Part shown: one piece after another, positions 1 to 42,933 of the stretch | Layout: every line of letters starts with the position of its first letter | Position numbering within the stretch: position 1 is the stretch's first letter | Source of the DNA: a virus | Virus record (IMG/VR): IMGVR_UViG_3300026156_000232 | Span: 1 to 42,933 of that record | Strand: one strand, 5' to 3' | DNA length: 42,933 nucleotides | The notes under the pieces: model-generated | What the model saw: the letters and a program-made list of their open reading frames with translations, nothing else | Database searches by the model: none | Told to the model about the DNA's origin: nothing | Position numbers and translations under genes: made by a program

Positions 1-753
1 ATGAGCGCAACCATAACACCAAAGACAAGGTTGATAAATCAGATTCAACTAATGTTGGGCGATCGGATGATCGATGTTGAGTTAGATCCCGAACACTATG
101 AAGTGGCAGTAGATCTGGCACTTGATAAACTCCGACAAAAGACATCTGGAAGCGTAGAGGAAGCACACGTCTTCTTCACTATGCAACCATATGAGAATGT
201 CTACACGATGCCTGAAGAGGTACAGGAAGTAGAACGCTTATATCGTCGAGGGGTTGGAGCAAATAGCACAGGCGGAACAAATTTCGATCCATTTGAGGCA
301 GCGTTCTCAAATATCTATCTTCTTCAAGCAGGTAGAACAGGCGGTCTCGCTACATGGGATTTCTTTGCTCAGTATCAAGAAACGATCGGTCGTGTGTTTG
401 GGTCGGAGATCAACTTCACGTGGAGCCCGACGGAGCATAAGCTAACCCTTATAAGACGACCTACAGCAGAAGAGGACGTCGTTGCTAAGGTTTGGATGAA
501 ACGTCCGGCGGATTTATTAATTGAGGACCCGTATTCTGGACCTTGGGTTCGTGACTACGCCGCAGCCCAATGCAAACTAATGTTAGGACAGGCTCGAGGT
601 ATGTTTGCTGGCGGACTACCAGGCCCTGGCGGCGCGGTATTGTTGAACGGCCCTGAAATGAAACAAGAAGCAATGGCTGACCTAGAAAAATTAGAAGTTG
701 AGTTACTCAACTTCGTTGTTGGTCGTGACGGAATGCCATTTGTTATCGGATAA
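1..753 (+). CDS. Neck / head-tail connector-type virion protein (gp13-like, tentative)
   Basis: A 250-residue protein opening with a helical segment (QIQLMLGDRMIDVELDPEHY) typical of connector proteins that dock on the portal. The middle carries DPFEAAFSNIYLLQ and GGLATWDF, and the C-terminal third has an RDYAAAQCKLMLGQAR helix followed by a Gly/Pro-rich loop. From memory this arrangement resembles the neck protein of marine T4-like phages; no catalytic motif is seen. Its position just upstream of sheath and tube genes fits a head-tail joining role. The ATG is the first base of the window, so an upstream start cannot be excluded, though the N-terminus looks natural. The exact gp13/gp14/gp15 assignment is uncertain. 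Confidence 0.6.
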   Translation: MSATITPKTRLINQIQLMLGDRMIDVELDPEHYEVAVDLALDKLRQKTSGSVEEAHVFFTMQPYENVYTMPEEVQEVERLYRRGVGANSTGGTNFDPFEAAFSNIYLLQAGRTGGLATWDFFAQYQETIGRVFGSEINFTWSPTEHKLTLIRRPTAEEDVVAKVWMKRPADLLIEDPYSGPWVRDYAAAQCKLMLGQARGMFAGGLPGPGGAVLLNGPEMKQEAMADLEKLEVELLNFVVGRDGMPFVIG

Positions 754-767
754 AAGGAATAGTAAAA

Positions 768-1079
768 ATGAAAGTAACAGAAATTCTTAAAGAGAATAAG
801 CAAGGCCTCAACGAACTAAAAGATGCTATTGAAAATGGTGAAAAGCCATTCATTGCAGCCGCGACCGGTTCCGCTTCATCCTATGCTTGGGGCGATCTAG
901 AAAAGTTGGGGTGGGCAAAGAGGCACACTCGCATTATTAGCCGCAGAGAAGCACTTGTTGAACAATGGTGGGAGTATACAGGACCAAACACAATCCGGGC
1001 GGAGACGTTTATGGGTAAGAAACCTGTAGAAATGCAAGCAGGCGATACAACCCCAAAGATTGAAGTAGACTATTCCTAG
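768..1079 (+). CDS. Hypothetical small protein
   Basis: A 103-residue protein of unknown function, 15 nt after the neck-type gene, with a good ribosome binding site (AAAGGAATAG before the ATG). The N-terminus MKVTEILKENKQG is a short amphipathic helix. It resembles the presequence-like starts of other proteins in this window, but the residue after LKE is N rather than A, S or G, so cleavage is not predicted. The middle is rich in aromatic residues (WWEY, YAWGDLEKLGWAK). Co-directional and close to virion genes, so probably co-transcribed with them. Confidence 0.7.
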   Translation: MKVTEILKENKQGLNELKDAIENGEKPFIAAATGSASSYAWGDLEKLGWAKRHTRIISRREALVEQWWEYTGPNTIRAETFMGKKPVEMQAGDTTPKIEVDYS

Positions 1080-1154
1080 GTGGCATTCCTGCTATTCCTT
1101 CTCGGCGCGCTTCTTCTTTCTCTTTTCTTTTCACAAGATGGCCCAAAAGAATAG
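1080..1154 (+). CDS. Possible 24-residue single-pass membrane peptide
   Basis: A GTG directly abutting the preceding TAG opens a 24-codon frame. It encodes about 18 almost uninterrupted hydrophobic residues (AFLLFLLGALLLSLFF) followed by the polar tail SQDGPKE. This is the pattern of a one-helix membrane miniprotein. The stop codon ends exactly before the -35 box of the next promoter, so the stretch is fully used. There is no strong Shine-Dalgarno sequence, so translation would rely on coupling to the upstream gene. The reading could be accidental in a pyrimidine-rich spacer. Confidence 0.35.
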   Translation: MAFLLFLLGALLLSLFFSQDGPKE

Positions 1155-1183
1155 TTGACATATATTTATATCCCTGTTATAAT
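1155..1183 (+). promoter_or_regulatory. Sigma70-type promoter, perfect consensus
   Basis: TTGACA at 1155-1160 and TATAAT at 1178-1183 are both exact consensus and are separated by exactly 17 nt. Transcription would start near 1190 and serve the dNMP kinase gene at 1207. This fits early host-polymerase expression of a nucleotide-metabolism gene. Confidence 0.85.
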
Positions 1184-1195
1184 TAACAATTATAA
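1177..1195. promoter_or_regulatory. Palindrome overlapping the -10 box (operator candidate)
   Basis: TTATAATT and AATTATAA form a perfect 8-bp inverted repeat around the centre AAC, covering the -10 box and the predicted transcription start. A repressor bound here would block the promoter at 1155. The sequence is AT-only in its arms, so a chance origin is possible. Confidence 0.4.
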
Positions 1196-1206
1196 AAGGT
1201 GTATAT

Positions 1207-1845
1207 ATGATTATAGGTCTATTAGGTGCCATCGGTTCAGGCAAGAACACCGCAGCTGATATATTGGTTCGCGATCACGACTTTATTAGATTCTCTTTTG
1301 CATCGGCTCTTAAAGATGCTACGGCTGACATCTTCGGTTGGCCAAGAAATTTATTAGAAGGCGATACCGCAGAAAGCCGACAATGGCGAGAAGAAGTAGA
1401 CGAGTGGTGGTCTAAAGAATTAGGAATTGAAAACTTTACTCCTAGACTGTCATTACAACTACTAGGGACTGAAGCTTTAAGGAACCATTTTCATAAAGAT
1501 ATATGGTTGCTTAGTCTAAAATATAAACTACAGACACAACCAAACACGAACATCGTTATTAGTGATGCACGATTCACAAACGAAATCAAAATGATTCAAG
1601 ACCAGGGTGGATTGTTGGTTCGAGTAGATCGAGGTGAGAAACCAGATTGGTGGGAAGTAGCAGTCGCGGCCTACAATGGCGATAATCATTGTGAGGAGAT
1701 GATGAGAACGGCCTATAGCCACATTCATGAAAGCGAATGGGCATGGGCTGGGTGTGAGCCACATATAATTGTTGACAATAACGGCGACTTAGATGATCTT
1801 AATGATCAGATGTCAATGGTTATAAAGACTTCAAAAACCCAGTGA
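1207..1845 (+). CDS. 1: Deoxynucleoside monophosphate kinase (T4 gp1-like)
   Basis: A 212-residue P-loop kinase that would phosphorylate dNMPs to dNDPs for phage DNA synthesis. The N-terminal Walker A is GAIGSGKNT (residues 7-15), followed by FSFASALKDATADIFGW, a pattern found in T4 gp1-type kinases. A later ISDARFTNE segment matches the LID/NMP-binding region of the family. The length is close to T4 gp1 (about 240). It has its own perfect sigma70 promoter immediately upstream, while its neighbours are virion genes with late-type signals, so it is expected to be expressed early and independently of them. Confidence 0.85.
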   Translation: MIIGLLGAIGSGKNTAADILVRDHDFIRFSFASALKDATADIFGWPRNLLEGDTAESRQWREEVDEWWSKELGIENFTPRLSLQLLGTEALRNHFHKDIWLLSLKYKLQTQPNTNIVISDARFTNEIKMIQDQGGLLVRVDRGEKPDWWEVAVAAYNGDNHCEEMMRTAYSHIHESEWAWAGCEPHIIVDNNGDLDDLNDQMSMVIKTSKTQ

Positions 1846-1847
1846 AA

Positions 1848-1855
1848 GATAAATA
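1848..1855 (+). promoter_or_regulatory. Late promoter octamer GATAAATA
   Basis: First of two GATAAATA copies between the kinase stop and the tail sheath start. The octamer differs from the T4 late promoter TATAAATA by one base. Confidence 0.5.
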
Positions 1856-1918
1856 GTTAAATAATCCTCTAAGAAGATTTCAATAGGCAGCATAACCGCC
1901 CTAAATGTCGCTCTTTAA

Positions 1919-1926
1919 GATAAATA
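1919..1926 (+). promoter_or_regulatory. Late promoter octamer GATAAATA (sheath)
   Basis: GATAAATACC lies 34 nt before the sheath ATG, with the ribosome binding site ACAGGAGATAAG in between. This is the classic arrangement for a T4-type late promoter and the better candidate of the two copies in this gap. Confidence 0.75.
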
Positions 1927-1960
1927 CCTGTAACAAAGTTCATTGAACAGGAGATAAGAG

Positions 1961-4609
1961 ATGGCAACACTTGTAAGCCCCGGCGTTTCTGTAACCGTCA
2001 CCGATGAAAGTCTATACACTTCTTCGGGTCCAGGTACAGTCCCACTAATTTTTATTGTAACAGCTAATGATAAGCCAACACCAGACGGTTCTGCCGTTGC
2101 TGAAGGCACCCGCGCATCAAATGCGGAAAAACTTTACCTTATTAGTAGTCAGCGAGAGCTGATTCAAACTTTTGGTGAACCGAATTTCAATGAGGTTGGT
2201 GGTTCGGCAAGGCATGGTTACCCACTAAACGAATATGGGTTATTGTCTGCATACTCCTATCTAGGAATTGCAAATCGCGCGTATGTAATGCGAGCAGATA
2301 TAGACCTAGCCGAGCTAGAGCCGCTAACAGAAGCACCTACTGCACCACCAGTAAATAATACATATTGGTTGAACACCGGTGACTTCGTCCCAGGACTATT
2401 CCAATACGATGGTACAGACTGGGTTGCGGTAGACGTAAGCGTACATCTAAATACCACAGATGCTACAATTGATGGCGTCAGTCTTCCAAATGCTGGATAT
2501 GTTGACGGCGATGTAATTGCAAGCTTTGATACTCAAGGCAACGTGCAATACTTTGAACGTTCCAGCGGCAATTGGGGATTCCTAACACCGTTTACAGCAT
2601 CGTCCCACACGCAGGTTCCAGCGGCACCGACTGCCGGAGACTATTGGCTTAAGACAACAACACCAAACGCCGGATTAGATATTCCGTTAAGTTATTATAA
2701 TGCATCTACCGGTGCATGGGTAAACACTAATGCTGTCTCAGTATATACAGACCATGCTGCATATTATACGGCATTTGATGGGAACGATGTATCAACTGGT
2801 ACGGTAGCAGCATTCTTAGCTGCGACAGGATCCGAATTCGGACTAGAATGGCACAACGGTGAATCGCAAGTAATTGTTACAGGCACAGATGCGTTTGCAA
2901 TCGGCGGCATGGGAGCAGGCACAATTGACATCAATGAGGTAACTGTAACATTTGCCGGTAGTGAAGATATAGATGCCACAATTCAAGCAATTAACCTATT
3001 GGGTATTCCTAACGTGGTTGCAGGTAAGACAACAAATGACCGTCTAACTCTTACAAATACCGCAGGTGAAGATATTCTCATTGAGAATGATACTGGGTCG
3101 TTTGTAACTGATGTATCGATCGCACTTGGCAATTACTCAAACTTCGAGCCACTTGGTACCGCAGCACCAGCATATATGGCATCCTCTGTAGAGCCAACAA
3201 CACCAGCAGCCGACGGCGCATACTGGTACAACCCATCGTTCGATATTGACATTATGGTGAATGATGGAGCTGGCACATGGATTGAACTAGCTGTTGATCT
3301 GTTTATTCAACCAACCGCGCCAGCGGCACCAGCCGCTGGTGATCTATGGGTAGACACAGATCAGGTCGAAGAGTATCCTGTCATTTACCGTCGAAATGCC
3401 GGTAACACAGATTGGGTATTGGTCGATAATGCAGATCAGACCACAACAAAGGGTATTGTATTTGCTGATGCCAGAACAGAGCCTGGCGCTGCGCTAGACG
3501 CCGATGCACCAGATCCATTGCTATATCCAGTCGATATGCTTCTATGGAACACTCGTTACAGCGGTCGTAATGTAAAGGTCTTCCGTGAAGATTATACATT
3601 TGAAGGCACGCTAATTGGTGATCGTTGGGTTAACGCAAGCGGTAATCGTGAAGACGGCTCGCCATTCACAGGACTAGATGCTGTGAAGGCGGTCGTGACA
3701 CAAGAACTTGCTTCTACAATTGTTTCCAACGAAGCTATTCGTTCCGACACAATCTTTTATAACCTATTAGCAGCACCTGGTTTCCCAGAGCTAATTGATG
3801 AGCTAATTGTGTTGAATCAGGATCGTAAGGAACAGGCATTCATCATCGGTGATACGCCGTTCAACCTACGCGATAACAGCACCGAGCTACAAGCATGGGC
3901 AACGAACGCTAATCAAGCGCCTTCCAATGGCGAAGAAGGTTTAGTAAGTTCTTATCCATACCTTGGCGTCTACTATCCATCAGGCTTTACAACGAATCTT
4001 GATGGCGGCGAAGTTGTAGTTCCACCATCGCACATGATGCTTCGTGTAATGGCGTTTAATGACCAAGTATCTTATCCTTGGTTTGCTCCAGCTGGATTCC
4101 AGCGCGGCACAGTAACTAACGCAACATCGGTAGGTTATCTGGATGCTGAGGACGAATTTGTCCCAGTAACGCTGAACGAAGGGCAGCGCGATGTGTTGTA
4201 CCTCAACAATGTAAATCCAATCTCGTTCATTCCGGGACGCGGACTTGTTGTGTATGGTCAGAAGACACGCAATCCAGTAGAATCGGCACTAGATCGTGTC
4301 AATGTTGCTAGGTTGGTGAACTACTTGCGTTATCAAGCTGATAGAATTGCACAGCCGTTCCTATTCGAACCAAACGATAGCGTAACACGCGATGCCGTAA
4401 AGAATGCATTTGATTCATTCTTAGCAGAGCTGATTACCCTTCGCGCATTGTTTGACTTCCTTGTTGTGTGTGATGATACAAACAACACACCAGCAAGAGT
4501 TGATAGAAACGAGCTGTGGGTAGATATCGCAATTCAGCCAATTAAGGCAGTTGAGTTTATCTATATCCCAATTCGTATTCAGAACACAGGTGCAGATCTA
4601 ACTGCCTAA
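1961..4609 (+). CDS. 18: Contractile tail sheath protein (gp18) with inserted repeat domain
   Basis: An 882-residue sheath subunit; T4 gp18 has 659. The start (VSPGVSVTVTDESLY) is the usual sheath N-terminus, and the C-terminus has the conserved closing module (DRVNVARLVNYLRYQ near the end, then a final beta-rich region with DIAIQPIKAVEFIYIPIRI). Roughly residues 120-490 are extra and Thr/Ala/Pro-rich. They contain four related units of about 35 residues at about 125, 218, 410 and 450, each starting PTxP or PAxP, then YW or LW, and ending near GxxWV. They are probably surface-exposed on the tail. Preceded by a late octamer and followed by a strong terminator, so transcribed as a single late unit. 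Confidence 0.93.
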   Translation: MATLVSPGVSVTVTDESLYTSSGPGTVPLIFIVTANDKPTPDGSAVAEGTRASNAEKLYLISSQRELIQTFGEPNFNEVGGSARHGYPLNEYGLLSAYSYLGIANRAYVMRADIDLAELEPLTEAPTAPPVNNTYWLNTGDFVPGLFQYDGTDWVAVDVSVHLNTTDATIDGVSLPNAGYVDGDVIASFDTQGNVQYFERSSGNWGFLTPFTASSHTQVPAAPTAGDYWLKTTTPNAGLDIPLSYYNASTGAWVNTNAVSVYTDHAAYYTAFDGNDVSTGTVAAFLAATGSEFGLEWHNGESQVIVTGTDAFAIGGMGAGTIDINEVTVTFAGSEDIDATIQAINLLGIPNVVAGKTTNDRLTLTNTAGEDILIENDTGSFVTDVSIALGNYSNFEPLGTAAPAYMASSVEPTTPAADGAYWYNPSFDIDIMVNDGAGTWIELAVDLFIQPTAPAAPAAGDLWVDTDQVEEYPVIYRRNAGNTDWVLVDNADQTTTKGIVFADARTEPGAALDADAPDPLLYPVDMLLWNTRYSGRNVKVFREDYTFEGTLIGDRWVNASGNREDGSPFTGLDAVKAVVTQELASTIVSNEAIRSDTIFYNLLAAPGFPELIDELIVLNQDRKEQAFIIGDTPFNLRDNSTELQAWATNANQAPSNGEEGLVSSYPYLGVYYPSGFTTNLDGGEVVVPPSHMMLRVMAFNDQVSYPWFAPAGFQRGTVTNATSVGYLDAEDEFVPVTLNEGQRDVLYLNNVNPISFIPGRGLVVYGQKTRNPVESALDRVNVARLVNYLRYQADRIAQPFLFEPNDSVTRDAVKNAFDSFLAELITLRALFDFLVVCDDTNNTPARVDRNELWVDIAIQPIKAVEFIYIPIRIQNTGADLTA

Positions 4610-4626
4610 TCTTATAATAAAATAAG

Positions 4627-4660
4627 AAAATAAAAGCGGCAAATTGCCGCTTTTATTTTT
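4627..4660 (+). terminator. Rho-independent terminator after the sheath gene
   Basis: A perfect 14-bp stem (AAAATAAAAGCGGC at 4627-4640 with its complement at 4646-4659) encloses the loop AAATT and runs into a T-rich tail. The A-tract/T-tract symmetry would also let it work on the other strand. Confidence 0.92.
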
Positions 4661-4686
4661 TGCGATCTAAAAAATCATACAAAGAT

Positions 4687-4694
4687 GATAAATA
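4687..4694 (+). promoter_or_regulatory. Late promoter octamer GATAAATA (tail tube)
   Basis: The octamer lies between the sheath terminator and the tube ATG at 4730, with TTAGGAG as ribosome binding site. Because the terminator precedes it, the tube gene probably depends on this promoter. Confidence 0.75.
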
Positions 4695-4729
4695 ACTATT
4701 GAACAAGCTTCTTTTTAGGAGAATAAAAA

Positions 4730-5347
4730 ATGGCATTAGATAAATTTGGTGTGCCTATTGATGGCGTAAAGCAAGGTATGCTACAACCAAAACTAGCATA
4801 TCGTTTCCGCGTTGTCTTTCAGAATTTCGGCACAAACAACTTTCTTCGAGAGCTTACTTCGAATGTTCAGTCTGTAGATCGACCAAAGGTATCACACGAA
4901 GAGATTACGGTACACTCGTATAACTCACGTGCATATCTAGCAGGCAAGCATGAGTGGCAGACGATTAATCTCGAGGTAAGAGATGACATCACCAATGCAG
5001 TAACATCCGCTGTACACTCTCAGATTCAGAAACAATTGAATCATCTTGAGCAAATTGGTCCTGTCGCTGGAACAAACTATAAGTTTAGTATGCAGATTCA
5101 TACTTTAGATGGAACAACCGCAGAAGAAATGGAAAGCTGGCAGTTGGATGGTTGCTTTATTCAGAGCACTGATGAAGGAACATATAACTACGAGAGTGGT
5201 GCAGAGTTTATGAGAATTACAATGACAATTCGCTTTGACAATGCAACACTACTAAGCGGACCAAACACGAACGATGGTTCAACCGTCGGCGGCGATCCGT
5301 TCCCTAACTTATTGGATGGATTCACTGGCGGAACTTCGATAGGCTAA
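4730..5347 (+). CDS. 19: Tail tube protein (gp19)
   Basis: A 205-residue protein forming the inner tube of the contractile tail. The first half has the tube-fold signature: a hydrophobic strand (YRFRVVFQNF), then VQSVDRPKVSHEEITVHSYN, the conserved region that leads into the ring-stacking loop. The central WQTINLEVRDDI and the closing FMRITMTIRFDNATL strands are typical of gp19. The C-terminal 25 residues are Gly/Asn/Thr-rich. It lies directly after the sheath, the usual order, with its own late octamer. Confidence 0.92.
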   Translation: MALDKFGVPIDGVKQGMLQPKLAYRFRVVFQNFGTNNFLRELTSNVQSVDRPKVSHEEITVHSYNSRAYLAGKHEWQTINLEVRDDITNAVTSAVHSQIQKQLNHLEQIGPVAGTNYKFSMQIHTLDGTTAEEMESWQLDGCFIQSTDEGTYNYESGAEFMRITMTIRFDNATLLSGPNTNDGSTVGGDPFPNLLDGFTGGTSIG

Positions 5348-5360
5348 GTGAGGGTCTAGC

Positions 5361-6533
5361 ATGGCTAAGACCTTTAAGGGGATTGCTGGTAATTTGGCAG
5401 AGCAGCGTGTACACTTACGCGACTCTCGCCATGCCGCAGAGAACTTTGGACTAAACAAGGCGTACCTGGGACACGGTACGCCTCGTCAAAAGTTTCAATT
5501 CTTTGTTGTCTTTCGATTTAATACAGATCGCTATGTGATGGACCACGTAGCGAATTTTCTTGATCGTCCGGATCAGAAATTTATTTCTGCAATGGTTAAG
5601 ACCGCAGAGATGCCTTCGATGAAAATTGATACGGAAATTCTTAATCAATATAATCGTAAAATAGTATCTCAGACAAAGATTCAGTATGATCCTATAAACA
5701 TTACATTTCATGATACAGTAGATGGTAAAACTCTTCGACTGTGGGAAATGTATTATGAGTATTATTTTCGAGATGGTGTGGCTCCTGAGAAACTTCAAGA
5801 CTCAAGGACGCAACGACCCGAACAGTTTACTGATACTATCCGTACGGCAGAATTCCGCGACAACTTTGGTTATAACATTCAGCGCGTATTCAATCAAAAA
5901 TACCTATTTGATGCCATTGACATTTACCAAGTCCACGGCGGAGAATTTTCTCGCGTTCGCTTAGTCCGTCCTAGAATTTCGGCATTCAAACACGATACAC
6001 TTGACTATGCAGCGTCTGCCGATTTAGTCGAACTACAAATGACATTCGAATATGAGACCGCACTATACTCTAATGTAAATGAAGATTTGAATGACGAAGA
6101 AATAGAAAGGTACGAGCGCGGCGACTTTTGGGAAATGGCAAATCTTATTACCATCAGAAATGATGTTCAAGGCAGATCCATAGAAACGCAAGCCCAGTTT
6201 CCAGCAGCACCGGCTTCTACTTTACCGAATCAAGAAGACGCAGAAGGAAAGTCGGGCATCTTCGGAAGATTGGCTAGTCGTGTCGGCATGAGATTAGGCG
6301 GAACCGTACAGGGCGTAGTTGACAGCATCCCCGACGCAATTGGCTCGGCAGTCTCGACATCTATTTTCGGCGGCAAAATCTCTTTGGACCCTGATCCAGT
6401 TAAGGCTGTTAAGACAGGCATTAACGCGGCAGGCCGGGATATTATCGGAACAAGCCGTAGAGCAGTGACAGAAGGCGTCGCGGACATCTTTAAGAAAGGC
6501 GAAGAAGAACCACCCGAAGAAGAAGGGCCATAA
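5361..6533 (+). CDS. Second tail-tube-fold protein (gp54/gp19-like, tube initiator candidate)
   Basis: A 390-residue protein. Residues about 45-245 follow the tube fold again: FQFFVVFRFNTDRY, then MVKTAEMPSMKIDTEIL, IQYDPINITFHD, and the closing strand LVELQMTFEYETALY. In T4 the baseplate-tail tube initiator gp54 has this fold and sits between baseplate and tube, so a gp54-like role is the best guess. The extra C-terminal 130 residues are Gly/Ala-rich with an amphipathic character and end in an acidic tail (EEEPPEEEGP). It starts 13 nt after the tube gene and is presumably transcribed with it. Confidence 0.7.
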   Translation: MAKTFKGIAGNLAEQRVHLRDSRHAAENFGLNKAYLGHGTPRQKFQFFVVFRFNTDRYVMDHVANFLDRPDQKFISAMVKTAEMPSMKIDTEILNQYNRKIVSQTKIQYDPINITFHDTVDGKTLRLWEMYYEYYFRDGVAPEKLQDSRTQRPEQFTDTIRTAEFRDNFGYNIQRVFNQKYLFDAIDIYQVHGGEFSRVRLVRPRISAFKHDTLDYAASADLVELQMTFEYETALYSNVNEDLNDEEIERYERGDFWEMANLITIRNDVQGRSIETQAQFPAAPASTLPNQEDAEGKSGIFGRLASRVGMRLGGTVQGVVDSIPDAIGSAVSTSIFGGKISLDPDPVKAVKTGINAAGRDIIGTSRRAVTEGVADIFKKGEEEPPEEEGP

Positions 6534-6535
6534 GC

Positions 6536-6982
6536 ATGAATAGAACAAGCACAAACCTTGTCAAATTCTTCGGCGCCGAAGTATTCGCATCGACCATTTC
6601 CTCTTCTATAGGAAATGTGGTCGTGGATGGTAACGGGAATGAGAAGTCTACAAGCCCAGCAAATGTGCGCTTATCGTCAGACCGAGTGGAAGAAGCAACA
6701 ATCAATTCCTCTCATTATCAAATAGCGGTTGCCCATTTAGAGAGGCGCGGAGTAGCCCCTCTAGCAGCAAAAGCAATGGCATTAGTTTTTCTCGATGTTG
6801 CAAAAATACAAAATATGACAGTGATGCAGCTACTAGATAATACAAACGATGTTGATATTAAAATGGTAACGGCTGAAGCATATAAGTATATCAATCAGCT
6901 TCGTAACAATACCAGTAGCCTAGCACGCTCTCAACCAACAAATAATTCACAAAGCTTCCGCGCACGATACCTAATACCATGA
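6536..6982 (+). CDS. Hypothetical protein in virion gene cluster
   Basis: A 148-residue protein not recognised. The first 60 residues are Ser/Asn-rich and the middle is helical (YQIAVAHLERRGVAPLAAKAMALVFLDVAKIQ); the last 30 residues are polar and probably flexible. It begins 2 nt after the tube-like gene and its last bases overlap the start of the head-completion nuclease in an ATGA junction, so the three are translationally coupled. A small virion or assembly protein is likely from context alone. Confidence 0.7.
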   Translation: MNRTSTNLVKFFGAEVFASTISSSIGNVVVDGNGNEKSTSPANVRLSSDRVEEATINSSHYQIAVAHLERRGVAPLAAKAMALVFLDVAKIQNMTVMQLLDNTNDVDIKMVTAEAYKYINQLRNNTSSLARSQPTNNSQSFRARYLIP

Positions 6983-7410
6983 GCGCAAAGAACACTCTAA
7001 AAGGCGAGTTTGTGCCAAAAAACCCTAGCAAGTATACAGGTAAGTACCCTATCATCTATAGGTCATCCTGGGAACTTACAGCAATGAGAAAATTTGATAG
7101 TCACCCAGATGTAATAGCATGGGCCAGCGAGAGCATTAAGATACCTTATCGTAATCCTATCACAGGAAAAGGGTCTATGTATGTTCCTGACTTCCTAGTC
7201 ATATTCGAAGATAAGAACGGGAAGCGCCGCCAAGAGTTAGTAGAAGTGAAGCCTCGTTCTCAGACCATCGTTACGGAAGCAAAGTCAAAGTACGATAAGA
7301 TCAGTCTTGCGATTAACCTCGCCAAATGGAAAGCAGCAGGGTCGTGGTGTAAGAAGCATGGTTTGGTATTCCGCATCATTAACGAAAATGAGATTTATCG
7401 CAGACCATAA
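6979..7410 (+). CDS. 4: Head completion protein, TnsA-like nuclease fold (gp4)
   Basis: A 143-residue homologue of the T4 head-completion protein (gp4, historically gp50/gp65). T4 gp4 is needed after packaging so that tails can join heads. The sequence has the PD-(D/E)XK layout of TnsA-like nucleases: YRSSWELTAMRKFD with E32, VPDFLV with D71, and the strand ELVEVKP with E89 and K91. The C-terminus GLVFRIINENEI completes the fold. Its ATG overlaps the previous stop (ATGA). Length and motif spacing match the family. Confidence 0.88.
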   Translation: MSAKNTLKGEFVPKNPSKYTGKYPIIYRSSWELTAMRKFDSHPDVIAWASESIKIPYRNPITGKGSMYVPDFLVIFEDKNGKRRQELVEVKPRSQTIVTEAKSKYDKISLAINLAKWKAAGSWCKKHGLVFRIINENEIYRRP

Positions 7411-7418
7411 ACTTAGTA

Positions 7419-7426
7419 GATAAATA
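7419..7426 (+). promoter_or_regulatory. Late promoter octamer GATAAATA, leaderless arrangement
   Basis: GATAAATA is followed by CTAGT and then the ATG of the small terminase gene. T4 late transcripts start about 6-7 nt downstream of the octamer, so this mRNA would begin at or next to the start codon. No Shine-Dalgarno fits in the gap. Confidence 0.7.
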
Positions 7427-7431
7427 CTAGT

Positions 7432-7947
7432 ATGACAAGAAAATTAGAAGAAACCTTTGATTTGAGACCGATTAAGGAAGCCGCTGACACAGAGTCCACA
7501 GAAAAAGAAGAGGCTCATCACGAGGATCCAGAAGCCCGGGCGGCAAATATCATCAGTGCCTTATCGACTGCTGAGAAGGTAGACCATTCACTATCGGTGG
7601 TGACTGGCATTAGTGATCATGATTCGGAGATGGACGAGATTGCTTCTGAAGCCTTAGCGTCATATCTTGAGCTGAAAGAGCTGGGTGCGGAGCAGAGCGA
7701 TGCTCACGCCGCAAGGATGATGGAAGTAGCATCTACTATGCTTAAGACGGCGCTGGAAGCCCGTGACGCCAAGGTCACCCGCAAGCTCAAGACCCTCGAC
7801 CTCCAGCTGAAGCGACTGAAGCTAGAGCAGGATGCGAAGAAGAATCAAAAAGCAGCCGAAGATAGCCCATCGGAAGAAGGAATGGAGTTCGATCGAGACC
7901 ATCTATTATCGAAACTCCGCGGAATGCTCGACTCTGACAGCGAGTAA
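7432..7947 (+). CDS. 16: Terminase small subunit (gp16)
   Basis: A 171-residue protein assigned to the small terminase, which recognises concatemer DNA and stimulates the gp17 motor. The N-terminus (LEETFDLRPI) is the short amphipathic peptide found at the start of gp16 proteins. Residues about 60-140 form a long coiled coil (ARMMEVASTMLKTALEARDA, then KLKTLDLQLKRLKLEQDAKK) like the central oligomerisation helices of T4 gp16. The acidic C-terminus resembles the gp17-interacting tail. It lies two genes upstream of gp17. The late octamer sits 5 nt before the ATG. Small terminases diverge fast, so the call rests on helix layout and context. Confidence 0.75.
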   Translation: MTRKLEETFDLRPIKEAADTESTEKEEAHHEDPEARAANIISALSTAEKVDHSLSVVTGISDHDSEMDEIASEALASYLELKELGAEQSDAHAARMMEVASTMLKTALEARDAKVTRKLKTLDLQLKRLKLEQDAKKNQKAAEDSPSEEGMEFDRDHLLSKLRGMLDSDSE

Positions 7948-7972
7948 TAAGCCAACCGATTTCGCCGGTTTA

Positions 7973-7980
7973 GATAAATA
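7973..7980 (+). promoter_or_regulatory. Late promoter octamer GATAAATA
   Basis: The octamer lies 30 nt before the ATG at 8011, with GAGGAAG as ribosome binding site between them. It would drive 8011, 8625 and the large terminase. Confidence 0.7.
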
Positions 7981-8010
7981 CTACAGAAACCAGATTAGAG
8001 GAAGCTTCCA

Positions 8011-8625
8011 ATGGAAAAAGGCTTTAATGAGTATTATCTACAAGAATCTGCTAAAGAGTATAAGTATAAACTAAAATTAGCAGCACATGAGGTTACTGAC
8101 GAGCAGAAGAATAAGCTAGAATCAGCATTGCAGAAATATGATTTGCGATCAATTGCTACTTATAAAGACACTCCTATTCAGCAATCTCCTTTAGACTTTC
8201 CGAATGTTAAGAACACAAAGGTGTTCGTGACGGAGATTGTACTAGGGTATCCGGTAACAACAGACATGCTACGCCGCTATCTGTCGGATAAAATCTGTAT
8301 GGACGAGTGCTGTGTGGTTGTATATTCTGGCAACGACCCGCGCGAAACTTATACGCAGCAATGGCTAGAAAGGAATTCAGAAGAGTATAAAGAAAACTAT
8401 ACGCCGTATCTTGGATCCGACCCCGAAGAGACAGAAGTCCCAGAATATGGCGACGCTTACAATAAAAAATTCTTAGATGAATTAGCGGATGAACGTAAGG
8501 AAAGAGAGATTCATACCGTGGAGAATAGTCTTAGTCAAAAGCAGAAATTCGATAGTGAAGGTAAGAGTGAAGAGATGCCAGAAGCACCAACAAGCTACAG
8601 CGTTCTAGGCAATAAGAAAAGATAA
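8011..8625 (+). CDS. Hypothetical virion-associated protein with presequence-like start
   Basis: A 204-residue protein of unknown function. It begins MEKGFNEYYLQESAKEY, where LQE followed by S matches the T4 prohead-protease rule. The first 100 residues look like a compact alpha/beta domain (YKYKLKLAAHEVTDEQKNKL, then VFVTEIVLGYPVTTDMLRRY). The rest is acidic and Glu-rich with little predicted structure. Its stop overlaps the ATG of the next gene. Transcribed late with the terminase genes, so an internal head or prohead-core protein is possible. Confidence 0.65.
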   Translation: MEKGFNEYYLQESAKEYKYKLKLAAHEVTDEQKNKLESALQKYDLRSIATYKDTPIQQSPLDFPNVKNTKVFVTEIVLGYPVTTDMLRRYLSDKICMDECCVVVYSGNDPRETYTQQWLERNSEEYKENYTPYLGSDPEETEVPEYGDAYNKKFLDELADERKEREIHTVENSLSQKQKFDSEGKSEEMPEAPTSYSVLGNKKR

Positions 8626-10964
8626 TGAATGATATCCGTAAATGGCGCAAGATAGTAGATGAAGCGGGCCGCGGCAGCGGCTCAAACGAAGATCGTGTGA
8701 CCGCGGAATATGAAGTTTGCCCGGTGTGCAATGCCAATGATGCGAATTGTGATTATTGCGATGGCGAAGGTCTACTTGATAGAACTGGTGAACATAAGAT
8801 TTTGAAATTGGATGATGATTCCGATATACAGATGGAAGGGCGTGCGCAATATGCTGAAATAAAGCTAAAGCCAGAAGATCTCTCCGAACCTGGTGATGAC
8901 GGATTAGTCGAGCGTCCGGAATCTGAAAAAAGCGTTAAGGATTATCTAAAGAAGATTGCTGACCGTTACGGTGTAGACTTTGTTCACGAGTTTGAAGAAT
9001 ACAACAAGCCAAAGAAAGTTAAGGAATCAGATAAGCCATATGCAACAATGGATGACGGCCCTGAAGATTATCTTTATAAGAAAGGTAAGAAACAAAAGTT
9101 AGTTGGGTCGAAAGAGTACGACGAAGAAGAGATCGAAGAAAACATCGAAGATGAATTAGAAATGATCTTAAGATTGTCGGGTCTTTTTCGCGATGTCCCT
9201 GGCGTAGAAAGCGAAGAAAACGAAGATGGAGAAGAATCAGTCTTCACTAATGCTAGTGACTTCGTAGATGAGATCAGAGGCGAACCACCACAAGATTATG
9301 ATGACTTTGATAACCCTATGGGCGACGAGTCAATACTTACAGACTCAAAGTTAGATGAATATGCTGGCGAATTAACAAAGGCTTATCGGGATCTCTCATC
9401 CCATGAAATGATTCAGACACCGACAAGAGCAATAGCTCGAGGTGCAAACAATTTGAAGAATCGTTTGAAAAGTATAGCATCGGGTAAAGATATAAAGAGA
9501 GATACAAAATCAGACAACAAAACCGCTGAGAACAAACTCGATAAGGTAGCCGATAATATTATTGCAGCATACCAGAAAGAGCACGGTCGAAAGCCGAAAT
9601 TTGGTAAAAAAGAAGAATATATGAAATACGTTCCTAGCTGGGTAGATCAAATATATAATTCTACCAAGTATTACGGACAAAAGAAACCAACCGAAAAAGA
9701 ACAAGAGAAGTTGGCAGAGATTATTATGAAGAAGGTAAACGGCATGAGCGAAAACATCAACGAAGGTCAATATACAGAAGAAGATTGGATTGCCGCTGCG
9801 AACCAAGCTATGGCATATATTGATTCCGAACATGAGTTGGCATACGATGTTGCATCAATGAATGGGCAACAGTTTGAAAATGTAAAACACATGAGCTGGT
9901 TTATTGATGAAGTGGCAAAAGAATTGCTGCAACAAGGCCTAGAACATACGCCACCGGAAGGCAGCTTTGAAGATTCTTCCGATTGGGGCAACGAAACCTA
10001 CGATGAGGATAATGATATGTACGGAGATGAATTCGATTGGGACAGCGTTCTCGAACAAGAAAACAAATGGCGTAAGGCTGAAAATCGCGATGTTGCTGAG
10101 GCGGAAATGGAAGAAGATTTCCTAGCCAAGCCAGAAGAGTCACCAGACTATGACGAATATGAAGACGAAGAAACAGAAGAGGGCATCGGCGAAGAAGGCG
10201 AAGACGAATCCCGCAGCTATATTCGTTTAAATGACAATGAGCGGGTTTACTATGCCCTTGCTGATCGTTATGGTGCAGAGCTGGACTTTGGTGACAGCAA
10301 CGATCAGGTCGCCGTCCCAGGCCATCCAGAAGAAGTACAGGAATACCTTGCAGGGATGGGTTTTCAAGCCGGTGCAGACTATGAGCTTGAATCGGCAATG
10401 GAAGAAGATCTACAAAATGGCTACAATGATCGCCGCGAGCACGATAAAGACGATTACTTCCCAACAGGTGCAGTAAGTAACACATCTAAGCGCCACGGCC
10501 CAGAAGCTGCCAAGCACGGTAACAACCCGATGGCTACTCGCATGAGAACCAATGAAGGTGCTGATGTATATGAGAAGCTAAAGCAGGAGTATCGTAGACA
10601 TCGCATTAGCGAGTCTTCTTCTGAACCTAAAAAAAAGGCTAAGTCGCCAGCAGCAGTCTTCAGAAAATACATAGTGGGGCCAGGCAGAACGGAGTTAGGT
10701 GGTCGCGGATTCTCATTCATGTATTTCGACACCGCCAGCACAAATCTTGAGCAGATTGCACAAAGGGCGAAAGATTTTGCTCAAAAGTATCCGGAACAGG
10801 TTGAGGATTTCAAAGTTGTTCGGTCGGGCAGAAATAAAGGTCAAGTGGTGCTAACTCTTCGAGGGGATATTTACGGAGAGGAGACTAGTCGAACACTCAA
10901 TATTTTGCCGGATGATAAGAACTCTCCATATAAGAAAGGTAGGGGTTGGGTAACATACGGCTGA
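8625..10964 (+). CDS. Large acidic protein with zinc knuckle, possible protease-processed polyprotein
   Basis: A 779-residue protein, not recognised. The N-terminus MNDIRKWRKIVDEAGRG resembles the MNEMRKLMEA presequence family found later in the window. A DnaJ-like zinc knuckle follows (CPVC at 32-35, CDYC at 42-45). Long stretches are extremely acidic (for example EEDEE-type runs near 160-240 and 500-530). Two sites match (I/L)xE|(G/S): INE at 380 and ISE at 663, which would divide the chain into three parts. The part after 664 is basic (KKKAK, then a beta-rich segment). It lies between the small and large terminase genes with overlapping starts and stops. It could be a prohead core or internal protein; function unknown. 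Confidence 0.7.
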   Translation: MNDIRKWRKIVDEAGRGSGSNEDRVTAEYEVCPVCNANDANCDYCDGEGLLDRTGEHKILKLDDDSDIQMEGRAQYAEIKLKPEDLSEPGDDGLVERPESEKSVKDYLKKIADRYGVDFVHEFEEYNKPKKVKESDKPYATMDDGPEDYLYKKGKKQKLVGSKEYDEEEIEENIEDELEMILRLSGLFRDVPGVESEENEDGEESVFTNASDFVDEIRGEPPQDYDDFDNPMGDESILTDSKLDEYAGELTKAYRDLSSHEMIQTPTRAIARGANNLKNRLKSIASGKDIKRDTKSDNKTAENKLDKVADNIIAAYQKEHGRKPKFGKKEEYMKYVPSWVDQIYNSTKYYGQKKPTEKEQEKLAEIIMKKVNGMSENINEGQYTEEDWIAAANQAMAYIDSEHELAYDVASMNGQQFENVKHMSWFIDEVAKELLQQGLEHTPPEGSFEDSSDWGNETYDEDNDMYGDEFDWDSVLEQENKWRKAENRDVAEAEMEEDFLAKPEESPDYDEYEDEETEEGIGEEGEDESRSYIRLNDNERVYYALADRYGAELDFGDSNDQVAVPGHPEEVQEYLAGMGFQAGADYELESAMEEDLQNGYNDRREHDKDDYFPTGAVSNTSKRHGPEAAKHGNNPMATRMRTNEGADVYEKLKQEYRRHRISESSSEPKKKAKSPAAVFRKYIVGPGRTELGGRGFSFMYFDTASTNLEQIAQRAKDFAQKYPEQVEDFKVVRSGRNKGQVVLTLRGDIYGEETSRTLNILPDDKNSPYKKGRGWVTYG

Positions 10965-10967
10965 TTT

Positions 10968-12542
10968 ATGTCCATAGAAAACGCCTTTATCAAAAAACCA
11001 GGCACACGGCTAAAGTATTCACCTCGAATGCTTCAAGAATTGAAGGCTTGTGCTGACCCGGACACAGGTCCGATGTATTTCATGGAAAACTTCATGATGA
11101 TTCAGCACTCGACAAAAGGTCGAATGAAGTTCACACCATTCGATTACCAGCGAGAACTGAGTGACGTTTATCATAACTATCGTTATTCTATCGCCATGAT
11201 TGGTCGCCAGTTAGGTAAGACAACACTGGCAGCAGGCTATCTATTATGGTATGCAATGTTCGTACCTGACTCGACCATTCTTATCGCAGCCCATAAGCGA
11301 GAAGGTGCCAACGAAATTATGCAGCGTATTCGTTTCTGTTATGAGGAACTGCCAGACCATATTCGGTCCGCGGTGACAGAATACAACAAGGGTAGCATAG
11401 CGTTCAGCAATGGATCTCGTATCCTTGCTCAGGCAACAACACCCAACACCGGTCGTGGTCTGTCTCTATCACTAGTATACCTCGATGAGTTTGCCTTCGT
11501 ACCACCGAAGATTGCGCGAGAGTTTTGGACATCTATTTCTCCTACATTGTCTACGGGTGGTAAATGTATTATCACTTCTACACCTAACGTGGATGATGAC
11601 CAGTTCGCAGATATCTGGCATGGTTCACAGAATACAATCGATGACTATGGCAATGACACCGGCATTGGCGTGAACGGTTTCAAAGGATACTATGCAAACT
11701 GGGAATCGCATCCAGATCGAGACGAGGCATGGGCAAGAGTGGAGCGTGGCAAGATTGGTATTGAGCGTTTTCAGAGAGAACACGAGTGCAAGTTTATTTC
11801 CTTTAGTGAGACACTAATCAATTCTGCCAAGCTCTCAGAATTGAGTGCTCACGGTGTAGATCCTTTGTATAAGACTGGACAGATTAGATGGTATGAAAAA
11901 ATCCGAGACGGTCGTACCTACGTTGTCTCGCTAGATCCGTCAATGGGCACCGGCGGCGACAACGCAGCTATCGAAGTTCTAGAACTGCCATCAATGAAAC
12001 AGGTAGCAGAATGGCAACATAATAAGAGCATCATTGAAGAGCAGATAAAAATATTACGAGCAGTATTACTAGAAATTGCAGACAAGGCGCCAAAATCAGA
12101 AATTTATTGGACTGTTGAATCAAACACATTAGGAGAAGCAGCCCTGGTTGTAATACGAGATACAGGCGAAGAAAGGTTTCCTGGCGTGTTTATGCATGAT
12201 CCAAATCGCCATTTAGGTTCTAGAAATAAAAGAAAAGGTTACCTAACAACAAATACCACAAAGCTTGAAGCATGTGCCAAATTAAAGACTCTTATTGAAC
12301 AAGATAAAATCAGACTTCAAAGCACGAATCTTATTCATGAATTAAAATATTATATTGCAGCTGGTAACACCTATAGAGCCGCAGTAGGAGAAACAGACGA
12401 TCTCATATCGGCGCTTCTTGTAATTATTCGAATGGTTCAGCACATATCTACATGGGACGACCAACTACATAATCATGTCAATAGTAATGTAGGCGGCATT
12501 TTTGAAGAAGATTTCGAGGCGCCGCTGCCTTTAATTATTTAA
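10968..12542 (+). CDS. 17: Terminase large subunit (gp17), packaging ATPase and nuclease
   Basis: A 524-residue DNA-packaging motor that translocates DNA into the prohead and cuts the concatemer. The ATPase domain has an adenine-binding region (FTPFDYQRE), Walker A GRQLGKTT at 79-86, Walker B SLVYLDEF at about 168-175, and the coupling motif TSTPN at 203-207. The RNase-H-like nuclease domain begins at VSLDPSMGTGGDNA (D323), with the second acidic residue in TVESNTLGE (E384) and the third in the C-terminal ETDDLISALL. T4 gp17 has 610 residues; this one is shorter but all motifs are intact. It starts 3 nt after the previous stop. Confidence 0.95.
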   Translation: MSIENAFIKKPGTRLKYSPRMLQELKACADPDTGPMYFMENFMMIQHSTKGRMKFTPFDYQRELSDVYHNYRYSIAMIGRQLGKTTLAAGYLLWYAMFVPDSTILIAAHKREGANEIMQRIRFCYEELPDHIRSAVTEYNKGSIAFSNGSRILAQATTPNTGRGLSLSLVYLDEFAFVPPKIAREFWTSISPTLSTGGKCIITSTPNVDDDQFADIWHGSQNTIDDYGNDTGIGVNGFKGYYANWESHPDRDEAWARVERGKIGIERFQREHECKFISFSETLINSAKLSELSAHGVDPLYKTGQIRWYEKIRDGRTYVVSLDPSMGTGGDNAAIEVLELPSMKQVAEWQHNKSIIEEQIKILRAVLLEIADKAPKSEIYWTVESNTLGEAALVVIRDTGEERFPGVFMHDPNRHLGSRNKRKGYLTTNTTKLEACAKLKTLIEQDKIRLQSTNLIHELKYYIAAGNTYRAAVGETDDLISALLVIIRMVQHISTWDDQLHNHVNSNVGGIFEEDFEAPLPLII

Positions 12543-12556
12543 TATTGTGCTGAATT

Positions 12557-12564
12557 GATAAATA
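12557..12564 (+). promoter_or_regulatory. Late promoter octamer GATAAATA
   Basis: GATAAATACTAAAA lies 23 nt before the ATG at 12588 in the short gap after the large terminase, so the next gene can be transcribed late on its own. Confidence 0.7.
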
Positions 12565-12587
12565 CTAAAACAAAAAGGCAAAGGTAA

Positions 12588-14225
12588 ATGGTCAATTACA
12601 GCAAAATCGCAGATAAAATTTTTCAGATTGTTAAAGGTTATGATCACCAACCGTTAATGTATAATGATCGTGGCGACGAAATATCTAATCCAGAAGAAGC
12701 TCGCAAGTTTTTTATCAAAGACCCAAACTATATGGTAAGTCTAGACGAATCCGAAGACACTATTCGTTTCATTCGCAACAGTAATATTCCATTAGAAGAA
12801 CTAGAGTCTTTAATGAAACATATAAAACAGTTGGCCCAGTCATATATGCTGAAGACCCATATCAACGTATTTGGTAAAACAATTAGCCCAAGAGAATTTT
12901 CATACGAGGTAGAAAAAGTGAGAGGAAGAGAAGAAAACAAATCTGACGTTTTGGAAAGTACAGTCGAAACGATAGAAACCATTATTACCCCGGTAGCAGA
13001 AGCATCGTTGTCAAGACTACACGGCAGCAAGAAGACCAGTTATCAGACCTTAGAATCGGTCCGCCTTGTGATTAGACATAGACAGGCTGTGGATGAAGAG
13101 CGCCACGGTGCTCGCAGCCGCGCCATTCACTCTATCTTCCTCGAGACAAATGGCGAGCGATTCCGATTCCCTCATAATCATCTGCCTGGGGCGCGAGCAA
13201 TGGCCCGCCACATTTATGAAGGTGGCGAGATGAGCGACAATATTGGGCAGTACATCGTAAATCAAACAGGTAACTTTATCAAGCTACGAGAATTCTATCG
13301 TTACGCACGAAGCAACAAACTGATCAACGAAGGCAGCGAAGATATTGTAAAGGTTGTAAGAGAGAACATCAGCCAAATTAGAGATACTCTTGGCAAACTA
13401 TCGGGCGCCAAGAGCTACAGTCGTGTAAAAGAAGAAGTAGAAAGTCAGGAAGAATGTGCCGAGGAAGAAAAGTCCGACGACTCTCTGGTCGATATGTTTA
13501 CGGTTAAGAAGTTCGATGAGAAGATAGGAGAGATTTTGCCACTAGTGAATAAGCTAGTAACAGAGAAGCAGAATTGGAAGGCAAAGATTGAAGAAGCTAG
13601 CAAAGAAGTGTTCACAATTTATCGTGAAGAACTTTCCGAAGATGACATCTTTGAGTTTGAGAACCCGATACAGAAATTAGGATATAAGATTAGAAAAATC
13701 TCCGAGCGTGTTCAGGAAGAGTCTTCTCTATCGAAGTTCGTTGCCCGTGTTGGTGATAAGCTATCGGAAGGTGAAGAGATTAGTGACTTTGAAAAGACAG
13801 TAGTTCGCAATGTGCTAGAGAATCTTGAAGAAGTTGATAAACCAAAGCAAGAAGAAGCAGGATTAGATGTTATCGAGAATATTGTAGAAGGGTATGGCAA
13901 GAAGCTTTCGAAATATGATGACAGAGTTTTGTTCGAAGAAGAAACGTATGCAAAGGTTCTAGTAAATGGTAAAGATATTTTCCGTGGCGATTATGTAGGT
14001 ATCGAAGAGCTTTGTGAATTTTTATCGAAAAAGTTATCGACTAGATATTTCTTATGTGAATACCCAAGCGAAGGAGAAACATTCGGTGTGGAATATTTCG
14101 ACCTTTATGATTTGCTGGACGAAAATATGTTCGATGGATCAGAAATTAATATCGGAAATCGTAAGGGCAAGCAGATAAATCTAAAGTTTGTATCGGATAA
14201 AATATTCGAGAAAAAGATTAAATAA
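12588..14225 (+). CDS. Hypothetical Glu/Lys-rich protein after the large terminase
   Basis: A 545-residue protein, not recognised. Long helical, Glu/Lys-rich segments around residues 85-125 and 270-420 suggest coiled coils, and the C-terminal 90 residues look like a mixed alpha/beta domain (TYAKVLVNGKDIFRGDYVGI). Sites fitting (I/L)xE|(A/G) occur several times: INE|G, IEE|A, LSE|G and IVE|G. That is expected for a prohead-core or internal protein, but partly expected by chance in a Glu-rich chain. It is flanked by a late octamer and a strong terminator, so it forms a late unit of its own. A virion or scaffold role is inference. Confidence 0.7.
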   Translation: MVNYSKIADKIFQIVKGYDHQPLMYNDRGDEISNPEEARKFFIKDPNYMVSLDESEDTIRFIRNSNIPLEELESLMKHIKQLAQSYMLKTHINVFGKTISPREFSYEVEKVRGREENKSDVLESTVETIETIITPVAEASLSRLHGSKKTSYQTLESVRLVIRHRQAVDEERHGARSRAIHSIFLETNGERFRFPHNHLPGARAMARHIYEGGEMSDNIGQYIVNQTGNFIKLREFYRYARSNKLINEGSEDIVKVVRENISQIRDTLGKLSGAKSYSRVKEEVESQEECAEEEKSDDSLVDMFTVKKFDEKIGEILPLVNKLVTEKQNWKAKIEEASKEVFTIYREELSEDDIFEFENPIQKLGYKIRKISERVQEESSLSKFVARVGDKLSEGEEISDFEKTVVRNVLENLEEVDKPKQEEAGLDVIENIVEGYGKKLSKYDDRVLFEEETYAKVLVNGKDIFRGDYVGIEELCEFLSKKLSTRYFLCEYPSEGETFGVEYFDLYDLLDENMFDGSEINIGNRKGKQINLKFVSDKIFEKKIK

Positions 14226-14257
14226 AATAAGCGCAGATAACAACAAAAAAGCTAAAT

Positions 14258-14288
14258 AAGGGTGACAGCAATGTCACCCTTTCTTTTT
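14258..14288 (+). terminator. Rho-independent terminator
   Basis: The 10-bp stem AAGGGTGACA / TGTCACCCTT closes the GCAA tetraloop and is followed by TCTTTTT. It separates the late virion block from the recombination block. Confidence 0.92.
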
Positions 14289-14326
14289 GAAGGTGAAACA
14301 AAGTTGTCTACAGACTTAGTCTAGAA

Positions 14327-14355
14327 TTGACTATTCTGTGCAAGGTGTCTATAAT
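14327..14355 (+). promoter_or_regulatory. Sigma70-type promoter for the SSB gene
   Basis: TTGACT (14327-14332) and TATAAT (14350-14355) are separated by 17 nt. Together with the terminator just upstream this gives the SSB-UvsX block its own early or middle transcription. The leader to the ATG at 14457 is about 95 nt and holds no further gene; in T4 the gp32 leader is the site of autoregulation, so a translational operator could lie here. Confidence 0.85.
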
Positions 14356-14456
14356 GTGTACATGCGTTATAGAACATTGCAACTCGAATCGAAAGTAATG
14401 CAATCGACTAGAGAAACATGGAACGCATTTAGGAAAACAAATAGGAGTTATTAATC

Positions 14457-15449
14457 ATGGCTACATTAGATCAGATCCGAGCAAAGCTCAAGGCGATGGA
14501 AAATCGTCAAAATTCACAACAGTTCTCCGGAACATCCATCAACTACCCATTTTGGAAAATCGACGAAGGCAGCTCTGCTGTTGTTCGCTTTCTACCAGAT
14601 GCTGACGAAGACAATGTCTTCTTCTGGAGGGAGCGACAGGTTATCAATCTGCCCTTCCCAGGCGTAAAGGGTGGTGATGAAACCCGCACGGTGACCGTCC
14701 GAGTCCCATGCGTTGAGATGTGGGGTGATTCTTGCCCTATTCTCGCTCAGGTGCGCCCTTGGTGGCAGGACAAGAGTCTCGAAGATGAGGCACGGAAGTA
14801 TTGGAAGAAGCGTTCCTATCTCTTTCAGGGATTGATCCTCGAAGATCCTCTGAATGAGAAGTACGAAGACCCGAACCCAATTCGTAAGTTGACAATCGGC
14901 CCTCAGATTTTCAATCTGGTAAAGGACGCATTGAATGATCCAGACCTAGAATCAAATCCCGTTGACTACGTGAACGGGCTGGATTTCCGTATCAATGTAA
15001 CAAAGAAGGGACAGTACCGAGATTACAGCACCTCGAAGTGGGCGCGTCGCGAAACGGCCCTAACTGAAGATCAGCTAGCTGACATTGAGAAGCACGGCCT
15101 GTTCAATCTCAACGATTGGCTACCTGCACGTCCATCCGAGGAGCATCTTGCCGCAATGGTAGAGATGTTTGAAGCGTCGGTCAACGGCGAGCTATATGAC
15201 CCAGATCGTTGGGGACGTTTCTATAGACCTTTCGGTGTACAGATCGAAGGTCTGAATGACGACAGCGACAATGCAAAGGGTGGCACCAAGTCTACAGATT
15301 CGAAGAAGGAGGCTGAATCATCTACTCCTGCTCCAAAGGCAGAAGAGAAGGTTGAAGCCCCTGCAGAACCTAAGGACGAAGAAGCACCTAAGTCTGCATC
15401 TTCTGCTCAAGACATTCTAGCAAAGATCCGCCAACGGGCACAAAGCTAA
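14457..15449 (+). CDS. 32: Single-stranded DNA binding protein (gp32)
   Basis: A 330-residue gp32 that coats ssDNA during replication and recombination. The N-terminal basic B-region is short (IRAKLKAMENRQ). The core OB fold has the gp32 signatures INYPFWKIDEGSSAVVRFLPD and the aromatic-rich binding cleft (DRWGRFYRPFG). The C-terminus is the expected acidic, Pro/Ala/Lys-rich tail used to recruit partners, ending SAQDILAKIRQRAQS. Only two cysteines occur (VPC and DSC). The His-Cys3 zinc site of T4 gp32 therefore cannot form. The ribosome binding site is AGGAG. Its neighbours UvsX and UvsY are its functional partners in strand exchange. Confidence 0.95.
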   Translation: MATLDQIRAKLKAMENRQNSQQFSGTSINYPFWKIDEGSSAVVRFLPDADEDNVFFWRERQVINLPFPGVKGGDETRTVTVRVPCVEMWGDSCPILAQVRPWWQDKSLEDEARKYWKKRSYLFQGLILEDPLNEKYEDPNPIRKLTIGPQIFNLVKDALNDPDLESNPVDYVNGLDFRINVTKKGQYRDYSTSKWARRETALTEDQLADIEKHGLFNLNDWLPARPSEEHLAAMVEMFEASVNGELYDPDRWGRFYRPFGVQIEGLNDDSDNAKGGTKSTDSKKEAESSTPAPKAEEKVEAPAEPKDEEAPKSASSAQDILAKIRQRAQS

Positions 15450-15454
15450 GACTG

Positions 15455-15482
15455 CTATGGGGAGGGGAAACCCTCCCCATAG
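15455..15482 (+). promoter_or_regulatory. GC-rich hairpin between SSB and UvsX, no U-tract
   Basis: CTATGGGGAGGG and its exact complement form a 12-bp stem with a GAAA tetraloop. The sequence after it is ATCTCAAAAC, so it lacks the U-run of an intrinsic terminator. An RNA-stabilising or attenuating 3' hairpin for the abundant SSB mRNA is more likely. Confidence 0.7.
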
Positions 15483-15503
15483 ATCTCAAAACGGAGAATA
15501 ATT

Positions 15504-16613
15504 ATGACAAGACCATTCGATCCTTCCAAATTTAGGAAGGGTATAACTAAAAGTATCTCAGGCATTAGTGCCGGGTTCCATGACCCTAATACATGGGTAA
15601 GTACAGGCAACTATGCTCTTAACTACCTCATCTCTGGTGATTTCGAGAGGGGCGTTCCTCTTGGTAAGGTAGTCTGTTTGGCAGGCGAGTCAGGCTCGGG
15701 CAAGAGCTTTATTGCATCTGGTAATGTAGTACGCAATGCACAGGATCAAGGCATTTTTGTTGTGCTATTAGATTCAGAGAACGCCCTTGACGAGAAGTGG
15801 CTACAGGCCGTAGGTGTTGATACAAGTGAAGACAAACTCCTGCGCATTGGTGTGAGCATGATTGACGACGTGGCAAAAATTTTGTCCGACTTTGTGAAAG
15901 AATACGCAGATAATTACGGGCACCTTGAAGAGGAAGAGCGCCCAAAGGTTATGTTTGTGGTTGATTCTTTAGGTATGCTTTTAACGCCCACAGATGTAAA
16001 CCAGTTTGAATCGGGCGATATGAAAGGCGATCTTGGTCGAAAGGCAAAGTCCCTTACTGCTCTTGTTCGAAATTCTGTGAATCGAATTGCCAAGTATAAC
16101 ATTGGTTTGGTTGTTACAAATCATACCTATGCTTCTCAGGATATGTTTGATCCAGATGATAAAATTAGTGGTGGACAAGGATTCATCTACGCTAGCTCTA
16201 TCGTAATTGCGATGAAGAAGCTGAAGTTGAAGGAAGATGAGTCCGGCAATAAGGTGAGCGATGTCCGAGGCATCCGCGCAGCATGTAAGGTTATGAAGTC
16301 TCGTTATGCCAAGCCATTTGAGAGCGTGAAGGTAAATATTCCGTATGACACAGGAATGGATCCCTATTCTGGACTCTTCGACCTATTCATGAAAATGGAA
16401 ATTTTCACTCAGGTCGGCAATAGGTATAAGTATGTTTCGCCTGTAGATGGAGAAGAAACAATCTTGTTCAAAAAAGCATGGGGAAGAAATGACAACGGTT
16501 GTCTCGATAAGGTAATTCAAGAATTACCTCAGATGAAGAAGAAGGTTGTTCAAACAATTGATGAACATGTGGCCGCCGAGGAATTCGGGGAAGAAGTCGA
16601 AGAAACAGAGTGA
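15504..16613 (+). CDS. uvsX: UvsX recombinase (RecA family)
   Basis: A 369-residue RecA-type strand-exchange protein for recombination-dependent replication and repair. Walker A is GESGSGKS (61-68), the catalytic region reads VLLDSENALDEKWL (with the DSE glutamate), and Walker B is VMFVVDSLGML. Loop 2 / signature region: GLVVTNHTYASQDMFDPDDKISGGQG, here split as VVTNHTYAS and DKISGGQG. The acidic C-terminus (EEVEETE) resembles the T4 protein. It follows the SSB gene after a hairpin and has AACGGAGAAT as ribosome binding site; its stop overlaps the next start. Confidence 0.96.
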   Translation: MTRPFDPSKFRKGITKSISGISAGFHDPNTWVSTGNYALNYLISGDFERGVPLGKVVCLAGESGSGKSFIASGNVVRNAQDQGIFVVLLDSENALDEKWLQAVGVDTSEDKLLRIGVSMIDDVAKILSDFVKEYADNYGHLEEEERPKVMFVVDSLGMLLTPTDVNQFESGDMKGDLGRKAKSLTALVRNSVNRIAKYNIGLVVTNHTYASQDMFDPDDKISGGQGFIYASSIVIAMKKLKLKEDESGNKVSDVRGIRAACKVMKSRYAKPFESVKVNIPYDTGMDPYSGLFDLFMKMEIFTQVGNRYKYVSPVDGEETILFKKAWGRNDNGCLDKVIQELPQMKKKVVQTIDEHVAAEEFGEEVEETE

Positions 16614-17194
16614 TGAAGATTGAGGAGATTTTTGTCGGTCCGGAAAGAGACAGGTTCATCAATGATAAGAAAGATCGATTTGATAAACCTCAGCCGGTCG
16701 CAAAAATCTCCGACTTCTTTCTTAAGAAAGTAGCGAGAGACAACACCATCGAGTACGGCTTACTCAATCAAAATCATAAACTGGTGGCTTACTTAGGTCT
16801 AGAAGAACGTCAGAATAATAGGTATATGGTTACCTACACAGAAGTCGTTCCAGAAATTAGAGGGCACGGTTATGGAACCTTTCTATATGACTATGTCATT
16901 ATGAATGATCAATTAGAGATATTGTCTGACACCAGACAAACTCCACATGCGCAAAGTCTGTGGAGAAAGTTTCGTACATATAAGAAATTTCACGTGGTTC
17001 CGTATAATCTGCTAACTAACAAAGAAGAGCTAGACAAAACCGAAGATGACGTGTATAATAGTGATAACTTAGTATGGTTAGCTAAGGGCAATGGAGAAAC
17101 AATAAACGAAGCATTGACAAGAATCAATAACCGACACCGCGGGGCATCTTGGGAAGTTCTGTGGTACGGGCCATTTGTGAATAATGAATACTAG
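16613..17194 (+). CDS. GNAT-type N-acetyltransferase-like protein
   Basis: A 193-residue protein with the acetyl-CoA-binding motif A of the GNAT family: VVPEIRGHGYGTFLYDYVI, in which RGHGYG is the pyrophosphate-binding loop. The preceding strands (YGLLNQNHKLVAYLGLEE, then YMVTYTEV) fit the GNAT core. The C-terminal 60 residues are not explained by that fold. The ATG overlaps the UvsX stop (TGATG); a GTG one codon upstream is less likely. The substrate is unknown. Lying inside the SSB-UvsX-UvsY operon, it may modify a host or phage replication protein, which is inference. Confidence 0.7.
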   Translation: MKIEEIFVGPERDRFINDKKDRFDKPQPVAKISDFFLKKVARDNTIEYGLLNQNHKLVAYLGLEERQNNRYMVTYTEVVPEIRGHGYGTFLYDYVIMNDQLEILSDTRQTPHAQSLWRKFRTYKKFHVVPYNLLTNKEELDKTEDDVYNSDNLVWLAKGNGETINEALTRINNRHRGASWEVLWYGPFVNNEY

Positions 17195-17202
17195 GAGTAA
17201 AT

Positions 17203-17421
17203 ATGAGAGACGATTTCATTGTGGATTTATGGGCTAGGCTGAAGCCCCTTATTCCCGCGAAAGAACGATTAGATGCTGCTGATGCATTGGTCGCAGTCAG
17301 TGACGAGTACGGTTTCGCAGACGGGCTTGAAAATATAGCGGATCTCGATCGAGAGTTAAAGACTGCTGTGAAGACCTATTTTGGAGATTACGAAGATGAA
17401 GAAGACGATGGAGGGTGGTAA
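17203..17421 (+). CDS. Small acidic conserved hypothetical protein
   Basis: A 72-residue protein starting MRDDFIVDLWARLKPLIPAK and ending in an acidic tail (YEDEEDDGGW). Similar small proteins with a DFIVxLWxRLKPxIP start are familiar from memory in other phages, but no function is known. A clear ribosome binding site (TAGGAG) precedes it, and its stop overlaps the next ATG (TAATG), so it is coupled to the downstream gene on the way to UvsY. Confidence 0.75.
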   Translation: MRDDFIVDLWARLKPLIPAKERLDAADALVAVSDEYGFADGLENIADLDRELKTAVKTYFGDYEDEEDDGGW

Positions 17422-17696
17422 TGTTAGATGACCTAAAGGCCGCGATAAGATCCGGCGACAAAGATAAGACTCGAGAACTGTTAGCAAGTCTCCAAGAAGA
17501 GATTAGTTTAGGTCACAGCGACCTAATTGCAGAAATCACAACACCTGCGGTTATCACAGAGCTGCATAGTCTTCTAAATGAGAATTTAGGTGTTCCGCCT
17601 AGAGCAATGATGGTGAAGGGCAGAGTAACATCGAGGCGCAGCCGAGCGGCGTTGTTCTGCAAGGCAATGCGGTCCGGTGTTGAAAGAGTAAGCTAG
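17421..17696 (+). CDS. Small basic-tailed hypothetical protein
   Basis: A 91-residue protein of unknown function. The ATG at 17421 overlaps the upstream stop and is preceded by GGAGGG at a good distance, so it is preferred over the GTG at 17415. The first half is helical (LDDLKAAIRSGDKDKTRELL) and the last 30 residues are basic (VKGRVTSRRSRAALFCKAMR). It ends exactly before the UvsY start, with no gap. Confidence 0.7.
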   Translation: MLDDLKAAIRSGDKDKTRELLASLQEEISLGHSDLIAEITTPAVITELHSLLNENLGVPPRAMMVKGRVTSRRSRAALFCKAMRSGVERVS

Positions 17697-18164
17697 ATGG
17701 CTGGATGGTACAGAAAAATTGTATCCAGCTTAGACAATCTACCCGATTGTATGGATCATTTTCTCACAGAGCTAGAATGGGCTAAGAAGAATGATCTATC
17801 TCTCAAAGGTAGTCGCCTTGAAAATCTCTCAGCAGAACTCCCTGGCGTTGTTGAACAGCGATATAATCAGCTACAAGAAATTGAAGCTATATTAGAATAT
17901 CTTAATGTAGAGCTTCTTCGTCTTCGGTCGAACAAGTTCCGCCAGTTCTTGGAAAAGTATCAACGCGCTCTAAGCTCTAGAGATGCTGATAAATATGTTG
18001 ACGGCGATAGCGACGTTGTTGATATGGCTGTCCTAATCAACGAATTTTCGCTGCTGAGAAACCAGTGGCTTGGATTACTGAAAGCGATTGAGACAAAAAA
18101 CTTTCAAGTGAACAACATTGTGAAATTACGATGTGCAGGATTAGACGATGCGACGGTACATTAA
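17697..18164 (+). CDS. uvsY: UvsY recombination mediator
   Basis: A 155-residue homologue of UvsY, which loads UvsX onto gp32-covered ssDNA. The central helical part, LEYLNVELLRLRSNKFRQFL, is followed by RDADKYVDGDSDVVDMAVL and then the family's closing segment with RNQWLGLLKAIETKNFQVNN. The last part lines up with the YWGILLDFCSGALDAIKSRG region of T4 UvsY. T4 UvsY has 137 residues. It sits in one operon with its partners SSB and UvsX, with zero-gap junctions to both neighbours. Confidence 0.85.
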   Translation: MAGWYRKIVSSLDNLPDCMDHFLTELEWAKKNDLSLKGSRLENLSAELPGVVEQRYNQLQEIEAILEYLNVELLRLRSNKFRQFLEKYQRALSSRDADKYVDGDSDVVDMAVLINEFSLLRNQWLGLLKAIETKNFQVNNIVKLRCAGLDDATVH

Positions 18165-18791
18165 ATGACAACCGACAGAACTGATTTCAACAATACTTGG
18201 CTAATGGAGTCTCCCGAAGGGTTGGGTTCTTTTGAGATGTTTGATGCGCTTGAATATAATATTCGAGATCGTAAAAAACATGGCGGCGAGATTGCTTCTC
18301 TAGGTAATAATCTCTACAAGATTCGAGGTGAGCAGGTCCTCTATTATTGGTACGAGAAGGATGGTAAGATTCTTCTTGGCTGCGAGCTATCTATTCGCCC
18401 GCAGGCAATGACTGTGAACATGGTAGGCAAAAATCCAAAACATCGTGGGTCTGCCCCATACGCATCAGACCTCTACGCCGCCATTCTTAAAGATAACTCT
18501 CGTTCGATAGTAGTGAGCGACACACAGCTCTCCGATGAAGGCTACAATATTTGGAAGCGACTAGTACGGAAAGGTTTCGCGGTATCGGTGTATGATTCCA
18601 AACAGCCAGGTAAGAGCTTCAAGACATTTCGAGACGAAGCAGAGCTAGATGAGTTCTTCAAAGACGATGACACGGATTATCGTCGTTATCAGTATGTCCT
18701 GTCCTCAGAGGGCGAAGTGCTAGCAGAGACTCGAAGCTATTTCAACACTCGTCGCTATCGTGAGCTAGCTGGTCTATCTTTGAAAGATTAA
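18165..18791 (+). CDS. GNAT-like protein with LME|S presequence-like start
   Basis: A 208-residue protein. The start MTTDRTDFNNTWLMESPEG contains LME followed by S, the same tripeptide as in the MNEMRKLMEA family. The middle (IRPQAMTVNMVGKNPKHRGS, then APYASDLYAAIL) has the strand - basic loop - helix order of an acetyl-CoA fold, with PKHRGS in place of the usual RGxGxG. The C-terminus mixes Asp- and Tyr-rich segments. It is the last gene of the SSB-UvsX-UvsY operon, with no gap after UvsY. The acetyltransferase assignment is tentative; from memory similar proteins are widespread in large phages without a known role. Confidence 0.6.
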   Translation: MTTDRTDFNNTWLMESPEGLGSFEMFDALEYNIRDRKKHGGEIASLGNNLYKIRGEQVLYYWYEKDGKILLGCELSIRPQAMTVNMVGKNPKHRGSAPYASDLYAAILKDNSRSIVVSDTQLSDEGYNIWKRLVRKGFAVSVYDSKQPGKSFKTFRDEAELDEFFKDDDTDYRRYQYVLSSEGEVLAETRSYFNTRRYRELAGLSLKD

Positions 18792-18828
18792 CCAAACCAA
18801 AACCAACCAAAACTAGCCAAAGCCAAAG
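18791..18828. repeat. CCAA-rich low-complexity tract
   Basis: Seven CCAA units spaced 4-8 nt apart directly after the operon's last stop codon. It has no dyad symmetry and no coding frame. The rest of the 18829-18938 gap is AT-rich with nothing else recognisable until the promoter at 18939. Confidence 0.6.
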
Positions 18829-18938
18829 AAATCTGAGAATCCTTTGAATTTCAATGACTTAAAGTTGTTGATTTTATTAGGATTTTCATCTTTTTTGTAA
18901 GTTGTTGATTCGTAAAGGATTAAAGATGGAGAAATTGC

Positions 18939-18967
18939 TTGACCATTCCATTGAATGGTAGTATCAT
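18939..18967 (+). promoter_or_regulatory. Sigma70-type promoter for the AAA+ ATPase gene
   Basis: TTGACC (18939-18944) and TATCAT (18962-18967) with a 17-nt spacer. Weaker in the -10 box than the other promoters, which fits a regulated promoter: three inverted repeats are packed onto it. Confidence 0.65.
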
Positions 18968-18993
18968 ATTGATACTGGAGCTAAACATGCTCC
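18942..18993. promoter_or_regulatory. Three consecutive inverted repeats on the promoter (operator cluster)
   Basis: ACCATTC-CATT-GAATGGT (18942-18959) fills the spacer, GTATCA-TAT-TGATAC (18961-18975) covers the -10 box, and GGAGC-TAAACAT-GCTCC (18977-18993) covers the likely transcription start. The first two suit a dimeric repressor; the third could also fold as a 5' hairpin in the mRNA. Confidence 0.5.
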
Positions 18994-19021
18994 GACACTA
19001 ACGAAGCAAAGGTACTAAAGA

Positions 19022-20110
19022 ATGGCAAAGATTACGATTACGAACGGCTCCTATCGCAACACGCCTGTTACCGGCATTTTCGAGCTTGTCAAAGATTACC
19101 AGGAAGGCGCCAAAGGCGGCTTCGTTACTGTGATCAACAACGGCTCGGTGGAAGCTGCTGAGAAGGGCTCCAAGATCCGCGTGAAGGTTGAGCCGGACAA
19201 CATCGAAATCAATGGCGAACTGGCTGCTGAGTATAACTCTCCGAATAGCAAGGCCGCTGAGCGCGAGCCGTCCTTGGTTGAGACGGACGAAGAGACGACT
19301 CATCGCATTACGAAGACGTTTAACTTTATTGAGTCTCTTGCGGCTGCCGCCCAGCGCGGTCAGATCACGGGGCTGATTATCTCCGGTCCTGCTGGCGTTG
19401 GTAAATCATACGGCGTCGAGCGTCAGCTGGAGAAGATGAATATGACGCGGACTCTCAAGGGGCTGATGGAGAATTACGAACTGATCACTGGCGGTTGCTC
19501 GACGATCGGTCTCTACAAGACGCTCTTCAACAATCGCAAGGAAGGTCAGGTTGTGGTGTTTGACGACTGCGACACGATCCTGTGGGATGAGTCCTCGCTG
19601 AACATGCTGAAGGGCGCCCTGGATACCAAGAAGAAGCGGAAGATCTGCTGGCTGACGGAGTCCCGCGTTTTGGACCGCGAGGATATCCCGAACAGCTTCA
19701 CGTTTGAAGGCTCGGTGATCTTTATCACTAACCTCAAGTTCGACAAGTGCCGCAGCGCGAAGATCGCCGAGCATTTGAAGGCGATCATGTCCCGCGTCCA
19801 TTACTTGGACCTGTGCCTGGATACGCTCCGCGAGCAGAAGCTGCGCGTTCGTCAGGTGGTGGACGCAGGTATGCTCGACGATCATCAGCTGAGCGATGCG
19901 ATGAAGGATGCGGTGGTCGAATATGTCTTCGACAACATCGAGTACCTCAACGAGTTCTCCCTGCGGACGGTGCTCAAGGTTGCCGACCTGGCGATGATTG
20001 AGCGTGATTCAGCGAAGTGGATGGACACGGCGGACTACACCGTCCTGTCGCACAAGGGTCGGGTCGCGAAGGCGATCTCGGCGCGTAAGGCCGACGAGGC
20101 GGCTGCCTAA
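19022..20110 (+). CDS. AAA+ ATPase, GC-rich codon usage
   Basis: A 362-residue ATPase. About 90 N-terminal residues form a small beta-rich domain (ITITNGSYRNTPVTGIFELV). The AAA+ core follows: Walker A GPAGVGKS (122-129), Walker B VVVFDDCD (177-184), and a sensor-1 strand VIFITN with N237. The C-terminal helices fit the AAA+ lid. Substrate and partner are unknown. The gene is markedly richer in G/C at third codon positions than its neighbours, as expected for translational optimisation or recent acquisition. It is expressed from its own operator-rich promoter, so it is likely an early, abundant protein. Confidence 0.8.
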   Translation: MAKITITNGSYRNTPVTGIFELVKDYQEGAKGGFVTVINNGSVEAAEKGSKIRVKVEPDNIEINGELAAEYNSPNSKAAEREPSLVETDEETTHRITKTFNFIESLAAAAQRGQITGLIISGPAGVGKSYGVERQLEKMNMTRTLKGLMENYELITGGCSTIGLYKTLFNNRKEGQVVVFDDCDTILWDESSLNMLKGALDTKKKRKICWLTESRVLDREDIPNSFTFEGSVIFITNLKFDKCRSAKIAEHLKAIMSRVHYLDLCLDTLREQKLRVRQVVDAGMLDDHQLSDAMKDAVVEYVFDNIEYLNEFSLRTVLKVADLAMIERDSAKWMDTADYTVLSHKGRVAKAISARKADEAAA

Positions 20111-20134
20111 GGGCCGCCCATCCTTAGGAGAAGA

Positions 20135-20311
20135 ATGATGAGCGAGTATAGATTAGCAACTCCGGAAGAAGGCGAAGAACTTCTTCAAAGGGCAAGAGAT
20201 TGGGTAGATGGCAGTAATCGCTTTCGTGATGTTAGGTCGGTGCCCGTATCTGCTATTGCTGAGTATCTCGCTAATCAGAAAGGACTAACTTTGTATCGGA
20301 ACGAAACCTAA
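20135..20311 (+). CDS. Small hypothetical protein (58 residues)
   Basis: A short frame starting ATGATGAGC with the strong ribosome binding site TTAGGAG 4-7 nt upstream, encoding MMSEYRLATPEEGEELLQRA and onward to RNET. Helical, Glu/Arg-rich, no known function. The stop codon is directly followed by the GTG start of the next gene, so the two are coupled. The start may be the second Met. Confidence 0.6.
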   Translation: MMSEYRLATPEEGEELLQRARDWVDGSNRFRDVRSVPVSAIAEYLANQKGLTLYRNET

Positions 20312-20671
20312 GTGGTGCGGCCCATCGAGACAGACAACGGTCGGAATCTTTGGGAGGATCTTCTGGGTTCTTCCAAGATTCGTGAGAAGGTGAAGGACGA
20401 TACCTACGCTCAGAAGCTTTACCATTCTCTCTGTAACACGGATTGGCTCCCCTATGAGTTCTACCCAATGTTGCGCCAGCACCCCGAGAAGGATTTTTGG
20501 GGTTGCAGCTGGAGATACGCAGGCGGTCTCGTCGCCGATCTTCGTGACGAAGGCGACTATATGGACTGGTACTGTTCTGGTAACGAAGGATGGATTACCC
20601 CTGAGATTGCTGCCGATCTTCTCGAGTTGGGTTGGGTCGGTAGAGACCAGAATGGCAACTGGATCAGATAA
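20312..20671 (+). CDS. Hypothetical protein, GTG start
   Basis: A 119-residue protein rich in Trp, Tyr and acidic residues (LPYEFYPMLRQHPEKDFWGC, then WRYAGGLVADLRDEGDYMDW). The end (LLELGWVGRDQNGNWIR) looks like a small winged or beta-hairpin terminus. It starts with GTG immediately after the preceding TAA and depends on translational coupling. Its stop codon lies inside the late octamer at 20667. Function unknown. Confidence 0.6.
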   Translation: MVRPIETDNGRNLWEDLLGSSKIREKVKDDTYAQKLYHSLCNTDWLPYEFYPMLRQHPEKDFWGCSWRYAGGLVADLRDEGDYMDWYCSGNEGWITPEIAADLLELGWVGRDQNGNWIR

Positions 20672-20674
20672 ATA
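20667..20674 (+). promoter_or_regulatory. Late promoter octamer GATAAATA (MSREEMRKLMEA cluster)
   Basis: The octamer overlaps the previous stop and lies 25 nt before the first of three genes with the MSREEMRKLMEA start. Late expression agrees with a role inside the virion. Confidence 0.65.
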
Positions 20675-20688
20675 ATAGAAACTGTTTT

Positions 20689-20734
20689 GGAGACGAACTA
20701 TGAGCAGAGAAGAAATGAGAAAGTTGATGGAGGC
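20689..20734 (+). repeat. 5' module repeat, copy 1 (RBS + presequence)
   Basis: A 46-nt stretch covering ribosome binding site, start codon and the first 11 codons, nearly identical to copies at 21087-21132 and 21606-21651. The genes downstream of the three copies are unrelated. Confidence 0.85.
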
Positions 20735-21101
20735 TGTGAGCGGAAAGCCCGACCAACAGGCAATGTTACAAAAGTACGGTGTGGAATTTGGTGAGTACGT
20801 CACGAAGGAAGAGAAAGAGTGGGTCGTTATTGTGCTGGATCGAGAAATCGATTGGGGCTCCATTCAAGATGTAGATGCTGTTCTTTCAGAAGCAGACCCA
20901 CAGCAGAAAATGTATCAAAACTTCACTGCTATGGGAGACGATGTTCCTAACGCCATGAGTTTCAATATCCGATACTTTGATCGTATTGATCAGATTCTCC
21001 GACAGTCTGATACCGGTTATGACCTTGAGACCATCCTGACGGAATGGCCTGGTCCCGGAACCTACAGTGGCGACGAAGACGATTTCGGAGACGAACTATG
21101 A
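20700..21101 (+). CDS. Putative internal head protein with MSREEMRKLMEA presequence (1)
   Basis: A 133-residue protein. The first 13 residues (MSREEMRKLMEAV) form an amphipathic helix ending in LME|A, which matches the capsid-targeting peptides of T4 internal proteins cut by gp21 protease. The mature part would start at A12 and is acidic (DREIDWGSIQDVDAVLSEAD). No known domain. The last codons (GDEL) are encoded by the next copy of the 5' module, and the next ATG overlaps the stop in an ATGA junction. Preceded by a late octamer. Packaging is inferred from the motif, not seen. Confidence 0.7.
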   Translation: MSREEMRKLMEAVSGKPDQQAMLQKYGVEFGEYVTKEEKEWVVIVLDREIDWGSIQDVDAVLSEADPQQKMYQNFTAMGDDVPNAMSFNIRYFDRIDQILRQSDTGYDLETILTEWPGPGTYSGDEDDFGDEL

Positions 21102-21132
21102 GCAGAGAAGAAATGAGAAAGTTGATGGAGGC
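21087..21132 (+). repeat. 5' module repeat, copy 2
   Basis: Identical over the 46 nt to the copy at 20689. Here it also forms the 3' end of the preceding gene. Confidence 0.85.
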
Positions 21133-21529
21133 CGTCGGTGGTCCGAACAACTCGTTTACAGAAGACGCGGGCGGGCTCCTGTCTTATAAAGGATATCCGG
21201 TTTATGCCCTAGACGACGAGGGTTCAGAATCCTGGGCATATTTTGCATTCGCAGGAACTAAGGAGAACCTTCAAGACCTCAAAGCCAGCCTTAAGGGAGG
21301 AAAAACTAAGGCTAGCTGGGAAGAAGAACCGCCAGTCCGAACCTCAAGACCTTACGATCGTGGCAAGCTTCGATTGAGAGAAGTTGACTTTGAAGAAGGT
21401 GAGGATTTAACCGCCGTTCCTGTTGTAAAATCTTTCACACCATCGCAGCTCAACAACATAAGAGGCACCTTTGAGAAACTGCTAGATAAATGTGAAAAGA
21501 TGAATCCGCACGGAGATTTCAGTCTATAA
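21098..21529 (+). CDS. Putative internal head protein with MSREEMRKLMEA presequence (2)
   Basis: A 143-residue protein. The chosen ATG lies in the repeated 5' module with GGAGACGA as ribosome binding site; an in-frame ATG at 21044 would add 18 residues but lacks these signals. After LME|A the body is unrelated to copies 1 and 3. It contains a small alpha/beta unit (LLSYKGYPVYALDDEGSESW, then YFAFAGTKENLQDLKASLKG) and a C-terminal helix (SQLNNIRGTFEKLLDKCEK). No function recognised. Overlaps the upstream gene by 4 nt. Confidence 0.7.
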   Translation: MSREEMRKLMEAVGGPNNSFTEDAGGLLSYKGYPVYALDDEGSESWAYFAFAGTKENLQDLKASLKGGKTKASWEEEPPVRTSRPYDRGKLRLREVDFEEGEDLTAVPVVKSFTPSQLNNIRGTFEKLLDKCEKMNPHGDFSL

Positions 21530-21605
21530 TTTCAAATCCATCTTGACAAGACGATCTGATTCAAAAATCCGCCTTAATCGGAAAGTAAGGCATAATTCAA
21601 CTTTA

Positions 21606-21651
21606 GGAGACGAGCTATGAGCAGAGAAGAAATGAGAAAGCTGATGGAGGC
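21606..21651 (+). repeat. 5' module repeat, copy 3
   Basis: Differs from the other two copies at only two positions (GAGCTATG for GAACTATG and AAGCTG for AAGTTG). The 21530-21605 spacer before it holds a GCCTTA/TAAGGC inverted repeat and an isolated TTGACA without a matching -10. Confidence 0.8.
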
Positions 21652-22033
21652 GGTCGATACTACCGCTACGGCAAAAAAGGCCTCAGGTGCTGCTATGGTC
21701 GCATTCAAAGACATTATGAAGGAGGTTTTGCCGGAGGTTCGTGGTACGTTCTATAATGATAAGCAGACAACCAGTAGACGGCTGCGCGCATATCTCTCCC
21801 CTGGGAAATACGAAGGGACCTCCAATACTTCAAAGGCATTCCAACTCTTAATGAAGAATCTTAAAAACGAACAAACCCGAGATAGGTATCTTCGAAAAAT
21901 CTCCAACAGAATGAAGAAGCACGGGTATAAGGTAAAGAAGATCGAGTATCAGCAGCCATACAACGGCTACGTTCATTACGGTTCAAGAGCCGGCTATCCT
22001 TCTATTACAATTTGGATTGAACCAGAATACTGA
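21617..22033 (+). CDS. Putative internal head protein with MSREEMRKLMEA presequence (3)
   Basis: A 138-residue protein with the same first 12 residues, then a basic, helical body (AMVAFKDIMKEVLPEVRGTF, then YLRKISNRMKKHGYKVKKIE) and a Tyr/Gly-rich beta end (HYGSRAGYPSITIWIEPEY). The strong positive charge after the presequence would suit a DNA-associated protein inside the capsid. The YxVKKIE - ITIWIEP alternation looks like a small double-stranded or ssDNA-binding sandwich, but no family is recognised. Confidence 0.7.
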   Translation: MSREEMRKLMEAVDTTATAKKASGAAMVAFKDIMKEVLPEVRGTFYNDKQTTSRRLRAYLSPGKYEGTSNTSKAFQLLMKNLKNEQTRDRYLRKISNRMKKHGYKVKKIEYQQPYNGYVHYGSRAGYPSITIWIEPEY

Positions 22034-22049
22034 TCCATTCCATCTTGAT

Positions 22050-22078
22050 TTGACGCCTTCTAGGTAACCTGCTATTAT
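22050..22078 (+). promoter_or_regulatory. Sigma70-type promoter
   Basis: TTGACG (22050-22055), 17-nt spacer, TATTAT (22073-22078). It serves the gene at 22100 through the ribosome binding site TTAGGAGG. Confidence 0.75.
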
Positions 22079-22099
22079 AGTGGATACTTAGGAGGCGTT

Positions 22100-22345
22100 A
22101 TGCCATATATCGACAAAAAAAGACGATCTACACTATTAGAAAAGACTGTGCCTATCAATGCTGGTGAGTTAAACTTTCTAATCACTATCCTTGTAGATGA
22201 TTACATTAACTATCATGGAAAGAGTTACCATACGCTAAACGAAGCAATGGGGGTGCTTGAATGCGCCAAACAAGAGCTGTACAGGCGTATCGCAGCCCCT
22301 TATGAAGACGAAAAGATGAAGATAAACGGAGACGTGTACCAATGA
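22100..22345 (+). CDS. Conserved phage protein (DUF6899-like)
   Basis: An 81-residue protein starting MPYIDKKRR, with the pattern GELNFLITILVDDYINYHGK, LNEAMGVLECAKQELYRRI and APYEDEKMKINGDVY. From memory this is the small conserved phage family DUF6899, which has no assigned function. Length and the closing NGDVY fit. It has its own sigma70 promoter and a strong ribosome binding site, and overlaps the next gene by 4 nt (ATGA), so the two are one early operon. Confidence 0.7.
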   Translation: MPYIDKKRRSTLLEKTVPINAGELNFLITILVDDYINYHGKSYHTLNEAMGVLECAKQELYRRIAAPYEDEKMKINGDVYQ

Positions 22346-22791
22346 CAAAGTTCTACTATATTGCCGGACCAATGTCCGGAATTCCTCAATTTAATATTCC
22401 GGCGTTTGATGAAGCATCAAAGAACCTCAGAGCAGCGGGATATAAAATTATTTCGCCCGCCGAATTGGATGATCCTTCTACTCGAGAAATGGCATATAAC
22501 TCGCCCGACGGCGCGACCTTGAATGACCAGCATCCTAATGGGGAGTCTTGGGGAGATTTTTTGGCGAGAGATGTGAAGATTGTCGCCGACAAGGCGAACG
22601 GAATTATTGTTTTGCCAGACTGGGAGAAGTCGCGAGGCGCCCGATTAGAAATGATGGTTGCCCTACTTTGCGGACACGAACTTCTACATTACAACCCAGA
22701 CGCACCGAAATTTACTCGAGAAATTGATCCTTCTCAGGCTGCGCACATGGTGATACGAGAATTTATGGAGAATACGGCGTTACTGTTTTAG
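22342..22791 (+). CDS. DUF4406 / nucleoside 2-deoxyribosyltransferase-like protein
   Basis: A 149-residue protein with the opening YIAGPMSGIPQFNIPAFDEA, the hallmark of the DUF4406 family related to nucleoside 2-deoxyribosyltransferases. Further family features are SWGDFLARDVKIVADKANGI and VLPDWEKSRGARLEM, where the SRGAxLE glutamate corresponds to the catalytic region. The predicted role is transfer or hydrolysis of the deoxyribose-base bond, in nucleotide salvage or base modification; the substrate is unknown. The 30 C-terminal residues exceed the core. It is coupled to the upstream gene. Confidence 0.75.
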   Translation: MTKFYYIAGPMSGIPQFNIPAFDEASKNLRAAGYKIISPAELDDPSTREMAYNSPDGATLNDQHPNGESWGDFLARDVKIVADKANGIIVLPDWEKSRGARLEMMVALLCGHELLHYNPDAPKFTREIDPSQAAHMVIREFMENTALLF

Positions 22792-22798
22792 TCTTGAT

Positions 22799-22827
22799 TT
22801 GACTAATGAACAGATATCACGTATACT
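22799..22827 (+). promoter_or_regulatory. Sigma70-type promoter for the HTH gene
   Basis: TTGACT (22799-22804), 17-nt spacer, TATACT (22822-22827), then TTAAGGAGG before the ATG at 22855. Confidence 0.8.
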
Positions 22828-22854
22828 GTGATGACTTGACTTAAGGAGGTAACT

Positions 22855-23118
22855 ATGTCAAATACAGTAACTAAGAAGGAAGGTGTTCTTGAAGCCCTTC
22901 GCAACAGCGATCGCGGTCTAACCGCAGCACAGATCCAGGCCCGCTTTGGTGTTCGTAATGTTCGAGCAACGATTAGCGACCTGCGTTTTGATGGCTATGC
23001 CATTTATGCAAATCGCCACACCGACACGAAGGGTCGTGAAAAGACCTTTTATCGTCTAGGCACTCCTAGCCGTCGTGTTATCGCCGCCGGCTATCGCGCC
23101 ATGGCAATGGGCCTCTAA
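22855..23118 (+). CDS. Winged-helix DNA-binding protein
   Basis: An 87-residue protein with a helix-turn-helix unit: VLEALRNSDRGLTAAQIQAR is helix 1 and 2, and FGVRNVRATISDLRFDGYAI is the recognition helix and wing, followed by a beta hairpin (ANRHTDTKGREKTFYRLG). The pattern resembles small phage transcriptional regulators. It has its own sigma70 promoter, a strong ribosome binding site and GC-rich codons, so it is probably made early and in quantity. A GC-rich hairpin follows its stop. It is a candidate for binding one of the palindromes in this window. Confidence 0.75.
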   Translation: MSNTVTKKEGVLEALRNSDRGLTAAQIQARFGVRNVRATISDLRFDGYAIYANRHTDTKGREKTFYRLGTPSRRVIAAGYRAMAMGL

Positions 23119-23135
23119 GAGGCAAACTTCGCCCC

Positions 23136-23156
23136 GGGGGAGGCTTTGTATCCCCC
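23136..23156 (+). promoter_or_regulatory. GC-rich hairpin GGGGGA / TCCCCC
   Basis: A 6-bp stem with a 9-nt loop between the HTH gene and the Imm-like gene, not followed by a U-run. It is similar in composition to the hairpins at 15455 and 24779. Confidence 0.5.
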
Positions 23157-23174
23157 AGCCTTAAGGATTTTATT

Positions 23175-23384
23175 ATGGAAACTAACGAACTCGCAGCTCT
23201 TTGGAATTTGTTCACGCTCGTCGCACTCTATTTTGTGCCTGCGATGATTGCATCAATCCGAGAACATCACAATCGTGTTGCTATCTTCGTGTTGACTCTT
23301 CTCACCGGGTGGACAGCAATCGGTTGGGTCGCCGCGTTGGTCTGGTCCTTTACAGCAGTTAAGAAAGCACCTGCACAAGAATAA
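23175..23384 (+). CDS. imm: Superinfection immunity (Imm-type) membrane protein
   Basis: A 69-residue protein with two membrane segments, about residues 10-25 (FTLVALYFVPAMIASI) and 36-62 (AIFVLTLLTGWTAIGWVAAL), separated by a short charged loop (REHHNR). This is the layout and signature (YFVPAxIAxxRxHxN, then LTGWTxIGWVxAL) of the superinfection immunity family that includes T4 Imm. Imm proteins sit in the inner membrane and stop DNA entry of a second related phage. It follows the HTH gene and shares its transcript. The assignment is from the motif alone. Confidence 0.8.
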   Translation: METNELAALWNLFTLVALYFVPAMIASIREHHNRVAIFVLTLLTGWTAIGWVAALVWSFTAVKKAPAQE

Positions 23385-23422
23385 AATGATTGTTTGATTC
23401 TTGCATCGGGTACTAACCTGAT

Positions 23423-23430
23423 GATAAATA
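23423..23430 (+). promoter_or_regulatory. Late promoter octamer GATAAATA, leaderless arrangement
   Basis: GATAAATACTAGC directly precedes the ATG at 23436: only 5 nt separate octamer and start codon. The same layout as at 7419. Confidence 0.7.
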
Positions 23431-23435
23431 CTAGC

Positions 23436-24155
23436 ATGTCATTACCAAACCCCAAATGGTTAGCACTAGAAGGTGTAAGATTTGCATCGACTCTTGTTGA
23501 TTATTTGAAGATGGATATGAACTTGTTACCTAGAGGAGACGAACATCCAGTTCTTCTCTTACCTGGATTAGCAACAAATTCCACATCAACAACATTCATT
23601 AGAAGACGGTTGCGTAGATTAGGCTATCGTGCTCATGATTGGGACCTTGGATATAATGTTCGATTTGATGAAACCCGCGTACAAGGATTGAAGAGAAATT
23701 TAGATTACTGGCATGACTATTACGGTGAAGAAATTTCTATCATAGGACTAAGCCTCGGTGGAGTTTACGCAAGATTTCTTGCAAATTGGGCGCCAGAAAA
23801 AGTCCGGCAGATCATAACATTAGGATCACCATTCGCTGGAGAAGAACCCATTATTACATACGGTTCCTATCTTTATGATTTTCTAAATCGAGATCACAGA
23901 GCAAAGGATCTGTTAGAAAAATATGGAGGAATGTTTCGTGTTGATCCACCAGTGCCATCAACATCAATATATAGCAGGACTGATGGTGTTGTTCATTGGA
24001 AATATTCTGTACAAAAGGAAGGCCATGTTCGAGAGAATATAGAAATCGATAGTGGTCACATTAGTTTAGCATGTCATCCCAAGGTCATTGAAATAATATC
24101 CGACCGACTGTTAAACAGCAAAAACGATTGGAAACCTTATCATAGGAGGGTATAA
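23436..24155 (+). CDS. Alpha/beta hydrolase (lipase/esterase type)
   Basis: A 239-residue protein. HPVLLLPGL (37-45) forms the oxyanion strand, GLSLGG (104-109) is the nucleophile elbow with S106, and TDGVV with D183 and SGHISL with H208 complete a catalytic triad in the right order. The family cleaves ester bonds, often in lipids; the fine specificity cannot be read. The start at 23436 (MSLPNPKW) is preferred over an upstream in-frame ATG because the late octamer lies between them. It is coupled to the next, membrane-anchored gene (TAATG). Late expression suggests a role in virion entry or in lysis (lipid attack), which is inference. Confidence 0.8.
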   Translation: MSLPNPKWLALEGVRFASTLVDYLKMDMNLLPRGDEHPVLLLPGLATNSTSTTFIRRRLRRLGYRAHDWDLGYNVRFDETRVQGLKRNLDYWHDYYGEEISIIGLSLGGVYARFLANWAPEKVRQIITLGSPFAGEEPIITYGSYLYDFLNRDHRAKDLLEKYGGMFRVDPPVPSTSIYSRTDGVVHWKYSVQKEGHVRENIEIDSGHISLACHPKVIEIISDRLLNSKNDWKPYHRRV

Positions 24156-24775
24156 TGGAAATGGAAATGGTATACGGAGTTGGTGGTTTAATTTTATTCA
24201 TTTTGGCTGCCGGCGGTCTTTATTGGTTTAATAAGAAACATAAGAGAAAGACTACATACAATCTAAAAATGAGAGTTGGTAGTGATATTAATACAGTATT
24301 GCCACAATCGGTCACGCCAGGCATGGAAGTTATCGTGGCGTTTGATGAAATGCTACTAAAACATAGCGAAGACGGTTCGCCAATTGTTAAAAATTTCGAA
24401 GGCGGCAAGGAAATTAATCTATTAGATACATCGTCAAAGATTTCTCCTATTCTAACAGAAATGAACCAGGAAGAACTTCCAAGCGGCAGATATGAATGGA
24501 TCAGATTAAAAATTATTGCCGATCGTTGTTTTGTTCGCATAAACAACGAAGTGTTCCCAATGAAGATCCCCAGTGGCGAGCAGAGCGGACTAAAATTAGT
24601 CCGCGGATTCTTTGTGCATGGCATCGGGCGATCAGACTTCACAATTGATTTTAATGTCCGTAAAGGTATGACTCGCAAGTCAGATGGAACTTATATTCTT
24701 AAGCCAGCCCTTAAATTAATTGACAACACCGGGCGAGAAGAAGACGTTGATTTGCCTGAAGAACCAACAGAATAA
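24155..24775 (+). CDS. Membrane-anchored DUF4382-like protein
   Basis: A 206-residue protein. Residues 7-25 are a transmembrane segment (VGGLILFILAAGGLYWF) followed by a basic stop-transfer sequence (KKHKRK). The rest resembles DUF4382: EVIVAFDEMLLKHSEDGS, INLLDTSSKI, LPSGRYEWIRLKI, then PSGEQSGLKLVRGFFV and a final ILKPALKLI strand. DUF4382 domains are mostly found in bacterial lipoproteins as beta-sandwich surface domains of unknown ligand, so the gene may have come from a bacterial source. The ribosome binding site is AGGAGGG. It is coupled to the hydrolase, suggesting that the two act together at a membrane. Confidence 0.65.
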   Translation: MEMEMVYGVGGLILFILAAGGLYWFNKKHKRKTTYNLKMRVGSDINTVLPQSVTPGMEVIVAFDEMLLKHSEDGSPIVKNFEGGKEINLLDTSSKISPILTEMNQEELPSGRYEWIRLKIIADRCFVRINNEVFPMKIPSGEQSGLKLVRGFFVHGIGRSDFTIDFNVRKGMTRKSDGTYILKPALKLIDNTGREEDVDLPEEPTE

Positions 24776-24778
24776 AGG

Positions 24779-24805
24779 TATACGGGGAGGTCATCCTCCC
24801 CGTAT
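24779..24805 (+). promoter_or_regulatory. Hairpin TATACGGGGAGG / CCTCCCCGTATA
   Basis: A perfect 12-bp stem with the loop TCAT, between 24775 and the ATG at 24811. No U-run follows. It closely resembles the hairpin at 15455 (both contain GGGGAGG on the left arm). Because the next start codon is only 5 nt downstream, it could also hinder translation of that gene. Confidence 0.65.
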
Positions 24806-24810
24806 ATTAT

Positions 24811-25485
24811 ATGATGAATTACTGCATAGAAGTACCAGATGCTCCAAAGCAGATTTTTGAAACTGAAAAGCAGTATTATGCTTTCCTTTCTGCCTGGAAA
24901 AGTTTTCATAATAGCCCAGCAATAAAAGGCGAGTGGAAAAAAGTTGAAGGTAAGTCTTATCGGAACCCAGGAATTAAGTATAGTCATTTCATAAAGCAGA
25001 CGCCGCTGGATGCCGTTCACTATATATTGTATAACCTCATAAGAGGTAAACCAACCAAAAAAGGGTTTTATAATGATCCTAATCAACGCTTAAGGCTTAG
25101 GTTTTATGATCACCTAATAGGCAGACCAACAACACTGGATACATATGAACGCGCCTTCAAATCATTGCTTTACTATCTTAAAACAATAGAGAATAACATG
25201 GATTTAGAGTGGGCGGACGGCTATCCTCGATTAAGGGGTGTTGATTATAAGACCCCTTATGATTATGCATCTCGATCCCTTCTCATCCCTTTTGGAAACA
25301 CATTAACAAAAAAACACATGAAAGTTATTTGTTCCTTAGTATCTGAAGAAGCAACATTATTCAAAATAAGAGGTGTCTACTACCAGAATTGTAGTTGGAG
25401 TAGTTCTAACATCATTCATGGCTGGGGTATGCAGCCTAAATTTCAGAAGGATGTATTAAAAAATAAGATTCTTTGGAAGATTTAG
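24811..25485 (+). CDS. Hypothetical protein
   Basis: A 224-residue protein rich in Tyr, Lys and Trp, not recognised. The region FYDHLIGRPTTLDTYERAFK and DGYPRLRGVDYKTPYDYASR look like a compact helical domain; no catalytic signature is obvious. The start codon (ATGATG) follows the 24779 hairpin with no Shine-Dalgarno, unlike most genes here. Its last 4 nt overlap the end of the convergent protease gene. Confidence 0.65.
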   Translation: MMNYCIEVPDAPKQIFETEKQYYAFLSAWKSFHNSPAIKGEWKKVEGKSYRNPGIKYSHFIKQTPLDAVHYILYNLIRGKPTKKGFYNDPNQRLRLRFYDHLIGRPTTLDTYERAFKSLLYYLKTIENNMDLEWADGYPRLRGVDYKTPYDYASRSLLIPFGNTLTKKHMKVICSLVSEEATLFKIRGVYYQNCSWSSSNIIHGWGMQPKFQKDVLKNKILWKI

Positions 25486-26573
25486 TAGCCCCAGATTCCT
25501 TCAATATTAAGCTCTTGGAATACATATTGTATTGGGTTTAAGATAGTAACGGTATCACTGCCTGCGAACAATAGTCCTATGGCATCTCCATTCATGTTGA
25601 ATACAGTCGAACCACTATCTCCACCTGCGCTCATATTATCAGCAATGATTTGATTCTCAAACATTGCTACCTGCCCAGGACCAAACTCGACTTCAACCGT
25701 AACTCCTTCTGCTAGAATTTCTCCGGTGGTGTAGCCTGTTGTTCTACCGCTTTTCTGAACGCGATCGCCAACATCAATTTCAGCAAGATTGCCAGTAAGC
25801 TCTATTGGAAAGTTGAGCATAGCATTAGAAAATGCAATCGGTTCCACTTGAGGTGTTATGTTTTGAGATGTTGCCTGAACATCCATAGACGAATCTCGTC
25901 CGCCGCCCAGCAATTTACGAAGGAAGTCTATAATGGTGTTCCAAACACGCTTCCACCAAGGCAGTTTCTCTTCTGGTTCATCAACTACTGGCGGCTCTGG
26001 TTTTACCGGAGAAGCATCGTGTCCAACAAGAAGAGCAAGAGCAGCGTCAACCTTATTTTTGGCTGTGAATGAAATTACAGGAAATTCTGTAAGATGGGCT
26101 ACAGTATGCCTAGACCGTCCACCATCCATAGGTCCTGGTTGATAGATTGGGTCACCTAACAATGCTAGATTACTATTTGCCATAACGTGATTGTTTGATA
26201 GGATATGCGGTTTGCCGTCCTTCTTAACAAATAGCCCTAACGTGCCTGCTGTGATCTGAAAGTGGCCGCAGCTAACACCTGGCACCAATGGCCTATGATT
26301 AAATTGGTGTTCATTAAGTGCATGAATTTTACCCACCTCAATGACATCAACCTTAACCTTTGATTTATTATATTCTACTTCCTTAGGTAGTAGGTCTTCT
26401 GAGGATAGTTCTTTTTTATCAACCTTCTTCTTGACCAGAACGACAACAGCTTCTTCTTCTGTTGAGTGTCCGTCCTTCCACTTACGACCAGCGCCGACAC
26501 CGATAACATTCGGTTTCTTCATAAAATCTTTCGCTTGTTTGCGAGCTGCACGGACCAACATTTTCTTAGTCAT
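25482..26573 (-). CDS. Trypsin-fold serine protease with amphipathic insert
   Basis: A 363-residue protein. The chymotrypsin-type triad is complete: ILSNNHV with H129, VDAALA with D176, and SAGGDSGS with S320. It lacks a signal peptide. Residues 1-95 precede the protease domain (VIGVGAGRKW and a basic strand region). Between D and S lies an insert of about 60 residues: Pro-rich (PVKPEPPVVDEPEEK), then a Trp/Lys amphipathic helix (LPWWKRVWNTIIDFLRKLLG). A late octamer (26608-26601) and the ribosome binding site AGGAG precede the ATG. It is one of only three minus-strand genes and is convergent with 24811. Target unknown; late timing suggests virion processing, entry or lysis. Confidence 0.8.
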   Translation of the reverse strand: MTKKMLVRAARKQAKDFMKKPNVIGVGAGRKWKDGHSTEEEAVVVLVKKKVDKKELSSEDLLPKEVEYNKSKVKVDVIEVGKIHALNEHQFNHRPLVPGVSCGHFQITAGTLGLFVKKDGKPHILSNNHVMANSNLALLGDPIYQPGPMDGGRSRHTVAHLTEFPVISFTAKNKVDAALALLVGHDASPVKPEPPVVDEPEEKLPWWKRVWNTIIDFLRKLLGGGRDSSMDVQATSQNITPQVEPIAFSNAMLNFPIELTGNLAEIDVGDRVQKSGRTTGYTTGEILAEGVTVEVEFGPGQVAMFENQIIADNMSAGGDSGSTVFNMNGDAIGLLFAGSDTVTILNPIQYVFQELNIEGIWGY

Positions 26574-26600
26574 AAATACTCCTATTCGTAGATGCTCTTG

Positions 26601-26608
26601 TATTTATC
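26601..26608 (-). promoter_or_regulatory. Late promoter octamer GATAAATA (minus strand)
   Basis: Read on the minus strand the sequence is TAGATAAATACAAGAG, 27 nt before the protease ATG. It shows that the octamer follows gene orientation. Confidence 0.7.
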
Positions 26609-26627
26609 TATTATATATGCTAAACTT

Positions 26628-28088
26628 ATGCGTATGAAACGAACTACATTAGAGATTATTGATGAAGTGAATGTCCGATTTCACAATCTCGATATCACTA
26701 CCAGAAGAAAAATGTCCGAGGCATTAAGCTACTTTATGCCGCATGCCTTTCATACGCCAGCGTATAAGCTAGGGCGATGGGATGGTAAGATGCGCTTTTG
26801 CGATATAGGAGGAAGAACATTTCTAAATCTGTTAGATATTGCATTGCCAATTGTTTATAAAGATGGGTATGAAGTTGATCTAGTTGATAATCGAGAGCCT
26901 CACAAATTCGAGTTCGAAGATATTAAAGAAGATAGCTATGCGAATTATAAATGGCCAAAAGGACACGTTCATGAAGGCGAACCTATTATTCTTCGAGACT
27001 ATCAAGTTGATATTATCAACAAGTATCTAGAAAATATGCAAGGTGTGCAGAGTGTATCGACAGGAGCAGGAAAAACGCTTGTTACTGCGGTCTTATCTCA
27101 TCAGGTAGAAAAGTACGGCAGGTCTATTGTTGTTGTTCCGACAAGAGATCTGGTAACACAGACTGAAAAAGATTATAAAAATCTAGGACTCGATGTCGGC
27201 GTTTTTTACGGCGGAAGAAAAGAATATAATAAAACACATACGATCTGCACATGGCAAAGCCTAGAAGCACTCAATAAAAAGTCTAAGAAATATGATGCTG
27301 ACATTACTCTTGAAGACTTTATTGACGGAGTTTCTTGCATCATCGTAGATGAGGCCCACGGAGGAAAGGCTGACGTCCTTAAGAAGCTGATGTCAACAAT
27401 ATTTGCCAATGTGCCTTTTCGATGGGGTATGACGGGGACGATTCCGCACGAAGAATATTATCAAAAAGCAATCATCGGTACCATTGGTCCTGTTATTCAT
27501 ACTGTTACAGCAAAAGAATTACAAGACAAAGATGTTCTGGCAAACCTGCATATTGATATTCTGCAAACACAAGACCCGCCTGTAACATTCAGATCTTATC
27601 AAGAAGAATACAAATGGCTTGTGTCATGCAAACCTAGATTAGAATGGTTAGCATCTCATATACAAGAACAATCGAGCGAAGGTAATACGCTTGTTCTTGT
27701 AAGCCGCATCGAAACCGGTAAGGAGCTTGCAGCTCTTATTCCAGATTCTATATTTGTGAGCGGTAGTATGAAAAGCGCCGAGAGAAAAGGAGAATATGAG
27801 GATGTTCAATTATCTCAAGGAAAGGTTATTATTGCAACATATGGAGTCGCAGCCGTTGGCATTGACATACCGCGTATCTTTAATCTATATTTAATAGAGG
27901 TTGGTAAGGGTTTCATACGAACTATTCAGAGTATTGGCCGAGGTATTCGGAAGGCAAAGGATAAAGATTTTGTCAACGTCTTCGATGTATGCGGGAGTAC
28001 AAAATATTCTAAACGACATCTACCAAAAAGGAAAGCCTTTTATAAAGAAGCGCAATATCCATTTACAATTACAAAGGTGAATTACTAA
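26628..28088 (+). CDS. uvsW: UvsW recombination helicase
   Basis: A 486-residue superfamily-2 helicase that in T4 unwinds R-loops and branched DNA and shuts off origin replication. It has the N-terminal UvsW domain (HTPAYKLGRWDGKMRF), Q/motif I LRDYQVDII and STGAGKT (144-150), DEAH box VDEAH near 245, motif III MTGTIP, motif VI SIGRGIRK. The start at 26628 (MRMKRTT) is chosen because the upstream in-frame part lies in the divergent promoter region. Its 3' end overlaps the next ATG by 1 nt. It leads a tightly packed plus-strand operon reaching 30617. Confidence 0.92.
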   Translation: MRMKRTTLEIIDEVNVRFHNLDITTRRKMSEALSYFMPHAFHTPAYKLGRWDGKMRFCDIGGRTFLNLLDIALPIVYKDGYEVDLVDNREPHKFEFEDIKEDSYANYKWPKGHVHEGEPIILRDYQVDIINKYLENMQGVQSVSTGAGKTLVTAVLSHQVEKYGRSIVVVPTRDLVTQTEKDYKNLGLDVGVFYGGRKEYNKTHTICTWQSLEALNKKSKKYDADITLEDFIDGVSCIIVDEAHGGKADVLKKLMSTIFANVPFRWGMTGTIPHEEYYQKAIIGTIGPVIHTVTAKELQDKDVLANLHIDILQTQDPPVTFRSYQEEYKWLVSCKPRLEWLASHIQEQSSEGNTLVLVSRIETGKELAALIPDSIFVSGSMKSAERKGEYEDVQLSQGKVIIATYGVAAVGIDIPRIFNLYLIEVGKGFIRTIQSIGRGIRKAKDKDFVNVFDVCGSTKYSKRHLPKRKAFYKEAQYPFTITKVNY

Positions 28089-28594
28089 TGCTAATACTTA
28101 CAGAAAGAAACAGAGCTTTTGAGCTCAACAAGGTGCCAGATGAGATAGAAGATCTACGATACTGCGTATTAGATTGTTCTAATGCTAAAGATATTGATTT
28201 TTATTGGCGGCCCGCGATCTATCTCGAGTCATTTAGTTCTCCGTCGGTTGTTCTACAGATTGGACCCTATACAACACAGATGCCATTGGATTGGTCTATT
28301 CTAGTCTGTGATGATCAGTATGCTGACTTAGAGGTCATGCCACTCACAAGCTTAAATGATAGAGGATTTCACACGATCGCATTTAATCCTCTGAAGCACA
28401 TGGTTCCATTGACATACGAAGTAGAAATTGTTAATATATATGCTGATGTGAAATGGTATTTCCCAAAGCTAAAGAACAGTAATGTTCTTGTCATGCCATT
28501 GCATCTAGGTGAAGAGCCAGTCTGCTCTTTATTTGTAAAAGAAGGTAACAAGGTACCAGATCCTATTGACATGGCTGTATTGTTTGATGGTTGA
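28088..28594 (+). CDS. Conserved hypothetical protein after UvsW
   Basis: A 168-residue, beta-rich protein with no cysteine-based or catalytic motif (VLDCSNAKDIDFYWRPAIYL, then SILVCDDQYADLEVMPLTSL and FHTIAFNPLKHM). From memory, proteins of this type follow uvsW in some T4-like phages, but no function is known. The ATG overlaps the UvsW stop (TAATG) and its own end overlaps the next start. Confidence 0.65.
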   Translation: MLILTERNRAFELNKVPDEIEDLRYCVLDCSNAKDIDFYWRPAIYLESFSSPSVVLQIGPYTTQMPLDWSILVCDDQYADLEVMPLTSLNDRGFHTIAFNPLKHMVPLTYEVEIVNIYADVKWYFPKLKNSNVLVMPLHLGEEPVCSLFVKEGNKVPDPIDMAVLFDG

Positions 28595-28871
28595 CTACCC
28601 CATTAAGATCTTATTCGACACGAATAGTTTTCTAGACTATCCGGGTCGAAACGAACTAGTCAAGAAAACAGCCGAGTATTGGTGGGTGAAACAGTTGCAG
28701 TCGCCGGTCAAGGTATCGATGGAAACAGACCATAGAAAGCAAATGATGATTATGATAATTGTGATTTCGATTTCAGAAAAAGATTTGTTTTATGCTCGTT
28801 TAAGAAATGATTTCGATAAATTGATCGAGAAATACCTTGATTGGTTAAAGCAGATTCCAATTACACGCTAG
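28587..28871 (+). CDS. Small hypothetical protein
   Basis: A 94-residue protein starting at the ATG that overlaps the preceding stop by 8 nt (MVDYPIKILFDTNSFLDYPG); the TTG 21 nt upstream is less likely. LFDTNSFLDY recalls the first strand of PIN nucleases (xxDTN/SxxxxL), but the protein is too short and lacks the other acidic residues. The middle is hydrophobic (MMIMIIVISISEKDLFYARL). Function unknown. Confidence 0.5.
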   Translation: MVDYPIKILFDTNSFLDYPGRNELVKKTAEYWWVKQLQSPVKVSMETDHRKQMMIMIIVISISEKDLFYARLRNDFDKLIEKYLDWLKQIPITR

Positions 28872-28882
28872 AGATATTAGAT

Positions 28883-29350
28883 ATGCCTAAGAAACAACCA
28901 GCAATCCCATTGAAGGCTATGTTAGAAGCAATAGATAGGAATGATCTTGAATTCTATGATAGGTTGACGCCTGATCAACAGAAAGAGTTCTCACCATGGT
29001 TGGCAATGAGATACGCGAGCTCCGCATCAGGAATGGCGGCTTATCACTATCTGTTAATGGTTAATGATATTGTGAATTGCGATTTTTCGACACTTAAGAA
29101 TCATCCAGGATTGCAATGGAAGCTTCTTGCGGTATGTGGTCAAGGGTCTCCAACTTTTCATCCGTGGATCCCGCCAGGCAAAGGAAAGAAAAAGAAAAGC
29201 AACATATTTGACTTTATAAAGCAGACGCATCCATTAATGGAGAATAAGGATATTGATACCTTAATATCATTAAATACAAAAGAAGATCTTAAACAGCTGG
29301 CCAAAGAGTCTGGCATGGATGATAAAGATATCAAGGAACTCTTTAAGTAA
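28883..29350 (+). CDS. 62: Probable clamp-loader small subunit (gp62-like)
   Basis: A 155-residue helical protein. IPLKAMLEAIDRNDLEFYDR, LTPDQQKEFSPWLAMRYASS and LKNHPGLQWKLLAVCGQGSP match, from memory, the gp62 subunit of T4-like marine phages. In T4 gp62 joins gp44 to load the gp45 clamp; neither of those genes is in this window. The last segment (LNTKEDLKQLAKESGMDDKD) is a helical hairpin common to these proteins. ATG at 28883 (MPKKQPA) is preferred to an upstream TTG. Overlaps the next gene by 1 nt. Confidence 0.55.
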   Translation: MPKKQPAIPLKAMLEAIDRNDLEFYDRLTPDQQKEFSPWLAMRYASSASGMAAYHYLLMVNDIVNCDFSTLKNHPGLQWKLLAVCGQGSPTFHPWIPPGKGKKKKSNIFDFIKQTHPLMENKDIDTLISLNTKEDLKQLAKESGMDDKDIKELFK

Positions 29351-30033
29351 TGACAAAACAGAAGTTCGTCTGCGGTTATTGTCAAAAAGCATACACCAAT
29401 GAGAGAACACTATCGGCTCATATGTGCGTTAAGAAGCGCAGGTATATAGATCGAGACACCGTTGCATCTCGAATTGGTTTAGAGTTGTTTCGTAGATTCT
29501 ATGAACTTAATACTGTGTCAAAAGCACCGAAAAGGGTCGAAGAATTTATTGACAGTAAATATTATAGCAGCTTCATCAAGTTCGCAAAACACATTATTGA
29601 TCTGAGACCTGTTGATCAAGCCAGGTTTGTTGACTTCGTTTTTCAAAGCGGCGTTAAGGATCGAGACTGGTGTAAAGATAAGGTATATGAATCTTATATT
29701 CTGGATCTATTACAGAAAGAGGCAACGAATCGTGCGCTGGAGAGAACCATTCAAACAATGAACGAATGGTCAGAAAATAATGGTCGAGACCTAAATAAGT
29801 TTTTCATTGAGGTTAATCCACAAGAAGCAACCCACATGATAAAAATGGGCAAAATCTCTCCATGGGTTTTGTATCTTGCCGAAACCGCCGATAATCTGTG
29901 GAACCGACTGTCCGATGAACAGGTACAGATTGTATGTTCGACTGTCAACCCAAAGATTTGGAAAGCGCGTTTTCAGAAAAAGACCGAAGACTGCGATTTT
30001 GTTCGTAGCATACTTTCAGAGGCTGGCATATGA
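29350..30033 (+). CDS. C2H2 zinc-finger protein conserved in T4-like phages
   Basis: A 227-residue protein. The N-terminus holds one classical zinc finger (FVCGYCQKAYTNERTLSAHM followed by C), Cx2C then Hx1C. The rest is helical: YYSSFIKFAKHIIDLRPVDQ, and the highly characteristic GKISPWVLYLAETADNLW and VNPKIWKARFQKK. Proteins with exactly this order are familiar from other T4-like phages, near replication genes, without a known role; nucleic-acid binding is likely from the finger. Coupled on both sides (TAATG and ATGA). Confidence 0.75.
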   Translation: MTKQKFVCGYCQKAYTNERTLSAHMCVKKRRYIDRDTVASRIGLELFRRFYELNTVSKAPKRVEEFIDSKYYSSFIKFAKHIIDLRPVDQARFVDFVFQSGVKDRDWCKDKVYESYILDLLQKEATNRALERTIQTMNEWSENNGRDLNKFFIEVNPQEATHMIKMGKISPWVLYLAETADNLWNRLSDEQVQIVCSTVNPKIWKARFQKKTEDCDFVRSILSEAGI

Positions 30034-30617
30034 AAATCAACACAGATGTAGATATCGATCTCGGTCCTACTTCTCGAGATAAGTTATTAGATTCATTGCC
30101 GCATGTGATTGCAAGAATTGATAGAGAGGATGGATATGTCAAGCACAATACTGGTGTATATTTTCAAGACATTCCTTTTGATCCAGTAACTAATCTAGCT
30201 ACAATAGATCATAAATTAGCAGAAGAACTAGGATACCTTAAGATTGATCTTCTAAACAATAATGTGTATAAGGGTGTGAATAACGAGAAACATCTTATAC
30301 AGTTGGCAGAATCTGAGCCGCTGTGGCAAATGCTTTCCGACGCAGAAATTGTATCACAGTTATTTCATATAGGCCAACACGCAAGCCTTGTAACTCGGTT
30401 AGAGCCAAAATCAATTCCACAGTTGGCCATGATTCTAGCAATTATTCGACCAGGAAAGGCCCACCTACAACAAAGTTCGTGGGAAGATATTGAGAAAGAA
30501 GTTTGGATAAAACCTGCGGACGATACCTATTATTTTAAGAAGTCGCATGCCTATGCGTTCGCAACAGCTATTGTTGTTCAGATGAATCTGATGGTTGAAC
30601 GAGCGATGCATCTGTAA
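30030..30617 (+). CDS. DNA polymerase III alpha-like fragment protein
   Basis: A 195-residue protein conserved in T4-like phages. It starts with an acidic DVDIDLGPTSRD segment, then KHNTGVYFQDIP, LAEELGYLKIDLLN, and LAMILAIIRPGKAHL. The pattern DLGxxKxDxL ... ALxRPG is that of the fingers region of bacterial replicative polymerase alpha subunits (PolC/DnaE), but the catalytic palm acidic residues are absent. It ends YYFKKSHAYAFATAIVVQMN. It may have kept a DNA- or clamp-binding piece of a polymerase; the role is unknown. Its last 50 nt overlap the end of the convergent gene. Confidence 0.6.
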   Translation: MKINTDVDIDLGPTSRDKLLDSLPHVIARIDREDGYVKHNTGVYFQDIPFDPVTNLATIDHKLAEELGYLKIDLLNNNVYKGVNNEKHLIQLAESEPLWQMLSDAEIVSQLFHIGQHASLVTRLEPKSIPQLAMILAIIRPGKAHLQQSSWEDIEKEVWIKPADDTYYFKKSHAYAFATAIVVQMNLMVERAMHL

Positions 30618-31431
30618 GTACGGACTTTCTAAACTCGCTATAATAGGCATCTTTCACGAACAAACATTGTGAATCAGTCCACACCTCTGTGTCTTCTTGT
30701 ATGGAACCAAGGTTGTGAATGTTAGAAACGATTTCAAAATTGTTTAATGTTGGGTTGAATAGTCTAGACAAGATTGCAAATGCCGCTCCGTCGGGCGCAT
30801 TTTTATTAATTCGTTGTGCAAGATATTTAGCTAGAGGATTTTTTTGATATCCCCTAATGCTCTCAAGATTGTTGCCTTCTTGTAAAAATTCTTGAAACTT
30901 CTGAAAACCTTCCTGAAGATCATATATGGTGGTTTCTCCGCTGGCATCGAATCCTACAATACGACCAATCATCTCATTAACTACTTCGCCAACTTCGTCA
31001 GAGTATAATCCTAATTCCTTTTCAATATAAGGAAAGCTATACCAGACATCGCTTCCGTCGCACACGCCCATTTTGAAGCTGTCAGGGAGAATGACTGCAT
31101 ATACGCCAGCGCGAGTGCTGCCATAGGTCCTCGCGGTTTCAAAGGAAGTTGTGCAGATGAAGCTATGTGATCGTTTTGGAAAAGCTTTCCAGGTTGGTAG
31201 TTCGCTCATCAAAATTGTATATTCGTTCGAGGTGTTAGCAGATGCTCGGCCTTGAAGGGTGGGGTCTGCCAACATCACATGGCTATCTGGACTAGAGCGA
31301 AACATTCCTCTATAGACCGCCGGCGTGTCATAGCGTTTAAAATAAGTTAAAAACCGTTCACGAGCAATCTGAAGGGCTTCATCAGAGGCAAGTTCAGACT
31401 TGTGATTGCCACGAATCTCGTCTAATCGCAT
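30568..31431 (-). CDS. Hypothetical protein, possible ADP-ribosyltransferase fold
   Basis: A 287-residue protein. VYRGMF (R41), FICTTSFETARTYGS (about 91-105) and YAVILPDSFKMGVC recall the R ... STS part of mono-ADP-ribosyltransferases such as T4 Alt, which also has YRS and VSTS. The closing ExE motif is not evident, so the assignment is weak. The N-terminus MRLDEIRG is a short presequence-like helix but lacks a cleavage match. It is the second gene of a late minus-strand operon (4 nt after 31436) and overlaps the convergent 30030 gene by 50 nt. Confidence 0.5.
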   Translation of the reverse strand: MRLDEIRGNHKSELASDEALQIARERFLTYFKRYDTPAVYRGMFRSSPDSHVMLADPTLQGRASANTSNEYTILMSELPTWKAFPKRSHSFICTTSFETARTYGSTRAGVYAVILPDSFKMGVCDGSDVWYSFPYIEKELGLYSDEVGEVVNEMIGRIVGFDASGETTIYDLQEGFQKFQEFLQEGNNLESIRGYQKNPLAKYLAQRINKNAPDGAAFAILSRLFNPTLNNFEIVSNIHNLGSIQEDTEVWTDSQCLFVKDAYYSEFRKSVLTDASLVQPSDSSEQQ

Positions 31432-31435
31432 GGTA

Positions 31436-32284
31436 TTACCTGATCACAATCTTATCGAAGGTGCCATTGCTTTCGACTATATCATTTTGAGTATAGACGA
31501 ATCGAATCCACATAAAGTTTGCTTCAAAGGTATACGCAGAGACGCCAGTATAATTATCAAAGGTAATGGTATCTGTACCGCTTGTTATATTAACCGGAAA
31601 ATAGTCATGGACATCATCGGGCGGCTGTAGTTCTAATGTTGCTAGTACCTGAAGAGTTCCTGTGAATCCGGTTGTATATGCAGCGAATGTATGAAGGCTG
31701 TTGATATGATTTTTGATTCGGGCGCCGGGAATAGAAGAACTATAATATCTTTTTGGTTGACCAGCATCAGCCTTAACTGTCCAATCTCCAGACATTAACA
31801 CGGTGCTGGGCCTTGGTGTAGGATCTGCTGAGCCAACAATCTCTACTCTTGCGACAATGTTTGCATCACCGTCGATGAAAAACGGCGTCTGCATATTTTC
31901 GCCAATCTCTAGCTGCGGAATAAATGCTTCTTCACCTGTGATAACAAGATTGTAAAACCCTGGCGCGATACGCATAAGATCGCCTTCAAAAACTGGCAGA
32001 TGCGCATACCCTTTGTGCGATGTTAGATTGGCATATCTATCAAAAACTCGTTCGCCGTTTTCTACATTAATCAATCTAGCTCTAAGACTTAAATGGTCAA
32101 CGGATACCGGCTTACGATCAAGATTTAAAATACGAAATCGAATCTGATTATCTACGCCTTTGTGAAGCTTAATATTTTGCTGTCTATTCATTGGGGTGTT
32201 TCCTAGACGAATGTCGTTACGAATGACATTGTCGATATAGAGTAGGTCTACTCTGTTCTCATATCTATAAAGTTTATAGTCCAT
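31436..32284 (-). CDS. Virion structural protein (beta-rich), minus strand
   Basis: A 282-residue all-beta-looking protein. The N-terminal domain (IKLHKGVDNQIRFRILNLDR, then SLRARLINVENGERVFDRYA) resembles BppU-type or receptor-binding N-terminal domains of phage adhesins. The C-terminal half repeats short strands (TGTLQVLATLELQPPDDVHD, TFEANFMWIRFVYTQNDIVE) as in a carbohydrate-binding or decoration domain. A late octamer lies 6 nt before the ATG, so the mRNA is predicted to be leaderless. A tail, baseplate or capsid decoration protein is likely; the exact role is unknown. Confidence 0.6.
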   Translation of the reverse strand: MDYKLYRYENRVDLLYIDNVIRNDIRLGNTPMNRQQNIKLHKGVDNQIRFRILNLDRKPVSVDHLSLRARLINVENGERVFDRYANLTSHKGYAHLPVFEGDLMRIAPGFYNLVITGEEAFIPQLEIGENMQTPFFIDGDANIVARVEIVGSADPTPRPSTVLMSGDWTVKADAGQPKRYYSSSIPGARIKNHINSLHTFAAYTTGFTGTLQVLATLELQPPDDVHDYFPVNITSGTDTITFDNYTGVSAYTFEANFMWIRFVYTQNDIVESNGTFDKIVIR

Positions 32285-32290
32285 TATTCA

Positions 32291-32298
32291 TATTTATC
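32291..32298 (-). promoter_or_regulatory. Late promoter octamer GATAAATA (minus strand), leaderless arrangement
   Basis: On the minus strand: GATAAATA, TGAATA, then the ATG at 32284. The 6-nt gap leaves no room for a ribosome binding site. Confidence 0.65.
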
Positions 32299-32307
32299 AA
32301 AGATACT

Positions 32308-32326
32308 ATCATTTATAATAAATGAT
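32308..32326. promoter_or_regulatory. 19-bp perfect palindrome in divergent intergenic region
   Basis: ATCATTTAT and ATAAATGAT flank a single A. It lies between the minus-strand octamer (32291) and the plus-strand octamer (32350), where a regulator could act on both transcripts. Confidence 0.5.
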
Positions 32327-32349
32327 TTAGAACTTCATCAAAAGTAGAC

Positions 32350-32357
32350 GATAAATA
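32350..32357 (+). promoter_or_regulatory. Late promoter octamer GATAAATA
   Basis: Plus-strand copy 26 nt before the ATG at 32384, in an AT-rich gap. No Shine-Dalgarno sequence is seen between them. The downstream genes are replication genes, so its use as a late promoter here is less obvious. Confidence 0.45.
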
Positions 32358-32383
32358 TTAACTGCATATTATATACTACTACA

Positions 32384-32773
32384 ATGGAAAATAACATGGA
32401 TTTTGACGATATTAATGATATACAAGAAAAATTTCCTTTTCTATCCTGTGTTCGAGCAGGCGATGCAGAATACGTCTGCATTATTCAAAACACAGACGAT
32501 AAGGTAATGAGTTTCTATGATCTATTTTCTATTACCAGCCAAGAAGAAAAAAGGCTGTTCTTAGAATTTGGCGAAATGTGGTGGTGGGAAAGTAATCGTC
32601 AGTTACCAATCAATATTTTCTTAAAAGGCCAGATGGATATTTTTCGTCACTGTCTTCGAACGATTAACGTCAAAGATGTAGAAGTATTGTTTGGGCCCGT
32701 AACTTCATTAAATGAACTGTTTAAAAAACGAGTCAAGCGGCGCCAAATACAGCTCATAAAACGTGAAACGTAA
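32384..32773 (+). CDS. Conserved hypothetical protein upstream of primase
   Basis: A 129-residue protein with KFPFLSCVRAGDAEYVCIIQ, SFYDLFSITSQEEKRLFLEF, GEMWWWESNRQLPINIFLKG and a basic end (KKRVKRRQIQLIKRE). The WWWESNRxxPINIFL segment is, from memory, strongly conserved in a small protein located by the primase or helicase genes of T4-like cyanophages; its function is unknown. The start may be the ATG at 32384 or the one at 32396. Confidence 0.75.
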   Translation: MENNMDFDDINDIQEKFPFLSCVRAGDAEYVCIIQNTDDKVMSFYDLFSITSQEEKRLFLEFGEMWWWESNRQLPINIFLKGQMDIFRHCLRTINVKDVEVLFGPVTSLNELFKKRVKRRQIQLIKRET

Positions 32774-32811
32774 ATATAGATTTTTCTTAAATAATATGCT
32801 ATACTGCCAGT

Positions 32812-33861
32812 ATGGTAGAAAATGAGCTGAAAGATATCATCGGCACTCATCTTCATGGACTGAAGCGCACTCCGTCTGGCTGGCAGAAATGTAATTGTCC
32901 AGTCTGCGTTATTAGGGGACATACGCCCGATCGAAAAGAGAGATTTGGAGTTTTATACTCGCCAGAAGGAGGAATTGCATTCAATTGCTTCAACTGCGGG
33001 TTCTCAGCATCTTGGAAACCTGGGTTATTACTGAGCAAGAGCTTTGTGTTTTTGCTCGGGTCGATAGGCGTGCCAAAAGCAGACCTAGACAAACTAAAAT
33101 TTGAGGCTTTCCGCGAACAAAACAACATGGTCAGTAGAGATCTGAGTCTTCGTGGAGATATTACTAAACAGTGGCGACCGATAAGTGCCGATGATGCATT
33201 AGAAGATTGTCACCCTATTAGATTTTGGATAGAGCATAATTGTGAAGACCCAGATTTCCTGCATGTTGTGGATTATCTTCTTGGAAGGAATATCTTAGAC
33301 GTTGATAAGTTATATTGGTCACCTTCGAAAGAATTTATGTTTCATAAGAGAGTTACAATACCTTTCAACTATCGAGGTAATCTCGTTGGTTGGACTGGTC
33401 GAATCACATCGCACGCACCAAGCGTGCCAAAGTATTATAACAAGATGCCAGCATCATATATTCACGGATTGGATAATCAACAAGATTATGACAGGAAGTA
33501 TCACATCATCACTGAAGGTATACTTGATACCATCATAACAGACGGTATTGCGGTACTACATAATAATATAAATGATGAGCAGGCTGCGCTGATAAGTAAG
33601 CTGTACGGTGAAAAGGTGCTGGTGCCAGACAGAGACAAAGATGGTGATGATCTTGTCAATATTGCAATTAAGAATAAATGGTCTGTTGCGTTTCCGCATT
33701 GGGGACGAAACAAACAAAAACTTCCTATCAAAGATGTTGCAGAAGCGGCCGAAACCTATGGGCACCTGTTAACGATGCAGAGTATTATTGAGTCTATTGA
33801 AAGGGACCCACATTCAATTAGAGTCAAAAGAAAATTAGACCGAGGAAACTATGGATATTAA
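32812..33861 (+). CDS. 61: DNA primase (gp61)
   Basis: A 349-residue primase that makes RNA primers for lagging-strand synthesis with helicase gp41. The N-terminal zinc-binding domain has C27, C29, C32 and the pair CFNC (C59, C62). The TOPRIM-like core follows: ITEGILDTII with the catalytic glutamate and KVLVPDRDKDGDD with the DxD. T4 gp61 has 342 residues. TATACT at 32800-32805 lies 6 nt before the ATG and could be a -10 box, but no -35 is visible. The helicase gene overlaps its end by 11 nt, matching the functional pairing. Confidence 0.9.
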   Translation: MVENELKDIIGTHLHGLKRTPSGWQKCNCPVCVIRGHTPDRKERFGVLYSPEGGIAFNCFNCGFSASWKPGLLLSKSFVFLLGSIGVPKADLDKLKFEAFREQNNMVSRDLSLRGDITKQWRPISADDALEDCHPIRFWIEHNCEDPDFLHVVDYLLGRNILDVDKLYWSPSKEFMFHKRVTIPFNYRGNLVGWTGRITSHAPSVPKYYNKMPASYIHGLDNQQDYDRKYHIITEGILDTIITDGIAVLHNNINDEQAALISKLYGEKVLVPDRDKDGDDLVNIAIKNKWSVAFPHWGRNKQKLPIKDVAEAAETYGHLLTMQSIIESIERDPHSIRVKRKLDRGNYGY

Positions 33862-35254
33862 AGAATTTAATGAAGATATTGAAGATCTATTTGTGCAATT
33901 TCTTTACAGCGATGCTGAGACTTTTGTTCGTGTAAAGAATATTTTGGACCCATCATTTTTCGATGATGTTGATAACAGAAAGATTGTGAAGTTTATGATG
34001 GACTACACAACCGATCATTCGTTTCTTCCGACGAATGAACAGATGAAGGCCATAACAGGCAAGGAAGTCGAGAAGATTACTGATATTAATGACGAGCATT
34101 CAACCTGGTTCATGAAAGAGTTCGAGCGTTTTTGTCAGCAAAAGGCTGCAAAGCAAGCCGTATATGAATCTCTGGATTTGATTCAGAAGGACCAGTTAGG
34201 TGAGGTGGTCGAAAAGATTAAGAGGGCTGCTGAGCTAGGGATTGTGCGTGATCTTGGTATTGACTATTTCCTTAATCCTGGCGACAGGCTTAAAGAAATG
34301 CGAGATAAGAGCACAATGGTATCTACTGGATGGAAAACTATTGATGCAAAATTGTATGGTGGAATTGAACGAGGGACGCTGACTATTTGGGCTGGACAGT
34401 CAGGAGCAGGTAAGAGCCTGTTCTTACAGAACCAAGCATTAAACTGGGCAGAGCTAGGTTTGAATGTTGTTTACATTAGTCTCGAGCTTAGTGAAAAGTT
34501 ATGTGCAATGAGATTAGATGCAATGACATCAGGTTACAGCACCAAGGAGATTATGAAGAATATCGATGATGTCGATATGAGAGTTCGAGCATATCATAAG
34601 AAGTATGGTAACGGATCAGTACAGATTAAGCAGTTGCCAAACGGGTGTACAGCAAACGATATCAAGGCATATATTAAAGAATATGAAATTCAATCTCAGA
34701 GAAAGGTCGATGCGGTATTAGTTGACTACCTTGACCTTTGTTCTCCGATGAACAGAAGAGTTGATCCGGGCAATCTTTTCGTAAAAGACAAGTATGTATC
34801 GGAAGAGTTGAGAAACATCGGCGTTGATCTGGGAGTGATTATGGTAACGGCGTCCCAGCTTAATCGAGGTTCTCACGAAGAGATTGAGTTCGATCACAGC
34901 CATATTGCTGGCGGCATCTCGAAAATTAACACAGCAGATAATGTTATTGGCATCTTCACAACTATCTCAATGAAAGAAGGCGGCAGATATCAAGTCCAAT
35001 TTATGAAAACGAGATCTTCGGCAGGTGTCGGCAGCAAGGTTGATCTTAAATTCGATGTTCGCACACTACGAATTAAAGATCTTGAAGATGGTGATGAAGA
35101 TGCTTCTTCGGCAGCAGCCAATAATCTACTTAACACCATTCAAAAGAAGAATACAAAAACTGAAAATGATAAACAACCGACTAAGTTAGACAGTGAAAAT
35201 CCTCTGAGTCAGATTAGAGCATTAAGAAATATTGTGAAGAAAGGTAACATTTAA
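33851..35254 (+). CDS. 41: Replicative DNA helicase (gp41, DnaB family)
   Basis: A 467-residue ring helicase of the primosome. The N-terminal helical domain (1-135) is followed by the RecA-like core: STGWKTIDAKLYGGIERGTL, Walker A GQSGAGKS (182-189), the H1a region VVYISLELSE, Walker B VDAVLVDYLDL near 290, and H3 VMVTASQLNR with the sensor glutamine. The closing MKTRSSAGVG carries the arginine-finger region. The disordered C-terminus (TEN...KPTKL) is typical. It starts inside the primase gene, so the two are translationally coupled. Confidence 0.93.
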   Translation: MDIKEFNEDIEDLFVQFLYSDAETFVRVKNILDPSFFDDVDNRKIVKFMMDYTTDHSFLPTNEQMKAITGKEVEKITDINDEHSTWFMKEFERFCQQKAAKQAVYESLDLIQKDQLGEVVEKIKRAAELGIVRDLGIDYFLNPGDRLKEMRDKSTMVSTGWKTIDAKLYGGIERGTLTIWAGQSGAGKSLFLQNQALNWAELGLNVVYISLELSEKLCAMRLDAMTSGYSTKEIMKNIDDVDMRVRAYHKKYGNGSVQIKQLPNGCTANDIKAYIKEYEIQSQRKVDAVLVDYLDLCSPMNRRVDPGNLFVKDKYVSEELRNIGVDLGVIMVTASQLNRGSHEEIEFDHSHIAGGISKINTADNVIGIFTTISMKEGGRYQVQFMKTRSSAGVGSKVDLKFDVRTLRIKDLEDGDEDASSAAANNLLNTIQKKNTKTENDKQPTKLDSENPLSQIRALRNIVKKGNI

Positions 35255-35295
35255 GATTTTATTCTAAGCGTTGATCTTCGTGATTTTCCAATCGG

Positions 35296-35324
35296 TCTTT
35301 AGCCAAATGAACATGGTCTAAAGA
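35296..35324. repeat. Imperfect inverted repeat downstream of helicase
   Basis: TCTTTAGCCA and TGGTCTAAAGA pair with one bulged T around an 8-nt loop. No U-run follows. It is in the 118-nt gap before the next late unit; the rest of that gap shows only the octamer at 35336. Confidence 0.4.
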
Positions 35325-35335
35325 TAGAATATATT

Positions 35336-35343
35336 GATAAATA
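35336..35343 (+). promoter_or_regulatory. Late promoter octamer GATAAATA
   Basis: Located 29 nt before the GTG at 35373. It is the only candidate promoter for the long, gapless gene array reaching to about 38152, and probably beyond. Confidence 0.65.
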
Positions 35344-35372
35344 AGATTATACGGAAAATCGTGAGGATTAAC

Positions 35373-35651
35373 GTGAATAAAGATAAAATCAAACTGCATC
35401 AATCATCTCGATCTATATTTGAGGAGCTTAATCGCGCCATCCCGAATAAGAGTAAAGAACATGTGCTCGAATCAAGAGGACATCATATCATTTCATCTGC
35501 AATCAACTTTCTACAGGTATTGACAGAGAATTATTCGGAAGAAGAAGCTGATCAGATTATGAGGCGCTTTCTTAGCGCAATTAAAGGCGGCGACCCCGAA
35601 AGATTTGTAAGGGTTGTTCGTAAACTTCGAGAAACGCAAGGGGATGAATAA
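35373..35651 (+). CDS. Hypothetical protein, GTG start
   Basis: A 92-residue helical protein (MNKDKIKLHQSSRSIFEELN, then ISSAINFLQVLTENYSEEEA). The GTG at 35373 has GTGAGG upstream and lies after the late octamer; the TTG at 35334 would fall on the promoter. EADQIMRRFLSAIKGGDPER resembles a small helical bundle. Function unknown. It is separated from the lipoprotein gene by no bases. Confidence 0.65.
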   Translation: MNKDKIKLHQSSRSIFEELNRAIPNKSKEHVLESRGHHIISSAINFLQVLTENYSEEEADQIMRRFLSAIKGGDPERFVRVVRKLRETQGDE

Positions 35652-36026
35652 ATGAAGATTTTCCTTGCTATCCTAGTTACCTTTGCTCTATTACTCGCGA
35701 CCGGTTGTGAGCCTCGAAAAGAAGAGATCAATAAAAAATTCGATCGCTCTGGTGAGCCCGGCGTGGTTACGATTTACACATACGATTCTCAACGTGAGTT
35801 AGATGCAGCATTCCGTGAAATACACAATATTGCTCGAGGCGATGATGTAGACTCGCGATATGGTTTTGCTAGATGGCACGAATGGCGAGACCCCGAAGGC
35901 AATCTGGTAGAAGTCGAACGAGAATGTGAGGTTCATATCGTTAAACCCGAACATGTAGACGACGAAGCTACGCTAACTTTAGGGCACGAACTATTACATT
36001 GTTTATATGGAAGCTATCATGAATGA
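35652..36026 (+). CDS. Lipoprotein with HELLH motif (putative zinc metallopeptidase)
   Basis: A 124-residue protein. Residues 1-18 form a signal peptide (KIFLAILVTFALLLATG) ending at lipobox cysteine C19, so the mature protein would be a membrane-anchored lipoprotein. The C-terminus carries HELLH (112-116) in TLGHELLHCLYGSYHE, with H123 as a possible third zinc ligand, the layout of minimal zincin metallopeptidases. It could help degrade the cell envelope during lysis or act on superinfecting phage; both are guesses. The next gene starts inside its last codons. Confidence 0.7.
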   Translation: MKIFLAILVTFALLLATGCEPRKEEINKKFDRSGEPGVVTIYTYDSQRELDAAFREIHNIARGDDVDSRYGFARWHEWRDPEGNLVEVERECEVHIVKPEHVDDEATLTLGHELLHCLYGSYHE

Positions 36027-36276
36027 GATGAGAAAGCTAATGGAGGCTACTGATTATTCGCCAGAAGGCGACATCGTTGCATCTGCTGGTGAATTTATCG
36101 TTGTAGAAGAACACGGAATGATTCATATTATTGACGGAGAGCAGGTTGTAAGACTCTCTATGCAAAAACCAGAATGGGAAGAGCTAACACATAACGCCTA
36201 TCGTAAAGGATTTGACGAAGGTTATGCGGAAGGACACGAAGCCGCAGACACCTCTTGGCAAGACAGAATAGAATGA
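36019..36276 (+). CDS. Putative internal head protein with MNEMRKLMEA presequence (A)
   Basis: An 85-residue protein beginning MNEMRKLMEATDYSPEGD. LME|A matches the gp21-type cleavage rule; the mature part is acidic with a helical end (AYRKGFDEGYAEGHEAADTS). The start at 36019 is chosen over 36007 because it coincides with the shared 5' module and with GGAAG 5 nt upstream. It overlaps the lipoprotein stop by 8 nt and the next gene by 4 nt. No known domain. Confidence 0.7.
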   Translation: MNEMRKLMEATDYSPEGDIVASAGEFIVVEEHGMIHIIDGEQVVRLSMQKPEWEELTHNAYRKGFDEGYAEGHEAADTSWQDRIE

Positions 36277-36557
36277 GACTACTAGAGATACAAAGACAAA
36301 TTAGAAAACGCCGCAAGTTTCGCGACGGCGACACCGTTGTCGAGGTGAAGCTGGTTAATCCCGGTGATGAGCAACAAGAGTTTCTGAAAGTCTATGTATT
36401 TGAGAATGGCGAGCGAGTTGCCAAGGGGCTATACAAGCAATGGAACAAGGATGGCCGCTGGGAACCGTTGAGTATCAACTCGAAAGAGTTTACAAAAAGA
36501 AAGCGAATGCAAGAGATTATTGAACAGTTTGCGCGAGAAGCAGGATTTGTATTATGA
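36273..36557 (+). CDS. Hypothetical basic protein
   Basis: A 94-residue protein starting MRLLEIQRQIRKRRKFRDGD in an ATGA junction with the preceding gene. The middle looks like a small beta unit (VVEVKLVNPGDEQQEFLKVY) and the end is a helix (RMQEIIEQFAREAGFVL). The basic start could bind DNA or be a targeting peptide without a cleavage site. Function unknown. Confidence 0.65.
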   Translation: MRLLEIQRQIRKRRKFRDGDTVVEVKLVNPGDEQQEFLKVYVFENGERVAKGLYKQWNKDGRWEPLSINSKEFTKRKRMQEIIEQFAREAGFVL

Positions 36558-37525
36558 AACTAAACGAAGCATCCACACTATCAGCACTCGGAGCGACAAA
36601 ACAAGATGTGGCGAAGATCCACCAGGGTGAGATCAACATTCCTCATGACATGGAGTATACTCCGGTAACGACAAGACGCGAAGCAAGAGCATACCTTCGG
36701 CAAGGCCACCTAATTCTAGGTAAGGCTGCTGACAATTCTTTCGCGAGCATCATGATGCAGAATCGAGACCTCCGCTATTCGAGCGGGAGGACCGAGACTA
36801 GTTACCGAGTTACGATTGACGGGGAAAGCGCGATAACATTCTCCCTCAAGGATGCGCTGTCAATGTTGCCAGGCAGAGGCTGGACGTTCTATAGAAGCGT
36901 CAAAGCCCTTGACACGCATTTCGGAGGCAGCTTCTCCGATAGCGAATGGGACGATGACATCGAGCATATAGAAAAGATGACCCAGAGAATCGAACAACTT
37001 TACGGTCCGCGCCTGAAGCAAGAAGCTCGAAAATATATGAAAGAGATTAAACGAGCAATTTCAAGTGCAGTCACAGGTGACAAGAGAACCTCGAGCAACT
37101 GGCTAAGTCGGGGGACCGCTGCAAAAAATCTTGAACAGCTTAAGGGTGGTTATGATAAACTAGAGGCCATTGCAAAAAGCGACCGACCATTTTCAACAAT
37201 GGTAGCTGCAACTCGGGTAGCCTCGGACCGCCGCGGACTGTCTGGGCTTGTGGGGAGCGAAGTAGGCACCAACCACAGCGATTGGGGGTCGGCATATCAT
37301 ATTCCTGGGCAAGCCGGAGAATGGGCGAAGAAAACTCCGGCGGCGATGGCGAAGATTACTCGCTTCGCATTTTCTAAGCTCAGAGAAATCCGTGACGACG
37401 CCTTCAGCAGCTATCATAAGGAGAAGGCTCCAATCGAAGCCGAACCATATCAGCTACGAGTTCGCGAAGCATACGAAAGGTTTAGAGAGTCGGGCGAAGT
37501 CCGTTCGATTACAAAGGAGGACTAA
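36554..37525 (+). CDS. Hypothetical protein with LNE|A start
   Basis: A 323-residue protein. The N-terminus MKLNEASTLSALG contains LNE followed by A, a minimal prohead-protease site. The body is Arg/Ser-rich: TTRREARAYLRQGHLILG, a helical stretch IEHIEKMTQRIEQLYG, and FSSYHKEKAPIEAEPYQLRV near the end. An ADP-ribosyltransferase-like segment is faintly suggested by YRSVKALDTHFGGSFSD, but no motif set is complete. It overlaps the previous stop (ATGA) and the next ATG by 1 nt. Confidence 0.6.
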   Translation: MKLNEASTLSALGATKQDVAKIHQGEINIPHDMEYTPVTTRREARAYLRQGHLILGKAADNSFASIMMQNRDLRYSSGRTETSYRVTIDGESAITFSLKDALSMLPGRGWTFYRSVKALDTHFGGSFSDSEWDDDIEHIEKMTQRIEQLYGPRLKQEARKYMKEIKRAISSAVTGDKRTSSNWLSRGTAAKNLEQLKGGYDKLEAIAKSDRPFSTMVAATRVASDRRGLSGLVGSEVGTNHSDWGSAYHIPGQAGEWAKKTPAAMAKITRFAFSKLREIRDDAFSSYHKEKAPIEAEPYQLRVREAYERFRESGEVRSITKED

Positions 37526-37800
37526 TGCTAGAATCAATTCTAATCGCAATAGGATTTTTCCTATTAGGTATTTTACTATTCCCTATGCTGATGTTCCTTC
37601 GCGCTCGCCGCGATGGCAGCTGGGATGATAGCAACATGCTAAACATGTATCGTGTCATCGCCCATCTTACGGTACGCCCAGGTGACTTTGGTAAGATGTT
37701 TTATGAGGATGGTCGCAGACCGTTTTGGTATATTAACGAAGATGAATTTTCAGAGGTTGTAGACAGCAGCCATCAACAGAAGGAACAAGAACATGAATGA
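37525..37800 (+). CDS. Small membrane protein
   Basis: A 91-residue protein. Residues 4-26 are a transmembrane helix (SILIAIGFFLLGILLFPMLM) followed by FLRARRDG, so the C-terminus is probably cytoplasmic. The soluble part (LNMYRVIAHLTVRPGDFGKM, then FYEDGRRPFWYINEDEFSEV) recalls, from memory, a small conserved phage membrane protein of unknown function. It is embedded between proteins with the presequence and overlaps the next gene by 8 nt. Confidence 0.65.
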   Translation: MLESILIAIGFFLLGILLFPMLMFLRARRDGSWDDSNMLNMYRVIAHLTVRPGDFGKMFYEDGRRPFWYINEDEFSEVVDSSHQQKEQEHE

Positions 37801-38152
37801 GATGAGAAAGCTAATGGAGGCTGTCGATGCGACCGATCTCGAAGATGAATTAGATAATCTTAAGAGAAGATTTGCAGAGATTCTAAGTGAGTTGAAGGTA
37901 AAGCATCCAGAAGATGACGCGGAAACAATGTTTAGCCACGAGATGGAGATGTTTCAATCAGATGTACACGATTATCTAGACAACTCCGATTTTTTTGAAG
38001 ACGACGACGATGATGACTGGCGAACAGGCGCCGGAAACCCTCGCTTCATGGATGACGACGAAGACGAAGACGAAGACTGGGACGACGAAGACGAATACGA
38101 AGAAGGCCGCGATTCGGCAATTAACTCTATTATCGGAAAATCAAGGCGTTAA
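37793..38152 (+). CDS. Putative internal head protein with MNEMRKLMEA presequence (B), poly-acidic tail
   Basis: A 119-residue protein starting MNEMRKLMEAVDATDLEDE. Residues about 12-62 form a helical domain (LEDELDNLKRRFAEILSELK, then MFSHEMEMFQSDVHDYL) that is paralogous to the 38260 protein. The tail is extremely acidic (about 25 Asp/Glu within residues 64-105) and could mimic DNA or bind basic proteins. After LME|A cleavage it would be an acidic internal protein. It starts within the stop region of the preceding gene. Confidence 0.7.
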   Translation: MNEMRKLMEAVDATDLEDELDNLKRRFAEILSELKVKHPEDDAETMFSHEMEMFQSDVHDYLDNSDFFEDDDDDDWRTGAGNPRFMDDDEDEDEDWDDEDEYEEGRDSAINSIIGKSRR

Positions 38153-38156
38153 GAAC

Positions 38157-38240
38157 AAACTCGCCCGTGTCTGTATTACATTTGGTTTAAATGCAGAGTA
38201 TGATTCCTGCACGGTAAACGCAAAGGGCACGGGCGAGTTT
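38157..38240 (+). other. Long-stemmed intergenic RNA structure candidate
   Basis: AAACTCGCCCGTG (38157-38169) pairs perfectly with CACGGGCGAGTTT (38228-38240). Inside the 58-nt loop, GTTTA/TAAAC (38185-38189, 38215-38219) and TGCAG/CTGCA (38192-38196, 38207-38211) add a second nested stem. The right arm is followed by TTAATT, giving only a short U-run. It may be a terminator-like, processed or regulatory RNA. It does not fit a tRNA. Confidence 0.6.
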
Positions 38241-38283
38241 TAATTATTGGAGTAATGTTATGAATGAGATGAGAAAGCTAATG
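38238..38283 (+). repeat. 5' module repeat of the MNEMRKLME genes, copy at 38260
   Basis: TTTTAATTAxTGGAGTAAT, start codon and the first 8 codons are shared with 38512-38557. The coding part (ATGAATGAGATGAGAAAGC) is also identical at 36019 and 37793. Confidence 0.8.
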
Positions 38284-38517
38284 GAGATGTTCGAAGACGG
38301 CCTTGATTCGGAAGCTTCGGACATAGACCTCGACGATAAACTAGACACATTAGCAGAGCAGTTTGCGCATATACTCATGCAAAAACAACAAGATGACGCC
38401 ACGGGCGAACCAGATGAGATGGCGGCATATTACGATGCAGAAACGGCATTCGATTATGAGCTAGAGATGTTTCAGAATGAGGTGAAGAAGCATCTAGAAA
38501 AGCTTGGATTTTTTTAA
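38260..38517 (+). CDS. Putative internal head protein, MNEMRKLME family (C)
   Basis: An 85-residue paralogue of the 37793 protein: LDDKLDTLAEQFAHILMQKQ and AETAFDYELEMFQNEVKKHL align with its helical domain, but the acidic tail is missing and the gene stops at KLGFF. The start MNEMRKLMEMFEDGLD has M, not A, after LME, so this copy may not be cut there. TGGAG is the ribosome binding site. Tandem duplication is the simplest origin. Confidence 0.7.
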   Translation: MNEMRKLMEMFEDGLDSEASDIDLDDKLDTLAEQFAHILMQKQQDDATGEPDEMAAYYDAETAFDYELEMFQNEVKKHLEKLGFF

Positions 38518-38557
38518 TTACTGGAGTAATAAGATGAATGAGATGAGAAAGCTAATG
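38512..38557 (+). repeat. 5' module repeat, copy at 38534
   Basis: Second copy of the leader + TGGAGTAAT + start + presequence block, differing from 38238-38283 at about four positions. Confidence 0.8.
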
Positions 38558-38713
38558 TCGTTGATGGAAGGTGTCGACCTTGCCGATGTTCCTCAGCAAA
38601 GGCAAAGGCAAGATGCTCTAGACGACCAGCTACACGATTTGATTTATGTCGCAAATAAGTTTGGTATGTATGATGCGGCAGATTATTTGAAAAAGCTATT
38701 AGGAAACAGATAA
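38534..38713 (+). CDS. Putative internal head protein, MNEMRKLM family (D)
   Basis: A 59-residue protein starting MNEMRKLMSLMEGVDLADV, so the cleavage-type site is shifted to LME|G at residue 12. The mature part would be only about 47 residues, helical (ALDDQLHDLIYVANKFGMYD). The ATG at 38534 is preferred because of the shared ribosome binding site TGGAG; its stop overlaps the next ATG by 1 nt. Unrelated in its body to the neighbours. Confidence 0.65.
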   Translation: MNEMRKLMSLMEGVDLADVPQQRQRQDALDDQLHDLIYVANKFGMYDAADYLKKLLGNR

Positions 38714-39474
38714 TGAACGAAATGCGTAAGCTAATGGAAAGTATTAAGCCGCTTTTTGAAGAATGGGAAGATCGTGTTAAGGCTGCGCTAGCATTTTTGG
38801 ACGGTGAGATCGAAAACGCGATTGAATACGAAACCAACGATGATGATATGGGATGGGACGACGAAGACGATGATGAGTATGGTGATGACAGCATTCTAGT
38901 ACCTGCCCTTCGCGATATTCGTGCCCGTGTCGCAGCAGGAGAAGTTGCCAACGAAGAAGACATCGAAGACATTAACATCGATGTATACGAAGCTACAATG
39001 GGTTCAGGATCGCATTACGGCGATACGGATTTGGCAGACCATATCGCTTTTACTCTTCGAGACATTCTAGGCATTATAGACGAAGAAGACGAGTATTCTA
39101 GTCTAGAAGAAGCCACCAAACCTGATCTTGAGGATGAGCTGCGCGGAGCGTTTAAAGCTGCCGGCCTACCATTTGAATACTACTCAGTATCAAAAACTAA
39201 GACTGGGTTTACGTTGACATTCGGTGGCGGAATGATGCGCTACGCAATGCCGTCGGACAGAAAGCTTGTTAGACTCGACCAAGAACTGAGAAATCAGTTC
39301 GGCGATCTTTACCGCGACGTGTCTGTAGAAGTGTTTAATAAAAGAAGCAGGACAGGGACTTGGACGAAACTGTATCCGCCATTGAATCTGGACGGAAACG
39401 AGAGACCTAAGATGACCAAGCTAAGAATTCGATTCACGCCCGATTTGATAAACCGATACCGACCGCACATGTAA
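38713..39474 (+). CDS. Putative internal head protein, MNEMRKLME family (E)
   Basis: A 253-residue protein. MNEMRKLMESIKPLFEEW contains LME|S at 9. A poly-acidic stretch (residues about 42-60, NDDDMGWDDEDDDEYGDD) recalls protein B. A second site, LEE|A in SSLEEATK (about 134), would release a C-terminal domain (FKAAGLPFEYYSVSKTKTGF, then basic strands). At DNA level the start codons differ by synonymous changes from the other copies, so this is an older member of the family. Function unknown. Confidence 0.7.
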   Translation: MNEMRKLMESIKPLFEEWEDRVKAALAFLDGEIENAIEYETNDDDMGWDDEDDDEYGDDSILVPALRDIRARVAAGEVANEEDIEDINIDVYEATMGSGSHYGDTDLADHIAFTLRDILGIIDEEDEYSSLEEATKPDLEDELRGAFKAAGLPFEYYSVSKTKTGFTLTFGGGMMRYAMPSDRKLVRLDQELRNQFGDLYRDVSVEVFNKRSRTGTWTKLYPPLNLDGNERPKMTKLRIRFTPDLINRYRPHM

Positions 39475-39479
39475 AAATT

Positions 39480-40328
39480 ATGAGAGCATACGAAATTCTA
39501 AACGAGGGCGGAAATGCATTTACGGATGTAGGTGCAGTTCACATCTCAGAGATCGAGCCCACGTTAGAATGGCTCTCTAAACAGATCGGCATGCCTGAAA
39601 TCAAAAAGCAGACGCTTGGTAGTGTTGGCAAGAAAGAATACTCCGGCGATATCGATGTGGTTGTAAACCTCGACAAAGAGGAGATGAAGGCCCTTGGAGA
39701 GAAGCTACGAAGCATATTAGGTAATACTAATGTCCGAGGCGCCGCCGGTAATGTCATCTCCCGTGTACCAATACAAGGCTACGATGAGAGCAAAAATGAG
39801 CGCGGCCCACGAACAGGATATGTTCAGGTAGATTTTTTCCCCGGTGATCCAGACTGGGTGTCGTTGTATTATGCAGGAACTGGTGACGACTCGAAACTTA
39901 AAGGTGTACATCGTAATCTATACCTATTATCCGTGGCAAAGTTTGTCGATCGTAAGGCATCCGAAGAAGAGGACAGCTTCGGTCGTCCTATCGAATCTGT
40001 TCGCTGGAGATGGTCGCCACGAGATGGTTTGATCAAGGTGCTGGCTAAGAGTAAGAAGAACCATAAAGATGAATGGGCACGAAAGCAGGATGTAGAATAC
40101 CTATCGCAGCCTATTAAGAATGCCGATATGATTGCTGACCTTCTGTTCAAAGGTAAAGCGGACAGCGATGCCCTATACAGCGTAGAAACCTTGATCGATG
40201 CCACGAAGAAGGCATACGATAAGAAAACGCAAGAAAAGATCTTCAAATCGTTTGCCCAAACGGTAGAAGAGCAAGGTCATCGAGAAGGGTTTGAATTCCC
40301 TCCAGAAGTGGAGAAATATCTGTCATGA
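39480..40328 (+). CDS. Nucleotidyltransferase-fold protein with LNE|G start
   Basis: A 282-residue protein with the polymerase-beta-type nucleotidyltransferase core: LGSVGKKEYSGDIDVVVNL gives the GS pair (47-48) and catalytic D57/D59, and YVQVDFF gives the third Asp, D118. The fold transfers a nucleotide to RNA, DNA or protein; the substrate is not readable. The N-terminus MRAYEILNEGGNAF contains LNE|G. From memory a homologue occurs next to the ligase-like gene in marine T4-like phages. It overlaps the next ATG by 4 nt, so the two are coupled and probably act together. Confidence 0.75.
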   Translation: MRAYEILNEGGNAFTDVGAVHISEIEPTLEWLSKQIGMPEIKKQTLGSVGKKEYSGDIDVVVNLDKEEMKALGEKLRSILGNTNVRGAAGNVISRVPIQGYDESKNERGPRTGYVQVDFFPGDPDWVSLYYAGTGDDSKLKGVHRNLYLLSVAKFVDRKASEEEDSFGRPIESVRWRWSPRDGLIKVLAKSKKNHKDEWARKQDVEYLSQPIKNADMIADLLFKGKADSDALYSVETLIDATKKAYDKKTQEKIFKSFAQTVEEQGHREGFEFPPEVEKYLS

Positions 40329-41530
40329 AGATCCGCGAGTTATTAACCGAATCTCGAACTGGCATTACTCATATAGAAGACCTTATTTTTACTGATGGTC
40401 AATTGGGAGCGCAAACTGCCGTTGGTGTGTTGTCGGATATTGCTGAGAAACTTTCATTAGGGCACACACAGGTTGAGTCAGTTAGTGTGAAATGGGATGG
40501 TTCGCCGGCGATTTTTGCAGGGATTGATCCAGAAGATGGAAAATTTTTTGTTGGTACAAAATCCGCGTTTGCGAAAAAGGTTCCGCGCCGCATCAAACGC
40601 CCTTCTGATGTCAACAAATTCTATGGCGATGAAGAGCAAGACGATCTGCGACATAAATTACTTGTTGCTTTTAATAATCTTAGAAGATTAGAGTTCAATG
40701 ATGTAATGCAGGGTGATCTGATGTTTACATCACAAGATTTAGAGAGAGCTACCATAGACGGCGATTCGTATGTTGTCTTTCGACCGAATACGATTACCTA
40801 TGCGGTACCTTCAGATTCTAAGCTGGCGAATGATATTTTGTCTAAAGATCTAGGCATCGTATGGCATACACGATGGACTGGAGGACCTACACTAAATGAT
40901 ATGGTCCCATCTCCAGCTGGGCGCGTTGCTTTGTCAAAAGATCCAAATATTTGGCAAGATGATGCCACGTATAAGAATATGACCGGAATTGCTTCTTTGA
41001 CCGCAGGGGAAGAGCGTAAGATTAATAATATTCTTGGAAAAGCTAAGGCACTAATGAGAGGATTGGGTTGGAACTCTGTATTAAAAGTTCTAAATAATAA
41101 AGAATTTGTAAATACTATTCACCCATTTATCAATCATCGTGTTCGACAAGGTAAACATGCCGGCAAGCCACAGGGTTTCATTAAAGAATTCTTAGAATTT
41201 TATAAGGAAAAACAGCTGAAGGGGTATGAGAGTCTTGGAGAACCACATCAGCAGAAGAGAATGAATAAGATTCAAGAAATGGTAGAATTTGTCCGATTAC
41301 ATCAGAATGAAATTTCAGGAATGGTTCAATTATATGATGAGTTGAATACCGCAAAACTATTTCTATTTAAAAAACTGAGTCGAATCGATTCAGTTCGCAC
41401 GTTTAAGAAAACTGAAAACGGCTTTGAGGTCACAGCCCCTGAAGGGTTTGTGGCGGTACATGATCAGGGCGTTGTTAAGTTAGTTGACAGATTAGAATTT
41501 TCACGATTAAACTTTTTGAAAAGCAAATGA
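40325..41530 (+). CDS. Ligase-fold protein (KWDG adenylation motif, DUF6267-like) with LTE|S start
   Basis: A 401-residue protein. SVKWDGSPAIFAGIDPEDGK contains KWDG (K56), matching motif I (KxDG) of ATP-dependent DNA/RNA ligases and capping enzymes. FFVGTKS and VMQGDLMFT (125-134) resemble the following strand and motif III, where a Glu is usual but an Asp is present. The C-terminal 200 residues are helical and not recognised. The N-terminus MKIRELLTESRTGITHIEDL has LTE|S. From memory it resembles the phage family DUF6267. Whether it ligates, caps or only binds ends is open. Confidence 0.65.
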   Translation: MKIRELLTESRTGITHIEDLIFTDGQLGAQTAVGVLSDIAEKLSLGHTQVESVSVKWDGSPAIFAGIDPEDGKFFVGTKSAFAKKVPRRIKRPSDVNKFYGDEEQDDLRHKLLVAFNNLRRLEFNDVMQGDLMFTSQDLERATIDGDSYVVFRPNTITYAVPSDSKLANDILSKDLGIVWHTRWTGGPTLNDMVPSPAGRVALSKDPNIWQDDATYKNMTGIASLTAGEERKINNILGKAKALMRGLGWNSVLKVLNNKEFVNTIHPFINHRVRQGKHAGKPQGFIKEFLEFYKEKQLKGYESLGEPHQQKRMNKIQEMVEFVRLHQNEISGMVQLYDELNTAKLFLFKKLSRIDSVRTFKKTENGFEVTAPEGFVAVHDQGVVKLVDRLEFSRLNFLKSK

Positions 41531-42087
41531 CCTACGAATTAATAACAGATTTATCCGAAAGCCGCACATTTAGGACAAGGCATGCACTTAATAAATTCAG
41601 TAAAGAAGAAGCTGAACATTTCTTCTATGCCTTGTTACTTGCTCATTTGGTTTTGATGAGAGACGAAGATACAAGAACGTGGGCACAAAAAGAGTTTAGC
41701 AGAGCAGTAACATTTGGCAATTTCGATTATTTTCGCATCAGCATTAATGATTTATATACTCTTACATATATGATGACGGAAGTCCATGATTCGATCACAA
41801 AGATAATGGATGCTCGATTATATCGCATCTACCGTTTTTTAGGTAGAGGGCATTTTGTTCGTAGCGAAATTGAACCTGTTTGTCTAAGATTAGAACGAAT
41901 GCTAGGGATTGATGACCCACAGCTTCGCATTGCTCGAAGAACAATGATTGACTGGGAGTTTGCAACACCAGCTAAAAGAAAGATGGTTTTACACTACTTA
42001 AGGATAAATATAAGGAAGTATAGTTTTATTACTGAAGTATTACCATTTTTAGATATACTCGATAAGAAAGAGGGAAGAAATGTTTGA
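41527..42087 (+). CDS. Hypothetical helical protein
   Basis: A 186-residue helical protein of unknown function, starting MTYELITDLSESRTFRTRHA, which contains LSE|S. It is rich in Tyr, Arg and Leu (RISINDLYTLTYMMTEVHDS, then LRINIRKYSFITEVLPFLDI). It overlaps the ligase-like gene by 4 nt and the next gene by 8 nt. Possibly a partner of the NTase-ligase pair by context. Confidence 0.65.
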   Translation: MTYELITDLSESRTFRTRHALNKFSKEEAEHFFYALLLAHLVLMRDEDTRTWAQKEFSRAVTFGNFDYFRISINDLYTLTYMMTEVHDSITKIMDARLYRIYRFLGRGHFVRSEIEPVCLRLERMLGIDDPQLRIARRTMIDWEFATPAKRKMVLHYLRINIRKYSFITEVLPFLDILDKKEGRNV

Positions 42088-42730
42088 CAAATTTTTAAAC
42101 GACTTCGAGCTGAATATGAAAACAGCCGACAATGGGATGAGTATTACTGAACAGCTTAAAGGGCTGGTAGAAGGTAAGATGGACTATGTTCGCATCGGCG
42201 ACGAGAAAACGCGAATTAGTCAGCAGGATGCAAAGATTGCTCTAAGGTATGGCAACGGCGACTGGAAGTCGGTAGGAAAACTGAAGGAAGATATCCATAA
42301 CATTCGTAAAAAGATCTCAGAGAAGGCTGCCGCTAAGAAGCGCGAACTTAAAGAAAGCGAATCAGCAATGTTTGATCTTGTTGCTAATCTTAAATACCTG
42401 CCGGGCATTGAGAAAGTCCTTAAAGTCAATGGAACGGTCGATGGGATGGAAGCAACCTGCGTATCTACACAGGGCATAAAGTATCATATTCGTATCTCGC
42501 AAATTGGTGCGGTAACTGAAGATCTAGATGTTATTCAGGGCGGAGAAAGTGATACGATTTCTGCGATGCGTAGAGCAGCTATTAACTTGCTTCGTGGCGG
42601 CGTAGATAAGGAAAGAATAGTATTAGAACTACAGACAATCGGATTAAACAAAGGTTTGCCTATTAAAGACGCTGTAGAACTTGCAAAAAAGTTATATAGA
42701 CAAGAAGCCGATGCTCTCAGACGCAGGTAA
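42080..42730 (+). CDS. Hypothetical protein, virion-type
   Basis: A 216-residue protein. The first 30 residues (MFDKFLNDFELNMKTADNGM, then SITEQLKGLVEGKMD) contain LVE|G, another possible cleavage site. The middle is basic and helical (IRKKISEKAAAKKRELKESE) and the C-terminus mixed (YHIRISQIGAVTEDLDVIQG). Unknown function. It closes the array; a late octamer for the next gene follows. Confidence 0.65.
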   Translation: MFDKFLNDFELNMKTADNGMSITEQLKGLVEGKMDYVRIGDEKTRISQQDAKIALRYGNGDWKSVGKLKEDIHNIRKKISEKAAAKKRELKESESAMFDLVANLKYLPGIEKVLKVNGTVDGMEATCVSTQGIKYHIRISQIGAVTEDLDVIQGGESDTISAMRRAAINLLRGGVDKERIVLELQTIGLNKGLPIKDAVELAKKLYRQEADALRRR

Positions 42731-42753
42731 TCAGCAAAAAATTTCACAAAATA

Positions 42754-42761
42754 GATAAATA
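42754..42761 (+). promoter_or_regulatory. Late promoter octamer GATAAATA
   Basis: Located 52 nt before the last ATG, with AAGGAG as ribosome binding site between them. Confidence 0.7.
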
Positions 42762-42813
42762 GAAGTAAGCACAGGCATAAAGCTTGTCAAATATCTTAGT
42801 AAGGAGAAATAAA

Positions 42814-42933
42814 ATGGTAGACAGAGTAAAAGGTGGCCCAAAGCAGGGCGTATGGTTCTCAGCAGATGTTCGTTTCCTAGCACTAACCGTTGTTGGAAGC
42901 ACTTTCACAGCTGACCTAGCTGCAGACCCAGCT
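42814..42933 (+). CDS. Virion structural protein, N-terminal fragment (runs off the window)
   Basis: The first 40 codons of a gene cut by the window end. MVDRVKGGPKQGVWFSADVR followed by hydrophobic/Thr-rich strands (LALTVVGSTFTADLAAD) resembles virion structural proteins of marine T4-like phages from memory. It has both a late octamer and a strong ribosome binding site. Full function cannot be judged. Confidence 0.55.
   Translation, partial: MVDRVKGGPKQGVWFSADVRFLALTVVGSTFTADLAADPA

Follow-up and report, generated by a model that had tools for sequence, protein, structure and literature searches.

The T4 internal proteins IPI, IPII and IPIII and the Alt protein carry a capsid targeting sequence (CTS) (Mullaney and Black, 1996, as cited in PMC9026906). 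The (L/I)xE motif and the CTS experiments are described in PMC9026906. T4 IPII and IPIII begin with MKTYQEFIAE/A. As reported by Repoila et al. (1994, cited in PMC3012670 and PMC9026906), the internal-protein genes of T-even phages are polymorphic, a conserved CTS being followed by highly diverse mature proteins; these are presented in the same two sources as a diverse, basic, anti-restriction set. In SPN3US gp53/gp54 and the phiKZ ejection proteins (PMC5694885), an identical N-terminal propeptide, MANFVKSKLARESVE, is found on two proteins, multiple cleavage sites are possible and the P1 residue is glutamate.

A 42 933-nucleotide stretch of viral DNA (IMG/VR record IMGVR_UViG_3300026156_000232, here called the window) was analysed. 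Eight of its ORFs share an N-terminus that is probably a propeptide directing its protein to the capsid, as in the internal proteins of T4, and that is predicted to be removed by a gp21-type protease. As in T4 IPI–III and Alt, a peptide of about 7–19 aa ending in (L/I)xE precedes unrelated mature parts, and the arrangement of a conserved leader and diverse bodies resembles that of the T-even genes; the bodies found here are 59 to 860 aa long, and leaders of related form stand before enzyme-like domains. Unlike the leaders of the T4 internal proteins, the present one has the form MNEMRKLM-E-A-V-xx-I-x-E. Whereas T4 has three internal proteins and Alt, eight leader copies were found in this one 43-kb fragment and eight of a MNDMRKL form within 9 kb of contig G026. 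The likeness to SPN3US and phiKZ is limited by the proteases of these phages, which use A-x-E or S/A-x-E, and by several propeptides of more than 100 residues, whereas the present phages are T4-like and have (L/I)xE.

Leader genes of the window

The original prediction had placed the common N-terminus on eight ORFs. All eight were present with the N-termini described, MNEMRKLM(E) or MSREEMRKLME (Table 1). Shine–Dalgarno-like sequences speak for these starts and against the longer ones given by the ORF finder at 21044, 36007 and 38504. The residue after LME, expected to be A, S, G or once M, was A, A, A, A, A, M, G and S in gene order, i.e. a small residue in seven of the eight. The bodies had been called mostly unrelated; no convincing similarity was found in the other pairs, but those of 37793 and 38260 are paralogous (39% over 64 aa, E 9e-10). 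A shared leader on unrelated mature parts, as in T4-type internal proteins, was found for the window genes and for their IMG/VR relatives. The hydrophobic moment of the leaders was high, and against shuffles it was significant for the 16-aa consensus form only (0.005), not for the short leaders.

Table 1. Genes of the window with a leader or a candidate leader start (a slash marks the candidate cut point).
Coordinates	Strand	N-terminus	Product and remarks
768..1079	+	MKVTEILKE	Candidate
8011..8625	+	LQE/S	Homologue of virion structural protein; PA5oct homologue MS-detected, without LxE
8625..10964	+	MNDIRKWRKIVDE/A	Encoded directly upstream of terminase; PA5oct protein at this place MS-detected
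16613..17194	+	MKIEEIF type	Candidate; GNAT acetyltransferase
18165..18791	+	LME/S	Candidate; homologue not found
20700..21101	+	MSREEMRKLME/A (20700-20732)	133 aa
21098..21529	+	MSREEMRKLME/A	143 aa; codons 1–11 33/33 nt identical to 20700
21617..22033	+	MSREEMRKLME/A	138 aa; 32/33 nt identical to 20700
30568..31431	-	MRLDEIRG type	R-S-E ADP-ribosyltransferase signature (YRG, SFICT, EVW)
36019..36276	+	MNEMRKLME/A	85 aa
36273..36557	+	MRLLEIQ type	Candidate; G011 homologue begins MRLVEIQ
36554..37525	+	MKLNE/A	Candidate; weak homologue
37793..38152	+	MNEMRKLME/A	119 aa; body paralogue of 38260
38260..38517	+	MNEMRKLME/M	85 aa; sole one of the eight without A, S or G after LME; L004 N-terminus similar
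38534..38713	+	MNEMRKLMSLME/G (LMSLME)	59 aa; L004 body similar, behind MNEMRRLMEAV
38713..39474	+	MNEMRKLME/S	253 aa
39480..40328	+	MRAYEILNE/G	Body LGSxGK..SGDID; Pol-beta nucleotidyltransferase-like by motif only
40325..41530	+	MKIRELLTE/S	DUF6267 (E 9e-89); KxDG motif and predicted fold suggest an RNA-ligase-like protein
41527..42087	+	...DLSE/SR	L(S/C)E/SR kept in G001, G005 and G011 homologues

L-x-E followed by A, S, G or M lies within the first 22 residues of 14 of the window's 59 proteins, where shuffling of the residues gave 2.1. When the eight were removed, 6/51 remained against 1.5, a value reached in 6 of 2000 shuffles. Starts of the form M[KR]LxEI.., as at 39480 and 40325, make up a second type of leader, which obeys the same rule and lies in the same gene islands as the MNEMRKLM type. 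The six shorter motifs that had been predicted (39480, 40325, 41527, 36554, 8011 and 18165) are all real; homologues back 39480, 40325, 41527 and 8011, a weak homologue was found for 36554, and none was found for 18165. In the 30568–31431 product, Y40-R41-G42, R87, S90 and E249 were invariant in 11 sequences, and these YRG/S/E motifs are presumably those of an R-S-E ADP-ribosyltransferase. Its single-sequence structure model was unusable (pLDDT 34), no sequence match was obtained in the PDB and no relatives were found in IMG/VR.

Protease, scaffold and virion proteins in related phages

The gp21-like protease that was expected to cut the leaders was sought. No Peptidase_S77 was found in the window, a result that is uninformative since the head module lies outside it. 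In relatives, Peptidase_S77 (gp21) was found on five of the contigs that bear the leader (G005, G016, G025, G026 and G029), and it is also encoded by the phages PA5oct and Atu_ph07. The gp22-like scaffold was the top protein for [LI]xE[ASG] density in all four genomes tested (G005, P 4e-9; PA5oct, 4e-7; G026, 6e-8; Atu_ph07, 3e-15), and in PA5oct this scaffold was absent from the MS-detected proteins. Scaffold and protease occur, as for T4, in the same kind of phage as the leader.

Pseudomonas phage PA5oct (Arenbergviridae) was the closest annotated relative (terminase 59%), and the window is collinear with it. The leader island is syntenic with the PA5oct genes that follow the helicase, which mostly encode virion proteins detected by ESI-MS/MS. 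Besides Peptidase_S77, PA5oct has starts of the MRLDEI/MKIKDI type on virion proteins; no leader of the MNEMRKLM type was seen among its listed N-termini. In PA5oct, proteins with leader pattern A were in virions in 7/9 cases against 86/436. The P value depends on the motif: it was 4e-4 for pattern A, which was fixed only after the MS list had been seen, 0.064 when the pattern was made stricter and 0.11 with one derived from T4. The MS list contains metabolic enzymes and so does not consist purely of virion components. In the virion-rich island of Atu_ph07 (CDS 31-76; PMC6102473), T4-type leaders were found in 11/50 against 19/882 elsewhere (P 9e-8); this test rests on the published cluster boundaries, the GenBank stretch having no per-gene MS notes, and in these enrichment statistics neither the genes of one island nor the ART-like paralogues of Atu_ph07 are independent.

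The leader of 40325 was compared among DUF6267 homologues. [LIVF]xE was found in 60 of 61 (shuffles: mean 26, maximum 41), with L or I at P3 in 57/60 and A or S at P1' in 41/60, and the glutamate precedes the conserved domain by 3–7 residues. A leader is lacking in some DUF6267 proteins of cyanophages. In G011 the homologues of 39480 and 40325 are fused, and the junction keeps two LxE sites, SLNE/STVLRE/ATVHLEHLED. The PA5oct homologue of 39480, detected in virions, starts exactly at the body, without a leader. K56-W57-D58-G59, E373-G374 and K385 are invariant in 56 DUF6267 sequences, so that KxDG, EG and K are all present; we take them to be motifs I, IV and V of the covalent nucleotidyltransferase/RNA ligase superfamily. 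For the structure model of 40325 (pLDDT 87), matches with Z of at least 5 were mostly RNA/DNA ligases, the best Z being 7.9, with rmsd 3.8 over 180 residues. Foldseek gave no match at E 0.001, and no convincing match was found in a sequence search of the PDB.

The leader might instead be an assembly tag that docks proteins on the scaffold or elsewhere in the virion (at the neck, tail or outer shell) and is neither cleaved nor injected. This is improbable. Several related virion-located proteins do lack a leader or LxE (PA5oct 153120 and 126689), and some MNEMRKLM bodies have modules in common with the product of the gene upstream of the terminase. This product elsewhere begins MKSFRKHLSE or MRLSNIFE, and the shared modules count for the capsid-targeting reading as well. 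But what is best conserved in the otherwise divergent DUF6267 leaders is a glutamate that has L or I two positions upstream. Together with the LxE sites at the G011 junction, this is better explained by cleavage than by docking alone.

Distribution and copying of the leader

A degenerate 27-base pattern for MNEMRKLME matched 36 IMG/VR stretches, against about 0.007 expected by our own estimate, and all matches were in frame and at plausible gene starts. Behind the leader stood about 40 non-redundant unrelated bodies. The peptide was constant, and its codons differed between genomes at all synonymous positions. Position 10, left free in the search pattern, was A, T, S or M in 37/39. [LIVF]xE occurred again in residues 12–19 of 26/39, against 1/39, 7/39 and 4/39 in the next segments; in most MNEMRKLM relatives, unlike T4, a second [IL]xE lies about seven residues downstream, near residues 14–16. 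The leader is one transferable module. The MSREEM pattern had no match in IMG/VR, so this variant was seen only in the window.

With tblastn against INPHARED the 20-aa leader gave no match, so short a query being insensitive; the window from 20001 to 42933 gave none with megablast. In the 44 leader proteins searched, DUF7448 was the single solid Pfam domain; the PHROGs were scattered and unnamed, and PADLOC gave no defence family. Five matches on GTDB contigs, from Peptoniphilus-like and other genomes, were rejected as leaders on cellular genomes, all being one spurious 24-codon ORF antisense to a ribosome-binding site.

Inside the window, codons 1–8 are identical (24/24 nt) within the MSREEM trio and among the four MNEM genes other than 38713 (20/24 against the latter), an identity that, within type, covers seven of the eight genes. 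Over codons 13–33 there are 11–23/63 identities, which is the chance level. The identical leader DNA indicates recent copying between genes, unlike in T4: the leader was copied as a block of about 24–33 nt inside this genome.

Plain paralogy, the N-terminus being the remnant of repeated duplications and divergence with no targeting role, would agree with this recent copying and with the one true pair of paralogues, 37793 and 38260. It is nevertheless very improbable: similarity ends sharply, at chance level by codon 13, and the occurrence of one peptide, in different codons, on some 40 unrelated bodies in many genomes requires selection on the peptide. That the leader is a DNA or RNA expression element (translation-start cassette) and not a protein signal is hardly credible, although each of the three MSREEM genes has a Shine–Dalgarno-like GGAGACGA(A/G)CT in front of it and two MNEM genes have GGAGTAAT, since the synonymous positions vary as described and the upstream DNA of the leader genes is mostly unshared. 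The T4-type late promoter TATAAATA had one match in the window against 2.5 expected, so that promoters lend no support.

Proposed function and significance

The core of the original prediction, a capsid-targeting propeptide with an (L/I)xE site for a gp21-like protease, gains independent support from the protease and scaffold signature of the relatives, the DUF6267 leaders, the fusion with two sites and the virion-rich islands of PA5oct and Atu_ph07; what may have to be revised is the cut point. The amphipathic peptide would bind a gp22/gp67/gp68-like scaffold core, so that the attached protein would be enclosed in the prohead. A gp21-type protease would then cut after (L/I)xE and free the mature protein. 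The site may be LME at residues 7–9, the second [IL]xE, or both. The freed proteins would be packed with the DNA and then injected. Some of the neighbours and relatives, namely ART-like, RNA-ligase-like, zeta-toxin-like and GNAT proteins, may plausibly act in host takeover, this being a claim about them and not about the eight bodies.

More tentatively, the leader may be a micro-cassette of about 24–33 nt, recently copied several times here, which is put before new ORFs and makes their products packaged, injected proteins. Large, open-ended arsenals could possibly then be listed from sequence, including ADP-ribosyltransferases and RNA-repair enzymes (the RNA-ligase-like protein and its nucleotidyltransferase-like partner, which in G011 form one protein with predicted protease sites at the junction).

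If the capsid-targeting reading holds, the proteins that giant T4-like phages package and inject, most of them ORFans, would be predictable from a short N-terminal rule and a cleavage motif, which would give a direct route to the proteins of first-minute takeover and anti-defence. DUF6267, a widespread viral family, would be a capsid-packaged ligase-like enzyme, which is a specific and testable claim. Genes could be recruited into the virion in a simple way, through the copying of about 10 leader codons.

The leader and its distribution

The window came from a large T4-like phage (42,933-base virus record) and contained genes for tail sheath and tube, terminase, gp32-like, UvsX-like and UvsW-like proteins, primase and a gp41-like helicase; some names were assigned by comparison with the Pseudomonas phage PA5oct annotation. 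All eight ORFs of the original prediction (named by window start: 20700, 21098, 21617, 36019, 37793, 38260, 38534 and 38713) were found with the N-termini described, MSREEMRKLME in the first three and MNEMRKLM(E) in the others. Their bodies were indeed mostly unrelated, those of 37793 and 38260 being the only related pair. Domain scans of the eight bodies gave no convincing known domain. Codons 1–8 were identical at 24/24 nucleotides within the MSREEM trio, and likewise among the MNEM genes other than 38713 (four of five); over codons 13–33, nucleotide matches were at chance level. The leader was therefore copied recently as a small block, and the ribosome-binding site was sometimes copied along with it.

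Degenerate MNEMRKLME and MNDMRKL(M/I)E patterns matched 36 and 29 IMG/VR stretches, respectively. The viral matches inspected were all in frame at plausible gene starts, a few of them with open sequence 5' of the ATG, and their bodies numbered about 40 (59 to 860 aa) once related ones were collapsed. Any codon was permitted in the search and all synonymous positions varied across genomes, which points to selection acting on the leader peptide. Residues 1–9 were fixed by the pattern, so that their conservation is unusable as evidence; residues from 10 onward were free. Residue 10 was A, T, S or M in 37/39 leaders, and a second [LIVF]xE lay at residues 12–19 in 26/39 (1/39, 7/39 and 4/39 in the next three segments). 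The usual form is therefore M-N-E/D-M-R-K-L-M-E-A/T-V/I-x-x-I/L-x-E, which extends beyond the motif first described.

Five cellular-genome matches were rejected as one spurious 24-codon ORF. In these records (L253–L257, Peptoniphilus-like and other genomes), a conserved ORF antisense to a ribosome-binding site carries the leader DNA pattern; it is a chance match and a warning for pattern searches.

On the leader-bearing contig G026, eight MNDMRKL proteins were encoded inside 9 kb. Five records (L002, L012, L017, L027, L029) held long MNEMRKLM proteins (383–860 aa) that had C-terminal parts in common and among which segments of 50–100 aa were shuffled; TATTTATAC lay immediately upstream of L002, L027 and L029. 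Segments of 50–140 aa were common to several MNEMRKLM bodies and the product of the gene immediately preceding terminase. This product starts MKSFRKHLSE or MRLSNIFE in other phages and MHEMRTLMES in contig G016; the PA5oct protein encoded at the same position was MS-detected.

Predicted cleavage sites, protease and scaffold

Gene 40325 is a DUF6267 member. A leader of 9–45 residues was present in 61/64 distinct homologous N-termini, and 60/61 leaders contained [LIVF]xE (shuffles: mean 26, maximum 41), with L or I at P3 in 57/60, A or S at P1' in 41/60 and the glutamate 3–7 residues ahead of the conserved domain. The leaders were otherwise divergent; many (e.g. MKSLTNYLTEA, MKFTEYLTEA) resemble T4 MKTYQEFIAE. 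The leader is detachable, since some cyanophage members have none. In contig G011, homologues of 39480 and 40325 were fused, with the junction (SLNE-STVLRE-ATVHLEHLED) exactly at the position of 40325's own leader. Such an internal LxE fits cleavage and is poorly explained by targeting alone.

The head module lies outside the window, and the phage's own protease is therefore not visible in it. Peptidase_S77, the T4-type prohead protease gp21, was encoded on five leader-bearing contigs (G005, 340 kb; G016; G025, 328 kb; G026; G029) and in PA5oct and the phage Atu_ph07. The G026 contig with the MNDMRKL cluster also carried portal, gp67/68-like, gp21, gp22-like and gp23-like genes, named by position and similarity to PA5oct. 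T4 prohead protease cleaves at (L/I)xE (PMC9026906); with a protease of this specificity, the shredded scaffold gp22 is expected to be rich in such sites. For [LI]xE[ASG], the gp22-like scaffold ranked first genome-wide in G005 (P 4e-9), PA5oct (P 4e-7), G026 (P 6e-8) and Atu_ph07 (P 3e-15). It was absent from the PA5oct virion protein list.

Virion proteins of PA5oct and Atu_ph07

PA5oct, the closest annotated relative (terminase 59%), was collinear with the window, and its ESI-MS/MS-detected proteins are marked in the GenBank record. The island after its helicase gene, syntenic with window 35–42 kb, encoded mostly detected proteins. A leader pattern suggested by contigs G001 and G003 selected nine PA5oct proteins, 7/9 MS-detected (Fisher P 4e-4; matched by 0/4000 length-matched permutations). 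Taken alone this test is only suggestive, because the pattern was fixed after the list had been seen, and P was 0.064 with a stricter pattern and 0.11 with a T4-derived form. In Atu_ph07, 29/46 proteins of CDS 31–76 were found in virions (PMC6102473). This region, placed at 24083–59704 by counting annotated CDS, held T4-type leaders in 11/50 proteins vs 19/882 elsewhere (P 9e-8). Many of the 11 are tandem paralogues starting M(K/R)WxQLTE and hence not independent.

Protein bodies and precedent

Family scans of 44 leader proteins gave almost no named family. G001 proteins with the second leader type (M[KR]LxEI, as in 39480 and 40325) included a zeta-toxin-like kinase, a GNAT and a 5'-nucleotidase. 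The window protein with the R-S-E signature retains YRG, SxS-type and E motifs characteristic of that ADP-ribosyltransferase class. The LYH/VYH motifs tabulated resemble another ADP-ribosyl-transfer or KptA-like motif.

Positions of genes for leader proteins and other proteins of interest
Feature	Genome	Position	Strand	Basis or remark
GNAT with second leader type	window	16613		
R-S-E ADP-ribosyltransferase signature gene	window	30568-31431	minus	alignment with Atu_ph07 tandem proteins
DUF6267 protein, putative nucleotidyltransferase	window	40325-41530		
Candidate trypsin-like serine protease, 363 aa	window	25482-26573	minus	NNHVMANSN and GDSGS motifs, by eye; homologue in G011
Possible further KxDG ligase-like protein	PA5oct	150524-151864		TEKIDGYYL; adjoins virion island; not MS-detected
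Run of about ten tandem proteins	Atu_ph07 (L164)	39484-50592		MRWEQLTE-type starts; R-S-E ADP-ribosyltransferase signature
Leader-type starts, then LYHVTH, LYHGS, LYHIT or VYHGS	G001 (L140)	34114-35136, 35474-35953		
Leader-type starts, then LYHVTH, LYHGS, LYHIT or VYHGS	Atu_ph07	303788-304783, 290373-290885		

KWDG, EG and K motifs were present in 56/56 aligned DUF6267 sequences. The predicted model (pLDDT 87) resembled RNA/DNA ligases, which occupied most rows above Z 5; the best Z was 7.9 over 180 residues and, as a Z under 8 is not conclusive, the ligase claim rests on the motifs. Motifs and predicted fold together suggest that DUF6267, a widespread viral family, is a covalent nucleotidyltransferase. 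A Pol-beta-like motif, LGSxGK..SGDID, occurs in the product of 39480.

The capsid-targeting reading is well supported for these proteins as a class; for the eight themselves, we infer packaging, cleavage and injection. T-even internal proteins, with a conserved capsid targeting sequence (CTS) on diverse bodies (PMC3012670; PMC9026906), are a precedent for the arrangement in the window. New here are a different, longer leader, far larger numbers, a wider range of bodies and recent copying of the leader DNA. In the papers searched, CTS and jumbo phages were treated together for SPN3US only, and reports may exist elsewhere. Speculatively, if the ligase and the nucleotidyltransferase are packaged, they would mend RNA that host defences had damaged.
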